Part shown: one piece after another, positions 1-64,000 of the stretch | How positions within the stretch are numbered: the first letter of the stretch is position 1 | Layout of the letters: each line of letters opens with the position of its first letter | From: Heterobilharzia americana | Taxonomy: Eukaryota > Platyhelminthes > Trematoda > Strigeidida > Schistosomatidae | Assembly (NCBI GenBank): GCA_944470555.2 | Contig: OX104127.1 | Span: 68,595,646-68,659,645, forward strand | Length of the DNA: 64,000 nucleotides | Direction: 5' to 3' | Notes under the pieces: model-generated | The model's input: only the letters and a program-made list of their open reading frames with translations | Database searches by the model: none | Told to the model about the DNA's origin: nothing | Translations under genes and position numbers: made by a program

Positions 1-2001
1 CGGACGCCTAACTCGTCGTTTCCCATTCGGCTTCCACTCGACGGTCTGGCTTGGCGCGTGATGTCCTCGAATAGCCTCCTCAGTTTATGCCCAATCTATC
101 TCCACTTCCTTCTGCATATTCGTTGGACGATAGGTTGCTGGTTGGTTCGTTGCCAGCCAGAGTGAGTTCCTTGCCGCTTGTTCTTATTATTCCGGCCATC
201 TGGTCTTCAGTATCTAGCGAGCGTAGGCGGCAGCTTTTGATAATGCATGTCTGTAGTTTGTTGCAAATACTTTTCGTAACGCGCCGCCAAGTCTCTCAAA
301 CATATTGAAGCACTGACTTGACCGACATTAGTGTTGAAAATCCGGATCTTGTTCACGCTTTATGCTGAGTCGAGTTCAGTAGATCTGCACACTGATTTCA
401 GGTTAACGAACGCCTGCCTTGCTTTTCAGATCCTGGTTTCGATATCATCATCTGTGCCGCCTCTTGTAGTTGAGACGATGCTGCCCAGGCAGGTGAAAGA
501 GACAACTTCATTTAGATTTCCCCCGTTCATGGTGATTGGTGCTTGTTGTTGTTGTTGTTGTTGTTGTTGTTGGTGGTGGTGGTGTTGGTTGGGTATTTTC
601 ATCACCTCTGTCTTCTCCACGTTCACCTGAAGGAGATCTCGTATTCGCTACCTCGTCTCCTCTGCCAACTTGTTAGTTTTCGCCTGTAGATCTTCGAGTT
701 TGTACGACAAGACATTAAACATAAATCATCATCGGCGAAACCCAAATCTTCTAGACTCCCTTCATCGGTCTGGCCAGCGTATGCCCATCTTCTCACAGCT
801 CCTCACAGTCTCTTGCATGATCCAGTCCACTCGAGTCGACCACAACCAGGAAGATCATCTGTGATAGTAGGTGGCAACCTTGTCTTACTCCTGTATTCAC
901 TTCAAAGGCATCTCTGAGCTTTTCACTGCCAATCACTTGACTGGCATGTAGCATCATCGTCATGAAGCATATAGCTGTTGAATGAGGTTGATAAGGGTTT
1001 GTGGCACTAAAACCGAGGTGTTGAAGTAGCTGCCTGACAAATTATTTCTCGGTCAACGCTATCGAAGACCTTTTCAAAGTCGATGAAGTTGAGGTTGAGT
1101 TGAGTTGACAGTCATTCTATGCCTCGTTCTATGATGATGCATAGCGTAGTGTTGCAATTTGATCCGCACATGATTTGTTCTTCCACAAGCCAGTCAGTCA
1201 GTCTGATCCGGTGGCAATTTTGAATTCAGAGCATTGTTTAGTCTCTCTGCAGGATGATGCGGCCTAATATCTTGGTTGCTTTGAGTGGACTGGGACGGGA
1301 GGATGATTCCGCGCCAGTTCTTGCGAAGACTGATGTCGCCCACGCTTGTTTTGGAGTTTGACAAGGTAGCTCTTCTTCCAATCAGCAGGCAACTTTCTTC
1401 CTTCCTACCAAACCTTCTACAGTGGAAGTGGTATGGGCATGTCCACTGGTGTCTCTGCATTTGTTTTCAGTGCTTCTGGAGAAATTCCATCTGGTCCTGT
1501 TGCTTCCCCTGATTGCAGCAGTTTTATGGCATTCAGGACTTAAATTCTGCATTTGTCGGAGGGTTTGTGTTCACTGATAGTTCCGTGGCTGCACTGCTGG
1601 TGGTATTTGTGGACTAGTTGCAGGTGCTGGTGGTGGTGGTGGTGGTGGTCGACTCAAGAGATTTTTGAAGTGGTCAGCCCATCGTTTTCTTTGTTTCTCC
1701 TCTCTGGTGGTAATCAGGTTCCCTTCACTATCTCTGATTGACTTCTTCTGAGTTGATCTCTTCCCTCCCAGATAGTAAGTAACCTGGTTATTTGATATGA
1801 AGTTGTCTGGTCTGTGTCTCTCCTACCAGCAGCCTGTTGTGCTTCACTTGCCAGTGTGTCGTAGAAGTGTCTTTTGTCTTTGCGCGTACTCTTCTTCCCT
1901 TCTTTGTCTGGTGTAGTGATTTATAGGTTGTGTTCAGTTGCTCTATTTGTTGTTCATCCGTAAACTGTACTATACTGATTCATCCTCTGCTTCACCACCA
2001 T
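1..2001 (-). mobile_element. LINE A copy 1 (RTE/SR2-like), reverse-transcriptase part
   Basis: Minus-strand relic of a non-LTR retrotransposon; its 3' end lies beyond the left edge. Reading right to left, the minus strand encodes RT pieces in the family order: a segment with NWRGI near 1300, TGVRQG near 880, the catalytic FADD at 728-739, then VEKTEVMKI, a short His/Gln run (about 590-540) and VSFTCLGSIVST near 470. This order and wording match RTE/SR2-type endonuclease-RT polyproteins of schistosomes. Several frameshifts and stops break it, so it cannot encode a full protein. Bases 1-1978 are almost identical to 16499-18464, with only about three small indels seen. At the 5' side the copy fades out near 2001, so it is 5'-truncated. 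No endonuclease part is present. Confidence 0.85.
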
Positions 2002-2647
2002 GTATTACAAAAAAATACGGAATGATGTTAATGATAATTTATTCACTCATACAAACAATTTCTTCGAAATTCATTTTTTGAATAGTGATATTTGTATCTA
2101 CTTATGTCGATAATGTAATGTATGATGGTGGATTCCACAGTTTAGCAAATTTTCACTAGTTCAAGCAGTGTGGACACGTATGGAAGGCACTGTTGTAATT
2201 GTTTCTTAGTATTGTATTCTTCTTTTCCCCCTGCCACCCGTTTCCTTTCAAGCTCTCCATAATACATGAATAAATTTTTCCAAATGAAGTACACTTCAAG
2301 GTGTTACTTGTTGTTATAATTGACAGTATAAAAGGTCTAAGTGACTTTGAAATAGGGGAGAATGTTTGCAGCTCACAGAATCCACGATTAAACAACTCAG
2401 TTCAGAGAACCCAATACAATCAAGATCTAAGTAACTGTTCAACTATATGGTTCATTATCATTTTTTTGTAGGTACAAAGTTCTGTTACATCTGTTCCGAT
2501 CATAATCAATTCTTTGATACTTCGGCATTAAGTTACGACAATAAAAACTCCTAAATGGAAGTATCTGAATTTAATCAATCATATATTGTACCACTCCAAA
2601 CACAGAAAACCAAGGGGAGTAAACCAACATTGAAATATTTGTTATTC
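2002..2647. other. AT-rich stretch, no gene recognised
   Basis: I see no convincing exon, RNA gene or named repeat. A minus-strand open frame at 2156-2395 (79 codons) has no recognisable motif and is probably chance or an old LINE scrap. Confidence 0.5.
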
Positions 2648-2800
2648 ATCATGGACTGACATCAATTAGCGAAATACTGAAACCTGGGAGCACCGGACAA
2701 CTGTTTTGCCCTGATATGGGACTCCTCATCAGTGTGCATCCCTGACCCCGCCGCGTAACCTGAAGGTCTTGAGTTCCGGAGTTACCAGGTTTCCGGTGTT
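2648..2800 (-). repeat. tRNA-derived repeat S, partial copy
   Basis: The stretch shares the signature phrases of a dispersed short repeat also seen at 8765, 11560, 34048 and 34380: a 'catcatggactgacatca' entry, 'ctgggagcac.ggacaactgtt', then 'gggactcctc'. The B-box-like GGTTCRA element of better copies lies on the minus strand in this orientation, but here it is degenerate. It ends close to the (TA)n tract. Confidence 0.55.
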
Positions 2801-2838
2801 TCGACAACTGATTTCGGTCCATGACGAACACCAACTTG

Positions 2839-2842
<4 letters not shown>

Positions 2843-2903
<61 letters not shown>
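2843..2903. repeat. (TA)n microsatellite
   Basis: About 30 uninterrupted TA units. It produces spurious Tyr-Ile open frames on both strands. Confidence 0.95.
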
Positions 2904-2904
<1 letters not shown>

Positions 2905-3830
2905 TTGTCTTCCATGAAGGAAGACGTGAAGAGAAGTGGGGATCCAGAGAATATCTGTCATAAGATAAAATATTTCTAGCCAGATGTCTATCCACAACCT
3001 CATTTATGAGCATGGTTAGTGGTGTACCACTTGCTCTACTAACAACCTTCAAGATCCTACGCAATAAAACGTAGACTTTTATCCGCAGTTTAGGAAAGAA
3101 TAAGAGGGGAAAATAAATGAGTATAGGTCAAACATAGGAATTAATGAAACGTAAGAGTAGAGGCTGAGTTATGCAAGACACTCTGAGTTTCCTTAAGTAG
3201 ATCATAGCGGATGATTTTCTTGGAAGTCACTAAGATATGAGGCGACCAAAAAAGATCAGAAGAAAAGCATAAGCCAAGACGGGTCATACTTGTTGCATTC
3301 TCTATAATACAGCCGTCTAAAAGACAAGAGTAATAGGACTGAAGTAATGTGCAAAGGTCTTGGTCACGTCTTAAGCCAAAACTAACAGTTTAACATTTGG
3401 AGGGACTGAGTGTAAGACTTTTTAAGGAAGACCGGTAATTTATTTCGGTTAAGAAGCTATTAAACTGAGAACAATCTGAAGAGGAATGATCATCTTAGAT
3501 ACTGTTAGATCATCTGAGTTGAGGTTGGTAAGCCAAGCAAAAGAAAGAGAAAATAAAGGGAGAATGAACAGCACCTAGAAGCATACCGACTTCACTAAGT
3601 AGCAAAGAAAAGCACTTAACTCCGTATGGAGCGTACTGTTTTCTATCGGAAAAACAAGAATAAAATCAGTTCGCAATCTAGGACTCAACGTGGGTTCTGG
3701 CAACCCTGTTTAATAAAAGGGGTCCATGAACAGAATCGAGGCAGAATTGAAATCTACAAAAGTAGATCTAAAATTCTTACTGATAAGTTAAACCTGAGAA
3801 CTTCAGTGAGACGAATATTTTCTCTTTGAT
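2905..3830 (-). mobile_element. CR1-like LINE relic, RT C-terminal part
   Basis: Translated on the minus strand in shifting frames this gives phrases parallel to the better preserved copy at 5480-6640: 'LCFSSDLFWSPHIL' followed by 'RRILKVVSRASGTPLTML' and 'VVDRHLARNIL'. The order matches the thumb and C-terminal region of CR1/Jockey-type reverse transcriptases (compare SR1 of schistosomes). Stops and frameshifts are frequent, so this is a dead fragment. The 3' end abuts the (TA)n tract. Confidence 0.6.
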
Positions 3831-4186
3831 AGGTATTTGAATGTGTCATCAACACTACAGATGGCTTAGTGAGACATATGCCAAGTTTGTCATTTTCTAT
3901 CCACGTCAAGATTTGATTGGTCACCAGAAATTAACATGGCTGAGACAATAGACACGAAGTGAATACCAATGGCTAACCGATATAGCTGTGTAATCTTTAG
4001 TGCTGAGCACTGATCGAAGTTTATCGACAACCTTTGTAATACGGGCATTAAGCTAAGCAATGTTGTACAGCGTACAGTGCACTGTAGCTACACGTCATTT
4101 ACCCTGATGGTTACATTCAAAAACGTGGTCGATAAACTTCGATTAGTGATCAATTCATGAACAAAAACTCGTCATGTGGATCATGA
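3831..4186. other. Unassigned intergenic stretch
   Basis: No open frame, RNA gene or named repeat could be supported here. Confidence 0.4.
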
Positions 4187-4350
4187 ATATCTGAGTGGTG
4201 CAGTATCTGACTTTAGTAGTGAATGCTGCAGGCTTGAATCATCGAGGGAATATCGGTTTCTTCACGGTTACAGATACGTCTCACTGGTGAGTGCCAACAA
4301 GCAGGGAATTTAGATCCACGGATTTCTGCCAACTGATCCCCAACATATAA
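4187..4350 (+). repeat. tRNA-derived SINE (type T), degenerate
   Basis: An A-box-like 'gagtggtgcagt', a B-box-like 'ggcttgaatca' and a 3' part 'gtgagtgccaacaagcaggga' align by eye with the better copies at 31362 and 57795. The 3' part corresponds to the hammerhead-like segment of those copies, but the catalytic GAAA is lost, so no ribozyme activity is expected. Confidence 0.5.
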
Positions 4351-5062
4351 CAACTTCAGCTTGTAAAATGGTCAGCTAATTTGCCCTCTGTTACTAAACT
4401 AGGTATAAATGCAAACCACTCTTGAAGCATGACCTTACATTCCGCTAGTGTGAAATATTTGATTAACCTTTCTTGATTTTTGTTAGAGGTGTTCTGTTGA
4501 ACCTCACGGACATATTATACGATATAATTCATACCAGTTGGGTCATTTTGTGTACTAATGGAGGCGTGCAGGTGGTTGACACTTTCTAACAGCGCATACT
4601 GTGGAGGGTTATTTCTACTTAGGGTACCTGAAAGAGGAAAAGATTTGTGTAACCTCAGAGCCCATGGGACATCTACATGAGGCCTATTACATGCGGCCTT
4701 TTGTGGTTTGCTGGTATGAGTTTTGATTGTTCTTACACTGGATAAAGGAAACCCATAATGTGGGTATTGGGAAGCCTTCGAGCAGGTTTGATGGGTTATT
4801 TCTAGGGCCAACCTGTTTGTCCCCTCCTCCACAAATTCTTACAGGGAAGGAAGCATCAGCGTGGTACTGCTGGTCATCCAAAGTAAAAATTATACTGCTG
4901 TCACACTGCATCTAACCATCAGTATAAATTCACTCTCGGACGCCCATCATAGTCTAGCGATTCACACAATAACGGTACCGGTTTTTCGTCTTACCACTAT
5001 CCAAAAAACCTTTCTGTCATGGTAGGACTACAATGCAGCAAGCTCCTCAGCCAAAGTAGCCA
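4351..5062. other. Unassigned stretch up to the inverted-repeat boundary
   Basis: Overlapping minus-strand open frames lie at 4515-4832 (105 codons) and 4687-4911 (74 codons). I do not recognise either. No splice pattern or start context favours a host gene. The last bases repeat 'agccaaagt' twice immediately outside the 8-kb arm. Confidence 0.4.
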
Positions 5063-5479
5063 AAGTAATAATGCTGGTGCTCGTCGATGAAACGTTTTAA
5101 TTAGGTTGGAAATTAAACGTGTGAGTCTATTATTGAACCAGAAACTTTTGTCATGCAAAGGTTCTTCCAGAATGTTGAAATTTTTTAAAGACCTCACTTG
5201 TAGTAGACACGTTAGTAAAGAAGCAGATCCTGACGGCTGTGCTTTGAACATATCAAACCACCTGTCCTATCCCACTTTGTCCGCACATTTGCAATAAAGA
5301 GTTTTGTTCAAAATTCACCGAGTTGTTTGCAAATATTTCAAATCCCTGGACCATTCACACAGTTTAGGCCCACATGGTATGTGGAGCTGTGTATTCACCG
5401 ATGATGCTGATGTTTTATGCCATCCATAAGCTAACATGTTTGACAAATAGTTTTCAGAAAACACCGTACTGACTGCTTT

Positions 5480-6640
5480 AAAAGATATTAAGATAGTCTC
5501 CGTACCTAATTCACGGACTCCAGGTGCATGTTAGGAATTTCCTCCGATTGCAGTTACTTCTCCTTTCATGAAAATAATGGATAAGTTAATACTACCTGTA
5601 CCTGAACCCTACTCAGTTTGCACATAAAAGCGGAAGAAGCACTCCAGATGTCACCATTGTCTATATCACAATACTGCTTGTAATCTTCATAGAAATGCTA
5701 AGTATGTCAGGTGTAACATTTAGACCACACTACAGCATTTGATTCTGTCCCAAGACATCTTTTGCTGGACAAGCTAAACAGGACACACACTAAGTTCTGG
5801 ATAATCAGCTGGCTGTATTCCTAGTTCTCTGAAGGGGAACAGCATACTGTTCACAGAGGGAAGACCTCCACCTAAATGCTTACTGAGCTTGATCTTTATC
5901 CCGGGTCTTTCTTCGCTCTTTCTACATGACTTAACACCTTCAACTGGTATCAGTTGCATTGAATATACTGATGACCTGACGGTTTTCATAACTATCTCCT
6001 CTACAACAGACTGCCCCTAAATGAACGGTTTCCTATCTACTGTTAGACGATGGTCCTTCATGAATGACCTTATGCTTCATTTTTCACAACGTCAGACCAT
6101 AAACTTCAGTTTTAGACATGAACACAACCTATGTAAACTGCTTAGTTCTCATGGTTTCTGTTCTATTGATAGTTGTGTATTGGAGAGTGTCACAAATGTG
6201 ATTTATCTCAATGTATGTTTTTCTTCGGACCTCTCCTGGTCCTCCCATATCTTACTAATCTTCAAAAGAATCTTCTGCCTAACTTCCTTTATTAGGAGGC
6301 TGGGAGTATTCGGTATAACTCAACCTCTACTCTTACGTTTAATGAACTCGTTCATCTCAACTGTTCTCCTCTCTTCCTTCCTGAGTTGCTGGAGAAAATA
6401 GACTATGTTGTGTTGCGTAGGACTTTGAAGATTGTCAGCAGAACAAGTAGTGTACCTGTAAACTTTCTAATTGAAATTGTTGTGAACAAACATCTTAACT
6501 CATGTAGATATCTGGTTGTAGTTATTTTATCAGATGACCAGGATGCTGTTCATTCAACCCTGTCTGCTTGCCAGTCATGAGGTAAAACCGTGATTGAGTG
6601 TATAGGACTTCATGCAGGTACTACGAAGTATAAAACTCTA
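5480..6640 (+). mobile_element. CR1-like LINE relic, reverse transcriptase
   Basis: Plus-strand translation in broken frames gives the order of a CR1-type RT: 'FAHKSGRST' near 5620, 'FDSVPRHLLLDKLN' near 5740, the catalytic box 'YTDDLTVF' near 5970, then an open frame at 6021-6401 with 'LSTVRRWS' and 'FSSDLSWSSHIL', and a final frame at 6386-6580 with 'RRTLKIVSRTSSVPV'. The box keeps both aspartates, but frameshifts and stops separate the blocks. Endonuclease and 3' tail were not found. The mirror copy is at 25186-26346. Confidence 0.7.
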
Positions 6641-6974
6641 CAATAGTGTAGTTAACTCGTCTGCTGTGTGATGAAGGAAGTATTAGAAATGAACTACTAA
6701 CTAATCAACTTCTATTTTTGAAAGCAAACTTGCCATTATCTATATATTGTGCATCGAATTGCTAATGTGATTGTTTACTCTGCATTTTCAAGGAAGTTAT
6801 GAATTTAGTGAATATTCTCATCTTTTTGTGTAATTTCTACTTATTTGATTTTGTTATTTGTACATATACTCTGTTTCTGTTCAACTGATGCTGCATAATA
6901 TGGTGAAAATTCTGTAGAGTATTCCCAAAATAGCTTTCAGAATAAGGCCATTATTACTATTAGTGTTACTATTA
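6641..6974. other. AT-rich stretch, nothing recognised
   Basis: No gene, RNA or named repeat is visible. The stretch is short and low in information. Confidence 0.4.
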
Positions 6975-7014
6975 TTCTCACCGAGTCCCGGTGGGGAACA
7001 ACATCACTCACTGA

Positions 7015-7086
7015 GAGGCAGGTACATCCAACTGACGAGTCCCAAATAGGACGAAATGCGCATCCTGGATTCCACTGCTAGCCATT
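7015..7086 (+). ncRNA. Hammerhead ribozyme (Smα SINE type), core intact
   Basis: The sequence fits the schistosome Smα hammerhead almost base for base. The core CTGACGA (form CUGANGA) is at 7032-7038. Stem II is GTCC 7039-7042 with GGAC 7049-7052 around the loop CAAATA. The second core GAAA is at 7053-7056. Stem III is the short palindrome ATGCGCAT at 7056-7063. Stem I is TCCA with TGGA plus an outer GCAG with CTGC. The predicted cleavage site is after ATC at 7064. All positions I regard as essential are present. The upstream 'gggaacaacatcactcactg' is shared with the copy near 29680, marking the SINE body. The mirror copy is at 24740-24811. Confidence 0.85.
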
Positions 7087-7090
7087 GCCC

Positions 7091-7555
7091 ATCATTACTA
7101 TACATTATTACCATTGTTACTATCATTAATATTAGTATGATATGTGAATTTCAACTATCGGTATGGATTCTGCATGTTTTCATGATACTTTCAAGCAAGT
7201 TGTAAATAATTCCCTTTACTAGCTAACTAAGTGAATTATCAGCAAGAATTCGTGGTTGCAAACTTAAGGACTATAAATAATTACAAGCTAAGTAAGTGCA
7301 ACTAATAAGCTCTTTGAAAAAAGTACAATCAATAAATAATAAGTTCGGTGGGCTGGCTGAACAAAGTATGAATATTTTAAATGTGACTGGTATATTTAAA
7401 ACAAAATAACCTTAACTTTTCTATATATTTTTAGCTATATACATTACACCGTTATTGAGTTGAAAGAAAATCTATTCAATATCATATGACATGAAATTAT
7501 TTCCACTAAAAGCTACTGATAACATAGAAAAATCGATAGAATTTAAAACATATCA
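7091..7555. other. AT-rich stretch, nothing recognised
   Basis: Short imperfect ATT repeats occur near 7100. I find no coding or RNA feature. Confidence 0.4.
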
Positions 7556-7669
7556 GATTTGTTTATTTGATTTATCATACACAGTGATACAGTATTAGTT
7601 ACTTCATAATAAATGATAATAGTAATAATAAATACTGTACCACTGTGTTATAAATCAAATAAACAAATG
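7556..7669. repeat. Hairpin repeat with about 40-bp inverted arms
   Basis: The arm starting 'gatttgtttatttgattta' and ending 'cagtatt' is repeated in reverse complement at about 7630-7669, with a roughly 34-base AT-rich loop. This resembles a small fold-back element (MITE-like), but no target duplication was established. The mirror copy is at 24157-24270. Confidence 0.7.
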
Positions 7670-7707
7670 TAATATGGGACTACATTCTACCAGAGTGCCG
7701 AAGTTTT

Positions 7708-8695
7708 AACCTCTCCAGGTTAACTAGTTCACTAGTTATTAGCAAGTCCTAAGCCCAGATAAAATGCGAAGGTTGGCCATAGGGCTGCCAACCCTATCCC
7801 GTAAAACCAATCCAATCGCTAAAGAAACTTAAAGGTACAAAGAAAATATAAAAAATAAAAATAGCTAATCCCCTCTGGAATCGGGAGACGAAAGGACGCC
7901 AGTTGGTGAGAGCCTTCAGGAAGCCAGTAGGCCGACGTGCCTTCTCTTCTCTCGATGGAAGCAAAAGTAAGAATGGTGACATGGAATGTCCGCACAATAT
8001 ATGAACCTAGCAAAGCTGCCCAGATTACAAAAGAGATGAGAAGGTATGACATGGAAGTGCTTGGAATCTGCGAAGAAACTGCAGATGGAATGGAAGTGGA
8101 CTTTCAAAACTGTCAACTGGAGAGCAGTCAAGAATCTACTCCAATATTGTCACACAGACGACAACCACAAGCACACTCATTGTTAGAGTGGCTATCATGA
8201 TGTCACCTACGGCATCGAAGGTTCTCATGCAGTGGAAACCAATCTCCCTCCTCCAGCATCACGATCATGATAGCAAGATGGATTCAACTGAAAAGGAAGG
8301 GAAGTCACAATCATACAATGCCAATGCTACGCACCTACAAATAATTCAGATGAAGAGAAGAATGAGGAATTCTACAGACAACTGCAATCAACATTAGACA
8401 AGACCCCAGCCCAGTTGGCGACGGTGATATCAAAATTAATTCCAATGGGTGACATGAATGTCAAACTGGGAGCAGACAACACAGGAAGAGAAATCAACCA
8501 TGGGTCGACAAGCACGCGGTGGAATGATGAACGAGAACAGAGAAGTGTTTGCAGATTTCTGCACATTCAACGATTTGGTGATTGGAGGCAGTGTGTACAA
8601 AGTAACATGGATTTCACCAGATCGGTCCATTGAATGTCAGATCAACTTCATTTCAATGTGAAGAAAGCTCAGATGCAGCCTGATGGACACAAGAT
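7708..8695 (+). mobile_element. LINE A 5' fragment (5' UTR and endonuclease)
   Basis: The block begins with the 5' sequence shared by all LINE A copies that retain it ('gttaactagt', then 'cctaagccc', a hairpin GGTTGGC/GCCAACC, then 'cgtaaaaccaatccaa'). The same start is seen on the minus strand ending at 13750 and 60572. The endonuclease part follows, and homology stops near 8695 where an S repeat begins. It is therefore the opposite end of the element from the RT-only copies. The mirror copy is at 23131-24118. Confidence 0.75.
7955..8661 (+). pseudogene. LINE A AP-endonuclease domain, frameshifted
   Basis: This would be the N-terminal target-nicking endonuclease of an RTE-type LINE polyprotein. 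From the ATG at 7955 the frame reads MEAKVRMVTWNVRT, where TWNVRT is the first conserved block of the family. Later blocks appear in two other frames: 'GDMNVKLGADNTG' near 8450, which contains the catalytic aspartate region, and 'FADFCTFNDLVIGGSVYKV' followed by 'TWISPDRS' up to about 8630. At least two frameshifts are needed to read all blocks, so no active enzyme is made. The mirror copy is at 23165-23871. Confidence 0.7.
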
Positions 8696-8764
8696 CAAGT
8701 TTTACGGTTATACTAAAGAATTTAAAATATTAATTACAAAATATGCTGGTCCCTTCGATATCAA

Positions 8765-8995
8765 GTTTATATTCATGACGGAATTACTGACATCCGTTAG
8801 AAGAAACGACAGGACTGGACAACTGTTTCACCCCCGTATGAGATTCATTAGCAGTGCGCATGTACGACCACACAAGGGATACAATGCAAGACCTTCGGAT
8901 TCCGTGACCAGCACGTTACTATTGACTTACTGGGTTGGAATTCGACGGTCCATATTTCCTTGTCTCTGTCAATTCGTGATATGGCGTCACCACCC
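8765..8995 (-). repeat. tRNA-derived repeat S
   Basis: It shares with 11560-11760 and 34048-34370 the phrases 'gacaactgtttca', 'cagtgcgcat', a reversed B-box-like 'ggattccgtgaccagcacgtt' and 'tgtcaattcgtgatat'. The polymerase III-like boxes read on the minus strand. It sits directly after the truncated LINE A piece. Confidence 0.65.
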
Positions 8996-9144
8996 AGTGT
9001 GACCGTTGAGTATTTAGTCTTGTGTCGGACTTGGTTCGCCCTACCGGGGACGACGTTCGATAAAAACTTCAGAAATCACATCTCAATGTAATTGGATGAA
9101 AGCCGCACTATGCTGAGAAATGAGAGAGGCAGGAAAACTTAGAC

Positions 9145-9325
9145 CAGCAGCTCATCGGTAACGTTCTCTTCACAAAACCTGAAGGTCCTCGTTTCGACTC
9201 TTAGTGGGATCATGAGAGCACACTGCCGAGGAGTTCCGTGCAAGGATGAAACGGCCATGCAGTTATTCCAAGTCTTAAATGGTTCTTCATCTGATGTCAA
9301 TCCGTGAGGAATGCTAACCGGAAAA
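9145..9325 (+). repeat. tRNA-derived repeat S, second copy, opposite orientation
   Basis: A-box-like 'cagctcatcggtaacg' and B-box-like 'gtttcgactc' are spaced as in a tRNA. They are followed by 'gaggagttcc', 'aggatgaaac' and 'gatgtcaatccgtgagg', which are the reverse complement of the neighbouring copy's phrases. The two S copies form a head-to-head pair. Confidence 0.65.
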
Positions 9326-9469
9326 TAAAATTCTCACAGACCTTCAAAACGAATTTTTAATATCATTTCATACATTTTAAACTTTGTAAGTCATACTGAA
9401 TGCAACGTGACCAGATTTATAAACCAATTTCTATGTGGTCAACTTTTTCATTGGGTATGATGAAGTGAG

Positions 9470-10178
9470 CATATTCTGTTTGGTGTGGGTTGCGTGTACC
9501 GCACAGTAGTCCGCTTTGTTCTACTCTATGGCTGTGAAACATGGTCATTGAAGGTGGAGGACATGAGAAGAATTCAGGTGTTTGACCACTGTTGCCTTCG
9601 TAGTATAGGCCAGATTCCGTGGTGCCACGACGTGAGTAACGCAGAAGTCAGACGTAGCGTTTCAGGAAGAAGTAAGTCAGTTGACATGGTTGTGAACCTT
9701 CATCGAATGAGATGGTTGGGACATGTGTTATGTATGCCTAGTCGCCGTCCGCCTCGTCATACAATGTTCACCGAAGCAGGTTCAGGCTGGAAAAAAGCCC
9801 GAGGCGGCCAAACCAAAACATGGCATCAATGTATGAAGTCTCTGACTGTTGGTTCGAGGCATGTGCAGCGATGTAGACTAACCGCTTGGGGTCCGCGGGA
9901 CAAGAAAAATCAGTGGCTGGAGACTCTAGGTGATATGGCTCAGAACCGATGTCAGTGGCGCAGATGTATACATACATTAACGACACCATACCAAATCTCA
10001 CCATTTTCTCATTCTTCCTTTCTCTCTTTTAGTACTTTATATTTCTTTTCACTGAATTTTCTTCTCTTCATCTCCCACTTCACTGCCTTTTTACTTGATG
10101 TACTGATATGAGGTGTGGCAACTCGGACCATTACGCAGTAATGCCTGGTCTTATGTTGATGGATGATGATGATGATGT
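9470..10178 (+). mobile_element. LINE B 3' fragment with (GATG)n tail
   Basis: A 5'-truncated non-LTR element that retains the C-terminal end of its polyprotein and its 3' UTR. It ends in the short GATGATGATG run at about 10160-10178, which resembles the simple-repeat tails of RTE-type elements. Related copies are at 14232-15060, 15680-16253, 37260-37885 and 63420-64000, and the mirror copy is at 21648-22356. Confidence 0.75.
9485..10111 (+). pseudogene. LINE B polyprotein C-terminus (208-codon open frame)
   Basis: The open frame begins inside the RT C-terminal region and reads 'LLYGCETWSLKVEDMRR', then 'RMRWLGHVLCMPSRRPPRH', 'GQTKTWHQCMKSL' and 'NQWLETLGDMAQNRCQW'. These blocks are typical of the C-terminal end of schistosome RTE-like RT proteins. 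The residues after about codon 172 run into 3' UTR and lose similarity. Palm and endonuclease domains are absent, so the piece has no catalytic capacity. It is the best preserved LINE B coding piece in the window, and both arms carry the identical open frame. Confidence 0.75.
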
Positions 10179-10211
10179 TTAGTGTGGGCTGTTTTCTGTA
10201 CATCTATGTAG

Positions 10212-10353
10212 GCAATACGTTTAATGAATTATTAAAGTTGACATCCTCCAATTTCCAAGACAATACTTTTGTACAAACGATAGGAAATCTAAATGAGCAT
10301 TTTAAGTCATCAGCCATGAATGCAGACGTTTTGGATTTCAACCTTGGTTTCAT
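10212..10353 (+). other. Exon-like coding fragment, unrecognised
   Basis: A 142-base block is bounded by an acceptor-like 'ctatgtag' and a donor-like 'gttaag'. Its open frame includes 'NTFVQTIGNLNEHFKSS' and 'LDFNLGF'. A diverged copy at about 18640-18756 (minus strand) keeps the frame open, with one silent change and three clustered replacements, which suggests past protein-coding constraint. I do not recognise the family. It could be a captured host exon, part of an unknown element or chance. The mirror copy is at 21473-21614. Confidence 0.35.
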
Positions 10354-11559
10354 GTTAAGATGTGCTCAGGAAAAACCTCATTGGATAACTTTGTCCTACA
10401 GTTGACCAATCAAAATAAGTATTAAACTTTCAACTTAATGGTTTTATAAGTTGATGAAAACTGTATATAAATGATGTATTTTTGTCAAATAAAGAGACCT
10501 CATTAGAGTCATGGACCGGTCATCGTCTTCTGATTTTCTCAGCTCAGTGAACTATAAGGTTCTCAGAGAGAATAGTTGCTTTTCGTATACCGTCCAAGTG
10601 TCTCATCGTGTTGTCATTGTTCAAATGTTTATTATTATCCACTCAGTCACTTCAGGGATTTCACGTCAGTTTGTGGAACTTAAGATGCAGTTCTTCACTT
10701 TCAAAGCATATGTTCATGAGAAATAATTGAGGTGGGGGGTTGAATAGAACAACTTTCTGAGCTAACCTACATGGAGTGAAACTTAAATGTAAGCTAAATA
10801 ACTTAGCCTAATAGCATGTGTTCTCCTAAGATTGGTTTTCAAGCATAAAACAGGTTTCTGTTATTATGGAAACGCAAGCTCACGTCGAAACCTTTTAAAG
10901 CTGAGCAGTTCGCCAACTCTCTAGCTGCGATACGACCTTGCTAAAGGCCATCGAGATAAGTTCATTGGTATAAAAGTCTCATAAACTAACAGAAAATATT
11001 CTACAGAAGAAAATGAGAAGTTAGTGGATGGTCACACTATTGTACAGTTACTTGGTGTTTGAAGAATAATGAAAGGATACACAGAGGTTGGGCTATGTTT
11101 GCCACTTCTGTGATGTGTGTGAAAAAATGGATAAATCTGGTATACTGAATATTGGAGACCGGTTATTATAATGATCATCTTAGCCCTGAATACTGACCAA
11201 AGACCATACACATCAAATTTCCCACCTGACTACTCGGTCACGTGATCAGATATTATGCTGTATTGTCTGGGATGTTTACAGAAAAATGATAGCCAGTTAC
11301 TGACCTTTGTTTCGCGCTTTATACTCACTGAACAACAGGTGACATTTACAAGTTCAGGGGAAATATAGTGTATGGGAATGACACAAAACTAACCTAAAAT
11401 CAATTCATAAACTTCCAGATGATTAGCTTCGAGAGATTATTCCCGAAGTTCTAATGAGAAGCAGTAACCAGTGGAGTTAGCTAAGTCGAACGTGTGGACA
11501 GTTACTCAACGACGATAATGGATGTAGGTTACTTTATATCGTGAACTGACAGAAGTAGG
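10354..11559. other. Unassigned arm sequence
   Basis: No coding exon or named repeat is supported. An open frame at 10511-10726 (71 codons) has no recognisable motif. Bases 10671-10692 recur joined to the exon-like fragment in the mosaic at 18465-18756. Confidence 0.4.
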
Positions 11560-11760
11560 AAATGTGGACGATTGGATTCCGACCGAGTAGGTCAATGGTA
11601 ACGTGCTGGCCACGGAACCTGAAGGCTCTGGGTTCAATCCGTGATGGGCTCATGGGCGCGGAATGCTGAAGAATCTCACAATAGGATGAAACAATTGTCC
11701 AATGCTCCCAGGTTCCCAATGTTTCTCCACCTGATGTTACTCCATGATGGATTCCAACCT
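11560..11760 (+). repeat. tRNA-derived repeat S, best-preserved boxes
   Basis: A-box-like 'taggtcaatggtaacgtg' and B-box-like 'gggttcaatccg' have tRNA-like spacing. The rest matches other S copies ('gaatgctgaagaatctcac', 'aggatgaaac'). One of the few arm differences, A at 11694 against the complement of C at 20132, lies inside it. The mirror copy is at 20066-20266. Confidence 0.7.
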
Positions 11761-12346
11761 AAGAACAAAGCCAGACATCTGAAAGTTCACGTGTTTCCTC
11801 GAGGTGAACTATGCTGACCATGGCCAGTTTACAACTGCTGGACACCATCATCAAAAATAAACATTAGGAAACTCATTCAAATCTTATCACTATTATAACT
11901 TCCTTTTGTTCAAGTGTACTAGCTTGAAATAAATAGAGATTATGTGACACAATAATTAAAAGTTTATGCCAATCAATACAGTTACCTTGACTGCTAGTTT
12001 CATTATTATTATTTGTCCCTTAAGTTCCAAGTGGAACATAGGGCTTCAGTAGCACGCCTCCATTGCACTCCATTCTCTGCAGTCTTTTGAACCTCGCTCA
12101 ATGACTGCCCACAATCTTTCATTTCTTCATCACACCATCTCGTCCATGTGACCCTCTCCTCGGACGCCCGACTCGTCGTTTCCCATCTGGGTTCCATTCA
12201 AGTACCTGGCCTGGCGCGTGATGTCCCCAGTCGGCCTTCTCAGTGAATGCCCAATCCATCTCCACTTCCTTCTGCACATTTGTTGAGCGATAGGTTGTTG
12301 GTTGGTTCGTTGCCAGTCAGAGTGAGTTCCTCGTCGCTTATTCTCA

Positions 12347-12700
12347 TCACTGTGGACATCTGAGCTTCAGTAACGAACCAGCATAGGCGGCAGTTATTGA
12401 TGAATATCTGTAGTTTGTTGGAAATCCCTTTCGTGACGCACTGCCGAGTATCTCAAACATATAGAAGCACTGGATTGACTGAATTATTGTTGAAAATCCG
12501 GATGTTGTTGACGCTTTATGGTGAGCGCAGAAGATCTCCACACTGGTTCTAGGTAAATCAACCCGTCTTGCAGTCTTTCCGATCCTGGCTGCTTTGACGT
12601 CCTCGTCTGTGCCTGTGTGACCTCTAGTTGAAACGATGCTGCCTAGATAGGTGAACGAGGCTACTTCCTTTAGGCTTCTTGCGTTGATGGTGAATGGAGC

Positions 12701-12759
<59 letters not shown>

Positions 12760-13063
12760 GGTGGTGGTGGTGGTGGTGGTGGTGGTGGTGGTGGTGGTGG
12801 TGGTGGTGGTGGTGGTGGTGGTGGTGGTGGTGGTGGTGGTGGTGGTGGTGGTGGTGGTGGTTGGATATCTTCATCACCTTTGTCTTCTCTTCATTCACTT
12901 GAAGTCCCGTCTTCCTTAGCTGCCTTGCCTCTACTGTCAACTTGTTAGTTTTTGCCTGTAGATCTTCGAGTTTGTGTGACATCAGACACCAACCATAATC
13001 GGCGAAATCCAAATCTTCTAGGTTCTTTTCCCTGGTCCAGCCAGCGTATCCTCCTCTTCTCAC
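12347..13063 (-). pseudogene. LINE A RT fragment with giant His/Gln run
   Basis: A 238-codon open frame covers the RT palm end and thumb: 'LDFADYGWCLMS', 'VNEEKTKVMKI', then about 39 CAC (His) and 15 CAA (Gln) codons, then 'VASFTYLGSIVSTRG'. The catalytic box reads FADY instead of FADD (12995-13006), so the second metal-binding aspartate is lost. The His/Gln run lies between two conserved RT blocks, where LINE A copies 1, 2 and 4 carry much shorter runs. It is therefore an expanding microsatellite inside a dead gene, not a real poly-His protein. The right arm carries the same frame with 21 fewer His codons. Confidence 0.8.
12701..12860. repeat. (TTG)15(GTG)39 compound microsatellite
   Basis: A pure triplet tract gives long Cys/Trp, Val/Gly and Leu/Val shadow frames on the plus strand. 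It is 63 bp longer than its mirror at about 19028-19125. Confidence 0.9.
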
Positions 13064-13750
13064 TCCTCACAGTTAGCTGCATGATCCATTCCAGTCGACC
13101 ACAATCACGAATATCATGGGTGATAGTAGATAACCTTGTCTTACTCCTGTCTTCACTGCGAAGGCATCTCTGAGCTTCCCATTGTGAATTACTTGGCATG
13201 TTGTGTCTTCATATAGTTGTTGAATGAGATTGATAAATGTTTGTGGTATTCCGTAGTGTTGAAGCATTTTTCAAATTACCTCTCAGTTGAGGCTGCCAAA
13301 GGCCTTCTCAAAGTCGATGAAGTTGAGGTTGAGTTGAGTTGACAGTCATTCTATGCCTCGTTCTATGATGATGCATAGCGTAGTGTTGCAATTTGATCCG
13401 CACATGATTTGTTCTTCCACAAGCCAGTCAGTCAGTCTGATCCGGTGGCAATTTTGAATTCAGAGTAATATTTAGTCTCTCCAGGATGATGTGGCTTAAT
13501 ATTTTTCTTGGGGTGGACACATCGGCCGACTGACTTCCCGAAGGCTTTCACCAACCCGCATTATCTTGTCGCTCCAATTCCAGCGAGGAATATGTTTGTT
13601 GTTTTTTTTATAATTTTCTATGCTTTGATGTTTCTTTAGCGGTTGGATTGGTTTTACGGTTTAGGGTTGCTAACCCTATATCCAACCTTCCCTCTTTACC
13701 CGGGCTTAGACCTGGCTAGTAACTAGTGTACTAGTTAACCAGACAAGGTT

Positions 13751-14231
13751 GACTGCTAATTTATTTGGTGAAATTGATTTCAGATCAATATATTTATTGA
13801 ATACATTGAGGGTATGACTCATCTAATTACGCTTTTATTCAACCAACATTTAAAACGATTTAAAAACCACTATTTTGCAAAGTTTACAAGATATAAGTGA
13901 TACACATTTAGTTGAAAACTGGTATTGAAATAATCGTTTGAAAATTGACATCACATGTAGTATCACATATTTTAGGTCATAATGAGTTTATTAACTTGAC
14001 TTAAAGTTTGCGTCATTTATGAAACGAAACAAAGATTGGACTGAATAAAAACAAAGATGTCCTTGAAAGTAAGTTTCTTCGAGTTTGAAATTTCGAAGAA
14101 GTGAACCTCCGTAAACTATTTCGAAGTCGAACCCATAACTTGCGGAGTGACTGAAGAAAAATCATCGTAAAACCTTGTATACAAGGGTATCGACTCAAGT
14201 TGCCACAATTCACAGTAGGACACATAAAATA
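13751..14231. other. Spacer sequence, probable LINE B 3' flank
   Basis: AT-rich. The right part (about 14150-14231) resembles the LINE B 3' UTR also seen near 37270-37340 ('caatt.ac.gtag.acac'). No gene is seen in the rest. Confidence 0.4.
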
Positions 14232-15060
14232 CATGGATAGAACAAGAGTGATATCCAAGTAGATGAAGTTGTTTGAGATAACAAACAATTTGAAGATAAG
14301 GGTTAGTGAGAAAACCCAAGCTTCAGAATATGAAGAAAAGTGAATACATGTGCACTATAGTGACGGATTTTCAGCCATATCACCAACGGTCCTCAACCAA
14401 TGATTCCAATCGTCTCGGGGACTACAGTTAGGTAGTCTACACCCTACTGAACAGTTCACACCAATAATCAGGGACTTCATGGACTTATGTCACATCTTGG
14501 TCAAACCTCAATGAATCCTTTTCCTACCTAATGACACTTCCCCCAGCACTCTACGTCCGGGTAGACGGTGGTTTGACATTCACAGCTTATGTCCAAACCA
14601 CCTCAGTCAATGCAGTTTCACAACCTCATCAGTCGACTCGCCTGTCTTGCCTTGTACAGGTCGCCTGACCCCACATTGCTCACACGAGCGGTATTTTGAA
14701 GACATCTGTGATCACAACTCTGTAGTCATTTAATGTCTTCTACTCTTAACAACCATGTCCTACAGCTGTATAACAGGGCAGAAAGATCTGCATTTTGTCA
14801 GCGACTTCACCTAGCAGGACAATTTCGTCTGCATATTCTAAGTCAACCAGATGACCGGGAGTAGGTCAATCCCTGTGAACTTAGACGTATCTAAGGTTAT
14901 GCCCATTAGAATGTCTGTAAAGAAATTAAATAGGAACCGTGACATTGGCATCCCTGTCGAACACCACTAGTTGCCGTCAATTCATAAGACAACACTCCAT
15001 AAGACCTGACACGGTTGTATGATAGTGTCATTGCATTAAATTTGTTAGTACCTAGCAGGG
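14232..15060 (-). mobile_element. LINE B fragment, minus strand
   Basis: Minus-strand translation in broken frames gives 'SYELTATSGVRQGC' near 14960, 'LEYADEIVLLGEVADKMQIF' near 14830 and 'RDDWNHWLRTVGDMAEN' near 14400. The order is RT palm, catalytic box and C-terminal end. The catalytic box reads YADE instead of YADD. Bases 14232-14376 are repeated inverted at 16109-16253, because the neighbouring copy ends with the same 3' UTR. The two copies are tail to tail. Confidence 0.7.
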
Positions 15061-15679
15061 GAATTAAAAATGTTTTTCACCTCGAAACAAGCATGCAGCG
15101 TGAACATAAATACTGGTGATTTAATGTTTTTCGTAATGCTCGAAGTCAGTAAATAATACTTCAAGTTCCACGTAGTTTTCACCTATCAAGTAGTTTAAGG
15201 TTTATAGGGATTGTGTTTTTAAGACACTATTCATCACGACCTGGTACTTGACAGCTACTTCGTTCAGGTGTTAGACTGCCCTCCAGGGATCGAAATCAGG
15301 CCCTTTGGATCTCGCACAGAACGCCTTGGGCTTTTCAGATTCTAATTCGTTTACTTAACTTCTATTTGGCTTGTATTACCTGGTCACCTACAGATTTAAA
15401 TCCCTTCTGTTCATTTTTTTAAGTGACTCTAGAACCTTCTATACCATAAAGTATAAATAATCCTGATTTTATCCACCTCAACATCATTTTGAAGCCTGAT
15501 TTTCTTGATCAATTGTGAGCTTTTTATTTTTGTATTTGTCACAAACAGTTAAATCGTACCATTTATTTGTGTGTTTCTACTGTCAACCCTTATAATTTCT
15601 ATCTGTTTGGATCTGAAGACAAACGATAAAACGAAATGTACTCATTATAATCTGTAGGTCTTAGTTGGTTGAAGACAGT
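15061..15679. other. Unassigned stretch between two LINE B copies
   Basis: No gene, RNA or named repeat is recognised. Confidence 0.4.
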
Positions 15680-16253
15680 TGGCAGAAAACTATACTTGAT
15701 ATAGGTTTTGTGCTTCTTCGCAGTCCCTTCTGTCCTGTTATACGGCTGTGAGATATAGCCGATAAAGTGGAAGACAAAAAGTGATTACTGGGTTTTGATT
15801 ACAGACATCTTTGAAGCATTGTTCGTCTGAACCACCCTGAGGTCAAGCAAAGCGTACGAAGTAAGACAGGCAGGTTGACTGACGATGTTGTGAAAAGTGG
15901 TCGACTGGGGTGGCTTGGAAAGGTAGTGGGCACGCAAAGCCATCTAACTCGACGAGCTATCAGAGAGAAAGCTGATGAGGCTGGAAGACGGTTCAGCGTA
16001 GTCAGACCAATACGTCGCACCAGTGGAAAAAGGAAGTCTGGTCTGAGTCCCACAGGGAGATGTAGTCCGCCTGGTTGGGGTTCTTAAGATGAGGAGTCTT
16101 GGTTACATGGTTGAAAATCCGTCACTATAGTGCACACGTATTCACTTTTCTTCATATTCTGAAGCTTGGGTTTTCTCACTAACCCTTATCTTCAAATTGT
16201 TTGTTATCTCAAACAACTTCATCTACTTGGATATCACTCTTGTTCTATCCATG
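15680..16253 (+). mobile_element. LINE B fragment, plus strand
   Basis: A strongly decayed copy: 'LLYGCEI' (broken) near 15735, then block-wise similarity to the C-terminal region and the LINE B 3' UTR ending at 16253 ('ctcttgttctatccatg'). No long LINE B frame remains. Confidence 0.6.
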
Positions 16254-16331
16254 TGTTGACTGGAGGATGTCGCTTGCGTCGGCTGTTCAGTGCTTCTGAA
16301 TTCCCAGTGGTTCGCTAGATGAAGATGATGT

Positions 16332-18464
16332 ATTATTACCATATAATTATTTTTCCTTAAGCTTCCTAGTGGGAAAAAGAGATTCAGTAACACGTCACCA
16401 TTTCACTCTCTTCTCCGCAGTCTTTCCAATCTGACGCTACCACTGCCCAGAAGCCCTCATTTCTTCCTCACACCAACTCCTCCATGTCATCCTCTCCTCG
16501 GACGCCTAACTCGTCGTTTCCCATTCGGCTTCCACTCGACGGTCTGGCTTGGCGCGTGATGTCCTCGAATAGCCTCCTCAGTTTATGCCCAATCTATCTC
16601 CACTTCCTTCTGCATATTCGTTGGACGATAGGTTGCTGGTTGGTTCGTTGCCAGCCAGAGTGAGTTCCTTGCCGCTTGTTCTTATTATTCCGGCCATCTG
16701 GTCTTCAGTATCTAGCGAGCGTAGGCGGCAGCTTTTGATAATGCATGTCTGTAGTTTGTTGCAAATACTTTTCGTAACGCGCCGCCAAGTCTCTCAAACA
16801 TATTGAAGCACTGACTTGACCGACATTAGTGTTGAAAATCCGGATCTTGTTCACGCTTTATGCTGAGTCGAGTTCAGTAGATCTGCACACTGATTTCAGG
16901 TTAACGAACGCCTGCCTTGCTTTTCAGATCCTGGTTTCGATATCATCATCTGTGCCGCCTCTTGTAGTTGAGACGATGCTGCCCAGGCAGGTGAAAGAGA
17001 CAACTTCATTTAGATTTCCCCCGTTCATGGTGATTGGTGCTTGTTGTTGTTGTTGTTGTTGGTGGTGGTGTTGGTTGGGTATTTTCATCACCTCTGTCTT
17101 CTCCACGTTCACCTGAAGGAGATCTCGTATTCGCTACCTCGTCTCCTCTGCCAACTTGTTAGTTTTCGCCTGTAGATCTTCGAGTTTGTACGACAAGACA
17201 TTAAACATAAATCATCATCGGCGAAACCCAAATCTTCTAGACTCCCTTCATCGGTCTGGCCAGCGTATGCCCATCTTCTCACAGCTCCTCACAGTCTCTT
17301 GCATGATCCAGTCCACTCGAGTCGACCACAACCAGGAAGATCATCTGTGATAGTAGGTGGCAACCTTGTCTTACTCCTGTATTCACTTCAAAGGCATCTC
17401 TGAGCTTTTCACTGCCAATCACTTGACTGGCATGTAGCATCATCGTCATGAAGCATATAGCTGTTGAATGAGGTTGATAAGGGTTTGTGGCACTAAAACC
17501 GAGGTGTTGAAGTAGCTGCCTGACAAATTATTTCTCGGTCAACGCTATCGAAGACCTTTTCAAAGTCGATGAAGTTGAGGTTGAGTTGAGTTGACAGTCA
17601 TTCTATGCCTCGTTCTATGATGATGCATAGCGTAGTGTTGCAATTTGATCCGCACATGATTTGTTCTTCCACAAGCCAGTCAGTCAGTCTGATCCGGTGG
17701 CAATTTTGAATTCAGAGCATTGTTTAGTCTCTCTGCAGGATGATGCGGCCTAATATCTTGGTTGCTTTGAGTGGACTGGGACGGGAGGATGATTCCGCGC
17801 CAGTTCTTGCGAAGACTGATGTCGCCCACGCTTGTTTTGGAGTTTGACAAGGTAGCTCTTCTTCCAATCAGCAGGCAACTTTCCTTCCTTCCTACCAAAC
17901 CTTCTACAGTGGAAGTGGTATGGGCATGTCCACTGGTGTCTCTGCATTTGTTTTCAGTGCTTCTGGAGAAATTCCATCTGGTCCTGTTGCTTCCCCTGAT
18001 TGCAGCAGTTTTATGGCATTCAGGACTTAAATTCTGCATTTGTCGGAGGGTTTGTGTTCACTGATAGTTCCGTGGCTGCACTGCTGGTGGTATTTGTGGA
18101 CTAGTTGCAGGTGCTGGTGGTGGTGGTGGTGGTGGTCGACTCAAGAGATTTTTGAAGTGGTCAGCCCATCGTTTCTTTGTTTCTCCTCTCTGGTGGTAAT
18201 CAGGTTCCCTTCACTATCTCTGATTGACTTCTTCTGAGTTGATCTCTTCCCTCCCAGATAGTAAGTAACCTGGTTATTTGATATGAAGTTGTCTGGTCTG
18301 TGTCTCTCCTACCAGCAGCCTGTTGTGCTTCACTTGCCAGTGTGTCGTAGAAGTGTCTTTTGTCTTTGCGCGTACTCTTCTTCCCTTCTTTGTCTGGTGT
18401 AGTGATTTATAGGTTGTGTTCAGTTGCTCTATTTGTTGTTCATCCGTAAACTGTACTATACTGA
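16332..18464 (-). mobile_element. LINE A copy 2, 5'-truncated
   Basis: A minus-strand copy of LINE A with its 3' tail near 16332 (TATTATTACC). It repeats 1-1978 almost perfectly as 16499-18464; offsets change only at the Gln run (12 bp shorter), near 17883 (+1) and near 18172 (-1). It carries FADD, the short His/Gln run (three His, seven Gln) and the same stops as copy 1, so copies 1 and 2 share a recent common source that was already dead. It ends abruptly at 18464, where the mosaic junction begins. Confidence 0.85.
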
Positions 18465-18756
18465 ATTATGCTTCGCGTTACTTTCTCTGCTCATTCAGTT
18501 TTCATGTGTTCGTCGAGATCCATTCCTTATCTTGCTTTTTCGGTCTTCCTCACGCTGTTATCCAGTTCTACTTTCATTTCTCTCTCAGAGAGGTCTATGA
18601 AGGTTCTTCAGGGATGTTGCCTAATGTCTCCCATCTTAAGTTCCACAAACTGAAACCAAGGTTGAAATCCAAAATTTTTACATTCATGGCTGATGACTTA
18701 AAATGCTCATTTAGATTTCCAATCGTTTGTACAAAAGTATTGTCTTGGAAGTTGGC
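18465..18756 (-). other. Mosaic junction sequence beside the right arm
   Basis: Read on the minus strand, this 292-base filler contains a roughly 92%-similar copy of the exon-like fragment (10236-10352), joined directly to about 20 bases matching 10671-10692, then sequence I cannot place. The join has a TCA microhomology at the breakpoint rather than a GT-AG splice. The frame stays open from 'NTFVQTIGNLNEHFKSS' through 'LDFNLGFSLWNLRWETLGN'. It separates truncated LINE A copy 2 from the truncated end of LINE A copy 3, as expected of filler at a rearrangement junction. Confidence 0.5.
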
Positions 18757-18825
18757 TATCTACTATCACCCATGATATTCGTGATTGTGGTCGACTGGAA
18801 TGGATCATGCAGCTAACTGTGAGGA

Positions 18826-19066
18826 GTGAGAAGAGGAGGATACGCTGGCTGGACCAGGGAAAAGAACCTAGAAGATTTGGATTTCGCCGATTATGGTTGG
18901 TGTCTGATGTCACACAAACTCGAAGATCTACAGGCAAAAACTAACAAGTTGACAGTAGAGGCAAGGCAGCTAAGGAAGACGGGACTTCAAGTGAATGAAG
19001 AGAAGACAAAGGTGATGAAGATATCCAACCACCACCACCACCACCACCACCACCACCACCACCACC

Positions 19067-19125
<59 letters not shown>

Positions 19126-19479
19126 GCTCCATTCACCATCAACGCAAGAAGCCTAAAGGAAGTAGCCTCGTTCACCTATCTAGGCAGCATCGTTTCAACT
19201 AGAGGTCACACAGGCACAGACGAGGACGTCAAAGCAGCCAGGATCGGAAAGACTGCAAGACGGGTTGATTTACCTAGAACCAGTGTGGAGATCTTCTGCG
19301 CTCACCATAAAGCGTCAACAACATCCGGATTTTCAACAATAATTCAGTCAATCCAGTGCTTCTATATGTTTGAGATACTCGGCAGTGCGTCACGAAAGGG
19401 ATTTCCAACAAACTACAGATATTCATCAATAACTGCCGCCTATGCTGGTTCGTTACTGAAGCTCAGATGTCCACAGTGA
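18826..19479 (+). pseudogene. LINE A RT fragment with shorter His run (mirror)
   Basis: A 217-codon open frame identical to the left-arm frame apart from 21 fewer His codons. The catalytic box is again FADY (18883-18894). The shared inactivating change shows that it predates the inverted duplication. Confidence 0.8.
19028..19125. repeat. (CAC)18(CAA)15 compound microsatellite
   Basis: The mirror of the 12701-12860 tract, 63 bp shorter. It is the main length difference between the arms. Confidence 0.9.
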
Positions 19480-20065
19480 TGAGAATAAGCGACGAGGAAC
19501 TCACTCTGACTGGCAACGAACCAACCAACAACCTATCGCTCAACAAATGTGCAGAAGGAAGTGGAGATGGATTGGGCATTCACTGAGAAGGCCGACTGGG
19601 GACATCACGCGCCAGGCCAGGTACTTGAATGGAACCCAGATGGGAAACGACGAGTCGGGCGTCCGAGGAGAGGGTCACATGGACGAGATGGTGTGATGAA
19701 GAAATGAAAGATTGTGGGCAGTCATTGAGCGAGGTTCAAAAGACTGCAGAGAATGGAGTGCAATGGAGGCGTGCTACTGAAGCCCTATGTTCCACTTGGA
19801 ACTTAAGGGACAAATAATAATAATGAAACTAGCAGTCAAGGTAACTGTATTGATTGGCATAAACTTTTAATTATTGTGTCACATAATCTCTATTTATTTC
19901 AAGCTAGTACACTTGAACAAAAGGAAGTTATAATAGTGATAAGATTTGAATGAGTTTCCTAATGTTTATTTTTGATGATGGTGTCCAGCAGTTGTAAACT
20001 GGCCATGGTCAGCATAGTTCACCTCGAGGAAACACGTGAACTTTCAGATGTCTGGCTTTGTTCTT

Positions 20066-20266
20066 AGGTTGGAATCCATCATGGAGTAACATCAGGTGGA
20101 GAAACATTGGGAACCTGGGAGCATTGGACAACTGTTTCATCCTATTGTGAGATTCTTCAGCATTCCGCGCCCATGAGCCCATCACGGATTGAACCCAGAG
20201 CCTTCAGGTTCCGTGGCCAGCACGTTACCATTGACCTACTCGGTCGGAATCCAATCGTCCACATTT
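20066..20266 (-). repeat. tRNA-derived repeat S (mirror)
   Basis: The mirror of 11560-11760. It carries the C at 20132 that distinguishes the arms. Confidence 0.7.
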
Positions 20267-21472
20267 CCTACTTCTGTCAGTTCACGATATAAAGTAACCT
20301 ACATCCATTATCGTCGTTGAGTAACTGTCCACACGTTCGACTTAGCTAACTCCACTGGTTACTGCTTCTCATTAGAACTTCGGGAATAATCTCTCGAAGC
20401 TAATCATCTGGAAGTTTATGAATTGATTTTAGGTTAGTTTTGTGTCATTCCCATACACTATATTTCCCCTGAACTTGTAAATGTCACCTGTTGTTCAGTG
20501 AGTATAAAGCGCGAAACAAAGGTCAGTAACTGGCTATCATTTTTCTGTAAACATCCCAGACAATACAGCATAATATCTGATCACGTGACCGAGTAGTCAG
20601 GTGGGAAATTTGATGTGTATGGTCTTTGGTCAGTATTCAGGGCTAAGATGATCATTATAATAACCGGTCTCCAATATTCAGTATACCAGATTTATCCATT
20701 TTTTCACACACATCACAGAAGTGGCAAACATAGCCCAACCTCTGTGTATCCTTTCATTATTCTTCAAACACCAAGTAACTGTACAATAGTGTGACCATCC
20801 ACTAACTTCTCATTTTCTTCTGTAGAATATTTTCTGTTAGTTTATGAGACTTTTATACCAATGAACTTATCTCGATGGCCTTTAGCAAGGTCGTATCGCA
20901 GCTAGAGAGTTGGCGAACTGCTCAGCTTTAAAAGGTTTCGACGTGAGCTTGCGTTTCCATAATAACAGAAACCTGTTTTATGCTTGAAAACCAATCTTAG
21001 GAGAACACATGCTATTAGGCTAAGTTATTTAGCTTACATTTAAGTTTCACTCCATGTAGGTTAGCTCAGAAAGTTGTTCTATTCAACCCCCCACCTCAAT
21101 TATTTCTCATGAACATATGCTTTGAAAGTGAAGAACTGCATCTTAAGTTCCACAAACTGACGTGAAATCCCTGAAGTGACTGAGTGGATAATAATAAACA
21201 TTTGAACAATGACAACACGATGAGACACTTGGACGGTATACGAAAAGCAACTATTCTCTCTGAGAACCTTATAGTTCACTGAGCTGAGAAAATCAGAAGA
21301 CGATGACCGGTCCATGACTCTAATGAGGTCTCTTTATTTGACAAAAATACATCATTTATATACAGTTTTCATCAACTTATAAAACCATTAAGTTGAAAGT
21401 TTAATACTTATTTTGATTGGTCAACTGTAGGACAAAGTTATCCAATGAGGTTTTTCCTGAGCACATCTTAAC
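20267..21472. other. Unassigned arm sequence (mirror)
   Basis: The mirror of 10354-11559. No gene is recognised. Confidence 0.4.
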
Positions 21473-21614
21473 ATGAAACCAAGGTTGAAATCCAAAACGT
21501 CTGCATTCATGGCTGATGACTTAAAATGCTCATTTAGATTTCCTATCGTTTGTACAAAAGTATTGTCTTGGAAATTGGAGGATGTCAACTTTAATAATTC
21601 ATTAAACGTATTGC
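21473..21614 (-). other. Exon-like coding fragment (mirror)
   Basis: The mirror of 10212-10353, with the same frame and the same splice-like borders. Confidence 0.35.
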
Positions 21615-21647
21615 CTACATAGATGTACAGAAAACAGCCCACACTAA

Positions 21648-22356
21648 ACATCATCATCATCATCCATCAACATAAGACCAGGCATTACTGCGTAATGGTC
21701 CGAGTTGCCACACCTCATATCAGTACATCAAGTAAAAAGGCAGTGAAGTGGGAGATGAAGAGAAGAAAATTCAGTGAAAAGAAATATAAAGTACTAAAAG
21801 AGAGAAAGGAAGAATGAGAAAATGGTGAGATTTGGTATGGTGTCGTTAATGTATGTATACATCTGCGCCACTGACATCGGTTCTGAGCCATATCACCTAG
21901 AGTCTCCAGCCACTGATTTTTCTTGTCCCGCGGACCCCAAGCGGTTAGTCTACATCGCTGCACATGCCTCGAACCAACAGTCAGAGACTTCATACATTGA
22001 TGCCATGTTTTGGTTTGGCCGCCTCGGGCTTTTTTCCAGCCTGAACCTGCTTCGGTGAACATTGTATGACGAGGCGGACGGCGACTAGGCATACATAACA
22101 CATGTCCCAACCATCTCATTCGATGAAGGTTCACAACCATGTCAACTGACTTACTTCTTCCTGAAACGCTACGTCTGACTTCTGCGTTACTCACGTCGTG
22201 GCACCACGGAATCTGGCCTATACTACGAAGGCAACAGTGGTCAAACACCTGAATTCTTCTCATGTCCTCCACCTTCAATGACCATGTTTCACAGCCATAG
22301 AGTAGAACAAAGCGGACTACTGTGCGGTACACGCAACCCACACCAAACAGAATATG
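21648..22356 (-). mobile_element. LINE B 3' fragment (mirror)
   Basis: The mirror of 9470-10178. The 208-codon open frame at 21715-22341 is identical to the left-arm frame. Confidence 0.75.
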
Positions 22357-22500
22357 CTCACTTCATCATACCCAATGAAAAAGTTGACCACATAGAAATT
22401 GGTTTATAAATCTGGTCACGTTGCATTCAGTATGACTTACAAAGTTTAAAATGTATGAAATGATATTAAAAATTCGTTTTGAAGGTCTGTGAGAATTTTA

Positions 22501-22681
22501 TTTTCCGGTTAGCATTCCTCACGGATTGACATCAGATGAAGAACCATTTAAGACTTGGAATAACTGCATGGCCGTTTCATCCTTGCACGGAACTCCTCGG
22601 CAGTGTGCTCTCATGATCCCACTAAGAGTCGAAACGAGGACCTTCAGGTTTTGTGAAGAGAACGTTACCGATGAGCTGCTG
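22501..22681 (-). repeat. tRNA-derived repeat S (mirror)
   Basis: The mirror of 9145-9325. Confidence 0.65.
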
Positions 22682-22830
22682 GTCTAAGTTTTCCTGCCTC
22701 TCTCATTTCTCAGCATAGTGCGGCTTTCATCCAATTACATTGAGATGTGATTTCTGAAGTTTTTATCGAACGTCGTCCCCGGTAGGGCGAACCAAGTCCG
22801 ACACAAGACTAAATACTCAACGGTCACACT

Positions 22831-23061
22831 GGGTGGTGACGCCATATCACGAATTGACAGAGACAAGGAAATATGGACCGTCGAATTCCAACCCAGTAAG
22901 TCAATAGTAACGTGCTGGTCACGGAATCCGAAGGTCTTGCATTGTATCCCTTGTGTGGTCGTACATGCGCACTGCTAATGAATCTCATACGGGGGTGAAA
23001 CAGTTGTCCAGTCCTGTCGTTTCTTCTAACGGATGTCAGTAATTCCGTCATGAATATAAAC
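22831..23061 (+). repeat. tRNA-derived repeat S (mirror)
   Basis: The mirror of 8765-8995. Confidence 0.65.
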
Positions 23062-23130
23062 TTGATATCGAAGGGACCAGCATATTTTGTAATTAATATT
23101 TTAAATTCTTTAGTATAACCGTAAAACTTG

Positions 23131-24118
23131 ATCTTGTGTCCATCAGGCTGCATCTGAGCTTTCTTCACATTGAAATGAAGTTGATCTGACATTCAATGGA
23201 CCGATCTGGTGAAATCCATGTTACTTTGTACACACTGCCTCCAATCACCAAATCGTTGAATGTGCAGAAATCTGCAAACACTTCTCTGTTCTCGTTCATC
23301 ATTCCACCGCGTGCTTGTCGACCCATGGTTGATTTCTCTTCCTGTGTTGTCTGCTCCCAGTTTGACATTCATGTCACCCATTGGAATTAATTTTGATATC
23401 ACCGTCGCCAACTGGGCTGGGGTCTTGTCTAATGTTGATTGCAGTTGTCTGTAGAATTCCTCATTCTTCTCTTCATCTGAATTATTTGTAGGTGCGTAGC
23501 ATTGGCATTGTATGATTGTGACTTCCCTTCCTTTTCAGTTGAATCCATCTTGCTATCATGATCGTGATGCTGGAGGAGGGAGATTGGTTTCCACTGCATG
23601 AGAACCTTCGATGCCGTAGGTGACATCATGATAGCCACTCTAACAATGAGTGTGCTTGTGGTTGTCGTCTGTGTGACAATATTGGAGTAGATTCTTGACT
23701 GCTCTCCAGTTGACAGTTTTGAAAGTCCACTTCCATTCCATCTGCAGTTTCTTCGCAGATTCCAAGCACTTCCATGTCATACCTTCTCATCTCTTTTGTA
23801 ATCTGGGCAGCTTTGCTAGGTTCATATATTGTGCGGACATTCCATGTCACCATTCTTACTTTTGCTTCCATCGAGAGAAGAGAAGGCACGTCGGCCTACT
23901 GGCTTCCTGAAGGCTCTCACCAACTGGCGTCCTTTCGTCTCCCGATTCCAGAGGGGATTAGCTATTTTTATTTTTTATATTTTCTTTGTACCTTTAAGTT
24001 TCTTTAGCGATTGGATTGGTTTTACGGGATAGGGTTGGCAGCCCTATGGCCAACCTTCGCATTTTATCTGGGCTTAGGACTTGCTAATAACTAGTGAACT
24101 AGTTAACCTGGAGAGGTT
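23131..24118 (-). mobile_element. LINE A 5' fragment (mirror)
   Basis: The mirror of 7708-8695. It includes the frameshifted endonuclease (23165-23871, starting at an ATG whose first base is 23871) and the conserved 5' hairpin. Confidence 0.75.
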
Positions 24119-24156
24119 AAAACTTCGGCACTCTGGTAGAATGTAGTCCCATATTA

Positions 24157-24270
24157 CATTTGTTTATTTGATTTATAACACAGTGGTACAGTATTTATTA
24201 TTACTATTATCATTTATTATGAAGTAACTAATACTGTATCACTGTGTATGATAAATCAAATAAACAAATC
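24157..24270. repeat. Hairpin repeat (mirror)
   Basis: The mirror of 7556-7669. Confidence 0.7.
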
Positions 24271-24739
24271 TGATATGTTTTAAATTCTATCGATTTTTCT
24301 ATGTTATCAGTAGCTTTTAGTGGAAATAATTTCATGTCATATGATATTGAATAGATTTTCTTTCAACTCAATAACGGTGTAATGTATATAGCTAAAAATA
24401 TATAGAAAAGTTAAGGTTATTTTGTTTTAAATATACCAGTCACATTTAAAATATTCATACTTTGTTCAGCCAGCCCACCGAACTTATTATTTATTGATTG
24501 TACTTTTTTCAAAGAGCTTATTAGTTGCACTTACTTAGCTTGTAATTATTTATAGTCCTTAAGTTTGCAACCACGAATTCTTGCTGATAATTCACTTAGT
24601 TAGCTAGTAAAGGGAATTATTTACAACTTGCTTGAAAGTATCATGAAAACATGCAGAATCCATACCGATAGTTGAAATTCACATATCATACTAATATTAA
24701 TGATAGTAACAATGGTAATAATGTATAGTAATGATGGGC

Positions 24740-24811
24740 AATGGCTAGCAGTGGAATCCAGGATGCGCATTTCGTCCTATTTGGGACTCGTCAGTTGGAT
24801 GTACCTGCCTC
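24740..24811 (-). ncRNA. Hammerhead ribozyme (mirror), core intact
   Basis: The mirror of 7015-7086. CTGACGA, GAAA and the cleavage triplet ATC are all preserved on the minus strand. Confidence 0.85.
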
Positions 24812-25185
24812 TCAGTGAGTGATGTTGTTCCCCACCGGGACTCGGTGAGAATAATAGTAACACTAATAGTAATAATGGCCTTATTCTGAAAGCTATTTTG
24901 GGAATACTCTACAGAATTTTCACCATATTATGCAGCATCAGTTGAACAGAAACAGAGTATATGTACAAATAACAAAATCAAATAAGTAGAAATTACACAA
25001 AAAGATGAGAATATTCACTAAATTCATAACTTCCTTGAAAATGCAGAGTAAACAATCACATTAGCAATTCGATGCACAATATATAGATAATGGCAAGTTT
25101 GCTTTCAAAAATAGAAGTTGATTAGTTAGTAGTTCATTTCTAATACTTCCTTCATCACACAGCAGACGAGTTAACTACACTATTG

Positions 25186-26346
25186 TAGAGTTTTATACTT
25201 CGTAGTACCTGCATGAAGTCCTATACACTCAATCACGGTTTTACCTCATGACTGGCAAGCAGACAGGGTTGAATGAACAGCATCCTGGTCATCTGATAAA
25301 ATAACTACAACCAGATATCTACATGAGTTAAGATGTTTGTTCACAACAATTTCAATTAGAAAGTTTACAGGTACACTACTTGTTCTGCTGACAATCTTCA
25401 AAGTCCTACGCAACACAACATAGTCTATTTTCTCCAGCAACTCAGGAAGGAAGAGAGGAGAACAGTTGAGATGAACGAGTTCATTAAACGTAAGAGTAGA
25501 GGTTGAGTTATACCGAATACTCCCAGCCTCCTAATAAAGGAAGTTAGGCAGAAGATTCTTTTGAAGATTAGTAAGATATGGGAGGACCAGGAGAGGTCCG
25601 AAGAAAAACATACATTGAGATAAATCACATTTGTGACACTCTCCAATACACAACTATCAATAGAACAGAAACCATGAGAACTAAGCAGTTTACATAGGTT
25701 GTGTTCATGTCTAAAACTGAAGTTTATGGTCTGACGTTGTGAAAAATGAAGCATAAGGTCATTCATGAAGGACCATCGTCTAACAGTAGATAGGAAACCG
25801 TTCATTTAGGGGCAGTCTGTTGTAGAGGAGATAGTTATGAAAACCGTCAGGTCATCAGTATATTCAATGCAACTGATACCAGTTGAAGGTGTTAAGTCAT
25901 GTAGAAAGAGCGAAGAAAGACCCGGGATAAAGATCAAGCTCAGTAAGCATTTAGGTGGAGGTCTTCCCTCTGTGAACAGTATGCTGTTCCCCTTCAGAGA
26001 ACTAGGAATACAGCCAGCTGATTATCCAGAACTTAGTGTGTGTCCTGTTTAGCTTGTCCAGCAAAAGATGTCTTGGGACAGAATCAAATGCTGTAGTGTG
26101 GTCTAAATGTTACACCTGACATACTTAGCATTTCTATGAAGATTACAAGCAGTATTGTGATATAGACAATGGTGACATCTGGAGTGCTTCTTCCGCTTTT
26201 ATGTGCAAACTGAGTAGGGTTCAGGTACAGGTAGTATTAACTTATCCATTATTTTCATGAAAGGAGAAGTAACTGCAATCGGAGGAAATTCCTAACATGC
26301 ACCTGGAGTCCGTGAATTAGGTACGGAGACTATCTTAATATCTTTT
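25186..26346 (-). mobile_element. CR1-like LINE relic (mirror)
   Basis: The mirror of 5480-6640, with the same YTDD box and the same frame breaks. Confidence 0.7.
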
Positions 26347-26763
26347 AAAGCAGTCAGTACGGTGTTTTCTGAAAACTATTTGTCAAACATGTTAGCTTAT
26401 GGATGGCATAAAACATCAGCATCATCGGTGAATACACAGCTCCACATACCATGTGGGCCTAAACTGTGTGAATGGTCCAGGGATTTGAAATATTTGCAAA
26501 CAACTCGGTGAATTTTGAACAAAACTCTTTATTGCAAATGTGCGGACAAAGTGGGATAGGACAGGTGGTTTGATATGTTCAAAGCACAGCCGTCAGGATC
26601 TGCTTCTTTACTAACGTGTCTACTACAAGTGAGGTCTTTAAAAAATTTCAACATTCTGGAAGAACCTTTGCATGACAAAAGTTTCTGGTTCAATAATAGA
26701 CTCACACGTTTAATTTCCAACCTAATTAAAACGTTTCATCGACGAGCACCTGCATTATTACTT

Positions 26764-27929
26764 ATTTTATTTAGTCTTTCTTTTTCTCTTCTTTTTTTTT
26801 AATCTTAGCAGAAGGTAGACGATCGAAGGGTAGAAAACGTTTTTCACTGGGGTAACATATTCAGGCAAAACTTGAGATAGCATATGACACCATCAATAGT
26901 GTCGTTCAAAATGTCGCTGTGAAATATATTCCGGTCTGTACATTTCTCTTAGATTAAGTATATTACTGTGTGAATAGTGTAATTTTCTTATATATTGTAT
27001 AGTTTTCCACACGTGTGATAAACTTAGCTGGGTAGTACAGCTATCTTTTGAGTTATATATATTCTGACGTGTTGTGTAGTTGCTAAGGTTTTGATAACCA
27101 AGAGTTTTAAGAAAGCTTTGGTCACAAGAACTATAATCACTACATATTACCATCAAGGAATGACAGACTATAGAGCCTGCGAGTTCCATGGATATATCAG
27201 AGAAACTAGATAATTCAGAGTAACTGCAACCCTGGTGATACCAATAAACCGATATTTACCCAATTGTTTTAGACGGCATTTTACAGTGATTCAGTCTATA
27301 TAATCATTTGAGAATGTGAAGTATATATGACCCGAAATCCACCACTGGGTATTGATGAAGGTAGCTACACCATCTCCACATTTCTCAGTAGAGCTTCATT
27401 AATCTTGACGGAAAATTTTGAAACTACTTGGAGAAATCAAATTTTCATCCTAAAATTCATGCAAACAAGTCTCGTGCAGTATAATTACTCCAGTATTACG
27501 GTTCACATTGGAGAATTTAATATAATTGTACTTGGTTCAAAGCACGTTACCATCCACTGTGATGCTTTTTCCTTATCTTATTTGATAATGACATCGCAGA
27601 AGGCCGTAAACTTTTTAAAAATGTTTGTGAATATATAATGCGATCAGAGGATATAGTAAAATGGATAAAACCCAACAAAAGTGTAGAAACATTTGATGCA
27701 GTATATAATATAAAAAATTTAGCAGCCCGGAAATTTAAGCAATCCGCTTTTCTATCATAAACACACTTGAATGCCTTTATGTGAAACTTCATTCAAATAG
27801 GTTCGAAAACATGGTTTTTATTTGATTTCTACAAACAGTAAACAAGAATATTCATTCATTTAGATTTTATGGTTATGTAAAGAAAGTTCTCTCAAACCTT
27901 AGAGATTCTTCAAATGTTTGAGAAACATC
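26764..27929. other. Unassigned unique sequence right of the inverted repeat
   Basis: Open frames without recognised motifs lie at 26893-27189 (minus, 98 codons), 27327-27638 (plus, 103 codons) and 27547-27792 (minus, 81 codons). The first stays open upstream of its ATG and contains four cysteines and a run of Ser/Thr/Asn/Tyr-rich sequence. An acceptor-like 'ttgcag' lies just upstream of it. None of the three can be assigned a function. Confidence 0.3.
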
Positions 27930-28040
27930 GTTAACTCCAGCACTGGGTAATGCGGGTTCGTATCTCAAACGAGACATCAGGTTGCAGATCCACCTTCCTG
28001 ACGAGTTCCAAAGTCATAAAACAACCCTTGGAATGCTTCT
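27930..28040 (+). repeat. tRNA-derived SINE (type T), partial
   Basis: 'cactgggtaatgcgggttcg' contains the B-box-like element and is followed by 'gagacatcaggttgcag' and 'tcctgacgagttcc'. The hammerhead first core CTGACGA is kept here, but stem II and GAAA are degraded. Confidence 0.6.
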
Positions 28041-28989
28041 TTTCGACTGCCTCCGTCGAATTAACGCTTCTCAGTCGGTTTATCGATCGGAAAGAATTCC
28101 GATGAACTATTCATATCATGAGTAGGATCTACTCCAACATCTCGGGTACTGTTATATTCCTGAGATAACTCAGTCGCTAATTTGCTATAATTTGGTCTGG
28201 CTTCAACTGACGTAAGCACGTGATTCGGGTTTTTCAGCATTAATGCCGGCCTTGAACGTGATTGGTCTTGTGTATACTTGCCTAGTCTCCCGAACTAAAC
28301 AGCAATCTTGTCAGTTAGGTTGTAAGTGAAACCTTAGGTACACACACACACACACCCACAGAATTGGAGAATGAAATTAGTTCGATATCATGTCTACCAA
28401 TCACTTGGAAGTTTTGTCCACTAAATCGTATATTTGTTATGCGATATTTTTACAAGCGAGTAACGTTTAGTAAAAATGGTGATGAGATGATTATTAATTA
28501 GACGTTAGACGAGTATCTTAAGTGTAAGGGGTGTCAGTATGCTGATGAAATCTTCACAAATACTGCATATTCTGTAAGAATCTATCTAGATTAGTTGACC
28601 AGAGACAGTTATCCTTAATATATCTAGTTAGAATTTCAGTCTCGAAACCATTATAATCTGTCTGTCTGAACATGCCTTGAGTTGGTCTGTTCCTGTGTAT
28701 AGCTCTCTACCACTCTTATTGTTCTGTGCATAGACTAAAATAACACCTGTAGTAAAACACTTCAGCAAACGAAATCCTGTTGGTGCACATTTAGCACATA
28801 GAAACATCAAAATGGTGAGATTTCCTCAGAGAATTTCAAACTTCACACTGATCGTTCTTTTTATTCTATAGTTTCACATCATTCATTGAATGTGAATTTA
28901 TCCAGGTTTCTGTGTTGTTCTGTTTAATTAGTCTGTAAGAGGAGGAAGATTAATAAATTCGGACGAATTCTACAAACAAGCAATAATTT
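28041..28989. other. Unassigned intergenic or intronic stretch
   Basis: A (CA)n tract of about nine units lies at 28339-28356. Nothing else was recognised. If the CD36 gene reads through here, this is intron. Confidence 0.4.
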
Positions 28990-29090
28990 TCATGCTATAG
29001 CTTGTAAGTCTCCTTTCTTGCAGTGACTTATACCTGATGAATCCCTAGTAGGACAAAGTGCCCTTCTTGGATTCCATCGTTGTTATCAAA
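28990..29090 (+). repeat. Smα-type SINE tail with broken hammerhead
   Basis: CTGATGA at 29034-29040, a TCC/GGA stem II and the distal 'ttggattccat' match the Smα hammerhead. The second core GAAA is replaced by CAAA next to GGA, so it should be inactive. Confidence 0.6.
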
Positions 29091-29233
29091 ACCAAAGGCT
29101 ATACAATAAACATGAATACTTGGAACCGAATGAAGTCTGTGTCCAGAAGTAAATTGTTCATCCTGTTAAACACAGTAGAATGGAAAAAATAACCCTTGGT
29201 GATTGAAGTGACATTAAGATCCGCTCATCAGTC

Positions 29234-29320
29234 GGGCTTCGTAGCTTGGCTGGTAGAGCGCTGGGCCAGAAACCTGGAAGTCGCCTGTTTGAATCCATCT
29301 GTGGTCTAGATTTTCATTCG
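29234..29320 (+). repeat. tRNA-like head of a SINE
   Basis: 'tagcttggctggtagagcg' is a good A box and 'gtttgaatcc' a good B box at tRNA spacing, but the cloverleaf is not closed. This resembles the polymerase III promoter head of Smα-type SINEs and is unlikely to be a functional tRNA gene. Confidence 0.6.
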
Positions 29321-29619
29321 ACCCAGTAACAAACGTAAAAGTTTGGTTTACTTTCTTAAAATGGTTAACACCTCTGGGAGAGATCTCGCTTACTCACTAA
29401 GCTTTAAATATATATCGATAAACATTAAAAGAAGGCCAGATATCGTTAGTTTATTAGTATAGAATAAATCATTTTGAGATAACACCCAATATTTGTACCT
29501 TGGGGGAACAACTTAGGTGGGGTTGTTTTTTCTTTCAGCTGGAGGATTGTTTTAATCCCGAAGCTTTCGTTGCCATTCTAGATAGTATCACCTAAATTTT
29601 GTTATCTGCTTCGTGGTTA

Positions 29620-29765
29620 GCAGTGGAATCCTACTTGTGAAGCGTTGAGTATTGGGCTTCGTTCTAACCTGGGAATAACATCACTCACTGGGCATCAGGT
29701 ACATCCAGTCGACGAGTCCCAAACAAGATGAAAGGTAAATAGTTGACTCCACTTCTAGCCACCAA
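29620..29765 (+). repeat. Smα-type SINE tail with degenerate hammerhead
   Basis: It shares 'aataacatcactcactgg' and 'caggtacatcca' with the intact copy at 6990-7090. The first core reads TCGACGA and stem II is mismatched, so it is a relic. Confidence 0.6.
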
Positions 29766-29926
29766 ACGAACTGTAATATATACAAAGTTGTTTTGACATT
29801 TGAACGTTTCAACGTCGAAATAGTTAGGCCAATCAGTTTAATCTCATGCATCGATTATCCGACACCTTAGTTGCCACTTTTGCCTCATAATATTCATGTT
29901 TTCTACTTTTTTTTTGCTTCTCATAG

Positions 29927-30421
29927 GCTAATGAATCATATCAGAATGCTGTTGAAGGCATACATCCAAATGATGAATTCAATACAGTCATTTATTTAGA
30001 ACCAAACACTGGTAGTATTGTAAAGGCTGAGAAGAAAATACAAGTCAATATTCTAGTTAAAAACGTTAAGACATTCAAACAGCTTTCAAACATTCAAACT
30101 GTTATCTTACCAATCATGTTTGTTAATGAGTCTGTCCAACTGAATGATACTTTAGTTGATCAATTGGTGCATGCATTAATTAAAACACCGTATATTACAA
30201 AGATTATTTTAGTATGTATTGTTACATTGTCAATACCTGTTATGTGTTTTGGTCTATCAGTGTATTTCTTTCAGACAGCCAGGAATTCTGTATATATACA
30301 TTTTGAAGACGAACAACAACAACATCCTTCTGAAGATGATTCTCAGCAGAATGTACACAGTGAAGATGTTGAAGAACATAAACACCAACAACAACTTCAT
30401 CAACAAAATCCTGTAGCTTAA
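29927..30421 (+). CDS. CD36-like class B scavenger receptor, last coding exon
   Basis: The exon follows a strong acceptor (a long T run, then 'gcttctcatag') and stays open from GCT at 29927 to the TAA ending at 30421, 164 codons. The start matches the extracellular C-terminal part of CD36/LIMP-2 proteins: 'GIHPNDEFNT', 'YLEPNTGSI' and 'KIQVNILVK' correspond to the family phrases N-P-N-x-x-x-H, E-P-x-T-G and x-Q-x-N-x-x-V. 'ILPIMFVNESVQLND' matches the (V/L)PI-x-(W/F)-x-NE block. A hydrophobic segment of about 23 residues ('IILVCIVTLSIPVMCFGLSV') is the C-terminal membrane anchor. A Gln/His/Glu-rich cytoplasmic tail of about 45 residues follows. Members bind lipids or lipoproteins at the cell surface or in lysosomes. 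Earlier exons were not found in the window and may lie upstream beyond the inverted repeat. Confidence 0.85.
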   Translation, partial: ANESYQNAVEGIHPNDEFNTVIYLEPNTGSIVKAEKKIQVNILVKNVKTFKQLSNIQTVILPIMFVNESVQLNDTLVDQLVHALIKTPYITKIILVCIVTLSIPVMCFGLSVYFFQTARNSVYIHFEDEQQQHPSEDDSQQNVHSEDVEEHKHQQQLHQQNPVA

Positions 30422-30537
30422 ACTTACTCTTAGATTATTTTAGACCTCTGAAATGTGAGAAACATTAGTATAATTAAATTTCATTTGTATGTCGTCTATT
30501 CCCCCGTGTATTTCATGTTTACTGTATGATGAAGACG

Positions 30538-30543
30538 AATAAA
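30538..30543 (+). promoter_or_regulatory. Poly(A) signal AATAAA
   Basis: A canonical AATAAA lies 117 bases after the stop codon of the CD36-like exon and is the likely 3' end signal for that transcript. Confidence 0.6.
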
Positions 30544-31361
30544 AGAGCTTTTGTTCAAGTTGAACAGTGATTTATGACTGAAAATAGAACAATTTTCTAT
30601 GCAAATTTATATCTTGTTTTCAGTACACATAATTTTTTCTATTTTTATTCACTTTAATTGATTACGAAAGTATGAATCGACTAAATGATTTTGGAAATAC
30701 ATTATGATGGAAGAATATTCTTTTCAATAGATTCTTATCAGGCTCTACAGTCATAAAATGCTGTTGTACAGTATAAAAACAAGCCAAATTATGAGGGCAG
30801 ATACGTTTTCAAAGTAGAGTAAAATTTAAGGACTGTATGGAAATCAGTTTTTTCCCCTTCAATTTGTCAATATTAGGATGAGGAATCTTATGGTTAACGA
30901 AAGACAAAAATTTTGGGAGGTGGAAACAGCCTTTAGTTTATTAAAGGTCAAGGGAAGAACAGTCTTTGAACATGTTCATTCTGAGTGCAAACTTCAGTTT
31001 TTATCATTCTTATTTGCTATAGCCTCAGCTGCGTTGAGTAGCCTTGGCAAGCTACACCTGGGACTGCTTTCGGTACAAGATATATGACATTAAAAGCCCT
31101 ATTAACATGTATATGATGTGACTGGTAATCCGACCTAACAGTTTACGAGTGGTTCAAACCTAATGTGCAGAAGAATCTATTCTAATCACTAGTCACAACA
31201 ACACAACCACTGACACGCAAACAGAAGATGGGCTATTTTCACAGTTTCTACTGTCTCGACAACAGAACAGCTGAGAATTCTCGTGAATATATACATTCTA
31301 AAGGATCTTAACAACACTGACTGGTCACTGGAGAGTAACCAACTTCATGTTGTCTAGACCT
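30544..31361. other. Downstream intergenic stretch
   Basis: A 69-codon open frame at 30878-31087 contains a hydrophobic stretch near its end but no recognisable motif. No other feature is seen. Confidence 0.35.
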
Positions 31362-31505
31362 GAGTGCTGATCGATATTCATTTAACACTGGGTGACATGG
31401 GTTCACATCTCAGGCGGTACATTAGTTCCATAGAGGTTACAGAAACGCCTTGTTGACGAGTGCCAAAAAGCAAGAAACCTAGGTCCAGAGCTTCTTAACG
31501 ATTCC
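31362..31505 (+). repeat. tRNA-derived SINE (type T)
   Basis: 'cactgggtgacatgggttca' (B-box-like), 'caggcggtacattagttcc' and the hammerhead-like tail 'gacgagtgccaaaaagcaag' followed by 'aaacctaggtcc' align with 57795-57963. The first core reads TTGACGA instead of CTGACGA, and stem II has a mismatch. Confidence 0.65.
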
Positions 31506-31899
31506 CTCCATCTAACTAAGACCTTGATAACACTAAATTCACTGATAAGTAAAAACAATCAACAACCAATCAGAGTTCAACGGCTCCAAGAGGGTGCAAA
31601 AACAGCAATAATAAAGCTATTTTAAGGTCATGGGCAAAAGTAGGGGGGTATATAGCACTATGAGATAACCTGTAGTTACTAGGTGGGCTAAGAGAAGACG
31701 TTTTACTACTTTTAAAAATCAAGTCGGTGTATATTCTCATTTTTTAGGAGCAACCGAATTGAAGTATAAAAGTTCAGGAGCTAAGATTAGAAAGGATCTG
31801 GAGAAAATCGAAACGTACTCAGTAACCCTATTCACTAGTCGATGCGCCACACCGACTGTTCGAGGGCTAATGATACCATCTGGCTGCCCAAACCTCGAT

Positions 31900-31962
31900 A
31901 GGCGGGGAAATGTTCGAACCCACTAGTTGAAAGTCAACTGTCTAAAGCAGTAAGCCATGCCT
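31900..31962 (-). repeat. tRNA-like fragment, probably SINE head
   Basis: On the minus strand 'gtgggttcgaac' is a good B box, preceded by an AGTTG/CAACT stem and an A-box-like 'tggcttactgctttag'. The anticodon loop would be only five bases, so this is a tRNA-derived repeat rather than a tRNA gene. Confidence 0.45.
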
Positions 31963-32645
31963 TTGGTCTCGAACTGAGTATTCATACACTACTAAAGATT
32001 GTTCAAAGACAACGCAAAAAGTAGTCCTTTCTCCACACACCTCAGAACAAAACGATCTTACTCCAAGTGTTAGACGTCTAATTATCGTGCATTTGCACGT
32101 TATTTGTACGAAACTGAGTGTATGTACGTATTTTAGTGATCACTTTTCTTTATGAGCATCTTATTATGGAAAAATCCTCGTTTTTGAAAACAAAATGAGG
32201 TCACAGAGAAGATAATGACCTTTTCGATGACTCATTTTCATTGCTAAGTAAAATGATGGAAGGTTCCAGGCGAGTTTTTTGGTCAAACTTAATCCATAGG
32301 TATATGTAGGGAATGAAATGTTATTAAGTAACACAAGACATGATCTTAGTAGATTTTGAAAGATGACGTCAGCAGTATATGGTATCTGATAAAAACAGAT
32401 AAACAGAAATGTAATAAAATATATAAATAAATAATAAATAGATGAAATAAAAAATGAAATATAAACAGAGGTGCAGAGTACACGATGAAAGCAGCGTTAA
32501 AGAGAGTGTTTGTTATTCTATTCAGCCACAGGAAGATAATGAATTGATTTCTCAACATGAGGTCAGATACTTGCCACTTATATACCGATATTCGGATTAG
32601 TTGCAGAAGCAGTGATGCAGAAGCCATTATTCTACCTGTGATCAA
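31963..32645. other. AT-rich stretch before the Penelope-like relic
   Basis: An A/T-rich low-complexity segment lies at about 32385-32470. No gene is recognised. Confidence 0.4.
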
Positions 32646-33679
32646 ACCAAAAATTTGGATTCGCTATGTGGACGACACCTTTGTCATCATTAAAAAAGAT
32701 GATATAGAAAACACCCACAGTTTACAGTGACATCAAATTCACAATGGAGAAAGAGTCAAACAACCAACTACCATTCCTGGATGTTTTAGTCAGTAGGACA
32801 AACGCCGGAAAGCTGGAAACCCAAGTGTACAGGAAGCCAACATACACTGATCAAATCCACAACTACAATAGCAACAACACACAAAATCAGTTGCGTGCAG
32901 ACTCTATTCAAAAGAGCGAAAACACACTGCAGCACAACAACTTCACGGAGAAACGAAGAAAATTACCTGGTGTCCACCCTAAAGAAGAACGGCTACCCAC
33001 GAAAGTTTATCAGAAGATGCCTATCCAGTACATCACCAACTACAAAGTCATCGACGGAAATCAACAAATGCATCTTCCTACCATACATAAAGAATGTATC
33101 AGAAATCATGACAAGATTGCTGAGACCACTTGGTGGAATTGGTGTGGCTCATAAACCAACAAATTCCCTGCGAGCACAATTGTGCAAACCAAAGGATGCA
33201 ACAACCAAAGAAGACAAACCGAATTTCATTTACAAAATCAACTGCAATAACTGTAGTCAGCACTGTATTGGACAAAGTGGCCACCCTCTTCTCCTTCGTC
33301 TACTTGAAAACCAATTGGCTATTAAACGCCACCACATTTCGTCACTCATTTCAATGCACATGGATAACAACTATGGACATGAATTCAATTTCTACAATGT
33401 AGAAATTTTGGACAGAGGAAACACGAAGAATGTCAGAGAATTCCTAGAAGCTTGTCATTCAGGTCAGTCAGTCAGTCAGCAACCAATAGATGTATAGACA
33501 TAGACCAAATCTATCAACCAATAAGAAAAATGACAAACGACAGAAAGGTCAGAGGTGAAGCAGAGGAACAGCCAAACAGGAAAGTCTATGCAATCAATGA
33601 CACAACAATCGAAGGAAACAACCAATCACAGACCACATCGTCAGAGCAAGCTACTAAACCACTAACGGAGAGATATTGA
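32646..33679 (+). pseudogene. Penelope-like RT/GIY-YIG endonuclease, frameshifted
   Basis: The first block reads 'IRYVDDTFVIIKKDDIENTH' (catalytic YVDD at 32665-32676). The frame then shifts near 32725 into 'DIKFTMEKESNNQLPFLDVL', where N-x-LPFLD-x-L is a Penelope RT hallmark. Near 32895 it shifts again into a 200-codon frame with 'NGYPRKFI' and 'NFIYKINCNNCSQHCIGQSG', the GIY-YIG core with CIG for YIG. 'YNVEILDRG' and 'REFLEACHSG' follow. A last frame continues with 'ATNRCIDIDQIYQPIRKM'. At least three frameshifts are needed. The last coincides with a CAGT tandem repeat at about 33464-33479, a likely replication-slippage site. Confidence 0.75.
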
Positions 33680-33790
33680 CAGCTGACTTCATACTGAAGT
33701 TAGTTCTAATGCTGTCGTCTAGCAAGACGAGGAAAGCTTCACGATTAGACAAGCCAGCTCAGAGAAGACAATACAACCAAGACCATCCAC
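32646..33790 (+). mobile_element. Penelope-like element, 5'-truncated
   Basis: A retroelement relic that begins at the RT catalytic box and runs through the C-terminal GIY-YIG-type endonuclease into a 3' part ending near 33790. Penelope-like elements pair an RT related to telomerase with this endonuclease. The N-terminal RT part and terminal repeats were not found. Confidence 0.75.
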
Positions 33791-34047
33791 CTGAGCTACA
33801 AATATTCTCCATTATTTCATAATTATACGAGCTTGACACGCTTCACTTTGTTCGAAGATGGGAAGACTTCTCCAAAAGGCAAGCTCCCATAAAATAACAA
33901 CTTTTCTTTCTCCATGAGTGCCTACAGTTAATTATCTTATCTGCAGGCCACTAACAGCTTTTGTCCTTCATGATATTAATGGAAGATGAATGAAAACATT
34001 TACACAGGAAACATTTTAAAAGTCCTTAGTTCTCAGGCAAGTATTCA

Positions 34048-34370
34048 TCATGGACTGACATCAGTTGAAGAGACACTGGAAACTTGTGAGCACTAGACAG
34101 ACGTTTCTTTCTTGTATGGGACTCCTCAGCAGTGCGCATCCATGACCTCTTTAGGGATCGGACTCAGAATCTCCAGCTTCCACTGCCAGCATGTTACTAT
34201 TGACCCACTGCGCCGGAATCCAGTGGTCCACATTGTCTGCTTCTATCAGTTCACGATAAAGCACGACCTTTATTCAATGTTGTCGTTGGTTAACTTTACC
34301 AATGTTCGACTTGGTTGGCCTCGCTGATCATGACTTCTCATTCGAAATTTAGGAATCACCTCTCAAAGAG
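34048..34370 (-). repeat. tRNA-derived repeat S, long copy
   Basis: It contains 'catcatggactgacatca', 'tgggactcctcagcagtgcg', 'tactattgacccactgcg', 'tatcagttcacgataaag' and 'tcatgacttctcattcgaa', parallel to 20040-20400 of the right arm. Homology to the arm therefore extends well past the core repeat. Confidence 0.65.
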
Positions 34371-34379
34371 AGTCCACAG

Positions 34380-34560
34380 TGAGCACGTGCTAGCCGCGGA
34401 ACCTGGAGGTTTTGGGTTCGATCGTTGGCGGGGTCAAGGGTAATCACTTGTGAACAGTCCCATACTAAGATGAAGCATCTGTCTAGTGCTCCCAGGTCTC
34501 AGTGTCTCACCAACTGATATCGTTCCATGGTGAATACCAACCTGAGTTCAACAACCAAAT
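34380..34560 (+). repeat. tRNA-derived repeat S, inverted neighbour
   Basis: B-box-like 'gggttcgatcg', followed by 'gtctagtgctcccaggtc' and 'ccatggtgaataccaacctg', is the reverse complement arrangement of the preceding copy. The two form a head-to-head pair, as at 8765-9325. Confidence 0.65.
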
Positions 34561-34899
34561 CCTCATAAACCTCGAAACTGAATCTCTGGTTCCCACAAAT
34601 ATTACTCGGTCAGACGGTTGGCTTAAGAGTCTGTGGTATTTGATAGGAACAAAACAACTCCCTCGCTCTTCGGCTGTGTTTATCTACTGTAAGTTGGCAG
34701 CCATGATTTAGGAGGGGTTGTTTTGTCTGACTAGGGCATTCTGAAGTGCTGGCACTACAACAGTATTTCGCGATTGTTTTGAACGTCCTCATACATCTGT
34801 CCAAGTTGTCGATTTGTTGATTCCTCCTCTCGTTAACGGTCTGTGAACACTTTGCAATTTTGGTTTATTAGAAATTGTAAGACCACTGCAGAGCGGGTC

Positions 34900-35620
34900 A
34901 CAATATTCTTTCTGAGTTCATATACATGTCTTATACCTAGTCACTTTGAATTTCATGGTAGGAGAGTTAGGCAAAATGAACCCAACTAGTCTTCCAAACC
35001 TGGACACCATTTTCCCAGCGTAATCACAAAGGCGTGGATAAGAATAATCGATTCCAATGTCAGTGACTGGATCATTGCTGAAAAGACAGATCCCATGTAG
35101 GCATAGTTGTATCTCTATTTTCCAGTGATCAAAGTATGTGTAGCTACATTTTTCAAGACTAGAAGCCAATTTCCATTGTGATCTACTTATATAAACAATT
35201 TCAGTTTGAATATCCACAGAATATTTTGTTATAAAATAGCATACTATTATGAGATCGTCAGAAAATTTGTATGGCTTACGGTATTTAGATCACGATCACA
35301 CAAAGAAAGAGTCTATCCAGCTAAGAAGATCCCCTTATATGCTTTACTAGTTGAGTTTTGCCGGAAATCTACCATGTAAGAGTTCATCGAAAGCTTTTCT
35401 TTAATCAAACAAAACTGTTGTCACTAAGTTTCCGCTATTTGAGTGCGCTATAGGATATTTGAAATAGTCTGACTAGTGATTAAATCACTACTTGATGTTT
35501 TACTGTCTGATTGCCTGATGTACAACCTGAAGAAGACTTCTTTGAAGTTAACAGTTGGTGATTTCCACCTACAAACGAGATGTATGGGTGATAAATTTGT
35601 CAGCTCACGAAAATACAAAT
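34900..35620 (-). mobile_element. CR1-like LINE relic, reverse transcriptase
   Basis: The minus strand in broken frames reads a D-x-(K/R)KAFDE-like block near 35400 and 'KFSDDLIIVC' near 35260 (catalytic box with DD kept). An open frame at 34918-35217 then reads 'SRSQWKLASSLEKCSYTYFD', 'TDIGIDYSYPRL' and 'RLVGFIL'. This is the palm-to-thumb order of CR1/Jockey-type RTs. Frames are interrupted repeatedly. Confidence 0.6.
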
Positions 35621-35842
35621 AGTCAGGTACTAGTTGCGGAGTTTATTAACTGTTATCAATTGATCGTTTCCTCGTAGGAATCATGAGATAAATCATAATA
35701 TCATTTCCTTTGTGTTTTGTCGGGGATGTGATCAGACGATTTGCTTCAAGAGTCAATTTACAAAAAGCCGCTGTGAAATAGCCAGTGCGAAAGTCTTTAT
35801 CACTTGACACTGTTTAACAGAAACCTATGTCATTGATCATCA

Positions 35843-36430
35843 TTGAAAATTAGAAGAATGTGCACAGATCACACAGTTGATGATGAGTCGAATGGACTTC
35901 GACAAACTTCTGTTCAGAATGGATGTCCATTCACTTTGATTGACAAAAACTTGAAAGCCAAGCAACATAATGACCAAATCTATACATCTCCTGACCAACC
36001 TGTGCCTATGAATGTTGACTTAAGGGGTGATATTGCAAGTGAATTCCTAAAGAGCCAGTTATCAAGAATAAGATGAGAAACATTCTTTACTGATCACTTA
36101 TACCCTACTTCTAGTTAGCAAATAACAAGTTTGCCTAGCATAGGCTGCCACTTTAAGGAACCTCAGTATGCGGTTGCAAACACAATTGCTCCTATGCAGC
36201 TAACTGCATTGTTTACAAAAAGCGCACGCTTCGCAGACGCATGTGTGAGTGCTACCCAGCTCTGCTTTCGAAAGAAAAATGTAAAACAATCACCTGTTTC
36301 ATTTTTAATCACCAAATCACTTCTAGTTGAAGCAAACATTTTAAAAGGAGCAAAGTTTCTAAACTTGTAACTGATATTGGCACCAGAATTCCAATCTCTG
36401 ATCTTAACAAGCTTCTAATAATCCAATTAT
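35843..36430 (+). pseudogene. Second Penelope-like relic (tentative)
   Basis: The open frame at 35843-36076 ends with 'VDLRGDIASEFLKSQLSRI', resembling the phrase before the endonuclease in Penelope-like proteins. The following region, in shifted frames, gives 'CGCKHNCSY' and 'LRRRMCECYPALLSKEKCK', similar to the R-x-x-E-H-x-P part of GIY-YIG domains. The sequence differs from the relic at 32646 and would belong to another lineage. The similarity is weak and judged by eye. Confidence 0.4.
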
Positions 36431-36519
36431 CTTCTAATTGATGACAATGAATTATTTCTCCATCATCACCTTGGTTATGATCATTCCTCCTTCATTTTTC
36501 GTCTGCTTCACATCTATCA

Positions 36520-36720
36520 AGAGGACTTTAGGTCTCACGGTGAACGCGTTAACCATTCAGCCACTGGGCCGGTTTCCACTGATTCACAATTTCCAACTTC
36601 TGTCAGTTCACGATGATATAGCGCAACTATCACCCAACGTCTTCAGTTAGCATCCACTTCACTTCCAACTGGTTCACACGACAGGCCACGGCTTCTCATT
36701 AGAGCTTCATGATATCCATC
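36520..36720 (-). repeat. tRNA-derived repeat S, partial
   Basis: On the minus strand 'agtggctgaatggttaacg' is a very good A box of Ser/Leu-type tRNAs. On the plus strand 'ttctgtcagttcacgatg' and 'cttctcattagagcttc' match other S copies. This copy best suggests the tRNA origin of the family. Confidence 0.6.
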
Positions 36721-36763
36721 TGGAAGCAAGTCATTAATGAGCATTTTACATTAATGCATTTTT

Positions 36764-36869
36764 GAGATGAATAGGGATTTTTAATTCAGAGGTAGTATTC
36801 ATCCTCGCTCCTCAACTGATGTCAGTCCATAATAAATACTACCTCTAAATTAAAAATCCCCATTCATTT
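36764..36869. repeat. Hairpin with about 35-bp inverted arms
   Basis: 'ggatttttaattcagaggta' in the left arm pairs with 'tacctctaaattaaaaatcc' in the right arm, with few mismatches. The loop contains 'caactgatgtcagtccat', an S-repeat end phrase, so the hairpin may be a head-to-head S relic. Confidence 0.65.
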
Positions 36870-37259
36870 CAACAATTATTGTTGTCAAATTTATGTTTTG
36901 AAGTAGAGTAACAGTTTTCATAATTTGATATTTATTACTGACATTAAAAATTTACGCTTTTTCGTTTCCATGACAGTTGTTTATTTGTTTGTTTTTATGT
37001 GATATTCTTTCTCCTTTGAATACAATTCCTTACAACTTTGTTTTGGTCTCCAAATTTTACGTTGTTTAGTGAATGATGAGTCGACAACCTTTGATATTAA
37101 GCGGATATGAAGAAATTTTAGACTTGCTTAATAACATAGAAGTCACATTTTGGCTAACTGAATACGTAAGGTAAACACTTTGATATGCTGGGATGAGTTC
37201 TTGTTGTCGTACCACATTTTACCGCGAAAACTGGAAATAGGAAAAATTTTTATAACTGA
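36870..37259. other. AT-rich stretch, nothing recognised
   Basis: No gene or repeat could be supported. Confidence 0.4.
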
Positions 37260-37885
37260 CTGACAAACTTAACGCAGGACTTTTCACTAACGAGTGCAAC
37301 GACTCAATGTACCACAATTTACGGTAGTACACATAGAACATATGCATAAAATAAGAGTGATATCAAATTAGACAAATCTGTTTGAGACAATAAACAGTCT
37401 AAAGATAACACATGGTGCAAATATTCAAACTTAAGAAGGTATCAAGGAGTTGATGCATCTGCATCATTGTGACCTATTTTCAGCCATGTCACCAAGAACC
37501 CACAACCACTGATCCCCATCATCTCGAGAACTCAACCCAGGCAGTCCACAACTCAGACCGACAGTCAGAGACTTCATCGACTGGTGCCACGTCTTCGTCT
37601 GGTCACAGTGAACCTTCTCACAACCTGATCCCAATTTCCCTACCATGGCACATCGAGGTAGGTAGTGGCTTGGCATGTGCAGAACATGTCTGAGCCTTCT
37701 CAGTCGACTAAGGTTCATGACCTCATCATTTGACTTACCTGTCTTTCCTAGTACGTTTCGTCTGACTTCATCAGTGCTCACATGGTCATTCCATAAAATT
37801 TGTGAAATGGTTCAAGGACATATGTGATCAGAGCTCTGTAATCGTTTCATTTCTTTTACTTTTAACGATCATGCCCCATACTCAT
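37260..37885 (-). mobile_element. LINE B fragment, minus strand
   Basis: The 105-codon frame at 37464-37781 reads 'VSTDEVRRNVLGKTGKS', 'RLRHVLHMPSHYLPR', 'DQTKTWHQSMKSL' and 'VLGDMAENRSQ', the LINE B C-terminal end. Bases 37350-37799 appear identical, inverted, to 63496-63945, whereas homologous LINE B sequence on both sides differs strongly. 'ILWNDHV'-type sequence upstream (about 37790-37880) shows that the copy extends further 5' than the identical tract. Confidence 0.75.
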
Positions 37886-38639
37886 AGGCTAATAAATAAG
37901 AAAAGGGAAAAAGGATGATACACAGAAAGTCCTTTATTGTCGGATGTCATTTTTTATTTTTATTACCGCTGATGAACACGTACAAAACCGAAGGCTTTTT
38001 CGAGCTGTTTGTGATGACAGGTTATGACATCGAAATTGAACAGGACTTAAGCAGCACTGAGATGATTCAGATTCACACATTAAATTTGAAATCCTGAGAT
38101 AAAATGTGCTGAACTCCCTCGCCAAAAGTTCGTCGTTACAGACTAGAAAATTGCAGCAATTACTAGAAATGTCATCGTTTACTAAAACTTAATTCTACAT
38201 GTTATTTCTGAAAACGTTACTAGATTTTGACAAGGACGTTAGAAATTTCATCGAATAAATCATTTGGAGAAGTGTTATTTTTAAGATACAGTTGAAAGTA
38301 AGTTAGTTGTTACTTTAAATTATAGTGATGATTATGACTTCAGTTTTCACTTTAAGTCACGTTGTAAATGATAGAGAATGAAATCATAAACAAGCTCAAA
38401 AGACAGAGGATTTATTCATTTATGTGGCCATAAAGTAAATGTCAATTGTTTATTTTCGTGGTAGTGCTGTGTTAATAAGTACAGATAATCATTGCACAAC
38501 AGACAATAAACTGCCTCGTAGGCTGTCACTGACAGATCATGAAGAAGTGTGAAATATGCATAATGTAAATCATAGAAAAACTATGGGTTGTTGGAAACTG
38601 AAAAAGGCAGTAACTAATGTGAGGACACGTAAAAAGATA
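37886..38639. other. Unassigned stretch
   Basis: Short open frames at 37915-38097 and 37934-38125 lie on opposite strands without motifs. Nothing was recognised. Confidence 0.35.
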
Positions 38640-38811
38640 TAGCAGGAGAATACAAAAGCAAAGAATTAACATAGTCTCCACAGAGTACTGGTTCTCACGT
38701 CGAGTAATAAACTCCTGGAACCGACTCCCAGAAAATGTGGTGTCCTCATCACCAATTGATTCCTTCAAAAGAGGACTGAACAAGGACAGAAATCTACTCG
38801 AAAAGGATTAA
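38640..38811 (+). pseudogene. C-terminal tail of a CR1/Jockey-type RT
   Basis: The plus strand reads 'YWFSRRVINSWNRLPENVVS' followed by 'IDSFKRGLNKD', ending at a stop near 38809. F-x-x-R-V-x-N-x-W-N-x-L-P and V-x-x-F-K-x-x-L-D are the standard last block of many animal non-LTR RTs. Upstream RT domains are absent. Confidence 0.65.
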
Positions 38812-40440
38812 TGTAGGCTCACAGCTCTCTACCTACAAACAGTAAATTCGAATCTGAAGTCAATGAATATACAATAGTCAAGACTGATGCAAAAAGATTA
38901 GAGATTTACATTTATGGCTTTGATCATCAGTTCAGTGAGTAAAAGCAATTAACTGCATTAAAGAGGGAAGTCGCAGATACATTTGTGAAGCATGATGGTT
39001 TTATGCAACTTCTAATGAAAATATGCATGCTTCAATGTTCAACAAAGTGCCAGAATACAAACTTAAGTAAGTCTTAAAATGTTTATTGAACCTGGTTAGT
39101 ACTCTTCTCAGTCGCAGTGACGCGCCAACAAAGCAGGGAATTTTCAGCCTAATGAAATGTTTAGTGGGTAACGGTAGCAGGAGTAGGCATTTTATTTTAT
39201 CTTCTCCCTTACTCAGAGACTGAATGTAGGTAGTAGAACTTTTTTAGCTTCTCTCTAATGGTATCACATTTCTGCTGACTAAAGACGCAGAGCATTCGCT
39301 CGGTTAGCCCACGTCCAGGGATAAACAGCGAATTCATATCTTCAGAAGCGAATGACCGGGTAGAATAGAAACTTCTAAATTCAGTTAACTGCATCGTCTA
39401 ATGTTGAGAACTTATGAAAATAACATTAGTCTGCTTCGTGGTTAAGACCTGAATGTTGTACGTATCTCTCTTTAAGAATATACTTACCTCCTGGCTTTAA
39501 ATATGATCAGGAACTCATATCTCACTATTTCAGGCAGTTTGTAAAAATTGGCCCGGGTACCGTGAAGAGATCTAGCTCACTGCTTTACCACTTAATCTCC
39601 AAACATTGTTCTTTGATGTGTGTAAATCTATATCTGATGTCTATTGTCATGAAAACGAGACCTCTTTTAAAACATAATCATGCAAGCGTTCATCAGGGTA
39701 ATTTAGAGGCTCAAGGACAGTGAAATTGTACAGGTCTACCGCAAACTGAAAAACCACAAAGTCATTTTCCCTCTCTGGAGTTTAATAGGTAAAGTGTGTA
39801 AGAAGTCGCATCGGAAGACTAACGATAATATTTTCTTCAAGAAACACGATATCCAGGCCATTTCTGTAGGTACAATTTAGTCGCTCATAAGGAGTTACAT
39901 GCTCGTCAAGGGACTATGTAATGCAGTTACCTAAAATACATTCTTTCGAATACTGTTACACTGATAGATAGAGATGATCTATCTGGTTATCACATACACT
40001 GGACAAACATGGACATGCAAACACGATGAAGTGTTACATGACGTGACTACGTGACTGCATGACTTCTGATGAGTATGCCTATTAAAACCACAAAGGTTCG
40101 TTTCTCATGTGAAGTGTCATTTAGCAATGGCGTTTGATTTGAAGGATTTATCTACCGGAATATTTTTGAAGTACAGCAAACGTCGACCTGAAACAAACGC
40201 AGACATTTCTATTCTCAGTGGGATACTTCCAATGCAGTCATTCAACTACAGTTATCAGCTTTTTTGAATATAGTCAAAAAGATTAAATGTATAGAAAGAA
40301 ATCAGTGATACAAATGTAGGTCGTCATTAACCAATAATTATATTGTTATTCTCCAAACAATCTCGTACTTGCAAGCCTGAAACGAGTTTAAGAACAGTTT
40401 AAGATTCAGCTTTTCAATTTTGGATAGAAGGCTATGAGCC
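38812..40440. other. Unassigned 1.6-kb stretch
   Basis: Near 39085-39165 'gcgccaacaaagcaggga' resembles a decayed type T SINE tail. A minus-strand frame at 39209-39394 (61 codons) has no motif. No exon could be supported. Confidence 0.4.
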
Positions 40441-40640
40441 TGTAGCTCACCTTCTTGGGACCAAATTATTGCTAGGTTTTAAACAAACAGACAAACATTT
40501 AAGTATCTTTAGTTCCACAAGTTTGTTTCAGCATAAAGGCACCCACCCGTTGACATTTACCAGGTTTTGCGTCTTCTTTTTGTGAGTTGGCAGAAATTAG
40601 CTCAGAATCTCCAGCTTTGCCATTACAAAACAGATAAGTT
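40441..40640 (+). repeat. Relic LTR, 5' half, split by the full-length element
   Basis: 'tgtagctcaccttcttggga' and 'accaaattattgctaggttt' align with the LTR start of the full-length element. 'tagctcagaatctccagc' and 'acagataagtt' align with its middle ('agttcagccttacaagcc', 'agataagtt'). The sequence stops exactly where the new 5' LTR begins and resumes at 46295. Confidence 0.7.
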
Positions 40641-41073
40641 TGTAATGCACCTTCCTGGCACCAAAATATAACTAGGGCTAAAATAAATAGTTTAAATTAA
40701 ATTAACTAAATAAATCTCTAGCTTGCCTCCGGATGCTTAGGGTGTTTTAAGTTTTGTTTTAACGAGCATGCATCCGAGCAGGCTTGGACGCCATTTTTGC
40801 GCTCCATTGTGCTGATTACCACGCACGTACTCCGAGTCCCTAGTTCAGCCTTACAAGCCAGATAAGTTGATTAAACTTTTCCCTCATTCATTATTATTAC
40901 ATTTACTTTAAAATACATAGCTCCTTTAAATACATTGCGTATCAGTTCTTTTGATTTGTGTTTTGTTATCGGTACTTACACGTTAGGTAAAGTACTGGTT
41001 AAGCAGGTACTAGAGCACATCAAATTAAGTAGGGTTGATCAAACGTTACGGAATTGTAACACGCATCCCTACA
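40641..41073 (+). repeat. 5' LTR
   Basis: 433 bp, beginning TGTAATGCACC and ending CATCCCTACA, with the TG...CA ends typical of LTRs. It matches 45862-46294 along its whole length. Confidence 0.9.
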
Positions 41074-41077
41074 AAAT

Positions 41078-41090
41078 TGGTGAGCCCGAG
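41078..41090 (+). promoter_or_regulatory. Primer-binding site, probably tRNA-Trp type
   Basis: TGGTGAGCCCGAG begins four bases after the 5' LTR. TGGTGA-x-CCCGA resembles the tRNA-Trp site reported for CsRn1 (TGGTGACCCCGACG) with some mismatches. The decayed second copy has ATTGAGCCCAAG at the same place (from 47043). Confidence 0.7.
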
Positions 41091-41259
41091 TATCACTTCT
41101 TACTTTGTCTAGTACCTTTGTTCTCTTGCGTTGATTTGTCTGGCCTATTTTTGTTTTTGGCACGTCTAGCGTTTTTTTTTTATTGCACTCCTCATTGGTT
41201 ATTTTTGCATTGTAATTTTTTTATATTATCTTCATCGTGCCTCGTTAATTCCCTGATCA

Positions 41260-42099
41260 ATGGCGGATAACGACTCGACTGCGCAGATGGCCGTAACCCT
41301 CCAGCTTCCCACCTTCTGGGCCCACAGACCATCTGCATGGTTCTCCCATGTGGAAGCTCAGTTTGCCTTGAGACACATTCAATCACAAGAAACTAAGTCC
41401 AACTTAGTCATCGTCAGCTTACCGGAAAATGTGATCGAAGACGTCTCAGATGTGCTAGATGACCCAGCACCGAATCTTTACGATCGCCTCAAAACCGCCC
41501 TCATCAAACGTGTTGCACTTACTGACCAGCAGAAAGTGCAAGAACTTTTCAGGGATGTGCATCTGGGTGATCGCAAGCCGACGCAACTGCTTCGTCAGAT
41601 GAAGCAGCTGATTGCTGACTTCAACATTGATGAAGCATTTCTCAAGCAACTGTGGTTACAGAGGTTACCACAGTCGGTTCAAGGGATCCTCGCACCCTTC
41701 CATAAGTGTCCCTTAATAGAGCTGGCGGAAGCGGCTGACAGAGCTGTGGATGCTACGAAACCCAACACTAGTATCTCAGCTGCACTGTCTACTGCCACGG
41801 ATTCGTTCAAAAACCCACATCCTCCCTCGGCTGTTGAGCCAACAAGTTTCGATGTTATAGCTCACATCTCGAAATTGTATGAGAGTTGTGCAGCATCAGG
41901 AACGAAATGCGGTCTGGTAGTTCTTCAAAGGTCGCACGTCTCGCTCGCGCAACAGGTCTGCCTCCCGTACCGTAGCAGACGTTCCAAATCGCGACAATCC
42001 CAACCCAGGTTGTGCTGGTACCATAAACGTTATGGTGCCAATGCCAAAAGGTGCACTCGACCTTGCACCTTCGAGGCTAACCAGGCGGGAAACGTGTGA
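41260..42099 (+). CDS. gag: Gag polyprotein (intact 279-codon frame)
   Basis: The structural protein of the retrotransposon particle; it packages element RNA in the cytoplasm. The frame opens at ATG 41260 with '[20 protein letters not shown]', the start of the capsid domain typical of this Gag family, and continues through '[12 protein letters not shown]' and '[14 protein letters not shown]' (capsid C-terminal part). Near the end CWYH and CTRPC form a Cys-x2-His-x9-Cys-x3-Cys finger (about 42012-42068), the variant nucleic-acid binding box of the CsRn1 clade. No stops interrupt it. The TGA at 42097-42099 overlaps the pol frame, which is in -1 relation. The decayed copy at 47251 shares the same blocks. 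It is the only undamaged ORF of the element. Confidence 0.85.
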
Positions 42100-43226
42100 G
42101 CCAGCACGTGACGGCGACTAACGTCGCTGGCGAGCCACTTCCATGTCGCCTCTTCTTCGTCACTGATCGACATTCTGGGATACGCTTCCTAGTTGACACT
42201 GGGGCAGAAGCTAGCGTCATCCCACCTACGAAGGAAGAGCGTCTGCGGCCAATGTCTCTGCAACTTCGTGCCGCCAACGGTTCGCCCATCACAACCTATG
42301 GTCGGAGATTCCTCGATCTCAACCTTGGATTGCGTCGTCCCTTTCGTTGGGTTTTCATAGTGGCGGATGTGACCACCGGCATTATTGGTATGGATCTCTT
42401 GCAGCACTATCAGCTGCTGGTAGATGCTGGCAAGCATAAGTTGATAGATTCTACCACAACACTCTCTGTTTCCGGTATAGTCACAAAGACGCCGCCCCTC
42501 AGTCCCGTGTACTGCACGACGGACGCTTCTAGTCCCTACGCGTCTATCATTCAGTCCTTTCCGGATGTCTTTAAGCCAAGTCGTTGTGTCCCTTGTGTGA
42601 CTTCGAACGTTTCTCATCACATAACGACGACTGGCCCGCCAGTGTTTGCGAAACCACGGCGATTATCCCCGGAGAAACTGCGTGCTGTAAAAGCCGAGTT
42701 CGAACACATGCTTGAAATGGGAATAATCAGACCATCCAACAGTCCATGGTCTTCACCCTTGCATGTGGTACCCAAGAACAATGGCATGGACTGGAGGCCT
42801 TGTGGTGACTACCGAAGGCTCAACGCTAAAACGATTCCAGATCGTTACCCAGTCCCTCACATTCACGACTTGACTGCATCTTTAAAAGGCTCGGTTATCT
42901 TCAGTAAGCTTGACTTGACGCGTGCATATCATCAGATCCCGGTTCATCCTGATGATGTTCCCAAGACAGCCGTCATTACACCGTTTGGTCTTTTTGAGTT
43001 CCTCCGTATGCCTTTTGGTCTTCGCAATGCAGCACAAACCTTCCAACGTTTTATTCACGATGTTTTACGTGGACTCGATTTCGCCTATGCCTACCTAGAC
43101 GATATACTAATCGCTAGTCCAGACGAAGACACTCATTTTAACCACTTGAAACAGGTTTTCGCCAGACTGTCAGAGCATTCGATGACAGTCAACCTGGCCA
43201 AATGCCAATTGGCGTTCGTTCACTAA
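42081..43226 (+). pseudogene. pol: pol part 1: aspartic protease and reverse transcriptase
   Basis: The frame is entered by -1 shift from gag. The protease active site is '[14 protein letters not shown]' (DTGA at 42195-42206), with the flap/C-terminal '[10 protein letters not shown]'. RT follows: '[12 protein letters not shown]', '[20 protein letters not shown]', '[15 protein letters not shown]', '[20 protein letters not shown]' and the catalytic 'YLDDILIAS' (YLDD at 43092-43103). All catalytic aspartates are present. The frame ends at a stop soon after 'NLAKCQLAF'. The expected '[12 protein letters not shown]' continues in another frame, so a single base seems to be missing near 43209. This breaks pol and makes the element non-autonomous. 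Confidence 0.85.
42087..42131 (+). promoter_or_regulatory. -1 ribosomal frameshift site at gag/pol overlap
   Basis: GGGAAAC at 42087-42093 is read by gag as G GGA AAC, the canonical X XXY YYZ slippery heptamer. After a 6-nt spacer, GCCAGC (42100-42105) can pair with GCTGGC (42126-42131), and an inner GCGAC/GTCGC stem surrounds TAAC. The pol frame is open from 42081 and lies in the -1 frame of gag, as required. The heptamer is retained at 48037-48043 in the decayed second copy. Confidence 0.75.
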
Positions 43227-43830
43227 AATTTTTGGGACACGTTATCGACGAGCAAGGCATTCGCCCACTACCTGAAAAGGTACAGGCGATCCAAGACTTC
43301 CCAGTCCCAGCGTCACTTAAAGCTCTGCGTGTGTTTCTGGGTATGGTGAGCTATTATCGTCGCTTCGTTCCCCAATGTGCGCACATTTTGACTGCACTGA
43401 CCGACCTGCTGAAAAGTAAATGTAAAACTTTCAGCTTGACTCCTGAGGCACTAGAAGCATTTCGCAAGATCAAAACCGCAATAGCAGACGCCACGATGCT
43501 GGTGCATCAAGACGTAAACCTACCTCTTAGCATTGCGGTTGACGCCTCTAACACGGCCATTGGAGCTGTGTTGCAACAACTTTCGGATCACACTTGGATC
43601 CCAGTTGCATTCTTCTCCCGGAAGTTATCCACCTGCGAAATGCGGTACAGCACTTTCGGCAGGGAACTGCTCGCCATATATGCCTCAGTGAAACATTTTC
43701 GTCATTTTGTGGAAGGTCGTGACTTCATCATCTTTACCGACCATAAACCTCTGACGTATGCCTTACACACCACTACTGACAGATATTCACCGCGTGAATT
43801 ACGTCACCTAGATATATTTCGCAATTCACG
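43202..43830 (+). pseudogene. pol: pol part 2: RT connection and RNase H
   Basis: The block starts with '[20 protein letters not shown]' and 'FLGMVSYYRRFVP', the standard link between RT and RNase H in Ty3/gypsy. RNase H residues are in place: D in 'VDASNTAIGAVL', E in 'GRELLAIYASVKHFRHF' and D in 'IFTDHKPLTYAL'. After 'RYSPRELRHLDIF' the family continuation ('HISGANNPVADALSR') is found in another frame, showing a second frameshift near 43820. Confidence 0.8.
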
Positions 43831-45231
43831 TCGGACATCCGTCATATTTCTGGTGCGAATAACCCTGTCGCGGACGCACTGTCTCGCGTTTGCACCACTA
43901 CTTTGCCTCGAGCAGTCGACTTACGGAAGATTGCCGAACTTCAGGATTCAGACGAGGAGATTGAAAAACTTCAACACTCATCCTCTCTGAAGATACAGCG
44001 TTTACCGCTCCTGAACAGTGAAGTGTCAATATTGTGCGACACCTCCACAGGCACACCCAGACCGGTTGTTCCTTTATCCTTGCGTAAGCATGTTTTTGAT
44101 GCTTTGCACAATCTTTCACATCCTGGCATCCGCGCCACTGACAAACTCATATCTGCTAGGTTTGTTTGGCCTGGTATTAACCGTGATGTTCGAAACTGGA
44201 CACGGTCATGTATTCAGTGCCAACGTTCCAAGGTGAATCGTCACAACATCCCACCACTTGGAACTTTCGCCAAACCGGACTCACGATTCGCTCATGTCCA
44301 CTTAGACATTGTCGGCCCACTTCCACCCTCCGATGGATATAGTTACCTACTGACATGTGTCGATAGGTTTACTCGCTGGCCGTTAGCCATCCCACTGTCT
44401 AACATTACTGCCGAAACAGTAAGTCGGGTTTCGTCGAAGGATGGGTTTCACAGTTTGGATGCCCTTCCACCGTGACAACCGACAGAGGCCAACAGTTCGA
44501 ATCCGCTACCTTCCAGAAGCTGATGAATCTGTTGGGATGCAAACGCATCCGCACTACCGCATATCATCCAGCTTCCAATGGTTTGGTGGAGCGATTCCAC
44601 CGACACCTTAAGAGCGCACTAATGGCAGTCGACAATATGAAATGGACTGAGTCTCTGCCGTTGGTTCTTCTCAGCATCGTTCTACACTCAAGACGGATAT
44701 ACAGTGTACACCTGCTGAGTTAGTTTACGGTAGTAACTTACGTTTGCCGGGTGAGATGGTCGCTTCAGATTGTAGTGACCCAACTCCTACCGATATCCAT
44801 GGCTATGCTCAAACTCTTAAGTTACACATGCGTCGCCTCCAGTGCAGACGGGTGCAGTTGGATAAAAGACTCCAAGATTGCACTCACGTCTTTGTGCGTT
44901 GTGACGGTGTACGTAAACCCTTACAGCCACCATACGACGGACCTTCAAGGTTCTCAGTAGAAAGAAAAGTTTTTCGTCATTGACAGATCTGGACGGCAGG
45001 ATTCTATAAGTGTCGATCGTTTGAAGGCAGCTTATATAGAGGACGACCCACCTTCCTCTACACCGACACAACTAGAAAAACCCTTGCCGCCAGACTCCCA
45101 ACAGACTCGTTAGTCGCGCGTACCCTGAACCTTCTAAAAGAGCCACGTCTAGTAGCACTGATCCAGTACCCTCTACACGTGCTGGGAGGCGTGTACATTG
45201 GCCCAAACGATACGCCGATTTCGTTAATTAG
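43820..45231 (+). pseudogene. pol: pol part 3: integrase, several frameshifts
   Basis: The zinc-binding HHCC part is visible ('LHNLSHPGIRATDKL', then 'WTRSCIQCQRSK'). The catalytic core has D in 'HVHLDIVGPLPPSDGYSYLL', D in 'TVTTDRGQQFES' (after a frame change near 44425) and E in 'YHPASNGLVERFHRHLKSAL'. Another frame change near 44695 leads to 'LVYGSNLRLPGEM', and one near 44960 to 'SISVDRLKAAYI'. The last block 'AGRRVHWPKRYADFVN' ends at TAG 45229-45231. The DDE residues survive, but at least four frame changes make the protein unexpressible as a whole. Confidence 0.8.
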
Positions 45232-45861
45232 CCCCAGCGCAACTTCACACTTGGTGAATTCGGAGTTTCAACTACTTTGTCGTGGCACGCACTACCAATG
45301 CGTTTTCATATCTAAAGTTTTCACAAGTCTTGTTCACTACTTTGCAAACAGTTTTTTTTTAAAAAAAAAAAAAAGAAAAACCAAAAATACAATTTAAATT
45401 TCAAAACTTTTTTTGGTTGGTTATTATTTTTTTTCTGTACTCCTCCCACTTCGAATTGTTTGGTTTTTCTCTTAGTAGCACTCTAATGTCCCATTTCTTT
45501 CTTCTTGCAGAACCTAGAAAATGCGTTGAAAATTGGATACAATTGGCCGCTGACGATGCTACTTGGATCGTTCTTCGGTTCTCTTTGTACCAATTTCCCC
45601 TTGTACACTCCCCGGTAGATTAAGAAGCAATAGGGAAAAGTAGACGGAGGCTTTGGGTCACCTTCCACCACTGCGAGAAGGGTTGCGTCTAGACGCAAAG
45701 TTCTCTTACCTCGTAGGTGTGCATAGTTGCACTAGCTTCGGAGACCCACACGTCACCTACTCCATCACCAATATGGAAAGGTGTTGCGTGTCCGCCTCGC
45801 AGTCGCCTCCTAGGATCGAAGGTTGCCGGTATCCCAACAACCTTCTAGGAGGGGGATAACC
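45232..45861 (+). other. Untranslated region and polypurine tract before the 3' LTR
   Basis: A T9A14 homopolymer pair lies at 45352-45374. AGGAGGGGGA at 45847-45856, five bases before the LTR, is the likely polypurine tract for plus-strand priming. Confidence 0.7.
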
Positions 45862-46294
45862 TGTAGTGCACCTTCCTGGCACCAAAATATAACTAAGGCT
45901 AAAATAAATAGTTTAAATTAAATTAACTAAATAAATCTCTAGCTTGCCTCCGGATGCTTAGGGTGTTTTAAGTTTTGTTTTAACGAGCATGCATCCGAGC
46001 AGGCTTGGACGCCATTTTACGCTCCATTGTGCTGATTACCACACACGTACTCCGAGTCCCTAGTTCAGCCTTACAAGCCAGATAAGTTGATTAAACTTCT
46101 CCCTCATTCATTATTATTACATTTACTTCAAAAATACATAGCTCCTTCAAATACATTGCGTATCAGTTCTTTTGATTTGTGTTTTGTTATCGGTACTTAC
46201 ACGTTAGGTAAAGTACTGGTTAAGCAGGTACTAGAGCACGTCAAGTTAAGTAGGGTTGATCAAGCGTTACGGAACTGTAACACGCATCCCTACA
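45862..46294 (+). repeat. 3' LTR
   Basis: 433 bp, beginning TGTAGTGCACC and ending CATCCCTACA. Substitutions against the 5' LTR are scattered. Confidence 0.9.
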
Positions 46295-46513
46295 GGTTAA
46301 TATATTCCCACTACAGTAGTCGATTCATCTTTGACTAATAAATGAACTGTTCATACGATTACTTTTTATCACAACGTGTTTTCTGATTTGCTATCTTTAC
46401 TTGTCAGCACTTATACGTAGGTAAGGAATGAATTGGTGTGTACTGGAGAACAGCAATTTACGTAAGACTGGTCAAGTGTCAAGCAGTAGTAACGCCAGTA
46501 GACCACCTCTACA
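46295..46513 (+). repeat. Relic LTR, 3' half
   Basis: 'ttctgatttgctatc', 'cagcacttatacgtaggtaa' and the end 'cacctctaca' align with the second half of the LTR ('ttgatttgtg', 'cggtacttacacgttaggta', 'catccctaca'). It continues the relic that was interrupted at 40640. Confidence 0.65.
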
Positions 46514-46587
46514 AGACTACATTGATCCACAATCAGTAGAATGTAATGCTTTTTTGGTCCTCTCTTAAAGAAGTTAGCCGATGATGC

Positions 46588-47041
46588 TGTAGCACACCTT
46601 CCTGTCACCAAAATAATACTACGGCAAAAATAAATAGATTAAACTGAATTAACTAAGCACTTATTAAGTAAATCTTCCGCCCGCCTCCGCATGCTTAAGA
46701 TTATTTAGGCATTGTTTCAACAAGCATGCATCCAAACAGACTTCAACGCCATTTTGAGCTCGCTTTGTACTTGCTAGTGCGCATATCCTCAGAGTCCGTA
46801 GCTCAGCCATACTGGCCGGATAAGTTGGACAAACGTTTGCCCATATGGTTACTATCACATTTATCCTATTTAAATATATTGCTCCTTCGAATATATTCCT
46901 GAACACCAATCCTTCTGATTTGTGTTTATATAACAGTACCTACACGTTAGATAAGGCGCAGATTAAGCAGGTATAGGGCACAGGGAGTTAAGTGGGGTTG
47001 GTTTAGCGTCCCCTAATAGTGACACAAGCAGTACCTCTACA
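46588..47041 (+). repeat. 5' LTR of the decayed copy
   Basis: It begins TGTAGCACACC and ends ACCTCTACA, 454 bp. It aligns along its length with the LTRs at 40641 and 45862 but is clearly older. Confidence 0.8.
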
Positions 47042-47250
47042 ATTATTGAGCCCAAGTGTCATTCTCTTGGTATGTCTAGTACTTCACTTATCCTACGGTG
47101 AGTCATTCGTTTTACTCTTGTTTTGGCATGGTTTTGTTTTCGTTACAGTGCCACGTTTTCCGTTGGTCATTTTAGATTGTAATTTTGTTATTACCAACTT
47201 CGTGCCTCATCATATCGCATAACAGTGTTTGAGAATAACTACTCTTCTAT

Positions 47251-48045
47251 GCAGATGGCTAAAACTCTTCAGCTTGCCGCCTTCTGTCCCCGTAGACCAT
47301 CTGCGTGATTCGCTCACGTGGAAGCTCGACTTGCCTCAAAGCATATTAACTCAAAGGAAACCAAGTTAAACCTAGTTATCATTAGTTCGCCGGAAAGTGT
47401 CATCAAAGATATCTCAGATGTGTTAGGGGACCCAGCACCGAGCAGATACAATCGTCCCAAGGCAGCCCTCATCAAACACGTTGTACTTACTGACCAGTTG
47501 AAAGTGTAAGTACTTTTCGAGGATGTGTTTCTTGGTAATCGTTTGCCCACGCAACTGCTTCGTCAGATGAGGCAGCTGGTTGCAGACTTCAGTATTGGCG
47601 ATACATTTCTTAAGCAACTGTATTTGCCAAGATTACCATAGACGGGCCAGGGAATCCTAGCATTCTTTCATAGTCCCTCTTGATGGAGCTGGCGGAAGCA
47701 GCTGAAGCTACCAAGCCTGACAGGAGCATTTCGGCTGCAATGCCCACCGCCACTGACTCACACAAAAACCCCTGTCCTCCCTCAGCAGGTGAGCCATGGG
47801 GTTTTGACGCATCTCCTCACATCACTAAATTGTACGAGTTGTGCAGCATTAAGAGAGAAATGAGACCTGGTAATTCTCCTTACGGCCGCATGTCTTGCTT
47901 ACAGTGCAGAACTGCCTCCCGCACTAGTAACAGGCTTCTCAACTCATGAAAATCCCGGGTTGTGTCCGTAGCATAGACGTTACCCTGCCAGTGCCAAAAA
48001 GTGCGCTTGACCTTGCCCTTTCGAGGCTAAACAGGAGGGAAACAC
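47251..48045 (+). pseudogene. Decayed gag
   Basis: It shows the same blocks as the intact gag, starting 'MAKTLQLAAFCPRRPSA' with TGA where gag has Trp (about 47306). Another in-frame stop (TAA) follows the TDQLKV block near 47507. The slippery GGGAAAC remains at 48037-48043. It cannot encode Gag. Confidence 0.75.
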
Positions 48046-51000
48046 ATGCGGTAACGCGTGATAGTGACTGGGGTCGTCGGTAAACTGCTTTTTTGTCTCC
48101 TCTTCTACATCGCAGATCGACGGTCTGGGATGAGTCCCCTGGTTGACACTGGGGCAGAAGGTAGCGTCACCCCACCTGCTAGTGAAGGGCGTCTGTGACT
48201 GAGGTCTCTACAACTTCATGTCACTGACGGTTCGTCCACTACAGCTGATGGTCAGAGATCCCTTGACCTCACCCTTAAACCACGCCGTTCTTTCCCCTGG
48301 GTCTTCACGGTGGCTGATGTGACCACCAGTATCATTTGTATGGATCCGTCACAAAACTGTCAGCTGCTGGCAGATGCTGGCAAGCATAAGTTGACTGGTT
48401 CTACCATAGGACTCTGCCTCCGGTATCGTCACACAGACTCCCGCTCTAAGCAGAATGTACTCCACGATGGGCACTTCCAGTTCTTACTGGTCTATTATTC
48501 ACTCCTTTCCAGATATCTTCAAGCCGAGTCGTAGTGCACCTTTTGTGACTTCAGAGGTTACGCATCACATGCTGACGACTAGCCCGCCAGCATTCGCTAA
48601 ACCAAGGCGCTTGTCCTCAGAGAAACTGCGTGCCGTCAGACCCGGGCCCGAGATGTTGGTGATCAGACCATCTAACGGCCCGTGGTCTTCGCCTTTGCAT
48701 GTGGTTTTAGACGGATATGGACTCTAGGCCTTGTGGTGACTACTGAAGGTTCAACACTAGAACGATTCCAGATCGTTACCCAGTCTCTCATGTACGCGGC
48801 TTGGCCGCTACACTGCAAGGTGCAGTGGTCTTCATCAATCCTGACCAGATACGCGCTCACCATCAGATACCCGTACATCTGGACGATATACCTAGGACGG
48901 CAGTCATCATAGATTTTTGTCTACTCAAATTTCTCTGCATACATTTTGGACTACGAAACGCCATTCACGACGTCTTGCACCGTTTACACTTCACTTGTGC
49001 CCGTTTCGACGATATACCAATCGCGAGTGCAGATGAAGATAGGCATCACGCTCACTCGCAGCAAGTTTTTGTAAGGCTTGCCAAACACGTGGTTGCCATC
49101 AATCTGGCTTAGTGCCAGCTTGGTGTCCGTTCACTGACCTTCCTTGGTCATGTAATTGATGGGCATGGAACTCGCCCGCAACCTGAATAAGGTGCAAGCG
49201 ATTCAAGATTTTCCAGTACCAACGCCAATTATAGCACTGCGTTCGTTCCTGAGAATGGTTAGCTATTGTCGTCGTTTTGTCCCCCCCCCCCCAGTCCTTG
49301 CACATCTGAACTGCGCTAAATAGTCTGCTAAGAAGTAAGTTTAAAACTTTCAGCGCTACTCCCGAGGCGTTGGAAGCGTCTCGCACGATGTAAAGCGCAG
49401 TAGCAGACGCCAAAATGTTCGTTCACCGGGACGTAAACCTCCTCCTTAGTATGATGGTTTCCGCCTCCAACACAGCCATTTGAGACATGCTGCAACACTT
49501 TCCAGGTAACAACTATATCCCGCTTGCATTCTTCTCCGGGAAGCTATCCGCCTGCGAAGTGCGTACACAACGTTTGGTCAGGGATTGCTCTTTGTACATG
49601 CTTCATTTAAGCATTTTCGCCGTTTTGTGTAAGGTCGCGATTTTGTCGTATTTACCAGCCATAGACCTTTGACTTACTCTCTGCACACCACGACCAATAG
49701 ATATTCACCACGTGAATTACGGCATCCAGGATGATTTTCACGATTCACATCAGACGTCCGTCACATTTTGGGTGTGAACAACCTGGAAGCACTGTCTTGT
49801 GTTCGCACCACTACTTTACCTAAGGGAGTTGAATTACAGAAAATTCCTGAAGTCCAGGGTTCAGATGAGAAGAAGGAGAAAATTCAATAATTGGTCTGCC
49901 CAAAGATGTAGCGTGCGCCGCTACTGAACAGCTAGGGAACAATCCTGTGCGACGTCTCAACAGGGACCTCGAGATCGGTTGCCCACCCACCTTTGCGTAA
50001 GCATGTTTTGAATGTCTGCACGGTCTTTCTCATTCTGGCGTACGTGCTACTGACAGACTGCTATCTGGTGCGTTTGTATGGCTGGGCATTAACCTGTATG
50101 CTTGAAGTGGACACGGTCGTGTACTCTACGTCAACTTTCCAGCGTGAGTCGACATGACATTACCCCACTTGGGACATTCGCTTAACCGGATTCATGGTTT
50201 GCCCATGTCCATTTGTAAGCCTTTGGCCCACTTCCACCATCCGATGGTTATTCCTATCCACTGACATGTGTCGATAAACTCACCCACTGACCAAAAGCCT
50301 TCCCATTGCCAGACACTACTGGTGAAGCAGCTGGTTGAGTTTCCGTCGAAAGACGTGCTTCATAGTTGGGATGCCCTTCCACTGCGACAACCGACAAATG
50401 TCAGCAGTTTGAGTCTGTTGCCTTCCGGAAGCTGACGGGTCTTTTGAGATGCAGACTCATTCGCTCCACTGTATATCATCCAGCTTCTAATGTCTTGCTA
50501 TAGCGGTTTCGCTGGCGTGTTAAGGGTGTGCTAATAGGGGTCGACAACATAAAACGGACCGAATCTCTACCAGCAGTTCTTTCGAGCGTTCATTAAGCGC
50601 TTTGGATAGATGTACGGCGTACTCTTGCTGAGTTGGTTCGTGGCAATAACCTACGTTTGCCCGATGAACTGATCAGGAGAGACCCACCTTCCCCCTGATA
50701 TTCATGGTTATGCTCAGACTCTTAAGTTACACATGCATCGTCTCTACGCCCCATCCACACGAGTTCAGTGTAGATGGATACGGTTGTATAAACGACTTCA
50801 AGATTGCACACACTTTTTTGTGGGTTGTGATGCCGTACGTAAACCCGTACAAACACCAAATGATGGGCACCCCGAGGTTATCAGAAAGGAGGAAACGTTT
50901 TTTTGTCACTGACGGGTTATGATGGCAAGATGTCATAGTTGTTGATACCTTGAGGGCAAGGTGCATGGGGGACGGCCCACTCCCCTCTACATCGACACGA

Positions 51001-51108
51001 CCAGAAAAATTCTTGCCGACAGACCCCGAAAAAGGCGCATATAGTCGTGAATATCCCGAAGCTTCTAGGAAAAACCAACGTTAATAGAACTGATAGAGTA
51101 CTCTCCAA
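48046..51108 (+). pseudogene. Decayed pol (PR-RT-RNase H-IN)
   Basis: The protease site 'LVDTGAEGSVTP' is visible near 48140. RT is shortened, with the catalytic box altered to FDDIPIAS (about 49008). The RNase H block has VSASNTAI followed by a stop, so the first catalytic aspartate is lost. The integrase D block survives as 'TTDKCQQFES' near 50392. A run of 12 C at 49281-49292 interrupts the RT/RNase H link. Stops and frame changes occur throughout. Confidence 0.75.
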
Positions 51109-52149
51109 ACTTACGTTGCTTCTCTAAAATGGTGATTGGTTGATGCAAACACCAATACTCTGCAGAGAAGGCGTTTATTCTCCAGATTATTACTCTTTTG
51201 TTGTATTCTCTCTGGTGTTGCAACCTAGTGGGGTGGGAAAGGGAAGGTAGATGAGGTCCATAGCCATTTCTTAGAATTCCGTGCAGCACTTCTAGGCTTT
51301 CACTCGACCGGTGATCCTATGAAGCGAAGAAGTTGAGTTCCTGAAGTCGTTCTTCGTAAGTCACAGTGGGTAAGGCAGGGATCATGTGGGCTACCTTCTT
51401 CTCAGTTAGTTGCAGCAATTCAGAGTCACTTTCGGGGGAAGGATTTTACACTCGTAGAACGCTTCTTAGTTTAGATCTAAATGAGGATGTATGTAGGGTG
51501 TGTAAAACACCACCACCGGTTTCGGTATGCTTTCTGCCTAATACCTAGGGTACTCTAAAACACTGAGGTGCGACAAATCGACACTACGCTCTGGTGTTCG
51601 ACCTATGTCTTCCTGTGACCCATGGGTCATTGTGGGTCAATGGTGGGGGCTAGAAGTTGCACCAAATTCTTAGGTGTTGCCACATATATGCAGTCCTTTA
51701 CCATATGTGGCTTAATTCCTATATCTTTGAAAATAGACTACGTACCGTCGTTATATTATCATCGAAACTGACTCTTCTTATGCATATTGGATACCGAACA
51801 ACGCAGCTAACCACACCTTTCCAAATCCAGTGGAGGGTCTTTTGATTTACCTGTTGTTGTCGCGTACTTTATAGTGCCTGTCAGCTGGAATAAGGTCACT
51901 TACATTCTTCTCGGACTGAGGTTGTGCCTATCTGCGCTCACTGTGTTCGCATGAGAACATTTGATTGCAAGTATTACCGTTTGGTATACGCAGCACAAAA
52001 TTTTTCATGTGCATGTTCACAGACTTCCTTGTGTTAATAACCATAAGCCAGACAAGTTGTTTATTTGTTCTTTAAGTGTGCTGATGTCTTTATGGTCCCT
52101 TATTTCACGTCAGACTTTTACATCGCGCTGTGTTTAATAGTAGGGGACT
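51109..52149. other. Unassigned stretch after the gypsy relic
   Basis: No LTR, exon or known repeat is seen. Short open frames carry no motifs. Confidence 0.35.
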
Positions 52150-52700
52150 TCACGCTATTCGGGATTTCATCTCCTCACAGCAGAGACAGATGGAAACTCA
52201 GGAATGTGCTTTATGGCACTCCACTCTCAACTGAGTTTCAAGAAGCGAGTTGAGAATTTGTCCTTACTGTTCAACGGGTAACTCTGTGATCTATCCAAGC
52301 AGAATACCAGCAATTCTAGAAATTCTTATTTCATGAGTGACTTAGGCCGAGATTCCTTGTCGAAGGCCTCCAAAAATGTATGGATATGGCATCTACATTC
52401 TTCTAGTCGTCCCTGGGCTTTTCATGACGGCGGAAAGTTTCGCCAGGCGGGAGGCACTTTTAAGAAAGCCACGTGTGACCGGGACAATAGGGTGTTGCCC
52501 TTTAAGTAAGCTGTTGTGGCTTACTTGATTACTCTTCCTGTATTGTTTTGCTGCAGGGATAGTCAACTCTATCAGTCTGCGGATTGATGGGTACCGCCTA
52601 GGACTTGTCTTAAGGATAGACGTTAACTTGACGTCCTCCGAGTATGGTAGGAGTGTACCTTCATTAAGTGACAGTCTGAACATAGTTGACACGCCATCTA
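52150..52700 (-). pseudogene. CR1-like RT scrap (tentative)
   Basis: The minus strand reads 'SEDVKLTSILKTS' near 52630, resembling the (F/Y)ADDVKL box with the first D changed to E, and 'FLEAFDKESRPKSLMK' near 52360, resembling the KAFDK block. The expected CR1 order would place the AFDK block before the DD box, but on the minus strand it comes after, so the pieces may be rearranged or from two insertions. Confidence 0.35.
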
Positions 52701-53789
52701 TTTAGCCTGCAGCACCTGTGAGCAGCCGTTGGTGAGGTCTATCTGGTTTTGCTGATTATTTCATACCCAAAAAACCCTATATCCCATAGTCCTATGTCCA
52801 CAGAGTCTATTCTGTTGGGCATCGGTATGCCAGCCGTTGGAGACCTTCGGGTAGAGACCTCAGCAAAATATTTAGCCATGACCCCTACTTTTTCTTCAAT
52901 GCCTTTAATTAGCTTGTCTGACTTTCGGTCTTACAATATGGAGGGGATACCATAGTGCGTTTTACTCTCACTGTTCGTGCAACAAAATAGGCTCCTCATG
53001 TGTTTGGCTGCAACCTACGTGAGAAGCATTTCAAAGCCTATTGGGATTTACAGTGTGGCAGAGATACATTTGCCTCAGGCTTCTTTTTAACATTTTTACT
53101 TCTCAGGAACAACAACGATAGCAACAAGACCCCGATACTTCCTGTTCCGTCCTCGTCAACTCCTTCTTTTTCCGTATCTCTTTGGGCTACAGTGTTTTTG
53201 TCCCCTCAGGATAATCCACTAGTTAATGATGGAGCACCTGACGAGTACAAATTTCTGAGGTTACACCATATAGCATTAACTAAGGTATTTAGGTTGACCG
53301 TTCACTCCTCAGATGAGGCTGATGAACTGATGGAATCCTGCTCCCCCCCATATATTGGGTCCAGCTGTGCTCCCAACCCAGCGAAAGGCGGCTGTTGTGG
53401 TTATTTAGAAAATTAGAGCATGTGGAAGATTCCACAGGTTTTATTATTGCTACTTACTGATCAGTTGTGAATCCTAGATTCAATTCCTCTCTTCGTTACT
53501 TCAAGAGAATAAGATAGCCATTCCGTGAACAACTTCCAAGTGAATGTGAACTGCATAGTCAGAGATGAACTTTGCCTTTTGGGACGCGTAAGAGCCAGGG
53601 AAGATCTTTCCGGAATGAATTACTGTCCACTGCTCGTTTGTGACGCGTTTTCAGATGGGATTTCCAAAGTTCTAGTGAGAAGTCGTAACTAGTGGTGCAA
53701 ATGCGGTCGCACATAGGGAAGAATACTTAATGAGGGTATTGGATAAGGGTTGTGCTACATGATGAATTGGCGGAGGTGGGCAAATGCAG
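52701..53789. other. Unassigned stretch with one longer open frame
   Basis: The plus-strand frame at 53000-53416 has 138 codons. It contains a Ser/Pro-rich middle and a short Cys-rich end (CAPNPAKGGCCGY), but no family is recognised. It may be a shadow of LINE sequence on the other strand. I cannot support a gene. Confidence 0.3.
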
Positions 53790-53970
53790 ACCATTGGACT
53801 CTGGCCCAGTTGTCCAACAGTAAAGTGCCCACCGAGACCTGAAGTCCATGGCTTCCAACCCACAGGGGGCGCAGCATGGGTGCACTGATGAAGAGCCTCA
53901 TCTTGGGAAGACCCTGCTTTCAGGTACTCCTACCTTTCGACTGCTTCTCTGATGTCAGTCTGTGATGATA
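53790..53970 (+). repeat. tRNA-derived repeat S, diverged
   Basis: A-box-like 'cccagttgtccaacagtaaa' and B-box-like 'ggcttccaaccc' are followed by 'tgatgaagagcctcat' and 'ctgatgtcagtctgtgatg', the usual S 3' phrases. Confidence 0.5.
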
Positions 53971-55142
53971 CCTTGGTGGCAGTACGCACCCCAGAAAATT
54001 TACTTGTTGCCGGTCTAAGATTTGCACCACATCACTCCACCTTCCTACAAATTCAGTGCAATGTACAAGGCGTGGGTAGATAGGAAGGACGTGACGTGCT
54101 GAAACATGTTCCGAACAATCCTGCTTCTCACTAACAGGTCTCTTCACAATTCAGTCCTTATTCTAAGTTTAAGGTACATCTTTAGGCATTGATGTTATGC
54201 AAATTTGACAGGCACAAAGATCAATCCCAGTTATTCGTATTTCTCATATATACATGAGTGCAAGACTCAGGAAGAGCGCACCTGGATAGTCAGGTGGATT
54301 ACCATATCCGATAGATCGGGTCAAAATACCGATGCGTTTCTGCTAGCTGGCCAAGGGATAGCTTATGAGCAACGCAACGTAACATGAAACCGTGCCAAAC
54401 TGCCTAGGTTCTTGACTGTGTGTTCATCTTATGGAATCCACTTAAACTATGAAGGCCAGCATCAACTTTGAATCTCTTCGGATGTTGGCCACTGATTTCG
54501 ACGAATTATTTGCTGCTACTCAGCCTTTCATTTGAACATAACCTATGAAATATTCACGCCACTCTGTTTTTGAAGAAGATAACTAGGCTATGGAATCCCT
54601 TACTGCAAAGGTTATGATGGCATTATGCCTAAGACTTCTGATGGAATCCGGACATCAACCTTAGTATTTTAGGGTGGGCTGAAATTATAACAGGTATATA
54701 GTTTTAATAGACAATGTTCTGAGAAAGCTAGCCACGATAGTTCTCAGTGGTTTATATATTATCTGACTTCTTGTAGAAAGTGGATGAGAAACAGAATAAA
54801 AAAAGTCCACGCTGAAATCCATCAGTAATAACAAAGAGGAGAAGCAGGAGGACTTTCAGTTCATCACATGTGCCACATGAGGATTTGATTTCAAACCAAT
54901 TTATATAGCCTAAGGTGTTCCATATTCCCCATTACCCTCAGAACAAAATCTTCTAACTCTTCATATTGTCTTATTCTGATATGCAGTTTTTGTTCTTATG
55001 CTGATATTGTTAAGATGGACTGAGCACTAATTTTTCAAGGTTATTAGTAGGGCATTGATTAATGAAATGCTATGACGATTTAACGCACAATTTCGAACTC
55101 AGGTTGAATCCTAAAACAAAATTATAGAGAGCTAAATTCGTT
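53971..55142. other. Unassigned stretch upstream of the coiled-coil gene
   Basis: No exon, promoter motif or known repeat could be supported. A 60-codon frame at 54205-54387 has no motif. Confidence 0.35.
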
Positions 55143-55543
55143 ATGAGTGGCGGGGTGAAAACATATAATAATGGTGTTGATGCTTGGCGAATGCAACTGC
55201 GTTCAAAGAATTCATCACCCAGTCGGTCATGTAATTTTTTGTCATTTTATGTTCACATCATTATAGTAAATAAAACAGCCAGCGCAAAATACGGGAAGGC
55301 AGTTACAGGGTTTTCGCTTGATGCTTCAGCGTAAGAACATAAATTTTTCACAGCTTTTGCAGTAATCTAGACGCGAACTATAGAACGATGAGGCACTTGG
55401 AAAATGAATATATCAAAAGTTTGCAACAGCAAATATATCTTTTGGAACTTGAAAACAATTACATCCGCCGCCAGGCTGCAGATATGGTGGATAAGCAGCC
55501 GATGATGGTTTCTGAAGCATCAAATTCTTTGAAAAAAATTAAA
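55143..55543 (+). CDS. 5' exons of an unrecognised coiled-coil protein
   Basis: Three exons can be joined: 55143-55230, 55267-55330 and 55363-55543. The introns are 36 nt (gtaatt...ttatag) and 32 nt (gtaaga...ttgcag). The joined frame has 111 codons from ATG 55143 and ends in phase 0 at a good donor 'gtaaga' (55544). The N-terminal part (about 55 residues) is basic and Ser/Ala/Asn-rich. The rest, for example 'YRTMRHLENEYIKSLQQQIY' followed by 'LLELENNYIRRQA', has the heptad leucine/isoleucine pattern of a coiled coil. Introns of this size at the 5' end are typical of schistosome genes. Frame 1 also reads through the first intron without a stop, so intron 1 could be retained. Downstream exons were not found. 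Function is unknown; a cytoskeletal or ciliary coiled-coil role would be only a guess. Confidence 0.6.
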
Positions 55544-55949
55544 GTAAGACACGAATGCAAATGAAAATTTCACATAAGATTACTCATAACTTAGCTACAA
55601 AACTATTCGTGCCAACATGCGTATTTATTTCATGACAAAATCTAACGAGCACCTACTGGAACCAATTAACATGCTCGCTTTAGAAATCAGTCTATCGATT
55701 ATATTAATAATAGTCTATTTGATATTTAGTAGTTTGTCTACAGGAATAAAGGCTGTACGCTCATGGCTTATGATAATGATAATAACAGTAGTAGTGGCGA
55801 CAATTATAATTAACGAAAGTGTTCGGCTTATCAAGATTTAGTCTCTACGTGAAGTCGTCACTTGAGAATACGGACTCAATTTGATCCTATACAAAGTGTC
55901 AGGGGTTCACAACTAAGTGGAAGAAATAATGAAACCCAATTCTTTGTAT
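55544..55949. other. Probable intron sequence
   Basis: It follows the donor at 55544. A 74-codon frame at 55617-55841 is strongly hydrophobic ('ISLSIILIIVYLIF') but AT-rich sequence gives such frames by chance. No next exon is identified. Confidence 0.35.
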
Positions 55950-56400
55950 TCGCATACTTTTGACAGTAGTATATCGCAAGGTAGTTTCCTGCAGTCTTCA
56001 CCAATAATTTTTCAGAAGACAATCCTGTCTACTTTCTGCCTTATGTTGCAATGGAAATCTTTGATCAAGTTTCTAACCATGTTACTGGTCTCAGTAACTT
56101 CCAGCTTCTCGATGCTCAGGTAAAGGACTTCATCAAAATTTTTACTGAAGTCAATGAACATTATGCCAGTTAGTGGCAGTCTAGTCCTATGTTGAAATAA
56201 TAAAATTTGTTAGACATGGGTACTTGGCTCTAAAATCATGCTGTTTCATAGCTAGAAGGTTTTTCCCATCAAAACGCCAAAGGATGATTTCGTAAATAAC
56301 CTTTTCAAGAACCTATTAACTAAGTTAGTCAAATTAGCCGGATTAAAGTTATGCATCATGTGTTTATGACTATTTTTACTGACAGAAATTATTACAGCAT
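55950..56400 (-). pseudogene. CR1-like RT scrap
   Basis: The minus strand reads, in order, 'NLTNLVNRFLKRLF' near 56310, 'KQHDFRAKYPCLTNFII' near 56230, 'ITGIMFIDFSKNFDEVLYLS' near 56150 and 'VRNLIKDFHCNIRQKVDRIV' near 56050. This is the finger and early palm order of CR1-type RTs (Q-H-G-F-R...D-F-S-K-A-F-D). It is broken by frame changes. Confidence 0.6.
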
Positions 56401-56814
56401 TCTTTTAATTCATAAGCGATTTCGATTCACTGAGAGACATATTGAATCGTCAACCTGGAGATTTTGAGGCGATGTCCAATAGCGGTCATATGCCTGGATG
56501 CAACTCATGTCAACCACGGAAATCGCCCTAATCTGTTTTCTTCAGTGGCTTCAAGAGGACCTCCCAAATGAGGACTGTCTTCGTTCGTGGAATGTCATCG
56601 ATGGAAACTTTTCTCGGACACTGAATACAACCTTCATAGAATACTTTGCAGAAGCACTGTTATAAGGCAATATTATCATTTACGTGCATTAAATCCTCAT
56701 AAATCATCAGGGCTGAGGTGTCTTTTTTCGTGTTAGTTCACCTCCTTATGTTACAGGGTAACCTGTTAAAATAGAATTTAAAAGTTCGGACGAACACATT
56801 CTTGTATTCTATTT
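56401..56814. other. Unassigned stretch
   Basis: No clear feature. Weak RT-like phrases on the minus strand near 56520-56600 could not be confirmed. Confidence 0.3.
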
Positions 56815-57531
56815 TATTATTATTTATTTTACCCTTGGGTTCTTAGTAGAACATAGGGCTTTAGTAGCACGTCTTTATTTCTCTTTTCTCTGCAGTCTTC
56901 CAAACCTTGTTGCACGACTACTCACAAGCTTTCGTTTCTTTCTCACATGATCTCCTCTATGTCACCTTCGGATGCCCAACTCGTCTTTTCCCCTTTAGAT
57001 TCCACTCGACGGTCTGGCTTGGCACTTGATGTCCTTGAATAGTCTTCTCAATGTATGTTCAATTCAGTTCATCTCTACTTCCTTCTGCACATTAATTGAA
57101 CGATGGGTTTTTGGTTGATTCGTTGCCAGAATTTATTGTGGCTTAATCATTCTGCCATCTAATCTCCAGTGTCAGTATCGAGCGTAGGTGGCAGCTGTTG
57201 ATGTATGTTCACAGTTTGATGGAAATGCTTTTCGTAACGCGCTAAGTCTCTGAACCATATAGAAGCACTGACTTGACATTGGTGTTGAAAATCCTGATCT
57301 TCTTCACGCTTTATGCTGAGTTGAGTTCAGTAGATGTCCACCAGTAGTTGAAACAATGCTGCCCAGGTAGGTGAAAGAGACAACTTCCTTTAGATTTCTC
57401 CTATTCACGGTGACTGGTGCTTGTTGTTGTTGGTGAGTTTGGTTATCTTCATCACCTCTGTCTTTTCTACGTTCACCTGAAGTCTCGTCTTCATGTTGTC
57501 TAGTCTTGAATGCCGACCAAATCCTATGGAT

Positions 57532-57689
57532 CATATGTGCAATGTGGCAACCAAGCCAGAAAGCTCAGCATTGCGGTGCACACTAGTGTAGATGTTAGTT
57601 GTTTGGTTGGTTGCCTCCAACCGACTTACGTCTACCAATGTGCACTGCGATGCTGAGCTTCCTAGCTTCGTTGCCACATTGCAAATATG
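57532..57689. repeat. 158-bp fold-back hairpin
   Basis: 'tgcaatgtggcaac' and 'aagctcagcat' on the left pair with 'atgctgagctt' and 'gttgccacattgca' on the right. Pairing continues inwards to 'ggttgg'/'ccaacc' around a loop that contains the SINE 3' phrase 'ttgcctccaacc'. The outer about 50 bp pair at roughly 85%. Confidence 0.7.
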
Positions 57690-57871
57690 ATCGATAGGAT
57701 TCAGTCTGCACTCAGGACCAGACAATATGAAATTGGTTGCACTCCCATGACCAATCAATACATGTAAGCCAGTCCTACAGAAGGTCAATCTCTGCCTGAA
57801 TAGCTCAGTAGTAAAGTCGCTGACTACAACACTGGGTGATGCGGGTTCGAGTCTCAGGCGGGACATCAGTT

Positions 57872-57940
57872 CCGTCGAGGTTGCAGATAAGCCTTGATGA
57901 CGAGTGCCAAAAAGCACGAAACCTAGGTCCGGGACTTCCT
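57872..57940 (+). ncRNA. Hammerhead-like motif of SINE type T, first core altered
   Basis: TTGATGA (57894-57900) stands for CTGATGA. Stem II is GTGC/GCAC (57904-57907, 57914-57917), the second core GAAA is at 57918-57921, and stem III is the palindrome ACCTAGGT. The cleavage triplet would be GTC (57927-57929). The C3 to U change removes a core base pair, so activity is doubtful. Confidence 0.5.
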
Positions 57941-58525
57941 ACTGATTGCCTCCAACCAACTAACAAGTCGTGTCTTCCTTCTCTGCCTGGCCTCTTCTGT
58001 CAACTTGTTAGTTTTCGCCTGTAGATCTTCGAGTTTGTACGACAAGACATTAAACATAAATCATCATCGGCGAAACCCAAATCTTCTAGACTCCCTTCAT
58101 CGGTCTGGCCAGCGTATGCCCATCTTCTCACAGCTCCTCACAGTCTCTTGCATGATCCAGTCCACTCGAGTCGACCACAACCAGGAAGATCATCTGTGAT
58201 AGTAGGTGGCAACCTTGTCTTACTCCTGTATTCACTTCAAAGGCATCTCTGAGCTTTTCACTGCCAATCACTTGACTGGCATGTAGCATCATCGTCATGA
58301 AGCATATAGCTGTTGAATGAGGTTGATAAGGGTTTGTGGCACTAAAACCGAGGTGTTGAAGTAGCTGCCTGACAAATTATTTCTCGGTCAACGCTATCGA
58401 AGACCTTTTCAAAGTCGATGAAGTTGAGGTTGAGTTGAGTTGACAGTCATTCTATGCCTCGTTCTATGATGATGCGTAGTGTAGTGTTGCAAATTGATAC
58501 GCTCATGATTTGTTCTTCCACAAGC

Positions 58526-58570
58526 CAGTCAGTCAGTCAGTCAGTCAGTCAGTCAGTCAGTCAGTCAGTC
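58526..58570. repeat. (CAGT)11 tetranucleotide repeat
   Basis: It is expanded here relative to LINE A copies 1-3, which have about three units at the same site. Confidence 0.9.
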
Positions 58571-59334
58571 TGATCCGGTGGCAATTTTGAATTCAGAGCA
58601 TCGTTTAGTCTCTCTGCAGGATGATGCTGTCTAATATCTTGGTTGCTTTGAGTGGACTGGGACGGGAGGATGATTCCGCGCCAGTTCTTGCAAAGAATTA
58701 GGTCGCCCACGCTTGTTTTGGAGTTTGACAAGGTAGCTCTTCTTCCAATCACCAGTCAACTTTTCTTCCTTCCTTCCAAACCTTCTACAGTGGAAGTGGT
58801 ATGGGCATGTCCACTGGTGTCTCTGCGTTTGTTTTCAGTGCTTCTGGAGAAATTCCATCTGGTCCTGTTGCTTCCCCTGATTTCAGCAGTTTTATGGCAT
58901 TCAGGACTTAAATTCTGCATTTGTCGGAGGGTTTGTGTTCACTGATAGTTCCGTGGCTGCACTGCTGGTGGTATTTGTGGACTAGTTGCAGGTGCTGGTG
59001 GTGGTGGTGGTGGTGGTGGTCGACTCAAGAGATTTTTGAAGTGGTCAGCCCATCGTTTTCTTTGTTTCTCCTCTCTGGTGGTAACCAAGTTCCCTTCACT
59101 ATCTCTGATTGACTTCTTCTGAGTTGATCTCTTCCCTCCCAGATAGTAACCTGGTTATTTGATATGAAGTTGTCAGGTCTGTGTCTCTCCTACCAGCAGC
59201 CTGTTGTGCTTCACTTGCCAGTGTGTCGTAGAAGTGTCTTTTGTCTTTGCGCGTACTCTTCTTCACTTCTTTGTCTGGTGTAGTGATTTATAAGTTGTGT
59301 TCAGTTGCTCTATTTGTTGTTCATCCCTGCACTG

Positions 59335-59418
59335 CACTTTACTTTACTTTACTTCACTTTACTTTACTGTACTGTACTGTACTGTACTGTACTGTACTGT
59401 ACTATACTGTACTGCACT
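59335..59418. repeat. Pentanucleotide tract (CTTTA)n/(CTGTA)n
   Basis: A tandem array in the LINE A linker between endonuclease and RT. Copies 1 and 2 are truncated just after a trace of it (actgtactatactg). Confidence 0.85.
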
Positions 59419-59649
59419 GTTTCTTCTTCTGCTTCACCGTGGTCTGTCACCAGCTTCTTGGAATTGAAGGCTTTCGACTTGATTTTGAAGGTGGGTTGCT
59501 TGTCCTGGATAGTGATCGGTGTGAACCTGCATCTGCTCCTCTTCGTGATCTGGTATCCAGTAGGCTGACTGCGTCTCCACTTTCTCCACATTCAGATGAA
59601 GTCGATTTGATTTTAGGTGTGTCCACCTGGTGAAATCAAATCCATGTCT

Positions 59650-60323
59650 CTCGCTTTGTGAATGTCCTTGTGTTTCTACAAACTGCCTCCAACCACCAAA
59701 TCGTTGAATGCGCAGAAATCTGCAAACAGTTATCTGTTCTCATTCATCATGTCACCGAGTGCTTCTCGACCTATGATTGAATTCTCTTCCTGTGTTGTCT
59801 GCTCCCAGTTTGGCATTCATGTCACCCCACCCATTAGAATTTTGATGTCACCATCACCACCTGGGGTATTGTCTTGTCCATTACTGATTGCAGTGGTCTG
59901 TAGAATTCCTCATTCTTCTCTTCATCTGAATTATTTGTAGGTACGTAGCGTAGTATTGAATGATTGTGAATTTCCTTCCTTTCAGTTGAATCCATCTTGC
60001 TGTCATGATCGTGATGCCGGAGGAGGGAGATTGGTTTCCAATGCATGAGAGCCTTTAATGCTCTTGATGACATCATGACAGCCACTGCAACAATGAGTGT
60101 GCTTGTGGTTGTTATCTGGGTGACAATATTGGAGTAGATTCTTGACTGCTCTCCAGTTGACATTTTTCAGAGTCCACTTCCATTCCATCTGCAGTTTCTT
60201 CGCAGATTCCAAGCACTTCCATGTCATACCTCCTCATCTCTTCTATAATCTGGACAGCCTTGCCAGCCAGCTTCAAACATTGTGCGGACATTTCATGTCC
60301 CCATTCTTGCTTTTGCTTTCATC
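59650..60323 (-). pseudogene. LINE A copy 4 AP-endonuclease, stop at the first motif
   Basis: The minus strand reads MKAKARMGT, then TGA (60293-60295) in place of the Trp of TWNVRT, then NVRTMFEAG. Later blocks near 59930-59690 match 'FYRPLQSVMDK' and the D-F-C-x-F-N-D region of 7955-8661. It is inactive. Confidence 0.7.
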
Positions 60324-60572
60324 GAGAGAGGACATGTCAGCCCGGCTAATTGACTTCCCGAAGGTTGTCAGCAACTGGAGTCATTTTGTCTCCCCGATTC
60401 TAGCGGGGTATAAGTTTATTTTTATTTTTTATATTTTGTTTGTGTTTTGGAGTTTGTTTAGGGATTGGATTTGTTTTACGGGATAGGGTTGCTAGCCATG
60501 TGCTCAGCCTCATCTCTTTATCCGGGCTTAGGACTGGCTGGTAACCAGTAAACTAGTTAACTAAGCGAGGTC

Positions 60573-61041
60573 TTCTTGCATTCTAAGCTTTATTTTCTAA
60601 TCAGACTTCCACAAAAGTTTGCGGCTTCACAATACTTTGACCTTAACTGACCAAGACGTGCTGTGATTACAAAGTTCCACAATCCTTTTTGTAGACGAGG
60701 GCTTTTCTAGCCAGCTTAGTTATCTATTGGGGAAGGTTAGTAAGTGTACACAGGATTAATAGAGGTGTGCGCGGGCTTATATTAGTTCTAAGGGTTTTAA
60801 AAATTTCATCCATGTAACATCACAAGACAAAGTCACATTAGTGGACCAATCTACCGATGAAGCATGTTCTCTTATAGTCAGTGTATGCCCGTTCAGCATT
60901 CAAATGAGGTTAGGTAAAGTCATGAACCATGTCACAAACTCTAATCTCTAATGAAAGCACCGCAAAGCCTCTGTTTACGAAGGAAAGAAGAATATTTAGG
61001 TTGGATACACTATACAGCTTATGCATTAACCCAAGATCTAG
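60573..61041. other. Unassigned stretch
   Basis: Nothing could be supported. Confidence 0.35.
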
Positions 61042-61492
61042 CTAAGAAGACCCTTGATTAGCGTCAATACGTGTGTTTCTGAAAACAAGCTGTATCAGTG
61101 CATGTCCAGCCATTATGCGAAAGGGTCCACTATCGAATGAATCAAGTGATTTAATCCAGGATACACCTACGCATTCTGCAATAGGTGAGTTAAAATCTGT
61201 GTAACACTCTCTTTTTCTGATCCAATCGCTGACACCTTTCTGTATTGATGCGTCAGCCTGACAGGCTAAACTCACATGGATATTTTTTACAATATCTGGA
61301 CGTCCTTCTAAGGAGACTCTGCACTTGATGATCTCAAAAGTTCCAGGATAATGCACAAGAAGGTTACTGGAAATTGCTTGGAAATAACATCTCAAATAAA
61401 GTACTATTACAACACCCTTTTGCTCTTTGTTCCCGTAACTTCGAAGTGGATTGCATTCTTCCAACATGGTGTTTAATCTGGATCTAAAATGC

Positions 61493-61561
<69 letters not shown>

Positions 61562-62830
61562 ATTACTGATTATAGTTTACAAATCGAAACCCTTAGCTCA
61601 CTGAATTTGTTTTGAAGGCTATAATAGTTGGCGTGATAGACCGTTACGATGTTCGGTTCATGTGAATCATCTACACACCCAACTGAAAGTATAATTTTAC
61701 AGCTTTCACTATCCGAAAACGCATTCGGATGTTTGCTTTGTAGTTCTACTAGTGCATGTTTTCTCCTAATTTTATCCATCAATTTGCAATCAAACCTAAT
61801 TGTCCTACCGGAATCAATGATCTTACATATCCTAGACAAAAGTTAGCTCCATTTTTTGTCACAAACAGACACAACTTTAGAAAGTTGGTATACTTCGGTA
61901 ACCAAAATCTCGTCTATTCTAACTTCCTAGTGCTTATTCCGTAGTCATTTTTAGGAAGTAATTTTATAATTACCGATCCTATCACGCTTACATAATGAGA
62001 ATGTTGTCAGCAAGATCCGATTCTTCTGATTAGTTTGAGTTACATATGGTTGGCTTGCACTCAACTTACTATTTGTCGTTCATAGGGATTTTGTAAGCAC
62101 ACTCTAAACTACTGGGGAATTTTGGTTGCTTTTACCTTCATTAGTGTCAAGTTTCGACATCTAGCTATATAAAACAGTAGGAATTTATGTGCGTTATTTA
62201 CCCTTACTACCAAAGGCCTTTCACCCTTATTTAATGTATAAATCGACATATGAAAGCTGGGACTACCTAGCAGTTTAGTCAGGGTCGTCAGCAGCCTTTT
62301 TCTAACATTTGATACCTCGTAATCTGTGCCAGAGACTTGAACAAGATTTCTTTGTCTTTCAAGCTTCCGCGTTTGGTGCATTTACTTCACTTGATGACCT
62401 TAATGGCAGTTTACATTTATTCCGTTTTGAGTCAATAGAACCCAATTTTTTGTTGATATCCTTAAAAGGTCACCTTGGCTTCACAAAAGCAGAGTCAGAT
62501 TAAACTCCGAATCCAAATTATTTTTCAGCAAGCGACACAGCTAGACATTAAGTGACGCTGAATATATTATCTTGGTTAAAAGCTGAGTTCACACGACTGA
62601 GCCTGCTACTTACTGAATCCGCAAGTATCCAAGCTGTAGTTAGCGATTGCACAGCTCCCATTATGCCAGGCTTGAGTTAAAGACACATCTTACACATCTT
62701 CTTATAACCAGATTGTTCTAAGGTGATACTCACTTTGTGGTTCAATTTGTAGCAGTTATTACAGTGCGTATCATCATCCACCGAGAAGAAACACCCACAA
62801 CCTATAGCAGTAATATGAAACCATTGTTAT
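61042..62830 (-). mobile_element. CR1-like LINE relic: ORF1 end and endonuclease start
   Basis: Reading on the minus strand: near 62800-62690 a Cys-rich block 'GCGCFFSVDDDTHCNNCYKL' and 'MCKMC' suggests the finger of CR1-type ORF1. The frame at 62109-62381 contains 'KRLLTTLTKLLG' and 'RPLVVRVNNAHKFLL', like the RNA-binding part of such ORF1 proteins. The frame at 61570-61839 ends 'YHANYYSLQNKFSELR', like the first block of a CR1/Jockey endonuclease. The frame at 61042-61563 begins in the (TA)n tract and continues 'GVVIVLYLRC'. Frames are broken and no RT part follows. Confidence 0.5.
61496..61559. repeat. (TA)n microsatellite
   Basis: About 32 units. It interrupts the CR1-like endonuclease and generates Tyr-Ile shadow frames. 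Confidence 0.95.
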
Positions 62831-63419
62831 GTTCGGTTAAAGACTGAATCAGTACCGATAAAAATGCGACATAAAACTAACTGACGCCAATAAAAATGGC
62901 TTCACAGAAAGATATATACTTAAAAGGATAAAAATGTGAACTTTTAAAGCCACCTTTGAAACTCGGAAAGAGGTTAGAAAATCAAAATTAAACTGAGTGA
63001 CTTCAAGCTAAACGTTTATGTAGTTATCACAACCAAAGCCAAGTTTGCGAAAGCCCGAATAAAGCAGTTCTTTTTTCATAGCTTATGCATGACATCTTTT
63101 GCAGTAATACTATTTTTAATGGAATATCTTTGCTTTAAACTTATGCCTTTTCTTTCTATAAAGAGCTGTAGATATTAAGCGGTTGGCTGAAATATCTGGG
63201 TTTCACTTAAGGCTACTTTAATGGTAGCTGGACATCACAAACGAGCTTCTTTGTAATTTCGGTTTTTGAGTCCTATGTCTTTATCATTGAAAAACCTAGT
63301 CTATAGGAAGTACTGGAAAATCCTGTCACTTAAATTGTACCTGATCTTCAGACACATTCCATCGTTAAAGTTTGTTAGTTGAAACATAAGTTGATTGCTT
63401 GTTTATAGCACTGGAAGTG
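62831..63419. other. AT-rich stretch, nothing recognised
   Basis: No exon, RNA or repeat could be supported. Confidence 0.4.
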
Positions 63420-64000
63420 TGTATGTGCTTTAAAAATAGAAGACATGAAGTTGTTATGGGGTTTCGGTTACTGGTGTTTCTGTAGCACTGACCATATTTT
63501 ATGGAATGACCATGTGAGCACTGATGAAGTCAGACGAAACGTACTAGGAAAGACAGGTAAGTCAAATGATGAGGTCATGAACCTTAGTCGACTGAGAAGG
63601 CTCAGACATGTTCTGCACATGCCAAGCCACTACCTACCTCGATGTGCCATGGTAGGGAAATTGGGATCAGGTTGTGAGAAGGTTCACTGTGACCAGACGA
63701 AGACGTGGCACCAGTCGATGAAGTCTCTGACTGTCGGTCTGAGTTGTGGACTGCCTGGGTTGAGTTCTCGAGATGATGGGGATCAGTGGTTGTGGGTTCT
63801 TGGTGACATGGCTGAAAATAGGTCACAATGATGCAGATGCATCAACTCCTTGATACCTTCTTAAGTTTGAATATTTGCACCATGTGTTATCTTTAGACTG
63901 TTTATTGTCTCAAACAGATTTGTCTAATTTGATATCACTCTTATTCTATCCACCTGTTGTTTGTATACTTCTGTATGGTGCAACAACTTGAAATGATGCA
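63420..64000 (+). mobile_element. LINE B fragment, plus strand, runs off the right edge
   Basis: The frame at 63445-63831 (128 codons) reads 'ILWNDHVSTDEVRRNVLGKT' and then the same C-terminal 105 residues as the copy at 37464-37781. LINE B 3' UTR follows to the edge. Bases 63496-63945 form the identical inverted tract. The frame ends at TGA near 63829. Confidence 0.75.

Follow-up and report, generated by a model that had tools for sequence, protein, structure and literature searches.

The human Y-chromosome palindrome P6 and its kin have arms that are more than 99.9% alike around a unique spacer, with conversion tracts several kilobases long and occasional inversion by crossover between the arms (PMC3723533). 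Excerpts from reports of complex rearrangements attributed to microhomology-mediated break-induced replication (MMBIR; PMC2621351) and of the PLP1 DUP-TRP/INV-DUP type (PMC4352052) describe adjacent inverted and direct duplications, short template jumps, junction overlaps of a few bp and endpoints in or near repeats. Interlocus gene conversion of duplicated genes, as excerpted in PMC3924818, is a non-reciprocal copying between paralogous regions. Closer in phylogeny, the W-elements of Schistosoma mansoni are repeats of another schistosomatid, and some of them contain hammerhead ribozymes and parts of LINEs (PMC8490949).

The locus described here, from the schistosomatid fluke Heterobilharzia americana, resembles each of these in part. 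It has the near-identical arms and unique spacer of P6 and its kin, and we infer both conversion and crossover inversion from one assembly; unlike those palindromes, its 8-kb arms consist of dead transposons, yielded no gene, lie in an intron and show no G+C excess (PMC3723533). It shares the features listed above with the MMBIR and PLP1 cases, but it stands in a reference genome, is seemingly overlaid by later conversion and has a copy-number order that is not of the triplication type (PMC2621351, PMC4352052, in the parts available). The non-reciprocal copying of interlocus conversion appears to recur here, although between non-coding inverted and direct repeats made of retrotransposon relics (PMC3924818, in excerpt). 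In contrast to the W-elements, which are satellite-like sequences on the W chromosome that also have some autosomal copies, the present structure is a local long inverted repeat (PMC8490949). No report of a comparable structure in a flatworm was found among the titles and abstract openings searched.

Geometry, content and host intron

The window is a stretch of 64,000 bp; 114 kb were examined in all, and negative coordinates denote positions upstream of window base 1. Self-BLAST and base-by-base comparison revealed that the left arm (5063-13132, + strand, 8,070 bp) and the right arm (R; 18757-26763, - strand, 8,007 bp) are reverse complements on either side of an unstranded 5,624-bp spacer (13133-18756). 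The coordinate sum is constant at 31826 for 5063-12798 against 26763-19028 and at 31889 for 12807-13132 against 19082-18757. These sums agree exactly with the original prediction, which had also given the sizes correctly as 8-kb arms and a 5.6-kb spacer. The alignment of the arms (bit score 14,275, E = 0) rules out chance, and homology is lost abruptly at all four arm ends. The predicted 63-bp triplet contraction and two base differences were likewise found. The contraction is a difference in a (TGG)n tract, with about 39 units on the left against 18 on the right ((TTG)15(TGG)39 at 12701-12861, + strand; right-arm counterpart (ACC)18(CAA)15 at 19028-19125), while the two substitutions, at 5075 and 11694, are the only ones between the arms, which are 99.97% identical with the triplet tract excluded. 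Neither the window nor the 114 kb contains any N.

The arms hold dead transposons, and the spacer is mostly RTE relics together with a tract, X3, considered below. A Pfam scan of the right arm in six frames gave no domain above the cut-off, transposase domains included; its single sub-threshold match was glycine-rich. G+C content was 40.5 and 40.3% in the arms and 42.3% in the spacer; the arms, being no richer than the spacer, thus bear no trace of GC-biased conversion. Raised G+C, which some palindromes show, is not a required feature of them, however, since the human examples include several whose arms do not differ significantly (PMC3723533).

The whole complex sits within one GT-AG intron of a CD36-family gene, of which it occupies 37,563 of 42,126 bp; the preceding exon ends at -12200 and the last exon spans 29927-30421 (+ strand). 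The contig, C1, is 162.6 Mb long; palindromes maintained by conversion typically, though not necessarily, lie on sex chromosomes. Each arm carries a type I hammerhead ribozyme, at 7026-7070 on the left (+ strand, sense to the gene) and at 24756-24800 on the right (- strand, antisense to it). As a control, 30 kb around a CD36 paralogue on contig C4 yielded two self-matches of at least 100 bp, the longest an inverted pair of only 545 bp at 97%, so no repeat of comparable size exists there.

Part of the left arm is also repeated upstream in direct orientation, at -5347..-706, within the first unit of a 10.4-kb tandem duplication. This unit, U1 (-10799..-706), lies entirely upstream of the window and carries an identical copy of the hammerhead at -3384; the second, U2 (-704..9704, + strand), enters the window at 1-9704. 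Because U2 includes part of the left arm, 5063-9704 is present three times, in U1, U2 and R. U1 and U2 differ by 0.78%.

Polarity of the ends and the right inner junction

The four ends comprise two that lie in unbroken transposons and two that are broken. At the right outer end a CR1/Perere-like LINE (about 25210-27770) continues uninterrupted. Searching the genome with 26700-27300 (best 40 of 436 candidates scored), we found that 39 of 61 other rows cross this end and that the remaining 22 fall entirely on its far side. The left outer end behaved in the opposite manner: when 4760-5360 served as query (best 40 of 1,916 candidates scored), U1 and U2 alone continued across it, and the right arm and all 37 other places begin at 5061 or later, none crossing. 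In an alignment of LINE copies, 9 of 9 agreed with an intact right outer end and a cut left one. On these comparisons, the left outer end is a derived breakpoint that cuts the CR1/Perere-like LINE. Weaker matches (58-62%) to the same LINE copies also occur in the left flank, where 3009-3778 is a distinct relic lying in the opposite orientation.

The polarity is reversed at the inner ends. On the left, an RTE LINE runs uninterrupted across 13132, as judged against X2, X3, K58 and E70. On the right, with 18440-18780 as the query (best 40 of 938 candidates scored), none of the 37 non-arm places extends beyond 18637. In this one assembly, therefore, the native outer end is on the right and the native inner end on the left, an opposition best explained, from transposon continuity, by a crossover that would have inverted the spacer between the arms or else by one-sided conversion.

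The broken right inner junction is a templated patch (18632-18755, - strand) of two pieces from the arm. Its first piece, 18632-18653, is the reverse complement of 10666-10687 at 22 of 22 positions, and the second, 18651-18755, agrees with that of 10248-10352 at 99 of 105. The two pieces overlap by 3 bp, and the last joint contains one base that fits neither side. Such few-bp microhomology and short templated inserts are hallmarks of MMBIR-type junctions. The possibility that the 105-bp piece is a dispersed repeat was rejected, as the genome search with 18440-18780 (best 40 of 938 candidates scored) matched it at no other place but the two arms; within the 114-kb stretch, the shorter piece of 22 bp also recurs only in the arms.

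Discordance among the repeated copies

Although U1 and U2, which share the cut left outer end, are 0.78% apart, U2 and R differ over 5063-9704 at 1 of 4,642 sites. Of 13 variable sites among the three copies, 12 separate U1 and 1 is private to R; under a three-way split with equal rates, the chance that 12 of 13 fall on a given branch named beforehand is P = 1.7e-5 (three times this for any branch), an argument that a faster U1 would weaken. Polarised against seven LINE copies, 6 of the 12 changed in U1, 2 clearly and 1 probably are changes common to U2 and R, and 3 are ambiguous. The remaining site, 5075, was considered as an old difference retained by U1 and U2, a reading that was rejected: 7 of 7 LINE copies carry the U1/U2 base, so the change lies in R. 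The stretch 6376-9704 is identical in U1, U2 and R, while elsewhere U1 departs from U2 at 53 of about 6,757 sites, and none of 20,000 shuffles produced an identical run like it. In a tree of the arm copies, U2+R received support of only 77/76 and a U1+U2 clade was not rejected (p-AU 0.153). That U2 almost matches R, yet stands 0.78% from U1, points to arm-to-arm gene conversion, which we regard with good confidence as having happened.

A similar discordance marks a 2.4-kb tract, X2 (-445..1978, + strand; 1-1978 in the window), and its counterpart in the spacer, X3 (16053-18464, + strand), which matches it with 0 substitutions and 3 indels. Between 644 and 1976, 4 derived substitutions are common to X2 and X3 and absent from X1, 6 changes are private to X1, 1 is ambiguous and none groups X1 with X2. 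In a tree of four rows, X2+X3 was supported at 94/92 and an X1+X2 clade was rejected at a p-AU of 0.038, just below 0.05. Independent retrotransposon insertion of X2 and X3 is disfavoured, as about 220-280 bp beyond the RTE are also common to both. Both ends of X3 lie in register within diverged RTE sequence. The X2/X3 pattern, like that of the arms, points to conversion, and X3 is read as a conversion tract.

The original prediction took stops and frameshifts shared by the arms as a sign of a young duplication. This argument fails, since conversion erases age. As the left outer breakpoint is common to U1 and U2, themselves 0.78% apart, the inverted duplication probably predates what 99.97% identity implies, and the arms are probably older than they look.

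History of the locus and its meaning

We favour, with reasonable confidence, an old inverted repeat, a later U1/U2 duplication and continued recombination between the arms. About 8 kb of LINE-rich DNA from the right locus would have been copied once, at some time in the past, and inserted the other way round at the left locus, within this one intron; copying would have terminated in short template jumps that resemble replication-based repair. The left locus would then have been duplicated in tandem to give U1 and U2, and the U2 left arm and the right arm would have recombined ever since, gene conversion holding them at 99.97% identity. One crossover between the arms probably inverted the spacer, which would leave the native outer end on the right and the native inner end on the left; granted conversion, we lean only slightly towards this flip. 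The sequence itself shows the repeat, its two intact and two broken ends, the patch, the discordant counts and the host intron; what came first, which way the copying ran and whether the spacer flipped are matters we infer. The flip argument rests on transposon continuity at the ends, which one-sided conversion also fits.

In that alternative, which we consider less likely, an older, shorter inverted repeat, whose outer part had been copied in the right-to-left direction, was later extended without a flip: repair of a break at the right locus used the U2 arm as template, copying ran beyond the old homology to 13132, and template jumps followed. No crossover is then needed for the mixed intact and broken ends or for the close match between U2 and R, and the X2/X3 tract offers a parallel case. 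Copying that ended in jumps would make the right inner junction recent, however, and 6 of 105 positions in the patch depart from its source against 2 in about 8,000 in the adjoining arm, so a recent patch would require error-prone synthesis. One recent inverted duplication that was never followed by conversion is unlikely, despite its agreement with the templated junction and with just 2 substitutions in about 8 kb: U1 and U2 both have the derived left outer end, which shows that the left arm predates their split, and the outer ends point to a different source arm from the inner ends. Our first idea, one recent event copying U2 into X3 and the right arm, which we took to be a DUP-NML-INV pattern, fails because the right outer end lies within an unbroken LINE.

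Among the three readings offered by the original prediction, the palindrome maintained by gene conversion thus fits best, the breakpoint common to U1 and U2 disfavours the recent duplication, and an assembly or haplotype artefact, whether mis-joined reads or alleles set side by side, is distinctly unlikely. The orientation of a spacer between near-identical 8-kb arms is hard to phase, and U1 and U2, at 0.78%, could be alleles; if they were alleles wrongly placed in tandem, the discordance argument would stand and the tandem duplication would fall. A palindrome made by a missed adapter would lack the 5.6-kb spacer. Against an artefact, too, are the gap-free 114 kb, four distinct flanks with one intact and one broken end at both the outer and the inner pair, a broken left end in two diverged copies, and a templated patch with its own mutations. 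Finally, an internal segment flanked by long inverted ends might suggest a single mobile element with 8-kb terminal inverted repeats. This is extremely improbable given the lack of a target-site duplication (the outer flanks share no 7-mer), an outer end inside an unbroken LINE, only three full copies of the arm piece 7000-7400 genome-wide, every one of them local, and the absence of a transposase domain from the six frames of the right arm.

The locus provides a natural experiment on conversion between inverted repeats, in which a third tandem copy, partly outside the converting pair, acts as a clock and so partly solves the problem of the hidden age of identical arms. It also puts a possible 8-kb RNA hairpin, together with sense hammerhead ribozymes, into the intron of a receptor gene. 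A far more speculative reading, to which we give very little weight, is that the repeat functions as an RNA hairpin locus, in which the arms of the CD36-family pre-mRNA would fold into an 8-kb near-perfect double strand. The siRNAs bound by Argonaute 2 in S. japonicum, a fluke of the same family, derive chiefly from LINE and LTR elements (PMC3409120). If the reading were true, the hairpin would feed the fluke's endogenous siRNA pathway against its own LINEs, and conversion would keep the hairpin perfect.

The inverted repeat and its host gene

Self-comparison of the window bore out, to the base, the original prediction of an inverted repeat between a left arm at 5063-13132 and a right arm at 18757-26763, with coordinate sums of 31826 and then 31889. 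The two base differences claimed between the arms are substitutions at 5075 and 11694, and the claimed 63-bp contraction proved to be the sole difference in arm length, located in a (TGG)n tract. No N bases were found in the window or in the 114-kb stretch formed by the window and its neighbours. A (CAC)n(CAA)n tract, a His/Gln run within the RTE frame (12701-12861, 19028-19125, 543-589 and 17028-17075), varies in length between the arms and between X2 (-445 to 1978; negative coordinates lie upstream of window base 1) and X3 (16053-18464), two RTE-containing tracts; both pairs are otherwise near-identical. Elsewhere, two imperfect self-palindromes (57490-57731 and 7549-7676, 79-80%) and an inverted LINE-like pair 26 kb apart (37326-37802 and 63493-63969, 98% alike) were detected. 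A Gypsy-type LTR element, with reverse transcriptase in 42081-43226, and a decayed second copy, 72-73% similar, occupy 40641-51105; segments 40641-41073 and 45862-46294, 97% alike, are perhaps its LTRs.

The window was placed at C1:68595646-68659645 within the 665-Mb genome of Heterobilharzia americana (Schistosomatidae); P0053, a protein bearing this species' name, has a 100% match on C1. CD36-family exons were matched on the + strand upstream (-13194 to -12200, profile 3-348, two overlapping matches) and downstream (29918-30256, profile 346-460), and the exon query was 100% identical to H. americana proteins P0089 (100% of the query) and P0090 (97%). The intervening intron, -12199 to 29926, spans 42,126 bp with GT-AG ends, and both public proteins read through the splice (...PHFLN then ANESYQ...). 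Because these exons flank it at -12200 and 29927, the whole complex, -10799 to 26763, lies inside one intron. The CD36 paralogue on C4 has its match broken at the same place too (profile 345 to 349, the two parts lying about 27 kb from each other), and in the intron of this paralogue (C4:2739000-2748999) a spacer of some 230 bp separates a 545-bp inverted pair, 97% alike. Near -12830, the reading frame shifts between the two upstream exon matches; P0089 reads through this point and P0090 begins downstream. Either a short intron, an allelic variant or an error in the assembly would account for the change. A six-frame Pfam scan of the right arm for a gene gave no matches over the cut-off.

Polarity of the ends

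At the right outer end, a LINE classed as CR1/Perere-like by its protein motifs runs from about 25210 to 27770 with no break. Genome searches scored the best 40 candidates, to which all counts of rows and places refer. The right outer boundary was crossed by 39 of 61 other rows (22 lay wholly beyond), and all nine fetched LINE copies align uninterrupted across it; three of these (L029-L031) are one very similar C3 group, and the nine are not all independent. With 4760-5360 as query, whole-length matches were found only at the tandem units U1 (-10799 to -706) and U2 (-704 to 9704), the latter including part of the left arm; the right-arm match began at 5063, and all 37 other places began at 5061 or later, as did the nine fetched copies on the left side. 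This left outer breakpoint is common to U1 and U2. The LINE is unbroken at the right outer end and cut at the left, and therefore the left outer end is derived.

The inner ends have the opposite polarity, the left being native and the right cut: an RTE LINE passes 13132 without a break, collinear with X2, X3 and the RTE comparison sequences K58 and E70, and is cut at 18757. Next to the cut, 18632-18653 is the reverse complement of 10687-10666, and 18651-18755 matches the reverse complement of 10352-10248 at 99 of 105 bases, with four of the six mismatches within 6 bases. Among the matches listed, this 105-bp patch occurs elsewhere in the genome only in the arms. Base 18756 agrees with neither side of the junction. 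Replication-based repair is described as leaving templated junctions of such a kind (PMC2621351) and, judged by its sequence, the right inner junction is of this type.

Age versus identity

A search with 7000-7400 returned three full-length matches, all local, and at least 43 shorter ones, mostly about 100-147 bp. The third copy sits in the direct tandem duplication U1/U2, whose joint seems to hold a one-base insertion. The two units carry 53 differences in about 6,757 aligned bases as far as 6375, after which 3,329 bases are identical. If the left arm predates the U1/U2 split, divergence between U2 and the right arm is expected to be no lower than that between U1 and U2. Over 4,642 sites, U2 and the right arm differ at 1, U1 and U2 at 12. 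When these 12 were polarised with seven LINE copies, 6 had changed in U1, 2 clearly and 1 probably were changes common to U2 and the right arm, and 3 were unresolved. The arm tree weakly favoured U2 with the right arm (support 77/76) and did not reject U1 with U2 (p-AU 0.153). The X2/X3 pair repeats this pattern more firmly. X2 and X3 (16053-18464) show no substitutions between them; over 644-1976, with K58 as the outgroup, 4 substitutions are derived in both but not in X1, a third copy, from which a shared 4-bp deletion also sets them apart, while 6 sites are private to X1 and 1 is unresolved. The tree rejected X1 with X2 (p-AU 0.038; X2 with X3, support 94/92). X3 begins and ends within diverged RTE sequence that stays in register, as a conversion tract would give. 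Taken together, these comparisons favour gene conversion between U2 and the right side, later than the U1/U2 split; were U1 and U2 alleles mistakenly placed in tandem, the discordance argument would apply equally to alleles. In the spacer, an inverted 165-bp pair (14231-14395 and 16090-16254), 96% alike within a longer RTE match of about 72%, is perhaps another small conversion tract.

In the favoured mechanism, the right locus would have been copied in inverted orientation into the left locus, which would then have been duplicated in tandem; the arms would have kept recombining, with conversion, and one crossover between them would have flipped the spacer, swapping the inner flanks. Behaviour of the proposed kind is described for the human P6 palindrome, with arm divergence of about 0.02%, a mean tract length of 2,068 bp and inversions that are rare (PMC3723533). 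Given a flip, the patch, 6% from its source, might show the true age of the duplication, because conversion could miss a piece this short. Alternatively, conversion without a flip could have run beyond the old homology, in which case the patch is recent and error-prone synthesis is required. An assembly artefact is unlikely in view of the templated patch and the broken ends.

Hammerheads and a candidate RNA hairpin

An approximately 110-bp piece carrying a type I hammerhead ribozyme (7000-7110, also present in U1 and in the right arm) is dispersed genome-wide; several of the at least 43 shorter matches beyond the three local full copies are paired at one place. The hammerheads at -3384 (U1) and 7026 (left arm) are sense to the CD36-family gene, and within its transcript two would be sense and one antisense. 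Such a transcript would include the two arms, which could pair as a hairpin some 8 kb long. Schistosoma japonicum Argonaute 2 is described as binding siRNAs derived chiefly from LINE and LTR elements (PMC3409120); we therefore raise, as a reading of low probability, that the hairpin may feed an endogenous siRNA pathway against LINEs.
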